From positions 1-26,456 of the IMG/VR virus record IMGVR_UViG_3300028557_001125: a stretch of 26,456 nt of DNA; one strand, given 5' to 3'. This document shows, piece after piece, positions 1-26,456 of this stretch. Origin of the DNA: a virus. Numbering within the stretch: position 1 is the first letter of the stretch; the number at the start of each line of letters is the position of its first letter. The position numbers and the translations under genes are program-made. The notes beneath the pieces are model-generated. The model was not told the DNA's origin. It saw only the letters and a program-made list of their open reading frames with translations, and searched no databases.

Positions 1-1
1 T

Positions 2-1978
2 GTAAAAGATTATCTAGTTAAACAATATCGTCATGTGGCATCTATTGCAACCTTCTTATCGTTTAAGGATAAGGGTGTTGTTCGTGATGTTGCTAGGGTA
101 CTTAACATACCGCTAACAGATGTAAATAAAGTTCTAAAAACTATTGATACATGGGATGAGTATTGCACATCAAAAACAACTGTATGGTTTAGAGAAAAAT
201 ATCCAGAAGTTGAAGTCTATGGAGAACAGTTGCGTGGAAGAATTAGGGGAACTGGAATTCACGCTGCTGGTGTGGTTACTAGCAAAGAGCCAATATTCAG
301 ACATGCTCCACTAGAAACAAGGTCATCAACTGGTTCTGATGAGCGCATCCCAGTTGTTGGAATTGATATGCAAGAGGCTGAAAAGATTGGCTTAATTAAA
401 ATTGATGCGCTTGGACTAAAGACACTAAGCGTAATGAAAGACTGTATTGATATTATAAAAGAGCGAGAAGGAACCAAGATAGATGTTTTGTCTATAGATA
501 TGAATGATAAAAATGTTTATGACATGTTATCTGATGGATATACAAAAGGTGTGTTTCAGTGTGAAGCAGCGCCGTATACAAATCTACTTGTTAAGATGCG
601 TGTAAAGAATCTGGCAGAACTTGCTGCTTCTAATGCGCTTGTTCGTCCAGGGGCTATGAATACTATTGGTAAAGATTATATTATGCGTAAGCACGGTATA
701 CAAAACATTAATTATCTTCATCAGATTATGAAACCTTTTACAGAAGAAACCTATGGTTGTATTTTATATCAGGAGCAAGTTATGCAGGCCTGCGTTGAAC
801 TTGGCGGTATGACAATGGCAGAGGCAGACAAGGTTCGTAAGATTATTGGTAAGAAAAAGGATGCGAGGGAGTTTGATGAGTTTAAAGACAAATTTATTAA
901 AGGGGCTTCTAGGTATGTTGCTCCTAATGATGCCTTGGATCTTTGGCACGATTTTGAAGCACATGCGGGATATTCGTTTAACAAATCACATGCCGTTGCT
1001 TACTCTACTCTCTCGTATTGGACGGCGTGGCTCAAATACTACTACCCAATAGAGTTTATGTTTGCATTGTTGAAGAATGAAAAAGATAAAGATGCAAGAA
1101 CTGAATATCTTATTGAAGCAAAAAGAATGGGCATTAGTATTAAGTTGCCCCATATTAATGACTCAGACATTGATTTTAAGATTGAGGGTAAAGGTATTAG
1201 ATTTGGACTTAGTGCTATCAAGTTTATCTCTGATAAAATTGCAGAAAGATATATATCAGCACGACCATTTAGTTCATATCAAGATGTTGAACAGTTTACA
1301 TTTACAAAAGGTAATGGAGTAAATTCTCGTGCACTTCAAGCAATGAATTCTATAGGTGCTCTGACTTTTACAGATAACCCAGCAGATCCAGAAAAGGTTA
1401 AGGAAAATCTATACGAATATCTTAATCTTCCAGAGTTTAACATGCCAGTGCCACAACATTATTATGCTTATATAAATGATATTGAAGAGTATGAAGAAAA
1501 GGGCGCATTCGTTTTAATGGGTATGGTAAAATCAATTAAGAGATCAAAAGGTTGGTCAAGGATAGAGTTTTTAGATAAGACAGGGAGTGTGGGAATCTTT
1601 GATGAAGAAAACACGTCTATTGAGGCTGGTCGCACTTATATTATTCTTGCAAATGACAATAGGGTTGTATCTTCAATACCTGCTGATGAAATAAAGGATT
1701 CTAAAGATCCATTGATTAAGTTTTTAAATTATAAGATGCTTCCTTACAAGGATGATGAGATGTTTGTTGTTTCTTTTAAGCCAAGAACTACGAAGACTGG
1801 CAAGAAGATGGCATCCTTAACGCTGGCTGATGCTGCCAGAGAACTACACGCAGTTACAGTATTTCCAACGGCATTTCCAAAAGCATATATGAATGTTGAA
1901 GCAGGTAGTGTATATAGATTTGAGTTTGGCAAAACAAAAGACGGCACAGTAATAATGGAGGATGTAAAAAATGTTTGA
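2..1978 (+). CDS. dnaE: DNA polymerase III alpha subunit (DnaE-like), 5'-truncated by window edge
   Basis: This is the C-terminal part of a bacterial-type replicative polymerase; the reading frame is open from base 2, so the gene starts upstream and the internal GTG at 35 is not its start. The sequence shows GIHAAGVV (nt 248-271), then KIGLIKIDALGLKTL, whose Asp codon at 404-406 matches the third catalytic Asp of the DnaE palm. It continues with GVFQCEA, ALVRPGAM, YGCILYQEQVMQA, ADKVRKIIGKKK and FNKSHAVAYSTLSYW, all family landmarks of palm, fingers and helix-hairpin-helix. A C-terminal OB-fold-like part follows (about nt 1500-1970). The first two catalytic Asp residues would lie outside the window. 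The stop overlaps the next gene by 8 nt, implying translational coupling in a replication operon. Family assignment is secure; completeness of the N-terminal PHP domain cannot be judged. Confidence 0.93.
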   Translation, partial: VKDYLVKQYRHVASIATFLSFKDKGVVRDVARVLNIPLTDVNKVLKTIDTWDEYCTSKTTVWFREKYPEVEVYGEQLRGRIRGTGIHAAGVVTSKEPIFRHAPLETRSSTGSDERIPVVGIDMQEAEKIGLIKIDALGLKTLSVMKDCIDIIKEREGTKIDVLSIDMNDKNVYDMLSDGYTKGVFQCEAAPYTNLLVKMRVKNLAELAASNALVRPGAMNTIGKDYIMRKHGIQNINYLHQIMKPFTEETYGCILYQEQVMQACVELGGMTMAEADKVRKIIGKKKDAREFDEFKDKFIKGASRYVAPNDALDLWHDFEAHAGYSFNKSHAVAYSTLSYWTAWLKYYYPIEFMFALLKNEKDKDARTEYLIEAKRMGISIKLPHINDSDIDFKIEGKGIRFGLSAIKFISDKIAERYISARPFSSYQDVEQFTFTKGNGVNSRALQAMNSIGALTFTDNPADPEKVKENLYEYLNLPEFNMPVPQHYYAYINDIEEYEEKGAFVLMGMVKSIKRSKGWSRIEFLDKTGSVGIFDEENTSIEAGRTYIILANDNRVVSSIPADEIKDSKDPLIKFLNYKMLPYKDDEMFVVSFKPRTTKTGKKMASLTLADAARELHAVTVFPTAFPKAYMNVEAGSVYRFEFGKTKDGTVIMEDVKNV

Positions 1979-2288
1979 TGAGTTAGCAGAACAAATACAT
2001 AAAAATGCAGTAGAAAAAGGTTTCTGGGATAAAACCGTAGACCCTATCTTTGTAGCAAAACAAATGATGATGATTGTCTCTGAGGTGTCAGAGGCTATGG
2101 AAGCACTTCGTAAAGACATGGATCCAGATCAAATATCAGATGAGTTTGCAGATATTATTATTCGCACCCTTGATCTTTATGCTGGTATTGCAGAAGCAGG
2201 GTATGTAAAGAAATCTCTTGACTATGCTATCAAAGAAAAGATGGAAAGAAATACACATAGACCAAAGAAGCATGGGGTAAGATTCTAA
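1971..2288 (+). CDS. MazG-like nucleotide pyrophosphohydrolase
   Basis: A 105-residue all-helical protein of the MazG/dUTPase-like NTP pyrophosphohydrolase group, which hydrolyse (d)NTPs to the monophosphate with Mg2+. The metal-binding pattern is visible: SEVSEAMEAL supplies the first E-x3-E helix, and DEFADIIIRTLDL supplies the second E-x2-D helix. The length fits the short single-domain phage forms. A GGAGG ribosome-binding site at 1957-1961 precedes the ATG, which lies inside the end of the polymerase gene. It sits between dnaE and recA, so a role in nucleotide-pool sanitation or in lowering alarmone levels during replication is likely (inference). The substrate cannot be read from the sequence. 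Confidence 0.82.
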   Translation: MFDELAEQIHKNAVEKGFWDKTVDPIFVAKQMMMIVSEVSEAMEALRKDMDPDQISDEFADIIIRTLDLYAGIAEAGYVKKSLDYAIKEKMERNTHRPKKHGVRF

Positions 2289-3304
2289 TGACACTGACAA
2301 TAGAAGAAGTTCTGTCACAGTTAAATCCTAAACTAAGAAAAAGTATTCTTGTTGGAGATGAAATACCAAAGACAGAATATGCTGCTACTCCTAGTTATGG
2401 TTTGAATAGAGCATTAAATGGTGGTTTGCCATATGGCAGACAGGTTTTAATCTGGGGTAGCAAGTCTAGTGCAAAGTCTTCTCTATGCTTACAAATGATT
2501 GGCATGGCACAAAAAGAAGGTAAGGTCTGTGCTTGGATTGATGCAGAAATGTCATATGACAAAGTTTGGGCAGAAAAATTAGGAGTAGATACCTCTAAGT
2601 TAATAGTTTCACAAGCAAGAACTATTAATGAGATGGTTGATGTTGGAGTAAGTTTGATGGATGCAGGAGTTGATCTTATTGTTGTTGACTCAGTTACATC
2701 TCTACTGCCAGCAATATATTTTGAAAAAGATTCTACTGAATTGAAGCAGTTAGAAAATACAAAGCAAATTGGTGCAGAGTCTAGAGACTTTAGCAATGCT
2801 TGGAAAATGATTAACTATGCAAACAACAAGGTAAAGCCAACATTGTTTGTTTTGATTAGTCAATCTCGTAATAATATTAATGCAATGTATACAAGCCAAC
2901 AGCCAACTGGCGGTCAGGCTACAAAATTTTATTCGTCTACAATCATTAAATTGTTTTCGTCTGAATCAGATAATCAAGCCATAAAAGGAAAAATACATGT
3001 TGGAGATAAGATCATTGAAGAAAAAATTGGTCGCAAGGTTAGATGGGATTTACAGTTTTCTAAAACTTCACCCTCTTTTCAAAGCGGAGAGTATGATTTC
3101 TATTTTAGGGGTGACAGCCTTGGCATTGATTTTATTGGTGACCTTGTTGACACTGCTGAATTGGCTGGACACATAAACAGAACTGGGGCCTGGTATCAAC
3201 TAGATGATGGCACAAAGGTTCAAGGTCGTGATGGACTTATCGCTAGAGTTAGAGAAGACTTAGATTTACAGGAAGCATTAAAGGCCAAACTAAATAATGT
3301 CTGA
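2288..3304 (+). CDS. recA: RecA-like recombinase
   Basis: A 338-residue ATPase of the RecA family that would form filaments on single-stranded DNA and drive strand exchange during phage recombination and repair. Visible motifs: a P-loop-like stretch GSKSSAKSS at residues 57-65, the catalytic-Glu motif AWIDAEMSYD (Glu87), Walker B LIVVDS (Asp134), the ISQSRNN switch motif (191-197) and TGGQATKFYSS (207-217), matching the TGGxALKFYxS block of cellular RecA. The P-loop is unusual: where RecA has GPESSGKT, the invariant Gly before Lys is Ala62. The C-terminal region is shorter than that of E. coli RecA. The start ATG shares an A with the preceding TAA. RecA-like rather than UvsX- or Sak-like because of the TGG/KFYxS block. 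Confidence 0.9.
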   Translation: MTLTIEEVLSQLNPKLRKSILVGDEIPKTEYAATPSYGLNRALNGGLPYGRQVLIWGSKSSAKSSLCLQMIGMAQKEGKVCAWIDAEMSYDKVWAEKLGVDTSKLIVSQARTINEMVDVGVSLMDAGVDLIVVDSVTSLLPAIYFEKDSTELKQLENTKQIGAESRDFSNAWKMINYANNKVKPTLFVLISQSRNNINAMYTSQQPTGGQATKFYSSTIIKLFSSESDNQAIKGKIHVGDKIIEEKIGRKVRWDLQFSKTSPSFQSGEYDFYFRGDSLGIDFIGDLVDTAELAGHINRTGAWYQLDDGTKVQGRDGLIARVREDLDLQEALKAKLNNV

Positions 3305-3482
3305 TGTTAAATTTAAGGTTTTTGAAGGAAAGTTTCCTTGTCATACCTGTAAAGAAGAAGTTACATCTTTAAGGCTTTGGCTTGAGACTACAGATCTTAC
3401 ATGGATGTGTAGTAAGAAACATGTATCTAGGGCAGCACTAATTAAAACAAAGAAGGATTATGAGCGAGAAGAACGAGAGTAA
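3297..3482 (+). CDS. Small zinc-finger-like protein
   Basis: A 61-residue protein with Cys15-x2-Cys18 (FPCHTC) and Cys38-x3-His42 (MCSKKH), a plausible single zinc site, followed by a basic and acidic helical tail ending EREERE. The start overlaps the end of recA by 8 nt, and the stop lies inside the next gene, so it belongs to the recombination operon. The two halves of the site are about 20 residues apart and joined by a predicted beta hairpin (RLWLETTDLTW), as in zinc ribbons. Its place between a recombinase and a putative resolvase suggests a nucleic-acid or protein-contact role, but no function can be assigned. Confidence 0.7.
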   Translation: MSDVKFKVFEGKFPCHTCKEEVTSLRLWLETTDLTWMCSKKHVSRAALIKTKKDYEREERE

Positions 3483-3765
3483 AAGAATAGGTGCCAAACA
3501 GCACAAAAATTCTGGTCGCAATAACCAGAAGGGTGATGCAACCTGGAGAAATTTTGTTATTGATTTTAAAGAAACATCTAAGTCTTTTACTCTAAATCAA
3601 GATGTTTGGGCAAAGGCTGTTACTGATTCAATAAAAGCGGGTACTGATAAATCTCCAGCCATAGTAGTTATATTAGGAGAGGGTAATAAAAAGACTAGGC
3701 TTGCAGTTATAGAATTTGAACTACTAGATCAATTAACATGGGAGGCTAAAAATGAAGGAATCTGA
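3460..3765 (+). CDS. Putative PD-(D/E)XK (Hjc-like) resolvase or nuclease
   Basis: A 101-residue basic protein. The N-terminal part (GAKQHKNSGRNNQKGDATW) followed by FVIDFKETSKSF resembles the compact Holliday-junction resolvases of the Hjc type and phage relatives: an S/G-rich loop, Asp26, then the D-x-K pair Asp35/Lys37 in a beta strand, and a Ser/Lys turn. The rest is a helix and two strands (PAIVVILGEG, RLAVIEFELL), consistent with the core fold. The early Glu of archaeal Hjc is not obvious. ATG at 3460 has AGAAGGA upstream and overlaps the previous gene. Context after recA supports a recombination role. The assignment is by motif and gene order only, so nuclease activity remains inference. 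Confidence 0.5.
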   Translation: MSEKNESKRIGAKQHKNSGRNNQKGDATWRNFVIDFKETSKSFTLNQDVWAKAVTDSIKAGTDKSPAIVVILGEGNKKTRLAVIEFELLDQLTWEAKNEGI

Positions 3766-4066
3766 AAGTGGACAAACAACACTACAAATGATTAATGGGT
3801 TATCTGAGATAGCCACTTATATGGAAGATGAAGAATTAACTACCGCTTTAACAATGATTGCTAAGTTAATTATAAAGCCAGACATTCCACCACAGGTGGC
3901 AAGTCTTGAAATTGTTAGGCTTCAGGCTATTGCAGCAAAGATGGCATTTAGGGCTACTTGGATGACAAATGTTGACAAGACAGACAGAGGCAAGAAAAAC
4001 ATTTATTACACTGCAGCAGAGTCAATCAACGACTTGGTTTCAGCGCTCAAATACATAATGCGTTAA
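3752..4066 (+). CDS. Conserved phage protein of unknown function
   Basis: A 104-residue, mostly helical protein with no catalytic motif I recognise. Two amphipathic helical stretches (about residues 8-45 and 47-70) enclose a PDIPPQ turn, followed by MAFRATWMTN and a C-terminal helix ending ALKYIMR. GGGAGG at 3739-3744 is a strong ribosome-binding site, and the ATG overlaps the preceding stop. It closes the first run of overlapping genes: a new promoter lies directly downstream at 4071. It is a genuine coding sequence by overlap, ribosome-binding site and lack of alternatives, but function is unknown; position suggests a partner of the recombination proteins. Confidence 0.65.
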   Translation: MKESESGQTTLQMINGLSEIATYMEDEELTTALTMIAKLIIKPDIPPQVASLEIVRLQAIAAKMAFRATWMTNVDKTDRGKKNIYYTAAESINDLVSALKYIMR

Positions 4067-4067
4067 C

Positions 4068-4076
4068 TGATATAAT
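4068..4076 (+). promoter_or_regulatory. Extended -10 promoter before the Cas4-like gene
   Basis: TGATATAAT lies in the 26-nt gap between genes. The extended TG and perfect -10 are seen directly; no good -35 is present. The predicted start near 4083 leaves a leader of about 10 nt containing AAGGATG before the ATG at 4093. Confidence 0.6.
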
Positions 4077-4092
4077 AGATAAAAAGGATGAT

Positions 4093-4926
4093 ATGACTAA
4101 AAACTTGCTGAAAAATATAATGATAAGGCCTGAAGATAGACCGCAGATTATTGACACAAAGGCCTTGATAGAAAAGATTAATTCTGGATACGTTGCAAAG
4201 CGTGGTCCGAAACATACTCAAAAGAAAACTTTTGCTCCATCTACTTTGGTTTGGGGTCATGGAGAATGTCCAAGATATTGGTATTTTGCTTTTGAGGGGA
4301 ACATATTTGAAGATAATAACACGCCATATGGTGTAGCAAATATGACCAGTGGAACACTTTCTCATGACAGAATTCAACAGGCAATGATGGATTCTGGGGT
4401 AGCAAAAAAGTTTATTGATGAAAAGGTTCTTGAAGAAACTGGAAAAGAAGTAGAGACTACAGAGTTTAAAGTTACTCACTCTGATCCACCAATCTTTGGA
4501 TGGGGAGACGCTATTCTTAATTGGGAAGAGGAAGAAATTATTGCTGAAATCAAGACAATGCAACATGATGCCTTTGAACATTTTAGAGTAAAAGGTGAGC
4601 CAAAAACTGGACACCTTATGCAGTTATTGATATATATGAAAATATTAAAAAGGGCTAAGGGTGTTCTGATTTATGAAAACAAGAACAATCATGAACTTGT
4701 TGTATTTCCTATAGAGGTAACAGATCTTTATAGACAATGGATTGAAAATACATTTGAGTGGATGCGTGTTGTTCGTCAAGCGTGGAAAGATAAGACTTTA
4801 CCACAAAAAAATTACAGGGCTAACTCTAAGATATGTAAGGGTTGTCCAGTAAAGGCTATTTGCGCTACTGCAGAGCCAGGAGTTATTAAAATAAAATCTA
4901 TGGAGGGGCTGAGTGAAACTGTGTGA
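4093..4926 (+). CDS. Cas4/RecB-like PD-(D/E)XK nuclease with iron-sulfur cysteines
   Basis: A 277-residue protein with the full Cas4-type layout. Cys59 (GECPRYWYF) is the lone N-terminal cysteine. His91 (SGTLSHDRI), Asp139 (GWGDAIL), Glu152 and Lys154 (IIAEIKTM) and Gln177 (HLMQLLIYM) form the PD-(D/E)XK active site and QxxxY-like motif. Cys248, Cys251 and Cys257 (CKGCPVKAIC) complete a probable [4Fe-4S] site. Proteins of this family resect single-stranded ends; no cas1/cas2 or CRISPR array is near, so a recombination role is far more likely than spacer acquisition. It has its own promoter at 4068-4076. The last 14 nt overlap the next gene. Biochemical polarity cannot be inferred. Confidence 0.85.
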   Translation: MTKNLLKNIMIRPEDRPQIIDTKALIEKINSGYVAKRGPKHTQKKTFAPSTLVWGHGECPRYWYFAFEGNIFEDNNTPYGVANMTSGTLSHDRIQQAMMDSGVAKKFIDEKVLEETGKEVETTEFKVTHSDPPIFGWGDAILNWEEEEIIAEIKTMQHDAFEHFRVKGEPKTGHLMQLLIYMKILKRAKGVLIYENKNNHELVVFPIEVTDLYRQWIENTFEWMRVVRQAWKDKTLPQKNYRANSKICKGCPVKAICATAEPGVIKIKSMEGLSETV

Positions 4927-5203
4927 AAGATGCGATAAGCGCTTTCAGCCAAAGGTAACTTATCAAATATATTGTAGTACAGAGTGCAGAGACTCTGCTA
5001 CAAAAGATAAGATTGCCGAAAGGTACAATGTTTCTCGCAGGCAAAAAAGAATAGGCAAGATTCGTAGATGTCTTGGTGGTTGTGGAGTACAACTATCAAT
5101 ATACAACGACTCTGGATTCTGTTCTAATTGCAACGTAAGCCAAAAGGCAGTAGAAAAAATGATAAAAGAACTTAAAGGAATAATTGATTATGAGCAAGAC
5201 TAG
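4913..5203 (+). CDS. Double zinc-ribbon small protein
   Basis: A 96-residue protein with two cysteine sets: Cys4/Cys7/Cys21/Cys25 (CERC and YCSTEC) and Cys53/Cys57/Cys70/Cys73 (CLGGC and CSNC), separated by a very basic linker (SRRQKRIGKIRR). Two treble-clef or zinc-ribbon sites with a basic middle point to nucleic-acid binding, though the target is unknown. It starts with GTG at 4913 behind GGAGGGG (4903-4909), overlapping the Cas4-like gene, and its end overlaps the RuvC-like gene, so the three are probably translated together. Comparable small YCSxECR proteins are frequent in phages. Confidence 0.72.
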   Translation: MKLCERCDKRFQPKVTYQIYCSTECRDSATKDKIAERYNVSRRQKRIGKIRRCLGGCGVQLSIYNDSGFCSNCNVSQKAVEKMIKELKGIIDYEQD

Positions 5204-5753
5204 TCAACCAGCAAATATTTGTGCTATTGATGCCAGTACTAATAGTCTTGCCTTTGCATTTTATACAAACAAAACCATAACTGGATTTGGAAAAATAAAC
5301 TTTGAAGGTGCAAACATATATCAAAAAGTAATAGATGCTACTGCTAAGACTAAGGCATTGTTTGATCATTATAATATGATTAATGCTATTGTTATTGAGC
5401 ATACCGTTTTTATGAATTCTCCTAAAACTCAGGCAGACCTTGCATTAGTTCAAGGTGGGATAATAGGTGGGGCAGGAATTTCTGGTATAAAAAAAATAGC
5501 AAGTGTTTCTCCAGTAGAATGGCAAAATTTTTTAGGAAATAAAAGACTTACAAAAGAAGAGCAATTACAATTAAGATCTCTTAATCCTGGCAAATCATTG
5601 TCATGGTATAAATCATATGAGCGTGATTTTAGAAAACGTAGAACAATTAAACTACTAGAAATAGCATATGATAAAAAAATAGAGGATTATGATGTGGCAG
5701 ATGCCGCTGGAATAGGACATTGGGCCTGCAATACCCATAAAGAAATATTTTAA
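5190..5753 (+). CDS. RuvC-fold (RNase H-like) resolvase
   Basis: A 187-residue protein with the RNase H-like arrangement of RuvC: Asp14 in the first strand (CAIDASTNSLAFAF), Glu70 at the end of a later strand (AIVIEHTVF), and Asp168/Asp171 in a C-terminal helix (YDVADAAGIGHW). This triad cleaves four-way or branched DNA in cellular RuvC and in phage relatives. A basic stretch (YERDFRKRRTIK) could contact DNA. I prefer the ATG at 5190 over the TTG at 5184 because AAGGA at 5175-5179 is about 10 nt away. The gene overlaps the zinc-ribbon gene. With the Hjc-like protein at 3460, the phage would carry two different resolvase folds. Confidence 0.75.
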   Translation: MSKTSQPANICAIDASTNSLAFAFYTNKTITGFGKINFEGANIYQKVIDATAKTKALFDHYNMINAIVIEHTVFMNSPKTQADLALVQGGIIGGAGISGIKKIASVSPVEWQNFLGNKRLTKEEQLQLRSLNPGKSLSWYKSYERDFRKRRTIKLLEIAYDKKIEDYDVADAAGIGHWACNTHKEIF

Positions 5754-5774
5754 TGTTACCAAGACTATATATAT

Positions 5775-5782
5775 GGTATAAT
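5775..5782 (+). promoter_or_regulatory. Extended -10 promoter, leaderless HNH gene
   Basis: GGTATAAT preceded by T at 5774 gives TGGTATAAT. The -10 hexamer (5777-5782) ends 6 nt before the ATG at 5789, so the expected start point is the A of the start codon. No clear -35 is seen. Confidence 0.65.
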
Positions 5783-5788
5783 GGTGCC

Positions 5789-6391
5789 ATGAGAATAAAA
5801 CTTGAAGATCCACCAATAGGCAAGGTATTTGGAGATCTTACAGTACATAAGGTATATTCTATAAAAGATACTTACGGCTATATTATTAGGGTTGTAGATC
5901 TTATTTGTAAATGTGGCTCTATTGTAAAGAAAAAAAGGCTTGGTCATTTATATGGTACCCCTAAAAAATCTGGAATTAAAAGTTGTAATGAATGCGGTTT
6001 TATTAATCGTGGCAAAAGTAATAGAATCTATACAGATAGTCAAGCAAAAAATGCTGTTTACGGTAGGTATAAAAGTAGCGCAAAACAAAGAAACATAGAA
6101 TGGGATATTTCCAAAGAAGATTTTTTTTTAAAAATATCTTTACCATGTGTTTATTGTGATAACAAAGAAACATCTTTTTTTACTGCTCCAAAATCTTCTC
6201 CATGGTCAAAATCTTTTAAATTTACTGGGTTAGATAGAGTTGATAATGCTTTGGGATATACTATAAAAAATGTTCAGCCATGTTGTAAGTGGTGTAATTA
6301 TGCAAAAAGCGATAGAGATGAAAAAGATTTTGAAAACTGGATATTGCGTGTAGCAAATAAAATTAATAGTACAAGGATTGACAGGGAGTAA
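5789..6391 (+). CDS. HNH homing-type endonuclease
   Basis: A 200-residue protein in two parts. Residues 8-75 carry a GKVFGDLTV start and a zinc ribbon (C40/C42 and C66/C69), a module often seen at the front of phage HNH or AP2 proteins. Residues 88-180 hold the nuclease: a YKSSAKQRNIEW helix, CVYC (120-123), the core FTGLDRVDNALGYTIKNVQP (Asp149, Asp152, Asn153, Asn161) and CCKWCN (165-170). Such enzymes nick or cut DNA and often spread as homing genes. It has its own leaderless-type promoter and sits as a separate cassette between the resolvase and the small regulator. The coding DNA is especially A/T-rich, with a run of nine or more T near 6121. A longer start at 5753 would include the promoter and is rejected. 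Confidence 0.85.
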   Translation: MRIKLEDPPIGKVFGDLTVHKVYSIKDTYGYIIRVVDLICKCGSIVKKKRLGHLYGTPKKSGIKSCNECGFINRGKSNRIYTDSQAKNAVYGRYKSSAKQRNIEWDISKEDFFLKISLPCVYCDNKETSFFTAPKSSPWSKSFKFTGLDRVDNALGYTIKNVQPCCKWCNYAKSDRDEKDFENWILRVANKINSTRIDRE

Positions 6392-6393
6392 TC

Positions 6394-6549
6394 ATGGGTG
6401 CTAGAATGTATCAAAATGAATTATGGCTTAAGAAGAGGTATCACATGGACAAAAAAAGTCCAGAAGAGATAGCAAAAGAATGCGGTGTAAGCATAGAAAC
6501 AATCTATGTTTACCTTGCAAAATTTAAACTAAGGAATTCAAGACGATGA
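6394..6549 (+). CDS. Small helix-turn-helix protein (51 residues)
   Basis: A 51-residue gene that fills the gap after the HNH gene: ATG at 6394, with GGGAG at 6384-6388, and TGA at 6547-6549 overlapping the next ATG. The sequence reads as a basic helix (ELWLKKRY) followed by SPEEIAKECGVSIETIYVYL, a standard helix-turn-helix with A, G and I/V at the expected turn positions, and a basic tail (FKLRNSRR). It lies just upstream of DUF3310 and the terminase genes. A small DNA-binding or terminase-accessory role is plausible, but it could also be a leftover DNA-binding module related to homing endonucleases. Its reality is supported by tight spacing on both sides. Confidence 0.65.
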   Translation: MGARMYQNELWLKKRYHMDKKSPEEIAKECGVSIETIYVYLAKFKLRNSRR

Positions 6550-6791
6550 ATAATAAGTTTAATATTACAGTAGACCAGGTAAATCATCCTGCACACTATA
6601 CAACAGATCCATCTGGTGTTGAGTGTATTCAGATAACTAGGCATAGAAACTTTAACATTGGAAATGCAATAAAATATCTTTGGAGAGCAGGAATTAAAGA
6701 TGAAGCCAAACACATTGAAGATTTAAAGAAAGCAATATTTTATATTCAGGATGAAATCAATAGACTAGAGGGAAAATATGTCAGACACTGA
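6546..6791 (+). CDS. DUF3310 family protein
   Basis: An 81-residue protein matching the DUF3310 pattern found in many phages: VNHPAHYT, GVECIQIT, then FNIGNAIKYLWRAGIKDE and a DLKKAIFYIQDEI helix. The biochemical function of this family is not established; some members are labelled nucleotide kinase-like without good support. The gene overlaps its neighbours at both ends (ATGA with the helix-turn-helix gene; its last 14 nt with the next gene), so it is part of the pre-terminase operon. Confidence 0.85.
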   Translation: MNNKFNITVDQVNHPAHYTTDPSGVECIQITRHRNFNIGNAIKYLWRAGIKDEAKHIEDLKKAIFYIQDEINRLEGKYVRH

Positions 6792-7317
6792 AATTGAATT
6801 AGTTAAACATCTTGATGAAGTGAATAAGGTTGTTGAAGAATATCTAAAGGGTCATGATCCGACTAAGATATCTAAAGATCTTGCTATTCCAAGAACTCGT
6901 GTAGTAGCACATCTAAATGAGTGGAAAACTATGGCGTCTGCAAACGATGCTATTCGTGCTCGTGCAAAAGATGCACTGGTCGCAGCAGATGCACATTACA
7001 CAAGACTAATACAGCAGGCCTATGAAGTTATTGATGATGCAACAACTACAGCAAACCTGACTGCTAAAACTGGTGCAATTAAACTTGTAATGGATATTGA
7101 GGCAAGAAGAATTGATATGCTACAGAAGGCTGGTTTGCTAGAAAATAAAGAATTAGCAGAAGAGATAGTTGAAATTGAAAAGAGACAAGAAGTTCTTGTT
7201 GGCATTCTTCGTGATATCGCTTCTGAGCATCCAGAGGTTCGTGACTTAATAATGCAAAGATTATCTGCAATTGCCAAAAATGGGGAAGTGATTACAGTTG
7301 TCCACCAAGTTCAATGA
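6778..7317 (+). CDS. terS: Putative terminase small subunit
   Basis: A 179-residue protein with an N-terminal helix-turn-helix (DPTKISKDLAIPRTRVVAHL, residues 27-46) followed by long helices rich in Ala, Glu and Lys, the usual organisation of small terminase subunits: DNA recognition, oligomerisation helices, and a C-terminal part contacting the large subunit. It directly precedes and overlaps the large subunit gene, which is the main support. The helix-turn-helix would bind the packaging site in the concatemer. Start ATG at 6778 follows GAGGGAAA. Assignment rests on context and architecture, not on a strong sequence signature. Confidence 0.65.
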   Translation: MSDTEIELVKHLDEVNKVVEEYLKGHDPTKISKDLAIPRTRVVAHLNEWKTMASANDAIRARAKDALVAADAHYTRLIQQAYEVIDDATTTANLTAKTGAIKLVMDIEARRIDMLQKAGLLENKELAEEIVEIEKRQEVLVGILRDIASEHPEVRDLIMQRLSAIAKNGEVITVVHQVQ

Positions 7318-9079
7318 TTTCTTTGAAGCCCTTCAAGATAATCAATTTGATGAAAATCCTGTAGACGCAAAGACCTTTGTTGAGTCTCCAGACTTTCTAA
7401 ATCAACCGCCATTGTCTGCCATTCAATATGATATTGTTGAAGCAATGAGCCAGATCTATCGTAAAGAAGATTTGCAAATGTTGATGGGGCATGAAGAGGG
7501 CGACAAACATTTTGCTAAATATACTAAGAATGAGATTATTTTACAACTAGGAAAGGGTAGTGGAAAAGACTTTGTATCTACTGTTGCTTGTGCCTATGTT
7601 GTTTATAAACTTCTTTGCCTTAAAGATCCTGCGAGGTATTATGGAAAACCAAGTGATGATGCCATAGATATTATCAACGTTGCTATTAATGCTGAGCAGG
7701 CTAAAAATGTTTTCTTCAAAGGTTTTAAAACTAAGATTGAGAAGTCTCCATGGTTTGCTGGAAAGTATGATCCAAAGGTAAACTCTATTGGTTTTGATAA
7801 ATCTATTACCGTTTACTCAGGTCACTCTGAGCGTGAATCACACGAGGGTCTTAACTTATTTATGGCGGTACTTGATGAAATTTCTGGCTTCGTTACAGAA
7901 GTAGGAACAGGAAATGATCAGGGTAAGACTGCTGACAATATATATAAAGCATTTAGAGGTACAGTAGACTCTCGTTTTCCAGATCTTGGCAAAGTAGTTC
8001 TTCTTTCATTTCCTCGCTACAACGGCGACTTCATTTCAAAACGGTATGAAGATGTAATCATGGAAAAAGATGTAATAGAGCGTAGATATAAGTTTGTTAT
8101 TAATGAAGAACTACCAGAAGGACCAGATAATGAATTTGAAATAGTATGGGAAGAAGACCATATTAAATCATATAAATACCCCAGAATGTTTGCACTTAAA
8201 AGACCTACATGGGAAGTAAATCCTACTAGAAAGATTGATGATTTTAAGATTGCATTTTTAACTGATATAGGTGATGCAATGATGAGATTTTTATGTACCC
8301 CAACATATTCATCAGATGCTTTCTTTAAGCAAAAAGATAAATTAGAAAAATGTATGACATTAAGAAATCCTATAGATAATCACAGAAGGTTTGATGCTGG
8401 TTTTAAACCAGATCCAGAAAAAATATATTATATCCATGCTGACCTTGCACAAAGACATGATAAGTGTGCTGTTGCTATCGCACACGTTGAACGCTGGGTA
8501 AACATTCAAGTAATTAAAGATTACGAGCAGGTAGCGCCAATTGTTATCGTAGATGCCGTTGCTTGGTGGGAACCAAAGGTAGAGGGTCCTGTAGATTTAT
8601 CTGAGGTTAAAAAGTGGATACAGAATTTACGTAGAGAAGGTTTTAACATTGGCATGGTCACCTTTGACCGCTGGCAGTCCTTTGATATTCAGCAGGAATT
8701 AAAAGCGGTAGGCATAAAAACAGACACTGTTTCTGTTGCCAAAAAACACTATGAAGACCTAGCCATGATGATATATGAAGAGAGAATTGCAATGCCCATG
8801 ATTCCCTTATTGCTTGAGGAGATGAGTGAACTTAAAATTATGAAAAATAATAGAGTTGATCATCCACGCAAGAAATCTAAGGACTTGGCAGATGCCGTTT
8901 GTGGGGCGGTATTTGGAGCAATATCCCATACAAGTAAGGACTCTAATCTAGAAATTGAGGTTCATACTTGGAGTTCTGCCAGCCGACTTGCGGATAAGCA
9001 GAGGGCTATGGTAGAATTGGATAACAAGGAGATTCCTGAAGATATTCAGGAGTTTCTAAATGAATATAAACTAATTTAA
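7298..9079 (+). CDS. terL: Terminase large subunit
   Basis: A 593-residue packaging motor: an N-terminal ATPase and a C-terminal RNase H-like nuclease. Residues 84-92 (LGKGSGKDF) form the Walker A, residues 188-195 (LFMAVLDE) the Walker B with Asp193/Glu194, and SFPR near 237 the coupling-motif region. The nuclease part shows Asp382 (IHADLAQRHDKCAVAI), Asp457 (VTFDRWQS) and Asp532 (KDLADAVCGAV). The start is TTG at 7298, with GGGGAAG at 7282-7288, overlapping the small subunit by 20 nt; no ATG fits better. Residues 70-80 lack a typical Q-motif. The next gene encodes a secreted protein, not a portal, so head genes lie elsewhere. Confidence 0.92.
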   Translation: MSTKFNDFFEALQDNQFDENPVDAKTFVESPDFLNQPPLSAIQYDIVEAMSQIYRKEDLQMLMGHEEGDKHFAKYTKNEIILQLGKGSGKDFVSTVACAYVVYKLLCLKDPARYYGKPSDDAIDIINVAINAEQAKNVFFKGFKTKIEKSPWFAGKYDPKVNSIGFDKSITVYSGHSERESHEGLNLFMAVLDEISGFVTEVGTGNDQGKTADNIYKAFRGTVDSRFPDLGKVVLLSFPRYNGDFISKRYEDVIMEKDVIERRYKFVINEELPEGPDNEFEIVWEEDHIKSYKYPRMFALKRPTWEVNPTRKIDDFKIAFLTDIGDAMMRFLCTPTYSSDAFFKQKDKLEKCMTLRNPIDNHRRFDAGFKPDPEKIYYIHADLAQRHDKCAVAIAHVERWVNIQVIKDYEQVAPIVIVDAVAWWEPKVEGPVDLSEVKKWIQNLRREGFNIGMVTFDRWQSFDIQQELKAVGIKTDTVSVAKKHYEDLAMMIYEERIAMPMIPLLLEEMSELKIMKNNRVDHPRKKSKDLADAVCGAVFGAISHTSKDSNLEIEVHTWSSASRLADKQRAMVELDNKEIPEDIQEFLNEYKLI

Positions 9080-9095
9080 ATAAACAAGGAGAAAA

Positions 9096-10217
9096 ATGAA
9101 TTCATTTAAGAAAATTGCTCTGGGTCTGGTTGCAGCCATGACTTTGGGCACAATTGTTGCAACACCTGCAAGTGCCAACACAGTATCTCTAGCGGTAACA
9201 ACTGCTAATTCTGGTTCTGGTACTGCTGCAGCGCCTTATGTAATTAAGGTTCCGTTTGACAATGTTGTTTCTGATACTTCAACTGTTGGTTCCGAAGAGG
9301 CCCTAACTGTTGTTGCTACAGTGGTTGCTGGAACACCAGTAACATTTACTACAACTGGAAATGCTAAAATTGTAAGCGCTCTTGGCGCTACAGTAACATC
9401 AGCATCTGGAGTTACAAGTCTTACAGTAACACCAGCAAGCACAACTGCTACAGTTTATGTATTTACAACTAGCACATCTGCATCTGCTCTTACTGCATCC
9501 GTAACTGGAGCAGCAACAACCGTATATCTTAAGGGAGCCGTAGGTCCTGCCTACAATCTTAAGATGACAGTTCCTGCCAATGGTGGAATTGCATCAAAGA
9601 TAACTGCTACTTTTGAAGTATCAGATATTTTTGGAAACGCAAAGAGTGGAGAAACAATTACCGTTACAGCACTTGGTGGAGTAACTGCTGGTTCAGTTAC
9701 CGCAGATGCTCTTGTAGCAGGTAAGTCCTCTGCTGATTTGACACTTCCTGCAACTGCTGGAACTGTTGCTGTTGGTGCTTCTATTACAGCGCCTACTGCC
9801 GTTCCAACTCTTGCAACTGCAGTCACATCACAGACTGCTATCGTAACAGTTTCTGATCTTGCTGGTGCTCTTGCTCTTGCTAACGCTGCACTCGCTGCTG
9901 AGAAGGCTGCTTCTGCTGCTGCACTCGCTGCTGAGAAGGCTGCTGCTGCAAAGGCTCTTGCTGATGCAAAGGCTGCATCTGATGCAGAAATTCTTGCACT
10001 TAAGGCAGAAGTTGTAACTCTAAAGGCTGATGCTGTAACCGCTAAGGTTGCTTCAGATAAGGCTATTTCAGATGCCAAGGCTGCTGCCAAGGTAGAACTA
10101 GATGCTGTTAAGGCTGAGAATGCTGCTGCAATTGCTGCAATGAAGAAGGCATTTAATGATCTTGCTAAGAAGTGGAATAAGAAAAACCCTTCAGCAAAGG
10201 TTACACTTGTTAAGTAA
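9096..10217 (+). CDS. Secreted Ala/Thr-rich protein with coiled-coil tail
   Basis: A 373-residue protein with a typical Sec signal peptide (KK, hydrophobic core, cut after ATPASA, residues 23-28). Residues 30-255 are Thr/Ser/Val/Ala-rich beta sequence resembling bacterial Ig-like or surface-layer material. Residues 257-350 are an Ala/Glu/Lys-rich coiled coil containing a tandem duplication: a 26-bp repeat at 9885-9910 and 9918-9943, period 33 bp or 11 residues. A basic tail follows (KKWNKKNPSAKVTLVK). AAGGAG precedes the ATG and a strong terminator follows. GCT and AAG codons dominate, unlike neighbouring genes, suggesting high expression or origin from a host surface protein. A receptor-masking or adhesive role is inference; no enzyme motif is visible. 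Confidence 0.75.
   Translation: MNSFKKIALGLVAAMTLGTIVATPASANTVSLAVTTANSGSGTAAAPYVIKVPFDNVVSDTSTVGSEEALTVVATVVAGTPVTFTTTGNAKIVSALGATVTSASGVTSLTVTPASTTATVYVFTTSTSASALTASVTGAATTVYLKGAVGPAYNLKMTVPANGGIASKITATFEVSDIFGNAKSGETITVTALGGVTAGSVTADALVAGKSSADLTLPATAGTVAVGASITAPTAVPTLATAVTSQTAIVTVSDLAGALALANAALAAEKAASAAALAAEKAAAAKALADAKAASDAEILALKAEVVTLKADAVTAKVASDKAISDAKAAAKVELDAVKAENAAAIAAMKKAFNDLAKKWNKKNPSAKVTLVK
9885..9943 (+). repeat. Tandem 33-bp-period repeat within the Ala-rich coiled coil
   Basis: Two identical 26-base units at 9885-9910 and 9918-9943 (each beginning GCTGCACTCGCTGCTGAGAA) encode the repeated ALAAEKAA segment. The 11-residue period fits a hendecad coiled coil. Such repeats commonly change copy number by slippage. 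Confidence 0.8.
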
Positions 10218-10236
10218 TTAACAAATTAAGGAATAG

Positions 10237-10265
10237 GGCGCAGAGAAATCTGCGCCTTTTTCTTT
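10237..10265 (+). terminator. Intrinsic terminator after the secreted protein gene
   Basis: A perfect 8-bp stem GGCGCAGA / TCTGCGCC (10237-10244 and 10249-10256) with a GAAA tetraloop is followed by TTTTTCTTT. It lies 19 nt after the stop at 10217 and directly before a new promoter. Confidence 0.9.
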
Positions 10266-10278
10266 ATAATGGTATAAT
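10265..10278 (+). promoter_or_regulatory. Double -10 promoter for the surface protein gene
   Basis: Two TATAAT boxes, at 10265-10270 and 10273-10278; the second has an extended TGG before it. They sit immediately after the terminator, with no recognisable -35. The start expected near 10285 gives a short leader with AGGAG at 10301-10305. Confidence 0.6.
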
Positions 10279-10287
10279 ATGATTAAC

Positions 10288-10297
10288 TAACTAGTTA
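10288..10297. promoter_or_regulatory. 10-bp palindrome just downstream of the predicted start point
   Basis: TAACTAGTTA is a perfect palindrome inside a broader imperfect repeat (ATTAAC...GTTAAT, 10282-10299). Its position at about +3 to +12 would suit an operator, but the sequence is AT-rich and chance is possible. Confidence 0.3.
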
Positions 10298-10313
10298 ATT
10301 AGGAGTGCCTTAA

Positions 10314-11930
10314 ATAAACAAAAAAATCCTACGCATAATCACAGTGGTGGGAATTTTATTTGCAAGTCTTTTTGGTTTTCCAGAAAATGCACACGCAACT
10401 TGTGTCAACTATATTCAATCACAAACCATAGCAGCAGCATATGAAGGCGATGCTGAACCTATAGTGCATCATATGGATACTTGCTCAGGTGACGACACAT
10501 CTTATCAAATACCAATTGCAACCACCGTTACTTTTGACGGGGTACAGTATGAAAACATTTATGCAACAACAAACTCTATAATTACATTTGGACAACCAGA
10601 TAATACATACTGGGCTTATCCAAATACACCATCTATCTCTTTATATTCAATGGACTGGTTTCCAGGAGTAAGCAATACAACTGGTTTAGATATATATTAT
10701 TCAGAAGGCGGGTTTCAATTAAATCTTAATATGGTTCCATTTGGAAATTACGGAGCAGAGCCAAGCACAGTTAATATATTAGTAGCAATTACAAATACTG
10801 GTGGCTTGGCAGTTTCGTATAGTTATCAAGGACCTGAGTATCAAAATCTTAGAACTGGAGTTCGTCTGCATGATGGCTCAATAGTTTCTCTTGAAGCATG
10901 GGGTGCTACGCAAATACAGGCTGGAGATCCAACTCCAACCTTAGCACCAGAACCAATTCCAGAGCCTACGCCAACACCCACAGAAGAGCCATTGACTCCA
11001 GAAGAAGTACAAGCAGAAATTGTTGAAGCAGTTACCCTAGCAAATGACATTGCCAATCTTAATAATCTTATTGCAGCAATAAATGGTGAAGAGGCTAATG
11101 AATCAGAAACAGAACCAACTACTGAGCCGACAGAAGAACCTGAACCTGAACCAACAGAAGAACCAGATTTTCCAGATCCAGATGTTGAAGTAGAACCAGA
11201 AGTAATTACTCCAGAGGATCCAAGATTCCCTGATAATAATGAGCAAACTGAACCAGAAGATTCCAATCTTCCTGAAGATTCTGATACCACAAATGAGGAG
11301 AGCGAAGATGCTGATCCAACTCCAGAGCCTTCAGAAGAGCCTTCATCTCAGCCAGAGGAAACAAATCCAGATCAAGAATCTGAACCTGAGCAACCTGTTG
11401 ACGAAGAAGTTGTAGGTCCACCATCTGATAATGATAACACGGATGATATAAATGAAAACGGTATATCAGAAGAAGAACTTAATAAACTAAATAAATTAAT
11501 TAGTGTAAATGATTCTAAATTGATGGCTGCTGTATCAAACTTTATAAATGAGTTATCTCCACAGGCAAAGGTTTCTTTTGCATCAGATCTTGGTATTAAG
11601 GCTGAAGAAGTTTCATTAATTGCAGAAATAGCAAAAGATAATCCTTCAGTTGCTACAGCAGTGGTTAAATTTGCAGAAATGTCATTAGAGAATGAAAATG
11701 CCCCTATGCCATACACTCTGGCAGATGCTGTTACTGAACTTCAAACAGAATCATTTTTGTCAGATCCTTTGGGAGTACTGACAGATATAGATTTTGATAA
11801 AGTATTTAGCCCTTCAGAATGGGGCAAAGATATGACGGATGATCAGAGGGAAAAGGCTCAAGAAGTCATTATCCCAGTAATTTTGGTATCCAACATAGTT
11901 AGTTCTGTTATGTCACTAAGGAGGTTATAA
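10314..11930 (+). CDS. Exported Pro/Glu-rich surface protein, probable AUA start
   Basis: A secreted, probably wall-spanning protein. The first standard start is GTG at 10344, but that removes the charged end of the signal peptide and has no ribosome-binding site. Reading from ATA at 10314, 8 nt after AGGAG, gives NKKILRIITVVGILFASLFG and a PENAHA cleavage site; an in-frame stop at 10311 prevents a longer form. From the GTG, residues 20-195 form a beta domain with two Cys (20 and 47) and IYATTNSIITFG, reminiscent of nidogen-like modules. Residues 195-370 are acidic Pro/Glu/Thr repeats (PEPTPTPTEEP type), like cell-wall spacers. Residues 375-505 are helical, and a hydrophobic segment (VIIPVILVSNIVSSVMSL) ends in RRL. 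Function is unknown; host-surface display is inferred. Confidence 0.7.
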   Translation: MNKKILRIITVVGILFASLFGFPENAHATCVNYIQSQTIAAAYEGDAEPIVHHMDTCSGDDTSYQIPIATTVTFDGVQYENIYATTNSIITFGQPDNTYWAYPNTPSISLYSMDWFPGVSNTTGLDIYYSEGGFQLNLNMVPFGNYGAEPSTVNILVAITNTGGLAVSYSYQGPEYQNLRTGVRLHDGSIVSLEAWGATQIQAGDPTPTLAPEPIPEPTPTPTEEPLTPEEVQAEIVEAVTLANDIANLNNLIAAINGEEANESETEPTTEPTEEPEPEPTEEPDFPDPDVEVEPEVITPEDPRFPDNNEQTEPEDSNLPEDSDTTNEESEDADPTPEPSEEPSSQPEETNPDQESEPEQPVDEEVVGPPSDNDNTDDINENGISEEELNKLNKLISVNDSKLMAAVSNFINELSPQAKVSFASDLGIKAEEVSLIAEIAKDNPSVATAVVKFAEMSLENENAPMPYTLADAVTELQTESFLSDPLGVLTDIDFDKVFSPSEWGKDMTDDQREKAQEVIIPVILVSNIVSSVMSLRRL

Positions 11931-11931
11931 T

Positions 11932-12312
11932 ATGACAATGATAGATAAGTTAGTTAATCGAGCAAAGTCCCTTATTGGCAAAATAAAGGGTATTAAGGTA
12001 AAAATACCAAACCTTAAACCTTTACTTGAGAAGGCTAAGCCTTTACTTAATAAGGCAAAACCAGCCTTAATAAAGGCTATAGAACTACTCAAAAAGGCTC
12101 TAGGATTGGCTTACAGGCTTGTTAAGGGCTTTGCTGTATGGTTTGGTAAGGCTGTAAAAGAAAGCATTGCTCAGGTATGGACACTGCTAGGATTCTTTAT
12201 TGCATGGCTTACTCTTACTGGTACCGCCCAACAAATCGTAGGAATTGCTACGATAGCGGCCACTATCTTGTGGCTTGTGACAATACCTCTTCGTGAGGAA
12301 AAAGACGAATAA
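11932..12312 (+). CDS. Membrane protein with Lys-rich amphipathic repeats (holin candidate)
   Basis: A 126-residue protein. Residues 5-62 are an amphipathic, strongly basic helix array with repeated (L)LxKAKP units (PLLEKAKPLLNKAKPALIKA). Two membrane segments follow (about 82-98, VWTLLGFFIAWLTLTG, and 102-120, IVGIATIAATILWLVTIPL), then a charged REEKDE tail. AAGGAGG at 11918-11924 gives strong initiation. It precedes a lipoprotein, a second two-helix membrane protein and the endolysin, so a holin or lysis-regulator role is plausible. It lacks similarity I can name, and the long basic helix is not typical of holins, so the call stays tentative. Confidence 0.55.
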   Translation: MTMIDKLVNRAKSLIGKIKGIKVKIPNLKPLLEKAKPLLNKAKPALIKAIELLKKALGLAYRLVKGFAVWFGKAVKESIAQVWTLLGFFIAWLTLTGTAQQIVGIATIAATILWLVTIPLREEKDE

Positions 12313-12313
12313 C

Positions 12314-12322
12314 TGCTATAAT
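12314..12322 (+). promoter_or_regulatory. Extended -10 promoter, leaderless lipoprotein gene
   Basis: TGCTATAAT lies over the stop region of the previous gene. The hexamer (12317-12322) ends 7 nt before the ATG at 12330, so the transcript probably begins at that codon. The upstream ATG at 12321 overlaps the -10 itself and cannot be used from this promoter. Confidence 0.65.
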
Positions 12323-12329
12323 GGTGGGT

Positions 12330-12557
12330 ATGGTAAAAATAATCCTAACTGCCTTTCTTGGAGTGTTGCTTGTAGGTTGTGGCTATGACGGCTATTATCG
12401 CTATGAGTGCCAAGATCCAATCAATTGGGATACCCCTGAGTGTAAGCCGCCAATTTGTACAGTAAACGGTGCTTGTCCAGAAGATTTAGTAGGGGAAGAT
12501 GTTGTAAACGGAACATCAAATGAGAGCGTAATAGAGGAAGAGACAAACAATGAGTAG
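12330..12557 (+). CDS. Small cysteine-rich lipoprotein
   Basis: A 75-residue precursor: MVKIILTAFLGVLLVGC is a lipoprotein signal with a good lipobox (L-V-G-C), giving a mature N-terminal lipidated Cys. The mature part holds four more cysteines (YEC, PEC, PPIC, GAC) in a short YRYECQDPINWDTPECKPP stretch, then an acidic Asn/Glu tail. I recall similar Cys-rich lipoproteins in aquatic phages near lysis genes, but no function is established; accessory lysis and superinfection exclusion are both possible. The start is set by the promoter 7 nt upstream. Its end overlaps the next gene. Confidence 0.75.
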   Translation: MVKIILTAFLGVLLVGCGYDGYYRYECQDPINWDTPECKPPICTVNGACPEDLVGEDVVNGTSNESVIEEETNNE

Positions 12558-12960
12558 ACCAAGATTAACCCCATCTGACTTAGATGCAAGATTAAAATTT
12601 ATTTTAGGAATAATTTTAGGAACAATTTTATTATTTACAACTATGGGTATTTTATATGCTTTAGTTTTTGTTTCACAACCAGTAACAGCACAATCTGAGA
12701 ATGATAAGATGTTCTTTAATGTTCTTGGTAGTGTTGCGACATTTATTACTGGTACCCTCGCAGGTTTGCTGATTGGTCGTAGCGGTGCACAAGAAATGAT
12801 TAATGCTATTGAAGAAAAAAATAACAATGTAATCCAGGTTTCTGATCTTTCAGAGGTTGTTGAAAAAACGGTAGACGAATTAGAAGAAGTAGTATCTACT
12901 AAACCTAATAATCAGATGCCAGATGAACTACCAGTAGATGAAGATTGGGATAAGGATTAA
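12550..12960 (+). CDS. Two-helix membrane protein (second holin candidate)
   Basis: A 136-residue protein: a short basic N-terminus (SRPRLTPSDLDARLKF), a hydrophobic segment at about 17-42 (FILGIILGTILLFTTMGILYALVF), a polar loop, a second segment at about 57-77 (VLGSVATFITGTLAGLLIG), then an acidic coiled-coil tail of about 55 residues ending VDEDWDKD. Two membrane segments with a charged cytoplasmic tail directly upstream of the endolysin (2-nt gap) make it the best holin candidate here by position. The long acidic tail is unusual for holins, so a scaffold or anti-holin role is also possible. Confidence 0.6.
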   Translation: MSRPRLTPSDLDARLKFILGIILGTILLFTTMGILYALVFVSQPVTAQSENDKMFFNVLGSVATFITGTLAGLLIGRSGAQEMINAIEEKNNNVIQVSDLSEVVEKTVDELEEVVSTKPNNQMPDELPVDEDWDKD

Positions 12961-12962
12961 TC

Positions 12963-13544
12963 ATGGCAGATATGGGAACAGCAGCAAAGTTAATTGAAAT
13001 AGCAAAAGAAGAAATTGGAACCATTGAAGGTCCAAAAGATAACGAAACAAAGTATGGAAAGTGGGCAAAGGCTAACTTCCAACCATGGTGCGGTTCGTTT
13101 GTAAATTGGTGTGGCGATCAAGCGGGTGTAAAAATTCCAAATACTGTTTACACGCCGTCTGGTGCAGCAGCATTTAAAAAGGCTGGTCGTTGGTATGATG
13201 CACAAATTTGTGATCCAGAACCAGGAGATATTGCGTATTTTGATTTTCCAGGAGATGGCGTCGATAGGATTTCTCATGTTGGTATTGTTATTAAAGACAA
13301 CGAAGACGGAACTGTTTGGTGCATTGAAGGAAATACATCTTCAAATAAAAAAGGAAGCCAAAGAAATGGCGGAGAAGTCTGTAAACAACTTCGTGCCTAT
13401 AAAAAAAATAAGGCTGGGGTTATGATTTCTATAGTAGGTTTTGGTCGTCCTAAATTTAAAGGGGCTGCTAAAGCCGAATCTGCCCAATCTGAGGCGGTAT
13501 CTCAGGCAAAAACTTGCCCTACATGTGGTCAAAATATTAAATAA
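12963..13544 (+). CDS. CHAP-domain endolysin with zinc-knuckle-like tail
   Basis: A 193-residue peptidoglycan hydrolase. The CHAP domain (about 8-155) shows Cys43 (QPWCGSFVNWC), TPSG (64-67), His105 (ISHVGIVI) and Glu122/Asn124 (IEGNTS), matching the Cys-His-Glu/Asn active site of papain-like amidase/endopeptidases. No signal peptide is present, so release through a holin is expected. Residues 160-185 form an Ala/Glu/Gln linker, and the protein ends CPTCGQNIK, half a zinc ribbon instead of a normal wall-binding domain. The gene follows the two-helix membrane protein directly, forming a lysis cassette. The bond cleaved cannot be told from sequence. Confidence 0.85.
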   Translation: MADMGTAAKLIEIAKEEIGTIEGPKDNETKYGKWAKANFQPWCGSFVNWCGDQAGVKIPNTVYTPSGAAAFKKAGRWYDAQICDPEPGDIAYFDFPGDGVDRISHVGIVIKDNEDGTVWCIEGNTSSNKKGSQRNGGEVCKQLRAYKKNKAGVMISIVGFGRPKFKGAAKAESAQSEAVSQAKTCPTCGQNIK

Positions 13545-13551
13545 AGCCTGT

Positions 13552-13580
13552 TTGACGTATTAAAATCTTCCTGGTATACT
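13552..13580 (+). promoter_or_regulatory. Near-consensus promoter before the Ntn-hydrolase gene
   Basis: TTGACG (13552-13557), 17 nt, then TATACT (13575-13580) with an extended TGG. The predicted start near 13587 leaves a 23-nt leader with AGGGG before the ATG at 13610. Confidence 0.85.
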
Positions 13581-13609
13581 AAAACAATAACCATAGTCTA
13601 GGGGTAGAA

Positions 13610-14143
13610 ATGACCTGTATAATCGCTGTAAGAGATAGAATAGACAATAAAATCTGGATGGCTGGGGATCGTGGTATCTCAGATGATAATTCTATTGCTG
13701 TTGGATCAAGTCCAAAGATTTGGAAAAAAGAAGGATATCTGTTTGGATATGCTGGATCTATGGATGGAGATAGAATAAGACATTTATTTGTACCGCCAGA
13801 ATTTGAAGGTCGTGGCAGTATTGATAAATTTATGTATAGTAGATTTCTTAAAGCCCTTAGAAAATTTTATGAAGAGTGGTGGGTTGACACATCTTCAACT
13901 GCTGATTTCGGTATGATAATTTGTGTTCGTGGAAAAATATACGAACATAGTTCTGGCGATATGTCACTAACCCAATATGAACAAGATTATTTAACAATGG
14001 GTTCTGGTGGAGATATTGCATTAGGCTCACTTTATGCTACACAAAAAACAAAAGATACACGAAAAAGAGCAGCAGCAGCAGTTCAGGCTGCTATTAATCA
14101 CTCCCCATCTTGCAAAGGCCCTATTGACATTCTGAGCATTTAG
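13610..14143 (+). CDS. Proteasome/HslV-like Ntn hydrolase
   Basis: A 177-residue protein with the fingerprint of proteasome beta-type peptidases. Removal of Met1 would expose Thr2 (MTCIIAV). MAGDRGISDD supplies Asp20, SSPKIW supplies Lys36, LFGYAGSMDGD (45-54) matches the G-x-AGxxxD region, and MGSGGDIALGSLYA (130-143) matches the conserved Gly-Ser-Gly loop. Such enzymes cut peptides with the N-terminal Thr. No ATPase unfoldase gene is nearby, so the protein may work alone, join host rings, or be structural (inference). It has a strong, nearly consensus promoter of its own. The length suits one HslV-like domain. Confidence 0.75.
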   Translation: MTCIIAVRDRIDNKIWMAGDRGISDDNSIAVGSSPKIWKKEGYLFGYAGSMDGDRIRHLFVPPEFEGRGSIDKFMYSRFLKALRKFYEEWWVDTSSTADFGMIICVRGKIYEHSSGDMSLTQYEQDYLTMGSGGDIALGSLYATQKTKDTRKRAAAAVQAAINHSPSCKGPIDILSI

Positions 14144-14152
14144 GTATATACT
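14124..14152 (+). promoter_or_regulatory. Consensus sigma-70-type promoter, leaderless gene
   Basis: TTGACA (14124-14129), 17 nt, TATACT (14147-14152). The -10 ends 6 nt before the ATG at 14159. The -35 lies inside the end of the preceding coding sequence. This is the best promoter match in the window. Confidence 0.88.
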
Positions 14153-14158
14153 AAATAT

Positions 14159-14362
14159 ATGAATCATACTCATGAAGAAGATCTAACTCCAGAGGATCAG
14201 GAGTTTGGTATTTGGCTACAGAATGGTATTGAAAGAGGCTGGGTAACAGAACCTTTTTGTGATACCCATGATGGTGGCTATCAATACATGAGTGAAGAAG
14301 AGTTAGAAGAATGGGAAGCAGGAGGCGACCCATGTCAACACGTAGTTAGACTAATGATATAA
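14159..14362 (+). CDS. Small conserved acidic protein of unknown function
   Basis: A 67-residue acidic protein with the pattern GIERGWVTEPFCDTHDG, SEEELEEWEAGGDPCQHVVRL. The spacing of Cys and His (FCDTH and DPCQHV) suggests a Cys2His2-type metal site. I recall similar short proteins across actinobacteriophages, none with a known role. The start is fixed by a consensus promoter whose -10 ends 6 nt upstream, so it is probably translated from a leaderless mRNA. The stop lies 8 nt before the subtilase gene, which may be read from the same promoter. Confidence 0.7.
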   Translation: MNHTHEEDLTPEDQEFGIWLQNGIERGWVTEPFCDTHDGGYQYMSEEELEEWEAGGDPCQHVVRLMI

Positions 14363-14370
14363 GGAGAGCA

Positions 14371-15231
14371 ATGAAAAAAGTAGTGGGATTATTAACAATG
14401 CTATTTATCGCTGCATTTTTGCCAGCGGTATCAGCAAATGAAAAACCAGCAATTGCAATTATTGATACAGCAATTGACACATCAAGGGTAAATGTAATTC
14501 ATGAAGTATGTATTCTTTATGAAATCCGTTGTCCAAACAAAAAAGCATTTATGGAGGGTCCAGGAGCAGCAAGCCTTCCAGCATCAAGACTGTACAAAAA
14601 TGATTTTCAGCATGGAACCATTATGTCAACAATTGCATCTGCTGTTAATAAAGACATGAATATTGTTTTTATTCGTGTTGTTTCAATGACAAACACAGGT
14701 CGTCAAGGATATTATGACGATAATCTTGTTAACGAGGCTTTAAAGTGGGTTTCTGCAAATAAGACTAAGTTTAATATTGTTGCAGTTTCTGCATCTGTAG
14801 GAAATCACAAACGCTTAAAGACTGGTGCAAACTATTGTCCAATTAATCAAGCACTTAGAGAAAGTATTATTTCTCTTCAAGGAATTGGGGTAGCCACAGT
14901 ATTTGCTGCAGGAAATAATTATGATACTGCTCGTGTTGATACACCAGCATGTATTCCTGAAGCAGTCGCTGTAGGATCAGTAGGAGAGCGTGGCAATGTA
15001 GAAAATTATAGTAATGGCGGTCCAGACTTAGACTTCTATGCTCTGGGTACATACAATACAAGTGTTGGTAGGGCAATGGGAACTTCTGCTGCTACCGCTG
15101 CATTTTCTGCATACTGGGCAAAAAATTACAAGGGTAGTTATCAAGCAACATATGACTATCTAAAATCTATTGGAAAGTATGCTGAGGGTAACGGGGTAAA
15201 GACAAATCTGTTTGTCAATATCTTAGGATAG
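14371..15231 (+). CDS. Secreted subtilisin-like serine protease (S8 family)
   Basis: A 286-residue protease with a Sec signal peptide (KK, hydrophobic core, cut after AVSA near residue 22). The catalytic set is complete: Asp32 (IAIIDTAID), His81 (FQHGTIMSTIAS), oxyanion Asn182 (FAAGNN) and Ser239 (GTSAATAAF). Cysteines at 47, 54, 156 and 194 could pair outside the cell. The domain starts almost straight after the signal peptide, so no classical inhibitory propeptide is present. AAGGAG lies before the ATG. A phage-encoded exported protease might process surface proteins or act on envelope or competitor proteins; this is inference. Downstream is the Hsp20 gene with its own promoter. Confidence 0.88.
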   Translation: MKKVVGLLTMLFIAAFLPAVSANEKPAIAIIDTAIDTSRVNVIHEVCILYEIRCPNKKAFMEGPGAASLPASRLYKNDFQHGTIMSTIASAVNKDMNIVFIRVVSMTNTGRQGYYDDNLVNEALKWVSANKTKFNIVAVSASVGNHKRLKTGANYCPINQALRESIISLQGIGVATVFAAGNNYDTARVDTPACIPEAVAVGSVGERGNVENYSNGGPDLDFYALGTYNTSVGRAMGTSAATAAFSAYWAKNYKGSYQATYDYLKSIGKYAEGNGVKTNLFVNILG

Positions 15232-15240
15232 TGGTATAAT
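15212..15240 (+). promoter_or_regulatory. Promoter for the Hsp20 gene
   Basis: TTGTCA (15212-15217), 17 nt, TATAAT (15235-15240) with an extended TGG. The predicted start near 15247 falls inside the 5' arm of the leader hairpin. Confidence 0.8.
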
Positions 15241-15243
15241 AGT

Positions 15244-15272
15244 TAGTGCACCTGCCAAAAGGGGGTGCACTA
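15244..15272 (+). promoter_or_regulatory. 9-bp hairpin at the 5' end of the Hsp20 mRNA
   Basis: TAGTGCACC (15244-15252) pairs perfectly with GGTGCACTA (15264-15272) around an 11-nt loop. No T-run follows, so it is not a normal terminator. It sits at or just after the predicted start point and about 14 nt before the AAGGAG site. It may stabilise the mRNA, act as a thermosensor or bind a regulator. Confidence 0.6.
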
Positions 15273-15297
15273 CTTACTCGCTGAAAAGGAGAAAAAT

Positions 15298-15729
15298 ATG
15301 GTAAGTTCGTATACACTGGATCTTTTTAAAGATCCATTTTTTATTGGTTTCAACCGTGAGTTGAACCGTTTTAATCACGTACATAATACTGCAACACGTC
15401 AATCTTATCCACCTTATGACTTAATTAAGGTAGATGAAGATACCTATAAGTTATCTGTAGCAGTTGCTGGCTTCACAAAAGATGAAGTAAAAGTAACTGT
15501 TGAGGATGGAACTCTTGTAGTTAAGGGGGAAATCACTACAGAAACTGCAGGGGAGGCAATTCATAAGGGTATTGCAACACGCAAGTTTACCCGAACATTT
15601 GCTCTTGGTGAATATATGGAAGTAACTGGAGCAGAGATGAAAGACGGAATGCTTCATATTGACATTGATCGCATTGTTCCAGAGGAGAAAAAGCCAAAGG
15701 AAATTGCTATCAAGGTTGCAAAGAAGTAA
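15298..15729 (+). CDS. Hsp20/alpha-crystallin small heat-shock protein
   Basis: A 143-residue chaperone. The alpha-crystallin domain (about 38-130) starts with YPPYDLIKVDEDTYKLSVAV, includes VEDGTLVVKGE and the FTRTFALGEYMEVTGAEMKD strands, and ends with GMLHIDIDRIVPEEKKP; I-x-V at IAIKV (137-141) is the oligomer-docking motif at the C-terminus. Small Hsps hold unfolding proteins without ATP. They are known from some cyanophages. The ATG at 15298 has AAGGAG 7 nt upstream, so I prefer it to the longer GTG start at 15265, which lies within the leader hairpin. It has its own promoter and hairpin leader, suggesting separate control. Confidence 0.93.
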   Translation: MVSSYTLDLFKDPFFIGFNRELNRFNHVHNTATRQSYPPYDLIKVDEDTYKLSVAVAGFTKDEVKVTVEDGTLVVKGEITTETAGEAIHKGIATRKFTRTFALGEYMEVTGAEMKDGMLHIDIDRIVPEEKKPKEIAIKVAKK

Positions 15730-15734
15730 TAAAG

Positions 15735-15740
15735 TATAAT
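15735..15740 (+). promoter_or_regulatory. -10 element for the candidate ncRNA
   Basis: TATAAT six bases after the Hsp20 stop. No extended TG and no convincing -35. The predicted start at about 15746-15747 coincides with the first paired base of the RNA stem. Confidence 0.5.
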
Positions 15741-15744
15741 AGAA

Positions 15745-15822
15745 GTCCCCGCATAGGCCTTGGGATGGATTAGTTACCTTTTCCTTAAATTCGGCCTTCG
15801 TGCTTGAATTCCTATGCGGGGC
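15745..15822 (+). ncRNA. Candidate structured RNA closed by an 11-bp stem
   Basis: CCCCGCATAGG (15747-15757) is the exact reverse complement of CCTATGCGGGG (15811-15821), enclosing 53 nt. Inside, AATTC (15788-15792) pairs with GAATT (15806-15810), stacking directly on the 3' arm of the closing stem. GGCCTT occurs twice, at 15756-15761 and 15793-15798. A -10 box ends 6 nt before the stem, and the next gene has its own promoter at 15838, so the segment looks like an independent RNA of about 75-80 nt and not a leader. It lacks tRNA T-loop and anticodon features. No coding frame fits. I know no family name for it; orientation is inferred from the promoter. Confidence 0.55.
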
Positions 15823-15834
15823 TTAAACAATCTT

Positions 15835-15843
15835 TGCTATAAT
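15835..15843 (+). promoter_or_regulatory. Extended -10 promoter before the short HNH gene
   Basis: TTGCTATAAT contains TGC plus TATAAT (15838-15843). The ATG at 15853 is 9 nt downstream, so the leader would be about 0-3 nt with no ribosome-binding site. Confidence 0.65.
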
Positions 15844-15852
15844 GTAATTGCT

Positions 15853-16128
15853 ATGACTGAAAAAGAATTAGCAACAAAAACGAAGCAGCAATATAAAAAA
15901 AGGCTGGCAGAGATTAAACAGACCAGCGGATGCGCCGACTGCGGAGAAAAAAATCATATAGTATTAGATTTTGATCATTTAAGAGATAAAAAATATAATG
16001 TCTCTAGAATGATTCATGATGGGTTTTCATGGAAAGCAATTGTTAAAGAAATTAAAAAATGCGAAGTAGTTTGTGCCAATTGTCATAGAATTAGAACTCA
16101 TAATAGATTGACAAAGCAAACTGCCTAA
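15853..16128 (+). CDS. Short HNH-family endonuclease
   Basis: A 91-residue HNH protein: a basic N-terminal helix (TKTKQQYKKRLAEIK), CADC (27-30), the catalytic region LDFDHL (Asp39, Asp41, His42), KKYNVSRMIHDG, then EIKKCEVVCANCHRIRTHNR (Cys74, Asn76, Cys77, His78, His83). This compact form with a structural zinc is widespread in phages, and some members help packaging while others are mobile. It is unrelated in layout to the HNH gene at 5789. I start it at 15853 because the -10 box lies 9 nt upstream; a longer ATG-initiated frame from 15814 would translate through the RNA stem and the promoter. Confidence 0.82.
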   Translation: MTEKELATKTKQQYKKRLAEIKQTSGCADCGEKNHIVLDFDHLRDKKYNVSRMIHDGFSWKAIVKEIKKCEVVCANCHRIRTHNRLTKQTA

Positions 16129-16137
16129 TGCTATAAT
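16108..16137 (+). promoter_or_regulatory. Consensus promoter before the FmdB-like gene
   Basis: TTGACA (16108-16113), 18 nt, TATAAT (16132-16137) with an extended TGC. The start near 16144 leaves a 17-nt leader carrying AGGAG at 16151-16155. Confidence 0.85.
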
Positions 16138-16160
16138 TGTTAGGTACAAAAGGAGAAATG

Positions 16161-16337
16161 ATGCCTAAGTATGACTATAAGTGTGATACTTGCCACTCTG
16201 TAATTGAATTTGAGCGAGGTTTTGGCGAAGATAGAGAGCCAGTCTGTTGCTCAAAAAGCATGTCCAGAGTGTGGAACTCTGCTCCTAGTATAATGTTTAA
16301 TGGTTCTGGATTTTATTCAACTGACAACAGAAAGTAG
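16161..16337 (+). CDS. FmdB-type zinc-ribbon protein
   Basis: A 58-residue protein matching the FmdB/CxxC_CxxC regulatory-protein pattern: MPKYDYKCDTC, VIEFERGF, then a shortened second knuckle (VCCSKSMSRVWNSAPSIMF). The first CxxC (Cys8, Cys11) is intact; the second has CC instead of the usual CPxC, so metal binding may be altered. Two ATGs are adjacent; the one at 16161 is 5 nt from AGGAG and gives the usual MPxY start. Members occur in bacteria and phages with no firm function. The gene has a consensus promoter and stands alone. Confidence 0.8.
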   Translation: MPKYDYKCDTCHSVIEFERGFGEDREPVCCSKSMSRVWNSAPSIMFNGSGFYSTDNRK

Positions 16338-16340
16338 AGA

Positions 16341-16346
16341 TATACT
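16341..16346 (+). promoter_or_regulatory. -10 element, leaderless DUF7455-like gene
   Basis: TATACT ends 6 nt before the ATG at 16353. No extended TG; CTGACA lies only 14 nt upstream, which is too close for a standard -35. Confidence 0.5.
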
Positions 16347-16352
16347 TAGATC

Positions 16353-16613
16353 ATGAGTCTAATAGTAAAAGATCATCCCAGCGTAAAGCAAAAAGAATGG
16401 AGCCTTAAGGCTACCGATAGATGCGATAGTTGTGGGGCACAGGCTTATGTTTCTGTTAAAGGTTCTACTGGAGACCTAATGTTTTGTGGACACCATTATG
16501 AAAAAATTATGAATAACCCAGATGCATATACAAAGATGATGTCTTTTATGCTTGAGGTTACAGATGAACGTGAAAGACTAATTGAAAACAAAGCCATAGG
16601 GAGTGCAAACTAA
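16353..16613 (+). CDS. DUF7455-like actinobacterial zinc-binding protein
   Basis: An 86-residue protein with ATDRCDSCGAQAYVSV (Cys24, Cys27) and LMFCGHHYEKI (Cys45, His47, His48). This matches the conserved small proteins of Streptomyces and Mycobacterium grouped as DUF7455 (typical ADRCDRCGAQAYVRV...LLFCGHH), whose function is unknown. Its presence in a phage supports an actinobacterial host. The C-terminal part is a helix with charged residues (MLEVTDERERLIENK). The start follows a -10 element by 6 nt. The stop shares bases with the nuclease start (TAATG), so the two are co-translated. Confidence 0.78.
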   Translation: MSLIVKDHPSVKQKEWSLKATDRCDSCGAQAYVSVKGSTGDLMFCGHHYEKIMNNPDAYTKMMSFMLEVTDERERLIENKAIGSAN

Positions 16614-17020
16614 TGTATGAATATTATGTAAAAAAGGTGGAGAACGTAGTAGATGGAGACACTATTGACGTCATTATTGATTTAGGGTTTGATATTTTGT
16701 TTGCGTCTCGTGTTAGGTTGGCTGGTATTGACACTCCAGAGTCTCGCACTAAGGATGCTAAGGAAAAGGCTCTTGGGCTTGAGTCTAAAGAATATTTAAA
16801 GAAGCATTTAAAAGATGCAAAGTCTGTTGCTATCAAGACTGAAAAGATGAACTCATCTGAGAAGTATGGTCGCATTTTAGGTTGGGTATATATCAATGGG
16901 GATACAGAATCTTTAAATGATAAGATGATCAACGATGGCTATGCTTGGGGATATTTGGGAGATACCAAAGTAAAAGATTTTGAATTATTAAAAGCAGCCA
17001 GAGCAAAGTCTGGAAAATGA
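16613..17020 (+). CDS. Thermonuclease (SNase family)
   Basis: A 135-residue staphylococcal-nuclease-like protein with all active-site residues: Asp14 and Asp16 (VVDGDT), Arg35 and Asp40 (RVRLAGIDTPE), Glu43 and Arg87 (EKYGRILGW). The OB-fold length is standard. No signal peptide is present, so unlike secreted bacterial forms it would act inside the cell, perhaps degrading host nucleic acid or salvaging nucleotides (inference). ATGA overlap links it to the thioredoxin gene. Confidence 0.9.
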   Translation: MYEYYVKKVENVVDGDTIDVIIDLGFDILFASRVRLAGIDTPESRTKDAKEKALGLESKEYLKKHLKDAKSVAIKTEKMNSSEKYGRILGWVYINGDTESLNDKMINDGYAWGYLGDTKVKDFELLKAARAKSGK

Positions 17021-17268
17021 AAACTGTATACTACTTTACTGCAGAGTGGTGTCAGCCTTGTAAAAAAACAAGACCAATAGTTGAAAAACTAAATCATGAT
17101 CAACAAAATGCTCTTTTTCAAATAATTGATGTAGATGATTCTGGAGATCTTGTTAAACATTTTGCAATAAATTCTGTACCTACTTTTATTTTACTTGAAG
17201 ACGGTATAGAAAAAAATAGAATCATTGGTGCTCAAACACAAGATCAGTTGGAGAATTTTATAAAATGA
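17017..17268 (+). CDS. Thioredoxin-like protein
   Basis: An 83-residue single thioredoxin fold with the redox pair WCQPC (Cys12, Cys15) and cis-proline motif VPTFILL. It is shorter than E. coli thioredoxin (108 residues), resembling compact phage glutaredoxin/thioredoxins. Likely roles are reduction of a phage or host ribonucleotide reductase, or general disulfide reduction; no reductase gene is in the window. It overlaps genes on both sides (4 nt each), making a three-gene unit with the nuclease and the next protein. Confidence 0.9.
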   Translation: MKTVYYFTAEWCQPCKKTRPIVEKLNHDQQNALFQIIDVDDSGDLVKHFAINSVPTFILLEDGIEKNRIIGAQTQDQLENFIK

Positions 17269-17600
17269 ATGACGAAAATAATGATATAGAAAAATTAGTT
17301 CTTTCGGGAGGCCTTGAGGTCGCTGGTGTAGATTCAGATACTGGGGAACTTCTGTATACCTTTACGCCTAAAATGAAAAAAATAAATGTTCAGTTATATA
17401 ACGATCATTTAACCTTCGTTAACTCTGAAATTATGGGGCTGTGGGAAAAAGGGTTTGTAAATGTAGACCTTCTACTTGAGGAGCCCATAGTCAAGTTAAC
17501 AGATAAGGCTTTTCTAGATGAAGAACTTAATAAACTAACAAAGCAGCAGAGATGGTCTTTGGAGGAAATCAAACGGCTTCTTAAGAGCCGAGAAGTCTGA
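17265..17600 (+). CDS. Conserved phage protein of unknown function
   Basis: A 111-residue protein: an acidic start (NDENNDIEKL), a beta region GGLEVAGVDSDTGELLYTF, a helix with FVNSEIMGLWEKGFVNVDLL, then LTDKAFLDEELNKLTKQQRWS and a helix ending KSREV. I recall this pattern (GLEVxGxDxxTGE ... EIMxLWexGFxxxD) in other aquatic actinophages, without a function. The mixed fold resembles a small winged-helix protein. It is the last gene of the nuclease/thioredoxin unit; a fresh promoter overlaps its end. Confidence 0.68.
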   Translation: MNDENNDIEKLVLSGGLEVAGVDSDTGELLYTFTPKMKKINVQLYNDHLTFVNSEIMGLWEKGFVNVDLLLEEPIVKLTDKAFLDEELNKLTKQQRWSLEEIKRLLKSREV

Positions 17601-17606
17601 TATAAT
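17598..17606 (+). promoter_or_regulatory. Extended -10 promoter, leaderless multidomain gene
   Basis: TGATATAAT, with the hexamer at 17601-17606 ending 6 nt before the ATG at 17613; TGA is also the stop of the previous gene. No clear -35. Confidence 0.68.
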
Positions 17607-17612
17607 CTTATT

Positions 17613-18857
17613 ATGCCATATCGTGTAGGTGCTAAGGGTTCGTACGGTTGTTCTGGATACCCTGCTTTAAAAGAGGGTACAAATGAAGTCATGGGCTGTC
17701 ATGAAACTCGTGGACAGGCATCAGCACAGATCTATGCTATAAACCAATCTGAGGGCAATATAGGCAAGAATATGCACACTCTTAAAGAGGGTGACTTTGT
17801 TATGGGTACTACAACAGAAGGTCTTGTTCATGGAATGATTGAACATATAATGACTGAAGGTGGAACTCTTGGAACTCCTGGAACTAGGTATGCTATTGAG
17901 TCAATGCCACCAGAGAACCCTGCCATGTCTGTTAGAATTTATGAAGAAAAAGATAGTGGTTGGGAGCCAACTGCTTATAGTATCGGAATGATGTATGTAA
18001 ATGCAGAAAAAATAGATATTGAAACACATAGTATGGATGGCGAAGAAACAATGAAATCTTATCATTCAGACAATGAAGATGAGGATAAATGGGACAACAT
18101 CAGCAAGGCTTGCTGGGTAGGATATGAGCAGCAAGGTATGAAAGAAAAAGATGGAAGAATGGTTCCTAATTGTGTTCCAATTGGAAAATCTAACGAAATT
18201 GACAAAGCAAAAAGCGTATCTGTTGGAGACCACGTAATGTTTGGTGTTCCAAAACCACCAGACAAGACAGAATCTGCACATGGGGTTGTTGAAAGAGTTG
18301 AAAGATCAGGAACTGTAAAACTTCCTGGAACTAACGAAAGTATTGAAGCGTCTTCAGATAATCCAGTTGCTGTGGTTAGGGTTTATGCAACTGATGAAAA
18401 TGGCAAGAGAACAAGAACAGACAGGCGTGTTGCTAAACCATTTAGTTCTTTAAGAGTTGTAGATCAGCCAATTGATAATGACAAGATGTATCATGATGAT
18501 GAAGAAGATGATGAAATGATGAAGGCATCTGCAAAAATTGAATCAAGACTAAGAGAATTGGTAACAACCTATAATAAGGGTAAAGAAGGTAATAAAAAAA
18601 TAACCGTGGGAACATTAAGACAGGTTTATAGTCGTGGAATTGGTGCATATAGGACTAACCCTTCTTCAGTTCGTGGAAATGTCGCAAGTGCAGAACAGTG
18701 GGCAATGGGTAGAGTAAATGCATTTATGGCTGGTCTTCGTGGCAGATTCCCAAGAAAAGCATTTGATTTAGACTTATTCCCAAGCGGACATCCAAGATCC
18801 ACAAAGAAATTTGATTGGTCTGGATCAGTCTTTGATTTAAAAACTTTTAGGAAATAA
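17613..18857 (+). CDS. Multidomain phage protein with duplicated GDxVM module
   Basis: A 414-residue mosaic. Residues 13-45: CSGYPALKEGT, MGCHETRGQASAQIYAIN, a Cys-containing motif. Residues 57-110 (LKEGDFVMG ... PAMSVRIY) and 202-258 (VSVGDHVMF ... PVAVVRVY) are two copies of one beta module sharing GDxVM, a central HGxxExxxxxGT, PGT and P-A-VRxY. Between them lies CWVGYEQQGMKEKDGRMVPN (167-186). Residues 330-385 (TLRQVYSRGIGAYRTNP, QWAMGRVNAFMAGL) form a basic helical domain that I recall in phage virion or maturation proteins. A structural or prohead-associated role is inferred from those recollections; no enzyme motif is certain. The start is set by a promoter 6 nt upstream. Confidence 0.6.
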   Translation: MPYRVGAKGSYGCSGYPALKEGTNEVMGCHETRGQASAQIYAINQSEGNIGKNMHTLKEGDFVMGTTTEGLVHGMIEHIMTEGGTLGTPGTRYAIESMPPENPAMSVRIYEEKDSGWEPTAYSIGMMYVNAEKIDIETHSMDGEETMKSYHSDNEDEDKWDNISKACWVGYEQQGMKEKDGRMVPNCVPIGKSNEIDKAKSVSVGDHVMFGVPKPPDKTESAHGVVERVERSGTVKLPGTNESIEASSDNPVAVVRVYATDENGKRTRTDRRVAKPFSSLRVVDQPIDNDKMYHDDEEDDEMMKASAKIESRLRELVTTYNKGKEGNKKITVGTLRQVYSRGIGAYRTNPSSVRGNVASAEQWAMGRVNAFMAGLRGRFPRKAFDLDLFPSGHPRSTKKFDWSGSVFDLKTFRK

Positions 18858-18858
18858 C

Positions 18859-18996
18859 ATGTCGTCTGGAAAATATAAAAGACACGATTCTTTTAATGCA
18901 GTTCAAATTAAAGACGGAATGATTGTTCGTCTTCGTAAAGATGGAACTTTAAAAGCAGTTCTTGGAAAATATGGAGAAAAGAAAAATGGAAAGTAG
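18859..18996 (+). CDS. Tiny basic protein (45 residues)
   Basis: A 45-residue gene in the short gap after the multidomain protein: ATG at 18859 one base after the TAA, stop at 18994-18996 overlapping the next start. It reads MSSGKYKRHDSF then VQIKDGMIVRLRKDGTLKAV, a KOW/SH3-like beta hairpin with alternating basic and hydrophobic residues, and a Lys-rich tail. TTAGGAAA at 18848-18855 may serve as a weak ribosome-binding site. It is too short to classify. Supported by tight fit, in-frame length and coding-like composition. Confidence 0.5.
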   Translation: MSSGKYKRHDSFNAVQIKDGMIVRLRKDGTLKAVLGKYGEKKNGK

Positions 18997-19393
18997 AACA
19001 AAGGTAGTGCAGCCAGCAGATATGCACAAAGAAGAAACATATACACCAACCTCTGGAATGAAGGCAGCAGCACGTCGTGCATTGCGATGGAAAGCCGAGG
19101 GTAAAGCCAAAGGAGCAGGAACTCCAGTAGGATGGGGACGTGCAACAGATATTGTTGCTGGTAGAGCAATGTCTCTTTCTACCGTAAAAAGAATGTATTC
19201 TTTCTTTTCCCGTCATGAAGTTGACAAAAAGGGAAAAGACTTCTATAATAGTAGTAATCCTTCAAATGGTCGCATAATGTGGGACGCATGGGGAGGGGAC
19301 GCTGGATTTTCCTGGTCACGTAAAATTGCAGAACGTGAAAGAAATAAAGCAGTAAAGGCCTGGGAAGGTAGCGCATTTAGTACTAGGGGGTAG
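18986..19393 (+). CDS. Conserved basic phage protein (unknown function)
   Basis: A 135-residue, Arg/Lys-rich protein with long conserved-looking blocks: TPTSGMKAAARRALRWKAEG, GTPVGWGRATDIVAGRAMSL, RMYSFFSRHEVDKKGKDF and WDAWGGDAGFSWSRKIAERE. I recall the same blocks in many cyanophage and aquatic phage proteins, sometimes fused to protease or portal-linked proteins, but I know no function. The Trp/Gly/Asp-rich end with basic helices suggests nucleic-acid or capsid contact. The ATG at 18986 is chosen because GGAG at 18973-18976 is 9 nt upstream; starts at 18962 and 18971 are poorer. It overlaps the tiny gene before it. Confidence 0.7.
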   Translation: MESRTKVVQPADMHKEETYTPTSGMKAAARRALRWKAEGKAKGAGTPVGWGRATDIVAGRAMSLSTVKRMYSFFSRHEVDKKGKDFYNSSNPSNGRIMWDAWGGDAGFSWSRKIAERERNKAVKAWEGSAFSTRG

Positions 19394-19396
19394 TAC

Positions 19397-19576
19397 ATGG
19401 AAGACTTGGGTATTGAAGAAATTAAACAAATTGTTACTTTCTACAAACAAAGAGCATCAGATTTAGAGTTGTCTAATTTGCAGTGGCAGTTGAAGTATAA
19501 CAAACTACTTTTAAATAACTCTCAGCCAGTTACAGCAACAAAGGTAACTGCTGAAAGAAAAACCAAATCTGAATAA
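19397..19576 (+). CDS. Small coiled-coil protein (59 residues)
   Basis: A 59-residue protein that fills the gap between two larger genes (ATG 19397, TAA 19574-19576). It is one charged helix, EEIKQIVTFYKQRASDLELS then LQWQLKYNKLLLNN, with a leucine heptad pattern, followed by a Thr/Lys-rich tail. Short coiled-coil genes of this type are common in tailed phages near structural genes. The start follows the previous stop by 3 nt with AGGGGG at 19385-19390 as a ribosome-binding site. Function is unknown. Confidence 0.6.
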   Translation: MEDLGIEEIKQIVTFYKQRASDLELSNLQWQLKYNKLLLNNSQPVTATKVTAERKTKSE

Positions 19577-19581
19577 TCAAA

Positions 19582-19998
19582 ATGGAATATGGGATTATTG
19601 GTGCGTTGGCACTGGCGTTTTCTTTTTTAATTATTTACTGGATTGGTCTGAAAAGAAAAATATCCAATAAAAGGGTGATCTATCGTCAAAGTGATACCCA
19701 TGCATTTTTAAAAGAATTTTTTTCAAGACAAATATCTCAAACAAAAAAGAAATCTCAACTTGAGCAAAGAAAAGAATCTCAGAGCACAAAAATAATTATT
19801 ACAGAAGACGATATAGCATATTGGGTATCTGATAATATTTTTTTAAGTACTGATGTAATTGACGGCAGACCAGATTTTGAAAACGCAAGACCAGTAGATA
19901 CTTCAAGTATGTCCAAGAAAGAACTTGACAAAATGCTTTTTATACTGGATAATTTAGGTAGGGGTGATAAGAATGAACGTGGTAGTTCAGGGAACTAG
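19582..19998 (+). CDS. Single-pass membrane protein of unknown function
   Basis: A 138-residue protein with one N-terminal membrane segment (GIIGALALAFSFLIIYWIGL, residues 4-23) followed by a basic stop-transfer region (KRKISNKR), so the body faces the cytoplasm. The rest is a Lys/Gln-rich helix (35-68) and a small mixed domain: IIITEDDIAYWVSDNIF, then FENARPVDTSSMSKKELDKM. No motif I can name; the ending recurs in phage proteins I recall without function. It overlaps the next gene's start region by 26 nt. Confidence 0.65.
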   Translation: MEYGIIGALALAFSFLIIYWIGLKRKISNKRVIYRQSDTHAFLKEFFSRQISQTKKKSQLEQRKESQSTKIIITEDDIAYWVSDNIFLSTDVIDGRPDFENARPVDTSSMSKKELDKMLFILDNLGRGDKNERGSSGN

Positions 19999-20323
19999 CG
20001 ATTTTGATGAATACAATGTATTCCTTCGTGCTATGGGTGTAGCAATGTCCAGCATGAAAGAAGCAGATGAGTATTTCTATGTTTATTCTGTAGGCCCTGC
20101 CAGAATTAACTCAATGGTTTCTGAGTTCTGCAATCTGTCAGAACGAGGAATGAAGGCCAGAGGTAAAAAAATAAAGTATTACAAGGTGCCATTTTCTTGG
20201 GTTGAGGAGAATATGGATGACATGGACTACTTTGCCTTTTTAAGTAAACCAAAACAGGCTGTGTCAAAATTAATCGCAAATGCAGAATTAAAGGGTAAAG
20301 AAGTGGGGATATTTAGATACTAA
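19973..20323 (+). CDS. Putative Rossmann-like (SLOG-type) protein
   Basis: A 116-residue alpha/beta protein beginning VVVQGTSDFDEYNVFL, then EYFYVYSVGPARINSMVSEF and KKIKYYKVPF, then YFAFLSKPKQAVSKLIANAE and a final strand VGIFRY. This strand-helix order, with a G-T-S-D-F turn after strand one and GPARIN after strand two, resembles SLOG/DUF2493-type nucleotide-binding proteins, though the typical GGAxGxD motif is absent. Confidence in that family is low. The ATG at 19973 is behind AGGGG; GTG at 19964 is also possible. It ends in a TAATG overlap with the glycosyltransferase, so the two may function together. Confidence 0.5.
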   Translation: MNVVVQGTSDFDEYNVFLRAMGVAMSSMKEADEYFYVYSVGPARINSMVSEFCNLSERGMKARGKKIKYYKVPFSWVEENMDDMDYFAFLSKPKQAVSKLIANAELKGKEVGIFRY

Positions 20324-21276
20324 TGACAACTCAAGATCCAAGATTTTTTTGTTATAAAGAGGAGTATTTTGGCGGTACTGAATATATGGCCAGACATTTT
20401 CATAAAAATGTGGCTCCGTATGTTCAACAATTAAAAGAATATAACTGCTTGATTCTTCCAGGTCAAACAGATAGGTCCTACTTTGAACTTGTTTATGAAC
20501 CTAAAGAAATAATTATATGGCTTCATAATCTTGTTGATCAATTTGGTTATCAACTTTATTATATATTTACAGATAAAAGGTTTCTTGCTAAAATAAAATA
20601 CATTATAACTGTTTCTGAATATCACAGGCAGGATGTAATAAAGAAAACTGGCATAGATCCAGACAAGGTTCTTGTTATATATAATGCTATAGATCCAGTA
20701 GTAAATGATTTATCAAGGTTTGAAAATGTAAAAGTTCCAGAATTAATATACACATCTTCTCCAGGAAGAGGTTTGGAGATAGGCCTTAAGGCTCTTTCAG
20801 AATTAGATGTTGATTTTAGACTAAGCATATTTAATGAGATTGTTCCAGATTTAATTAAAGCAGACAGTGCTAATAAGAAAATCTTAGAAGATCCAAGATT
20901 TTATTTTTACGGTAAGACTCCACACAAAACGGTTCTAGATCATATGTCTCGTTCTCATATATTTATGCATACGAGCAGTTGGCATGAAACATTCTGTCTA
21001 TCTCTTGTTGAGGGGCTTAGTGCAAACTGTTTATCGGTTTACAGCACATTTGGCTCTCTTAAAGAGGTTGGTAGTGGCTTAGGAATATCATATGATATAG
21101 ATGGTAAAACAGAAAAACAACACGTAGAAATCTTTAAAGAAAAGATAACTACAGCAATTGACATGATCAAAAAGGGAGAATTTGATCCAGGCAGTCAAGC
21201 AGAAACAATAAACAATAAATTTTCCTGGGATGTTTTTAGAAACTCTTGGTTAGATTTTTATGAAAAGAGAATATAA
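20323..21276 (+). CDS. Glycosyltransferase, GT-B fold (GT4-like)
   Basis: A 317-residue glycosyltransferase. The N-terminal half has the GGTEYMARHF loop (17-26) and IIIWLHN; the link region shows ITVSEYHRQDV and VLVIYNAIDP (116-125), typical of GT4. The C-terminal half has YTSSPGRGLE and the E-x7-E motif HETFCLSLVE (Glu222, Glu230) that binds the nucleotide sugar. It is shorter than bacterial GT4 enzymes (about 370). Acceptor and sugar are unknown; phage glycosyltransferases may decorate DNA, virion proteins or host surface glycans. It overlaps the preceding gene and is followed directly by another small gene. Confidence 0.88.
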   Translation: MTTQDPRFFCYKEEYFGGTEYMARHFHKNVAPYVQQLKEYNCLILPGQTDRSYFELVYEPKEIIIWLHNLVDQFGYQLYYIFTDKRFLAKIKYIITVSEYHRQDVIKKTGIDPDKVLVIYNAIDPVVNDLSRFENVKVPELIYTSSPGRGLEIGLKALSELDVDFRLSIFNEIVPDLIKADSANKKILEDPRFYFYGKTPHKTVLDHMSRSHIFMHTSSWHETFCLSLVEGLSANCLSVYSTFGSLKEVGSGLGISYDIDGKTEKQHVEIFKEKITTAIDMIKKGEFDPGSQAETINNKFSWDVFRNSWLDFYEKRI

Positions 21277-21486
21277 ATGGAAATAAAAGATTTAGATTTA
21301 ATGGAAAAAATAGTTAAAAAGTATAAAAACTTAAGTTGGATTGGCTGGGATGTGGTTGATCGTCGCCCTACTCAGGCTGGTAGAACTGCTATTAATGGTG
21401 TTAGGGTCGGTAGTCAATGGTACGTCCAGACAACTTATCCAGTAACAACCAAAGGATGGGATATACCGAATAAGTATAGGATGTAA
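21277..21486 (+). CDS. Small conserved phage protein
   Basis: A 69-residue protein starting on the base after the glycosyltransferase stop. The N-terminal helix (EIKDLDLMEKIVKKYKN) leads to a Trp/Arg-rich beta part (LSWIGWDVVDRRP, INGVRVGSQWYVQTTYPV). The aromatic/basic strand pattern recalls small DNA-contacting proteins, but no family is recognised. The AAGAGAATATAA upstream holds a weak ribosome-binding site. Its place between a glycosyltransferase and WhiB gives no functional clue. Confidence 0.6.
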   Translation: MEIKDLDLMEKIVKKYKNLSWIGWDVVDRRPTQAGRTAINGVRVGSQWYVQTTYPVTTKGWDIPNKYRM

Positions 21487-21488
21487 AC

Positions 21489-21770
21489 GTGAAGCAGCAT
21501 TTATGGAAAGATGATGCCTTGTGTTTGGGATCCGAAACAAACCTTTTCTTTGATACATACGAAGAAAATCCAGAGACTAGAGAGTTCGTAGATTCTTTGT
21601 GTCGTACATGTCCCATGGCAAGAAAGTGTTTTGCAGTGGGGGTATCTGGTAAAGAATGGGGAGTATGGGGCGGAGTATACCTAGAAGATGGCGAGATATC
21701 AAAAGAATTTAATAATCATAAGACTAAAAAAGATTGGTCTTATACTTGGCAAGCATTAACAATGGGGTAA
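21489..21770 (+). CDS. whiB: WhiB-family iron-sulfur transcription factor
   Basis: A 93-residue protein with the WhiB signature: Cys12 (DALCLG), Cys38 and Cys41 (CRTC), Cys47 (KCFAVGV), then GVWGG (58-62). The four Cys hold a [4Fe-4S] cluster and the G[VI]WGG turn precedes the DNA-contacting tail. WhiB proteins are essentially restricted to Actinobacteria and their phages; the mycobacteriophage TM4 version blocks host septation and superinfection. The basic tail after GVWGG is weak here (EFNNHKTKKDW), so it may work through the sigma factor. The start is GTG at 21489, 2 nt after the previous stop, behind AGGAT. Confidence 0.85.
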   Translation: MKQHLWKDDALCLGSETNLFFDTYEENPETREFVDSLCRTCPMARKCFAVGVSGKEWGVWGGVYLEDGEISKEFNNHKTKKDWSYTWQALTMG

Positions 21771-21772
21771 AT

Positions 21773-22003
21773 ATGTATACAGATAATATGCGTAGGGCTT
21801 TTCATTCTATACCAGCGCCAAAAAACTTTGTTATTTCTATTATTGACAACGAGCACTTTGTTACAATAAAATTAGATGAAAGATCTTTTCTGCCTTTAAG
21901 TCATGATGAAAAGATAGATGCAGTAAAGTATGTAACATTAGTTAAGAAGGCTTTGGAAATGGAGGGGGCTATCGTAATGGTAACACGAGAGCCATTAAAA
22001 TAA
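21773..22003 (+). CDS. Small conserved alpha/beta protein
   Basis: A 76-residue protein: MYTDNMRRAFHSIPAPKNFV, two strands (VISIIDNEHFVTIKLDE), FLPLSHDEKIDAVKYVTLVK and a final strand AIVMVTRE. The beta-beta-alpha-beta layout resembles small ferredoxin-like or DNA-mimic folds, but no motif identifies it. ATG 21773 has ATGGGG 5-10 nt upstream and follows the WhiB stop by 2 nt; longer starts would overlap whiB by about 40 nt. The stop overlaps the next start (TAATG). Confidence 0.6.
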   Translation: MYTDNMRRAFHSIPAPKNFVISIIDNEHFVTIKLDERSFLPLSHDEKIDAVKYVTLVKKALEMEGAIVMVTREPLK

Positions 22004-22500
22004 TGCAGACCTTTTTACCATCATCAAACTTTGCAAGATGTGCAGCATTGCTTGATAACAAAAGACTAAATAAACAAATTTTAGAGGGGTATCAGATTCT
22101 TAATGTAAATTCTGGCATGTCAAAAACTGGTGGTTGGCGTAATCATCCAGCAGTTTTGATGTGGAAAAATCATGAGGGGCACCTATTTTATTATATTTCT
22201 GAGATGATCAAAGAGGCAAAAGTTCGAGGAATAAATACAACAGGTAATGAATCAAATATAAATGTCCTAATGGGCAAGGTTGGAGATAGTTGGAACTACG
22301 ATTCACCTTGCTGGATGCTTGACAATAACAAACTTATGCGTGTAATTACAACACATAGGGCAAATTTGTTTAAAAAAGATCCTTTATATTATGCTCGGTT
22401 TCAAAGTTCTATGAATAGTCCTTGGAATAACCCCTGCTGTCCAGATCGTAAAACACCATGTCAATACTACTGGGTAACTCATGAAAGTAGAGTACAATAG
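22003..22500 (+). CDS. MSMEG_6728-like protein (pyrimidine-dimer-glycosylase-related)
   Basis: A 165-residue protein matching the MSMEG_6728 pattern known from actinobacteria and phages: MQTFLPSSNFARCAALLDNK, RLNKQILEGYQIL, GWRNHPAVLMWKNHE and a late HRANLFKKDPLYYARF block. Members are often annotated as pyrimidine dimer DNA glycosylases because of remote similarity to T4 endonuclease V (basic helices plus an N-terminal nucleophile); I see no experiment-backed residue assignment here. If true, it would excise UV dimers, sensible for an aquatic phage. Cysteines in NPCCPDRKTPC near the end may bind metal. Confidence 0.7.
   Translation: MQTFLPSSNFARCAALLDNKRLNKQILEGYQILNVNSGMSKTGGWRNHPAVLMWKNHEGHLFYYISEMIKEAKVRGINTTGNESNINVLMGKVGDSWNYDSPCWMLDNNKLMRVITTHRANLFKKDPLYYARFQSSMNSPWNNPCCPDRKTPCQYYWVTHESRVQ
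22493..22498 (+). promoter_or_regulatory. Possible weak -10 (TACAAT) before the membrane protein
   Basis: TACAAT ends 6 nt before the ATG at 22505, the same geometry as the strong leaderless promoters here. It lacks TG and -35 and lies within a coding sequence, so support is modest. Confidence 0.3.
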
Positions 22501-22504
22501 GTAT

Positions 22505-22936
22505 ATGGACATTCTAACATTAATTCTTGGAATTTTTTCTGTATCTTTTGCTGTTGCATATACACTTTCAGTTTATAGATCAAAAAAATTAACAGAGGCG
22601 TTTGCACAACTTTTAATTTCTCAGGCTCAATTAGAGCAAGCACAAGAAAACTTTTTTAAAACAACGGCAGCAATAAATGATTCGGATGTTCACACTCAAA
22701 ACTTTATAAAATTTTTATCCGATTCTCGTGACTGGGCATTTCAATATATAGAAGAAGTGCAAAATGGTCTACAAAAATTTGTTCAAGAGGTAGAGCCACA
22801 GATTAACCATTACAATAAATATGGGGCTGCAATAGAAGGTACTATGCCACCATATGATATCGCTTTGAAAAAGATTTCAAAGGAGATGGAAGATCTTAAA
22901 AAGTTTCTTCCAGAAGAAACAATTGATAGACGCTAG
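22505..22936 (+). CDS. Single-pass membrane protein with coiled-coil tail
   Basis: A 143-residue protein: membrane helix ILTLILGIFSVSFAVAYTLS (residues 3-22), then a positively charged turn (YRSKK), then a long coiled coil (AFAQLLISQAQLEQAQENFF) and a helical tail with DSRDWAFQYIEEVQNGLQKF and a PPYDIALKKI turn. One transmembrane helix with a cytoplasmic coiled coil resembles membrane anchors or superinfection-exclusion proteins, without proof. The ATG at 22505 follows TACAAT by 6 nt and would be leaderless; a start at 22481, overlapping the previous gene, is the alternative. Confidence 0.62.
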   Translation: MDILTLILGIFSVSFAVAYTLSVYRSKKLTEAFAQLLISQAQLEQAQENFFKTTAAINDSDVHTQNFIKFLSDSRDWAFQYIEEVQNGLQKFVQEVEPQINHYNKYGAAIEGTMPPYDIALKKISKEMEDLKKFLPEETIDRR

Positions 22937-23120
22937 AGGAATTCCAACCTGTACGTGCCCTAATTGTGGAGGGGTACTGTTTAGAGCCTTAGTATCTTTT
23001 GATCCAGAAACCTACACGATAGGAATGTATCATTTAGACATTCAGTGCAATGACTGTGGTGCTTTTGCTACTGCCCCAACTCCGCTAGATAATCCAACAC
23101 AAAGCAATGATTCAATTTAA
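22923..23120 (+). CDS. Small zinc-ribbon phage protein
   Basis: A 65-residue protein with Cys12-x2-Cys15 (CPNCGGVLF) and Cys42-x2-Cys45 (CNDCGAFAT), a classical zinc ribbon whose beta core reads FDPETYTIGMYHLDI. The ending APTPLDNP is recalled from similar phage proteins of unknown function. The start is TTG at 22923, overlapping the previous stop; no ATG is available, so the exact start is uncertain. Possibly a transcription- or translation-associated factor. Confidence 0.65.
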   Translation: MIDARGIPTCTCPNCGGVLFRALVSFDPETYTIGMYHLDIQCNDCGAFATAPTPLDNPTQSNDSI

Positions 23121-23274
23121 ATTAAAAAGTGCAGAAGAAGTTTATGAATACATTTATCCTGTGTGCGAGGTAAAAGACTGTACAAAGGAAAGTAAAAAAT
23201 TGACTTCAACTGAAACAAGATTCGTAGACTTTTGTAAAAAACACTACGAAGATTATATTATGGGGGAGATATGA
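23107..23274 (+). CDS. Small CxxxxC...CxxH protein (55 residues)
   Basis: A 55-residue protein starting at ATG 23107 inside the end of the previous gene and ending at TGA 23272-23274, overlapping the next ATG. It has Cys20-x4-Cys25 (VCEVKDC) and Cys43-x2-His46 (DFCKKHYEDY), a possible zinc site of the DksA/C4-like or HNH-remnant type. The N-terminus (QFKLKSAEEVYEYIYP) is helical. Function unknown. The chained overlaps on both sides are good evidence that it is translated. Confidence 0.6.
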   Translation: MIQFKLKSAEEVYEYIYPVCEVKDCTKESKKLTSTETRFVDFCKKHYEDYIMGEI

Positions 23275-23429
23275 AAGAAATCGTAATGTCCGTTTTAACA
23301 GGTTTTGGATGTGGCTTAATATTTGCTGCATTCAAATTGCCAGTCCCAGCACCACCAGTTTTTGCGGGAGTCGCAGGAATTATTGGTCTTTGGGCTGGTT
23401 ATGCTATACTAATAAAGGTTCTATCCTAG
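23271..23429 (+). CDS. XapX-domain small membrane protein
   Basis: A 52-residue protein with two membrane helices around a LPVPAPPVFAGVAGIIGLWA stretch, the hallmark of the XapX (DUF1427) family, named after E. coli xapX: G-x(n)-LPxPAPPxxAGxxGIxGL. The family function is unknown. GGGGGAG at 23262-23268 precedes the ATG, which overlaps the previous gene. A short length of about 50 is normal for the family. Its place before the holin-like gene suggests a membrane role, unproven. Confidence 0.75.
   Translation: MKEIVMSVLTGFGCGLIFAAFKLPVPAPPVFAGVAGIIGLWAGYAILIKVLS
23402..23410 (+). promoter_or_regulatory. Extended -10 promoter before the last plus-strand gene
   Basis: TGCTATACT (hexamer 23405-23410) with TTGGTC at 23383-23388, 16 nt upstream. 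The start near 23417 leaves a 22-nt leader with AGGAGG at about 23428-23433. It lies inside the XapX gene. Confidence 0.6.
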
Positions 23430-23438
23430 GAGGAAAAA

Positions 23439-23693
23439 ATGGAACTTAAAAAAGAACACAAAGCAATGCTTGCATCCTATGGTCGTTCAGTAGTCGGTGC
23501 AGCATCAGCACTTTACGTTGCAGGAGTAACAGATCCAAAGGATCTATGGGCAGCACTCGTAGGAGCGCTTATCCCAGTACTAGCACGTGCAGTTAATCCA
23601 AACGATCCAGCATTTGGTCGTATGCCAGCAGCAAAGGCTGTTGAGGAAGCACTTAGCAAGGCTAAGGCTAAAAAGAAGAAGGCTGCAGAGTAA
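23439..23693 (+). CDS. Holin-like small membrane protein
   Basis: An 84-residue protein with two hydrophobic segments (RSVVGAASALYVAGV, about 16-30, and LWAALVGALIPVLARAV, about 36-52) separated by TDPKD, followed by NPNDPAFGRMP and a Lys/Ala-rich tail (KAKAKKKK). I recall the AGVTDPKxLxAA...RxxNPNDxAFGR pattern from cyanophage and other aquatic phage proteins sometimes labelled holin-like. The basic tail and short length fit a class II holin, but it is far from the endolysin (10 kb), so function is uncertain. AGGAGG gives strong initiation; a terminator follows 20 nt after the stop. Confidence 0.65.
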   Translation: MELKKEHKAMLASYGRSVVGAASALYVAGVTDPKDLWAALVGALIPVLARAVNPNDPAFGRMPAAKAVEEALSKAKAKKKKAAE

Positions 23694-23713
23694 TTATTTA
23701 TTCTGTAAAAGAG

Positions 23714-23747
23714 AGCGGGCTTAGAAATAGGCCCGCTTTTTATTTTA
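23714..23747. terminator. Terminator between convergent operons
   Basis: AGCGGGC (23714-23720) pairs with GCCCGCT (23731-23737) around a 10-nt loop, followed by TTTTTATTTT on the plus strand. The minus-strand stop lies at 23740 inside this T-run. On the minus strand the stem is followed by CTCTTTTACAG, a weaker tract, so it mainly ends plus-strand transcripts and perhaps both. Confidence 0.9.
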
Positions 23748-24789
23748 AAGAATCAAAAAGTTCTAGATACTTATCTTTAAGAACTTCTACGGAAAAAGAT
23801 TCAATGCCAATTTGAAGAGCATCACGCTTAACTTGCTGTTTTAGTTTTTTATTCATGCCAACATAATTATCAATCAGTTTGGCTAATTCTACAGGGTCCG
23901 CACCATAAACATCTATGGTAGATTTTGCTCTAAACTCTGTAACCTTTTTTGCATCAACAAGCCATTCTTTTGGCAAAACTTGATTATTTGGAGATAGATC
24001 TGTCATAAATACAGGCATTCCACTTATTAAGGCCTCGTTCATTGGAAGGCATAGCCCAGCATATCTTCTTGGTAAAACCATACCGTCAAAACCATAATAC
24101 AAATCTTGTCTATTTTTAACATTCTGATACAGTAAAGATACTCTAGGATCTCTTGGTCTTCCATCAAATTCGGTTTGAGATGTTATGACTAAGTTGTAAT
24201 CCTCTTTAGAATATCTTAGCATTTCTAATACAGTATCTGTTCCATTTCTATCCCGTGCTGCTTTTTTACCGCCTACATGAAGTATTCTTTTATGCACTCT
24301 TGACATATTGTGAGTTCTGGATTTATCAAATAATGTTATCTCAGTTGGTGGTGGTAAGTGGGCAAGAATAGTCTTATCACCAAAAAGTTTTTGAATTTTT
24401 TCAAAGTTCCATAGGCTTGGAGCAAGCAAAACATCTGGAAGCGGGGCATCTTTTTGTTCTAGATTTAACAAAAATTCATAGTTGTATTGAAGAACAGTCT
24501 TGACTCCCATATCTCTTGCTACATCTACAAACAAAGAACTATAAAATGTTTCACAAGACAATACAACATCCAGGTCTCTAAGAAAAGAAATGACCTCTCC
24601 ACGCTTGGGAAATCCTGCACGTGTTACCGTATAATCATAATCTTGATACCAGTCAAAATTTTGTTTATTTTTATTAAAAAAGGTAGAGTCAACAACTAAA
24701 ACTTTTTTAGGATTTAACATCTTGACAAGTTCTCTAGTCTGAGTACCAAGTCCTGTATTGTCAGATCTTGCTATTATTCCCAGTCTCAT
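23740..24789 (-). CDS. Glycosyltransferase, GT-B fold (GT4-like)
   Basis: A 349-residue glycosyltransferase on the minus strand. The N-terminal Rossmann half starts RLGIIARSDNTGLGTQTREL, with the donor/acceptor Gly loop GLGTQT (13-18). The linker has VLLAPSLWNF and an ILHVGGKKAARDRNGTDTVL start to the C-terminal half, whose sugar-nucleotide motif is RRYAGLCLPMNEAL (Glu252) followed by SGMPVFMTDLSPN. It is last in a three-gene block joined by ATGA overlaps. It is only broadly similar to the plus-strand glycosyltransferase at 20323, so a recent duplication is unlikely. Substrate unknown. Confidence 0.86.
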   Translation of the reverse strand: MRLGIIARSDNTGLGTQTRELVKMLNPKKVLVVDSTFFNKNKQNFDWYQDYDYTVTRAGFPKRGEVISFLRDLDVVLSCETFYSSLFVDVARDMGVKTVLQYNYEFLLNLEQKDAPLPDVLLAPSLWNFEKIQKLFGDKTILAHLPPPTEITLFDKSRTHNMSRVHKRILHVGGKKAARDRNGTDTVLEMLRYSKEDYNLVITSQTEFDGRPRDPRVSLLYQNVKNRQDLYYGFDGMVLPRRYAGLCLPMNEALISGMPVFMTDLSPNNQVLPKEWLVDAKKVTEFRAKSTIDVYGADPVELAKLIDNYVGMNKKLKQQVKRDALQIGIESFSVEVLKDKYLELFDSLK

Positions 24790-25547
24790 TCTTTATATCC
24801 CCAAACATCATCATCTGTTGTAAATTTACGTGTACCCTTGCGTCCATCAAGATGATAAGATCTTTTAATGTTTCCTTCTGGGTGATATATCCAAAGTTTA
24901 TGTTTGTTCCAGCCCCCTTGACTAAAACTGTCGTAAGGAAGCATATCATCTTGAACTATACCGTGAAAAGTATCTTCTATAAAAAATTTATCCAGGCACT
25001 GTGGCAGCACAACATCTTTGTAATATTCTTTTCTAGAAAGATGGGGCCTCTGACTCCACTGTGCAGTTTTCATAAAATTATCTTCTAACTCAATCATTAA
25101 GTGTTTATGGGGATTTGGAATTGTAGACTCAAAGTGAAAACGAATAGTGTTTGCTTTACCATATTCAAACATATCTAAACATTTTTGCCAGTCGATTGGC
25201 ACATCTGGAGTTAAAGGAGCATCCCCTTCAACATATAACAATAAAGGAGTTTTAATTTCGTTTATTGTTTCTCTCATCATACCTGTTTGATGACTGTGAT
25301 CTTTAAAAACAAAAGGAAGTATGTTCTTGTATTCATGCAAACACTTCCAAAGTATGCGATTTTTATATTCATCATAATCCTGTTTGCGATCCCGTTGTTC
25401 TTCTCTTAATCCATCTATTTGCATAATAATTTCGTTTTCTGGAAAATGAACACGAATATCACTAATTGTTTGCTCTATCATTTCTGTGCTTGGATGATCT
25501 GGAATTACAGAGGTGGCCAGAATAATAGTAACGTCTCTAAGATGCAT
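24786..25547 (-). CDS. GT-A-type glycosyltransferase (GT2-like)
   Basis: A 253-residue protein with an N-terminal strand and loop (DVTIILATSVIPDHPSTEMI), a second strand IIMQIDGLREEQ, and the probable metal/nucleotide site LLYVEGDAPLTPD (Glu107, Asp109) in the place of the DxD motif of GT-A enzymes. An HSHQTGMMRETI helix precedes it. The C-terminal half is His/Trp/Tyr-rich (RPHLSRKEYY, VQDDMLPYDSFSQGGW), as in acceptor-binding regions. The DxD is imperfect (E-G-D), so activity needs proof. It overlaps both neighbouring minus-strand genes by a few bases. Confidence 0.72.
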   Translation of the reverse strand: MHLRDVTIILATSVIPDHPSTEMIEQTISDIRVHFPENEIIMQIDGLREEQRDRKQDYDEYKNRILWKCLHEYKNILPFVFKDHSHQTGMMRETINEIKTPLLLYVEGDAPLTPDVPIDWQKCLDMFEYGKANTIRFHFESTIPNPHKHLMIELEDNFMKTAQWSQRPHLSRKEYYKDVVLPQCLDKFFIEDTFHGIVQDDMLPYDSFSQGGWNKHKLWIYHPEGNIKRSYHLDGRKGTRKFTTDDDVWGYKE

Positions 25548-26412
25548 GTAGAACCCTCATTATTTGAAAAGAAAAATCTCTTTTGTATTTTATCCACCAG
25601 CATACCGCTTGATGAAGATTGTTTGGATAATCATTCATTAGTTTTGCAAAAATGTTAGGCAATTCATTCCAGTCGTAAGTTAATTCTATTGGAACATTTT
25701 TGCCATAAACATATTCGTAAAAATTTACTTCTCTGCCCTTCGGATCTTTACGATCTCCTATTGGTAAGGTCAACATTTCTATTGCCTCAAAAAACCTAAA
25801 TGAATCTATTACTTGTGCACCAGATGGGGCTGGAGCAACTTTTGCGCTTGCTAGTTTGTGATAGTACTCTTGTGGTGGATCTCCCTGTGCAAAGCCCTCT
25901 GTAGGGCAATATAGGGCGTTTTTGACTGCAGACATGGCCTTGGCTAACTCTTGTCTGCGTTGATGAGTTATCTGACCACCAAAATAAATGTCATAATCTT
26001 TAATAGGATAATCAGGCAGGTTATTTTTTAAATGCTGAGGAACTCCAATAAAAAATCTATTATATTTTTCGTGTTTTTGGTGCGGGTATTGAATCCAAAT
26101 ACTTATATTAGGATGCTTAATTGCATCAACATTAAACAAACCTTGCTCATCTCCAGTTATAAATAATACAACACGATTAAGGCTTGCTAGTTCTTTGTTT
26201 ATCTGTTCTTCACTACCTGCGTTTCCTTGGCCTGGTATTACAACAAAAGCCCTATCATCTTTAGGAATGCTAGCAACAGCAACCTGTTCTACATGATTAC
26301 GCTCAAAGGATGACCTAAGCAGTTCGTAATCCCATTTACCGTCAGCAGAATCAAGTGGGTCTGTAGAAAAAATATATGCTTTAGATTGATTCATAATATA
26401 AGTGTACTTCAT
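25537..26412 (-). CDS. Exostosin-like or GT-B-like glycosyltransferase
   Basis: A 291-residue protein whose C-terminal part reads YDIYFGGQITHQRRQELAKA, ALYCPTEGFAQGDPPQEYYH, SAKVAPAPSGAQVIDSFRFF, EAIEMLTLPI; this matches the general layout of exostosin/GT47-type and related GT-B proteins (Y-F-G-x-R, P-x-G, S-x-R-x-x-EA-x-x-G-x-x-P). The N-terminal half is a Rossmann-like region (AFVVIPGQGN, RVVLFITGDEQG, ISIWIQYPHQ). The two ATG candidates are at 26412 and 26394; neither has a strong ribosome-binding site, and both overlap the end of an upstream reading frame. First complete gene of the minus-strand block. Exact family uncertain. Confidence 0.62.
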   Translation of the reverse strand: MKYTYIMNQSKAYIFSTDPLDSADGKWDYELLRSSFERNHVEQVAVASIPKDDRAFVVIPGQGNAGSEEQINKELASLNRVVLFITGDEQGLFNVDAIKHPNISIWIQYPHQKHEKYNRFFIGVPQHLKNNLPDYPIKDYDIYFGGQITHQRRQELAKAMSAVKNALYCPTEGFAQGDPPQEYYHKLASAKVAPAPSGAQVIDSFRFFEAIEMLTLPIGDRKDPKGREVNFYEYVYGKNVPIELTYDWNELPNIFAKLMNDYPNNLHQAVCWWIKYKRDFSFQIMRVLHAS

Positions 26413-26455
26413 GTTGATAATCTAATAGAGTTTCTTTATATCCAATACCCTTAAT
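26381..26455 (-). CDS. 3' end of a further minus-strand gene (partial)
   Basis: On the minus strand an open frame enters from the right edge and ends at TAA (26383-26381), reading KGIGYKETLLDYQHEVHLYY then ESI. It overlaps the start of the next gene, like all other junctions in this block, which suggests a fourth gene of the glycosylation operon. Only 24 residues are visible, so no family can be named and chance cannot be excluded. Confidence 0.4.
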   Translation of the reverse strand: MKGIGYKETLLDYQHEVHLYYESI

Positions 26456-26456
26456 A

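Follow-up and report, generated by a model that had tools for sequence, protein, structure and literature searches.

Boxes resembling TATAAT recur between the closely packed genes of this viral DNA, raising the question of whether they are promoters and, where they lie directly in front of a start codon, whether transcription would begin at the AUG itself. In the window, i.e. the whole analyzed stretch of 26,456 nucleotides, we found all 13 motifs listed in an earlier note (13/13) at their positions: ten copies of TGNTATAMT (4068, 5774, 10270, 12314, 13572, 15232, 15835, 16129, 17598 and 23402), TATACT at 14147 and 16341, and TATAAT at 15735. An eleventh TGNTATAMT is on the minus strand (19494), the other ten being on the plus strand. 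Comparison with shuffled sequence, proposed in the same note, gave a split result: these 11 copies on both strands face a mean of 3.27 and a maximum of 8 in 100 dinucleotide shuffles, whereas TATAMT by itself is no more frequent in the window than expected (50 vs. 52.1), and a loose sigma-70 scan of positions 4000-23999 showed no clear enrichment (80 vs. 69.2, sd 9.8). By our gene list non-coding DNA makes up 641 of the 26,456 bases (2.4%), and the hexamer centre is non-coding in nine of the ten plus-strand extended boxes; the box at 23402 is situated within the 3' end of ORF 23271-23429. It is the strictness of the extended motif and its location that carry the signal. The gaps holding boxes measure 26, 35, 96, 17, 65, 15, 66, 123, 123, 29, 15 and 12 nt, so that only 7 of the 13 boxes, rather than nearly all, are in gaps of at most 60 nt.

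Five boxes end 6 or 7 nt before an ATG and a sixth ends 9 nt before one, as had been described. These are the predicted leaderless genes, and the near-leaderless one, with counts from orthologues that are not independent of each other:

5774-5791, plus strand: extended -10 TGGTATAAT, 6 nt, ATG 5789 (gene 5789-6391, endonuclease VII/HNH-like); box and spacing seen in the window, the gene having no usable orthologues and standing outside the per-gene conservation counts.
12314-12332, plus strand: extended -10 TGCTATAAT, 7 nt, ATG 12330 (gene 12330-12557, small and lipoprotein-like); 33/36 orthologues have TATAMT with a spacing of 6-7 nt.
14124-14161, plus strand: -35 TTGACA (14124), -10 TATACT (14147), 6 nt, ATG 14159 of a 67-aa acidic protein; strict in 16/23 orthologues, with TACAAT or TAGAAT at 6 nt, judged by eye, in 6 of the 7 others.
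16341-16355, plus strand: -10 TATACT (16341), 6 nt, ATG 16353 of a DUF7455 gene (16353-16613, Pfam), the first of four close-packed genes; 42/47 orthologues.
17598-17615, plus strand: extended -10 TGATATAAT, its TGA doubling as stop codon of the preceding gene, 6 nt, ATG 17613 of gene 17613-18857; 6 nt in 18/27 orthologues.
15835-15855, plus strand: extended -10 TGCTATAAT, 9 nt, ATG 15853, the near-leaderless start of a 91-aa HNH gene; 8-10 nt in 22/23 orthologues.

Hence 5 of 13 boxes (6 of 13 counting 15853) are placed for leaderless mRNAs, not most of them. Nor are the genes served uniformly small, as the products of 17613 and 5789 comprise 414 and 200 aa, and the idea of single-gene promoters does not fit the box at 16341, which is followed by four close-packed genes (16353-17600), the last three without a recurrent box. 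What stands of the leaderless reading in the earlier note is the distance peak, the conservation per gene and the scarcity of Shine-Dalgarno (SD) motifs.

The peak at 6-7 nt, which was to be sought across relatives, is present and sharp. The relatives (1.56 Mb, masked at 90% identity) contain 500 extended -10 boxes, which are followed by an ATG start at 6 nt in 58 cases and at 7 nt in 26, with 0-1 at each distance from 0 to 5 nt. Counted by family the numbers are 10 (6 nt) and 4 (7 nt) against 0-2 at every other distance from 0 to 13; the sites come mostly from five families, and of 40 families 25 are singletons, some of them surely due to chance, and one is an artefact. This artefact, an 18-member family with TATAAT at 11926 and an ATG 6 nt further on, was dropped because the TATAAT is the spacer between the SD and the true start of gene 11932. 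Neither the ATGs of ORFs shorter than 10 codons nor GTG or TTG starts show a 6-7 nt peak with the extended boxes of the relatives, and leaderless GTG/TTG starts were dropped for that reason. Other A/T-rich hexamers used as controls, among them ATATAT, TTATAA and TCATAT, likewise lack such a peak at 6 nt.

Further features accompany the boxes. Leaderless ATGs are preceded by a pyrimidine (T or C) in 208/227 cases, whereas the base in front of other starts is A in 854/1413, and ATG is used in 132/133 leaderless starts vs. 774/914 SD-led starts. Leaderless boxes without TGN have a -35 matching at least 5 of 6 positions in 55/137 cases, 52 of these at spacer 17, vs. 4.5% of 2662 other boxes without TGN; leaderless TGN boxes have one in 9/82, no more than other TGN boxes (14.5% of 221). 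By family, TGN or a -35 TTGACA (16-18 nt) is present in 35/42 (12330), 35/35 (14159; here every member having the box has the -35), 34/34 (17613) and 12/12 (zinc ribbon), and in 0/52 members of the largest family, DUF7455, which has neither TGN nor a TTGACA-like box. No box recurs in at least 8% of the orthologues, which are not independent, for 30 of the 43 genes tested. SD-like motifs are scarce in the orthologues of 12330 (0.17), 14159 (0.22), 16353 (0.02) and 17613 (0.26, a figure that takes in SD-leadered orthologues) and frequent in those of the leadered genes 4093 (0.75), 13610 (0.88), Hsp20 (0.98) and 23439 (1.0); they are also scarce in the box-less genes 3297 (0.04), 3460 (0.07) and 17017 (0.05). 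Some orthologues retain the box yet have an SD leader: with looser boxes, the 17613 family divides into 20 leaderless members and 7 with the same box and an SD leader (7/27).

The boxes are thus very probably SigA-type promoters, and the mRNAs of five genes would be leaderless by virtue of a -10 at 6-7 nt. The host's primary (SigA-type) RNA polymerase would use them, in most of these gene families aided by the TGN extension or by TTGACA at 17 nt, the latter falling within the coding end of the preceding gene. As the -10 hexamer ends 6-7 nt from the ATG, +1 is proposed to be the A of the AUG, leaving no leader, and the 5'-terminal AUG would then be taken up by the host ribosome for initiation. 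What the phage probably gains is compactness: a gap of 12-17 nt would house both promoter and start in four of these five genes, so that transcription could restart within a packed gene array.

Boxes adjoining start codons without SD might instead be A/U-rich, unstructured ribosome entry regions rather than promoters. This is improbable, as such a region would explain neither the constant distance of 6-7 nt nor the accompanying TGN or -35 at 17 nt; moreover, the box is retained when an SD leader intervenes before the ATG, it also precedes a non-coding RNA, and the A/T-rich control hexamers lack the 6 nt peak. About equally improbable are very short leaders, i.e. real promoters with +1 located 1-4 nt before the AUG or with a misannotated ATG. 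Small start-site shifts are usual, and the HNH family of 15853 (63 loci with 63 boxes, spaced 6-10 nt, mode 9) would be left with a leader of a few nucleotides, but in four gene families the peak lies at 6 or 7 rather than at 8-10, and the pyrimidine at -1 (208/227) also speaks for a start at the AUG.

Chance, or conservation of neighbouring coding sequence, could be invoked since TATAMT alone does not exceed its frequency in shuffles and conserved coding sequence flanks the boxes upstream. However, in the window the hexamer follows the stop codon in all four leaderless genes with orthologues, the spacer behind it is more variable in relatives, and the hexamer is retained despite changes in leader length. 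Chance was rejected on the TGNTATAMT enrichment, the distance peak, the short-ORF control and the non-coding placement; at the sequence level this explanation is largely refuted by the peak, the short-ORF control and the per-gene conservation, and we regard it as extremely improbable.

Besides the leaderless promoters, the remaining boxes pair with other predicted 5' ends, namely SD leaders, a ROSE-like leader and a structured RNA. The -35 elements named earlier were recovered, i.e. TTGACG 13552 (spacer 17), TTGACA 14124 (17), TTGTCA 15212 (17) and TTGACA 16108 (18).

4068-4095, plus strand: extended -10 TGATATAAT, 16 nt with SD, ATG 4093 of a Cas4-like exonuclease gene, leadered; 16-18 nt in 17/28 orthologues.
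10270-10316, plus strand: extended -10 TGGTATAAT, SD AGGAG, ATA start 10314, leadered; the conserved AUA seems to be the start codon.
13552-13612, plus strand: -35 TTGACG (13552), extended -10 TGGTATACT (13572), 29 nt with SD, ATG 13610 of an HslV-like peptidase gene (PHROG), leadered; 28-30 nt in 27/52 orthologues.
15212-15300, plus strand: -35 TTGTCA (15212), extended -10 TGGTATAAT (15232), putative ROSE-like leader, ATG 15298 of Hsp20.
16108-16160, plus strand: -35 TTGACA (16108), extended -10 TGCTATAAT (16129), 20 nt with SD, ATG 16158 of a zinc ribbon gene; leadered here, leaderless in 12/66 orthologues.
23402-23441, plus strand: extended -10 TGCTATACT in the end of ORF 23271-23429, 28 nt with SD, ATG 23439, leadered; 28-29 nt in 15/30 orthologues.
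15735-15822, plus strand: -10 TATAAT (15735-15740) and structured RNA with predicted limits at about 15745-15822; helix arms 15747-15757 and 15811-15821.

Classification of the Hsp20 leader as ROSE-like is based on UYGCU facing the SD in 50/50 relatives; its score against Rfam ROSE_3 is below gathering (13.5 vs. 43 bits, E 0.61). Folding of the Hsp20 leaders at several temperatures gave no temperature-dependent change and was not counted as evidence.

Behind TATAAT 15735 lies a conserved, predicted structured RNA. It matched none of the 4227 Rfam 15 families at E ≤ 1 in the window; at E ≤ 5 there was no hit in locus L399 and otherwise only mir-1205 on the opposite strand (E 4.4). A blastn search of phage records gave no copy, and none was found in 100 actinobacterial genomes, the latter search being uninformative without a positive control. 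An HNH gene stands beside the RNA in 38/38 model hits checked (redundant loci and one cut-off hit lay outside this check), the model itself having been built from sequences upstream of HNH genes. By a sequence-pattern scan, 20 of 78 loci have the RNA but no HNH gene, the sequence of three of them (L452, L476, L511) stopping no more than 40 nt from the RNA; RNA and HNH gene are therefore linked but separable. In HNH-less copies with the GTCC mark the box ends 6 nt before the first paired G in 17/18 cases, a hint at start sites at that spot, independent of the leaderless genes. A Y RNA acting with a Ro protein, an idea taken from the annotated Ro-like protein of phage Coruscant, was rejected as TROVE occurs in 0/24 freshwater phage records, many of them fragments; Coruscant has the TROVE-domain protein, and the structured RNA was not found there. 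With moderate confidence, we take TATAAT 15735 to be the promoter of a stand-alone phage RNA of a new class, about 75-90 nt long, with an 11-16 bp closing helix and the near-invariant core GAUGG-UUAGUUACC. The gene that follows it is usually that of a small HNH endonuclease, in other instances a different and often leaderless one, and the RNA would act in trans in infected freshwater actinobacteria.

The window appears to belong to a phage of freshwater actinobacteria, and the leaderless placement fits the known habit of these bacteria. Because most hosts of such phages are uncultured, sequence is almost the only way to study gene expression in them; comparison yields gene-resolved predictions of RNA 5' ends, the 17613 and 16158 families provide natural pairs of leaderless and leadered orthologues, cultured relatives (Streptomyces phages) offer test systems, and SD-less starts are prone to misplacement in annotation. 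DUF7455 relatives in genome contigs are mostly from high-GC Actinobacteria, and a single contig comes from a MAG listed under Chitinophagaceae. Of 396 genomes of the Actinobacteria phylum, 164 contain TGNTATAMT-N6-ATG. With ORFs of at least 60 aa, and bacterial contigs chosen for holding a match, TATAMT and ATG pair three times at 6 nt and never at 7 nt in 400 kb of eight such genomes, vs. 37 pairs (one being the 11932 artefact) in 389 kb of four phage records.

Mycobacteria also use GUG for leaderless starts. According to one survey, leaderless ('TA-led') genes, with a TA-rich signal some 10 bp upstream of the start, account for >20% of genes in Actinobacteria, and the phage genes share with them the TA-rich upstream signal and the lack of an SD (PMC3160421); for mycobacteria another report gives about 14% leaderless genes (PMC7148126). 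Unlike the TA-led genes, the present ones are from phages, have near-consensus boxes and peak at ATG only, not at GTG. The sections of the open-licence PMC literature consulted contained no description of these promoters, the structured RNA or the AUA start. The cultured Streptomyces phage Coruscant (Stanwilliamsviridae) shares gene order with the window and has a terminase 52.6% identical over its full length; three of its 54 annotated starts, the ATGs 61856, 75269 and 79665 of MT711976, are at exactly 6 nt from a box, without SD. Strict matches are fewer in Coruscant and Tribute, also a Streptomyces phage of the Stanwilliamsviridae, with 3 and 2 per 133 kb (control 0 and 1). For Cluster O mycobacteriophages, three SigA-like promoters with +1 at the first base of the start codon were described, by prediction only and in five close relatives (PMC4351075). 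The present phages differ from these in offering dozens of relatives, a controlled distance histogram and leaderless/leadered switches between orthologues.

Every motif position given in the earlier note was present as stated in the window, a virus record of 26,456 bases, and the strict extended form TGNTATAMT was enriched, with 11 occurrences versus 3.27 in shuffles and no shuffle reaching 11. Its location is also the one expected of promoters: by our gene list, 9 of the 10 extended boxes on the plus strand are centred in non-coding DNA, which makes up 2.4% of the window. Neither the bare hexamer TATAMT nor a loose sigma-70 scan showed clear enrichment in the window; the promoter claim rests on the form and place of the boxes and not on the hexamer as such. 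The assertion that nearly all boxes fall in gaps no longer than 60 nt proved too generous, as this holds for only 7 of the 13 boxes and one lies within a gene end.

We then measured the distance from the end of the -10 hexamer to the start codon in relatives (loci L003-L269), collected in four viral-contig scans with the terminase, Hsp20, 17613 and 20323 proteins, the first three covering the best 80 matches listed. Stretches more than 90% identical were masked, leaving 1.56 of 3.28 Mb. Of 500 TGNTATAMT sites, 58 have an ATG 6 nt downstream and 26 have one 7 nt downstream, counting only ATGs that open an ORF of 40 aa or more, which confirms the peak expected at this spacing; the counts at 0-5 nt were 0, 0, 1, 0, 1 and 1, and those at 8-14 nt were 4, 10, 6, 1, 1, 0 and 4. 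A second, broad hump spans 16-31 nt and would suit promoters followed by Shine-Dalgarno (SD) leaders. In the control, ATGs opening ORFs of fewer than 10 codons were found neither at 6 nor at 7 nt after TGNTATAMT; GTG starts occurred once at each distance and TTG starts at neither. TATAMT lacking TGN gave the same peak, with 130 cases at 6 nt, including 18 artefactual ones from one family. Counted by family, 10 families of extended boxes have the ATG at 6 nt and 4 have it at 7 nt, versus 0-2 for any other spacing between 0 and 13; for all TATAMT boxes the family counts are 26 and 17, versus 5-15 for any other spacing between 0 and 14, a background that means that single families with the looser boxes may be due to chance.

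Orthologue starts for 45 window genes were taken from the relatives blind to the motifs; 5789 and 10314 had no usable orthologues, leaving 43 genes with 4 to 67 orthologues each.

Box positions recurring among orthologues (genes named by start coordinate)
12330: TATAMT at 6-7 nt in 33/36
14159: TATAMT at 6-7 nt in 16/23
16353 (DUF7455): TATAMT at 6-7 nt in 42/47
17613: TATAMT at 6-7 nt in 18/27
15853 (91-aa HNH): TATAMT at 8-10 nt in 22/23
4093 (Cas4-like), leadered: 16-18 nt in 17/28
13610 (HslV-like), leadered: 28-30 nt in 27/52
23439, leadered: 28-29 nt in 15/30
16158 (zinc ribbon), minority signal: 6 nt in 12/66
3752, minority signal: 41 nt in 6/28
19973, minority signal: 26 nt in 8/56
21773, minority signal: 26 nt in 7/57

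Six of the seven 14159 orthologues failing TATAMT carry, by eye, TACAAT or TAGAAT at the identical 6 nt. For the remaining 30 genes no box position within 45 nt of the start was shared by at least 8% of orthologues, a reach that misses the Hsp20 promoter, which sits 57 nt off. The box in 3 of 4 orthologues of gene 11932 was rejected as an SD-spacer artefact.

Further marks of a transcription start accompany the 6-7 nt spacing. Of 227 such sites, 183 have T and 25 have C at -1, a position taken by A at 854 of the 1413 other starts, and ATG is the start codon in 132/133 members of four leaderless families versus 774/914 SD-led genes (Fisher 4e-8, the orthologues not being independent). TGN is found in 35/42 members of the 12330 family and 34/34 of the 17613 family, a TTGACA-like -35 box in 35/35 of the 14159 and 12/12 of the zinc-ribbon family, and neither in the DUF7455 family (0/52); the two elements tend to stand in for each other among families. 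With boxes scored as TATAMT or TA[GC]AMT, 20 of 27 orthologues of 17613 are leaderless, and in the other 7 an SD leader separates box and ATG. The zinc-ribbon family (n = 66) comprises 12 leaderless members, 46 without box, and 8 in which a leader follows the box, 7 of these leaders having an SD; the window's own gene belongs to this last type. Because both families hold leaderless and leadered orthologues, the box appears to behave in these natural variants as a promoter compatible with either kind of 5' end.

Other 5' ends in the window are built differently:

15745-15822, plus strand: conserved structured RNA behind a predicted promoter of its own (box 15735-15740), with an 11-bp covarying closing helix
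15241-15298, plus strand: leader of the Hsp20 gene, having a hairpin at its 5' end and UCGCU upstream of the SD
10314-10316, plus strand: apparent AUA start of gene 10314, directly after an SD

The structured RNA had no meaningful match in Rfam 15. Its helix was aligned from 49 of 63 upstream regions, setting aside 6 near-duplicates and 8 regions that carry an additional 5' domain, and was unbroken throughout, with two-sided changes in 8 pairs. In a broader set (n = 45) 99.8% of 495 cells were paired, a level partly built in as the selection script admitted only helices of 8 bp or more, and two-sided changes affected 10/11 pairs; none of 500 shuffles matched the paired cells, double changes or covariation, and 7/500 matched the pair types. 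The full collection comprises 113 loci and 93 distinct RNAs, and 17 of 25 long records, many of them chosen for holding the RNA, have it in a single place each. It precedes an HNH gene in 38/38 model matches checked and in 58/78 loci from a sequence-pattern scan, and its core motif lies upstream of 138/142 HNH relatives. In one lineage (L398, L399, L410, L411, L412, L417, L424 and L434) an extra conserved 5' domain, GUCGGGG..GACAGCGAC, was seen by eye on the RNA upstream of HNH. Though mostly placed before the 91-aa HNH gene, the RNA also occurs without it. Where HNH is missing, exactly 6 nt separate the end of the box from the opening G of the RNA's GTCC in 17 of 18 marked cases (3 unmarked), and the next gene's ATG, with any ORF length, lies exactly 6 nt after another box in 12/18. 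In HNH-type loci (n = 89) the box-to-G distance is 6 nt in 25, 7 nt in 12, 4 nt in 11 and 1 nt in 11, with 23 unmarked; in the window it is 4 nt.

UYGCU precedes the SD in the Hsp20 leaders of 50/50 relatives, and the leader's best Rfam match, far under threshold, is ROSE_3; an RNA thermometer in a phage is possible. Gene 10314 encodes a secreted repeat-rich protein, and ATA follows the SD in 18/18 distinct orthologues. In a wider search 20 of 22 homologues had, by eye, no canonical start ahead of the matched part; the divergent L083 appears to use ATT, and L239 TTG. With leaderless, SD-leadered, structured-RNA, ROSE-like and AUA cases within 26 kb, the phage would fix the 5' end individually for each gene.

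The endonuclease VII/HNH-like gene 5789 lies within a stretch of ~650 bp (5726-6375) at an insertion site; the stretch is absent in relatives such as contig L077, in which 25 nt separate the flanking positions 5725 and 6375. In relatives the site is empty or holds other genes. Carried by only three contigs, all identical, the gene has an extended -10 of its own and seems to have arrived together with this leaderless promoter.

The WhiB gene at 21489 (4.8e-11) points to an actinobacterium as probable host. Among the best matches listed, the terminase is 52-53% identical over its full length to those of Streptomyces phages, e.g. Coruscant and Karimac. Coruscant has a similar gene order to that read in the window (DnaE, MazG, RecA, Cas4-like, RuvC-like, terminase), identity having been searched for the Cas4-like gene and the terminase only; the DnaE, MazG, RecA and RuvC genes are what we take them to be from reading their translations. 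In eight long phage records TGNTATAMT-N6-ATG has 30 matches versus 2 for the reversed pattern. The whole Coruscant record has 3 versus 0, and Tribute, another cultured Streptomyces phage, 2 versus 1. Contig L300 (CANGYR010000020.1), filed under a Chitinophagaceae MAG, holds a DUF7455 relative and four such sites, and is perhaps a misbinned actinophage contig.

The main text of two papers on freshwater actinophages contains neither 'promoter' nor 'leaderless' (PMC10202952, PMC6802176). The leaderless-placed boxes are a new, well conserved example of a kind already known. Leaderless genes, described as common in Actinobacteria (PMC3160421, PMC7148126), are predicted in the window phage as well, which shares predicted leaderless promoters with the Cluster O mycobacteriophages, for which three such promoters are reported (PMC4351075). 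With Coruscant it has in common boxes 6 nt before an ATG lacking an SD: in 31.8 kb of that phage the box lies at exactly 6 nt before 3 of 54 annotated starts, all three without SD and one of them that of an HNH gene.

Follow-up and report, generated by a model that had tools for sequence, protein, structure and literature searches.

Small antisense RNAs encoded by phages, such as the c4 RNA of P1 and P7 (PMC12197685), are structured molecules that carry their complementary stretches in loops and aim at mRNA; neither rRNA nor 23S rRNA in particular is mentioned as a target of phage sRNAs in that review. Phages take over ribosomes with proteins, and a natural phage RNA aimed at rRNA was not found in the literature searched. 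For rancRNAs, which are small cellular RNAs, a direct action on the ribosome has been proposed (PMC8938821). Bridge B2a between the ribosomal subunits is formed by helix 69 (H69) of 23S rRNA, in which conserved modifications are found. A synthetic PNA directed at this helix is reported to inhibit the growth of E. coli (Kulik 2017, cited in PMC7038079). The ornate RNAs GOLLD and ROOL are phage-encoded. Their role is unknown (PMC12286853). Here we describe a family of small structured phage RNAs with a conserved core complementary to H69.

The window, i.e. the whole stretch of DNA that was analysed, comprises 26,456 nt (positions 1-26,456 of the IMG/VR virus record IMGVR_UViG_3300028557_001125). 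Its positions 15746-15822 are inferred to be transcribed into a phage small RNA of approximately 77 nt, for which no RNA data are available. The segment 15747-15821 is a member of an RNA family present in more than 120 viral contigs, most of them environmental phage sequences. The locus has the following features.

15298-15729, + strand: hsp20 gene, upstream of the RNA (Pfam HSP20, E 1.4e-20)
15735-15740, + strand: -10 box TATAAT of the RNA, read directly; it ends 6 nt 5' of the stem
15747-15757, + strand: 5' arm of stem P1 (CCCCGCATAGG); none of the 11 pairs is lost in any of the 33 relatives of the alignment
15759-15768, + strand: core block 1, CUUGGGAUGG (CUURGGRUGG in the family), formed by the junction J1/2 and the 5' strand of P2
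15765-15781, + strand: hairpin P2 (RUGG, 9-nt loop NUUAGUUAC, CYAY); 95.5% of alignment cells paired
15771-15778, + strand: core block 2, UAGUUACC, the 3' part of the P2 loop
15788-15810, + strand: hairpin P3 (GGC/GCU core, with the extension AATTC/GAATT in the window); 98.5% of alignment cells paired
15811-15821, + strand: 3' arm of stem P1 (CCTATGCGGGG); many relatives have a T-rich tail after it
15838-15843 (TATAAT), + strand: extended -10 (TGCTATAAT) of the HNH gene, separate from that of the RNA, read directly
15853-16128, + strand: HNH endonuclease gene, downstream of the RNA (PHROG 2255 HNH endonuclease, E 1.4e-22)

The overall fold is a three-way junction closed by the 11-bp stem P1, which encloses the hairpins P2 and P3. 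An earlier note, made from the sequence alone, had pointed to a perfect 11-bp stem around 53 nt, had considered it unlikely by chance and had named covariation in homologous intergenic regions as a test. The stem was confirmed with its arms at 15747-15757 and 15811-15821, and the test was passed: in an alignment of 33 distinct sequences, P1 was paired in 363/363 cells, and seven of its 11 pairs showed compensatory (double-sided) changes while none was broken. The stem is therefore beyond chance. The covariation score of P1 exceeded all 500 shuffles, and slid controls collapsed. In many relatives the sequence of P1 differs yet the pairing stays, as in CCCCACACAGG/CCTGTGTGGGG and GCCTCACGTAGG/CCTACGTGGGGC. 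The window segment taken singly folds at -28 kcal/mol (z -2.5), with 4/200 dinucleotide shuffles as good. Twelve G-U cells and no A-C cells were found in the P1 alignment, and the 869 inner P1 pairs of 79 RNAs included 48 G-U, no A-C and one A-A, the latter count being biased because the stem finder favours G-U. The presence of G-U and absence of A-C in P1 identify the + strand as the functional RNA.

Hairpin P2 is imperfect in the window, with one U-U, and an A-U to G-C compensatory change was seen in three sequences. An alternative pairing of P2 (UAGG/CCUA) was rejected, since only 87% of the cells were paired compared with 95.5% for RUGG/CYAY and since it is broken in variants with an inserted base. 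Across the family, P3 consists of GGC/GCY with a variable outer part. The internal AATTC/GAATT hairpin claimed earlier thus held only in part, being restricted to close relatives of the window. The apical loop of P3 varies (CWUCGU, UAUUGU, GCAA and others), and P3 is therefore probably structural.

Scanning viral contigs for the exact stem returned 14 contigs, whereas the inner motif TNGGRTGGNTTAGTTACC was found in at least 119 stretches, mostly representing the same RNA; the 3' part of the RNA alone gave 42 matches, and a scan with the junction left free gave 120. The Rfam check recommended earlier returned no match in the window with the Rfam 15 covariance models at the gathering cut-off, and only chance-level matches (E approximately 1-2) at lax thresholds. 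Rfam scans of ten related loci detected tRNA and tmRNA only and gave no match to the RNA. The statement that the element is no tRNA or tmRNA held as well, with zero such genes detected in the window by ARAGORN and Rfam. A BLAST search of the RNA against 50,697 phage records revealed no credible match, the RNA model R1 did not match in the Streptomyces phages Coruscant and Karimac, and the core pattern was not found in 84,980 bacterial and archaeal genomes. The RNA is missing from 19 of 40 related phage records, many of which are fragments, and none of the 40 carries two distinct copies. In locus L020, whose Hsp20 is 97% identical, hsp20, Znrib (zinc-ribbon gene) and SNase are kept while the RNA and the HNH gene are both lacking. 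We regard this RNA as a well supported new family that has been missed by current annotation, even if the link to rRNA discussed below should fail.

In 72 of 79 distinct relatives, the 40 nt upstream of the RNA contain a -10-like hexamer, at a distance to the stem of exactly 6 nt in 31 and of 6-9 nt in 50 of them; in the exceptions, another small hairpin element is located between the -10 box and the RNA. The earlier note had also reported a -10 box 6 nt before the stem and a separate promoter of the next gene, and both are present in the window at 15735-15740 and 15838-15843, the former without a good -35 in a consensus scan. A -10-like hexamer follows the RNA in 115/130 loci. The 10 nt 3' of the stem contain 5.3 T on average, and a run of at least four T occurs near the stem in 59/130 loci. 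According to the neighbour table, hsp20 upstream and HNH downstream of the RNA are frequent and the commonest neighbours, but not constant ones, and a structural-region gene or a convergent gene is found elsewhere. In L101, L103, L111 and L196, a convergent gene ends right 3' of the stem. Given that the flanking genes vary and that a convergent gene lies directly downstream in some phages, the RNA does not serve as the leader of a single gene. A riboswitch or cis-acting leader would be expected in front of a consistent class of genes, which is not the case across these loci in view of the convergent genes and the own -10 box of the next gene. Because the neighbours vary, 19/40 records have no copy and L020 lacks both the RNA and HNH, we consider the RNA to be accessory and stand-alone; its independence of the neighbours is shown, and its transcription is well supported but inferred in the absence of RNA data. 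The earlier proposal of a new, independent small structured RNA is supported by the -10 distance, the varying neighbours and the convergent genes, although the transcript is still inferred.

The invariant positions of the RNA were taken from scans in which the examined position was left unfixed. The junction CUURG occurred in 75/75 relatives retrieved with this motif unconstrained, and UAGUUA within the loop in 24/24 matches of a scan in which any loop sequence was allowed, while the first two positions of the P2 loop are variable. Together with the variable P3 loop, these invariants define J1/2 and the P2 hairpin, CUURGGRUGG-NU-UAGUUACC, as the functional surface.

No function had been proposed in the earlier note, and the complementarity of this core to H69 is new. 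The core CUURGGRUGG-NU-UAGUUACC is the reverse complement of 23S H69 at 18/18 conserved positions in Streptomyces (L317), Arthrobacter (L318) and Actinomyces (L319), compared with 15/18 in E. coli, Gemmobacter and Burkholderia; the antisense of actinobacterial H69 reads CUACCUUAGGAUGG-UUA-UAGUUACC. Core block 1 complements 23S 5'-CCAUCCUAAG and agrees with the actinobacterial antisense in 10/10 positions (R = A or G) and with the E. coli type in 8/10. Both A and G pair at the R positions of the core, since both R face U in the rRNA. Core block 2 complements H69 5'-GGUAACUA, with 8/8 positions matching the antisense of actinobacterial 23S rRNA. When compared with the rRNA of E. coli, the two blocks (junction and loop) agree with the antisense of 23S 1910-1929, which corresponds to H69 and its 3' side. 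The mismatch to H69 concerns two nucleotides in the middle of the loop, the phage loop being one nucleotide shorter. The predicted duplexes of the RNA with H69 range from -26.7 to -34.1 kcal/mol (window -28.4).

The sum score of 23 core variants of the family at H69 was 365, whereas 400 shuffled rRNA sets had a mean of 203 (sd 20) and a maximum of 302. None of 1000 shuffles was as good as the core consensus, and the two blocks with a 7-8 nt spacer were matched in 12/6000 shuffled rRNA sets (either strand, 16S or 23S). This strong family result was obtained with actinobacterial 23S rRNA and not with that of E. coli alone, for which the family scan reached p of approximately 0.03 (12/450) and the two blocks 0.002-0.006. 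For full-length single RNAs, 57/1000 shuffles were as good as the window, 3/1000 as good as L132 and 0/1000 as good as L148, a divergent member with 14 contiguous and 8 further nucleotides matching the H69 antisense. The full sequence of the window alone is thus not decisive, and the strength of the match comes from the family. The match to H69 was noticed after several matches to rRNA had been seen and without pre-registration; the nulls include both strands of 16S and 23S. A background scan of phage loci could not be used because its best match was an unmasked family member (L244). Complementarity to H69, which is statistically strong, and the preference for its actinobacterial form are shown at the sequence level. 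An extension of the match into P3 and the 3' tail, although tempting by eye, was rejected, as 139/479 other antisense windows reached the family sum of the colinear window.

The host of the phage is inferred, and the 23S comparison did not contain any freshwater host sequence. The terminase of the window phage is 52% identical to those of the Streptomyces phages Coruscant and Karimac and has a wider relationship to Gordonia phages. By its terminase, DnaE and RecA, the phage falls close to the Streptomyces Stanwilliamsviridae, and its nearest cultured relatives infect Streptomyces and Gordonia. These terminase relatives make an actinobacterial host plausible independently of the rRNA match; a terminase search of genome contigs for a host yielded no relative.

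On balance, we slightly favour the interpretation that this accessory sRNA of the phage base-pairs with H69 in the 23S rRNA of an actinobacterial host and alters translation, with binding, its timing and any effect on the ribosome being inferred. According to this hypothesis, the P2 hairpin and the adjoining single strand J1/2 would present the antisense of H69. On 50S subunits that are free or still being assembled, the RNA would pair with H69 and with the strand adjoining it on the 3' side, the UAGUUAC loop making the first contact. P2 would then open to pair along H69 and the 3' strand, or alternatively form a kissing interaction with the H69 loop. Such pairing may hinder subunit joining, the modification of H69 or the maturation of the 50S subunit, and translation or the fate of host rRNA would be shifted during infection. 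Speaking against this model, an action on H69 would need high expression of the RNA, given approximately thousands of ribosomes per RNA. Protection of H69 from a host nuclease would be an equally possible role of the RNA, and the sequence does not decide between the two. A bolder version of the antisense hypothesis, to which we give rather less than even credit, sees in the RNA a phage weapon or tool of a new class, namely an antisense RNA against the functional core of 23S rRNA (H69, bridge B2a). Tuned to actinobacterial rRNA, it might serve to mark host ribosomes, to re-programme them or to shut them down, or else to block rRNA maturation.

The rival explanation that survives best, and that remains possible, is that of an orphan structured RNA in which the conserved loop and junction serve to bind a protein or small ligand, with the rRNA match being a coincidence. 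Structure and conservation require no rRNA partner, and a marginal sense match to the 790 loop of 16S rRNA (27/450 null sets) shows that chance can produce a likeness to rRNA. However, no conserved core position falls outside the antisense match to H69, the match is specific to the stem as found in actinobacteria, and none of the 400 null sets reached it. Less well supported, and in our view unlikely, is a cis-acting element such as an hsp20 terminator or 3' end, an HNH leader or riboswitch, or a put-like antitermination RNA. In most loci the RNA indeed lies between co-oriented genes and right after a promoter, and a T-rich tail is frequent. However, hsp20 or HNH can be missing next to the RNA, convergent genes can follow it, a separate -10 precedes the downstream gene in 115/130 loci, and a terminator or simple leader has no need for invariant CUURG and UAGUUA.

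A mimic of the 16S 790 loop (helix 24), acting as a decoy for IF3, KsgA or a similar factor, appears very unlikely. The P2 hairpin GG-NUUAGUUAC-CY resembles GG-AUUAGAUAC-CC in 12/13 nt, both in hairpin loops, but the significance is marginal (8/150 shuffles, 27/450 null sets), the loop position that corresponds to U788 can be C or G in unconstrained matches, the CUURG junction is left unexplained, and the resemblance also follows from the likeness of 16S h24 to the antisense of the H69 loop. Equally improbable is a DNA-level element, e.g. a site for recombination or homing that travels together with the HNH gene: HNH stands downstream more often than any other neighbour and is jointly missing with the RNA in L020, but the G-U pairs without A-C mismatches in P1 indicate an RNA strand, the -10 box stands at a set distance, and many copies have no adjacent HNH.

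Two further candidates were discarded. Antisense to the phage's own mRNAs was rejected, since the loop complement GTAACTAA was not enriched in 1.47 Mb of RNA-carrying loci (10 occurrences on the same strand, 23 on the other). A packaging RNA of the phi29 type was ruled out, because the phage lies near the Streptomyces Stanwilliamsviridae and the RNA is missing in 19/40 related records, many of them fragments.

Several other elements were observed in these phages. In L131, L144, L178 and L242, the same core (CTTAGGATGGATTAGTTACC) occurs within a longer hairpin RNA of approximately 120 nt, located directly 3' of a tRNA-Ile(UAU) gene and downstream of a terminase gene (folding z -3.2); we consider it an independent scaffold for the anti-H69 core, with binding again being inferred. 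The small hairpin element GTCGGGGGAGACAGCGACATTAAATACCTGG is found just upstream of the RNA, 3' of the -10 box, in L102, L115, L122, L134, L146, L147, L167 and L186, and also in L048 and L058. In the window, the -10 box of the HNH gene ends just 9 nt 5' of its ATG (15838-15856), and the HNH mRNA is therefore probably leaderless. The hsp20 transcript appears to begin with a perfect hairpin (window 15247-15272), AGTGCACC...GGGTGCACT, which lies immediately 3' of a TATAAT with a good -35 and may act as a 5'-end stabiliser. A different intergenic element of approximately 30 nt after hsp20, e.g. GACCTGAGCATGTCCATAAACTGCTC, is consistent with an H-type pseudoknot immediately upstream of a ribosome-binding site and start codon. 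It is absent from the window and was seen in L029, L031, L035, L036, L044, L045, L048, L049, L074, L075, L077, L081, L089, L093 and L020. In 16 sequences, 96% of its cells were paired, 6/8 pairs in both stems were compensatory, and the covariation score exceeded all 500 shuffles. Rfam gave no match to it in seven loci. It may be a new mini-riboswitch or translational operator.

If the antisense hypothesis is true, the RNA would represent a compact natural antisense scaffold against a highly conserved, drug-relevant ribosomal helix, would allow a simple test of host matching in which the core is compared with the H69 of the host, and would give a function to a widespread orphan RNA of environmental phages. 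With GOLLD and ROOL (PMC12286853) it shares being a structured RNA of unknown role, whereas those RNAs are hundreds of nucleotides long, and the Rfam scans showed no similarity to them. The synthetic PNA (Kulik et al. 2017, PMC7038079) targets the same helix by complementarity but is an artificial oligomer. Like the rancRNAs (PMC8938821), the RNA described here is small and would act directly on the ribosome, an association that is inferred; unlike these cellular RNAs, it is phage-encoded and has its own conserved fold and a defined H69 antisense. The conserved and exposed complementarity to a target RNA that is expected of a trans-acting phage antisense RNA is present (18/18 core positions, 0/400 null sets). 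The RNA resembles the c4 RNA of P1 and P7 (PMC12197685) in being small, structured and phage-encoded with complementary stretches in a loop, and differs from phage antisense sRNAs directed at mRNA in its proposed target, a helix of the host rRNA.
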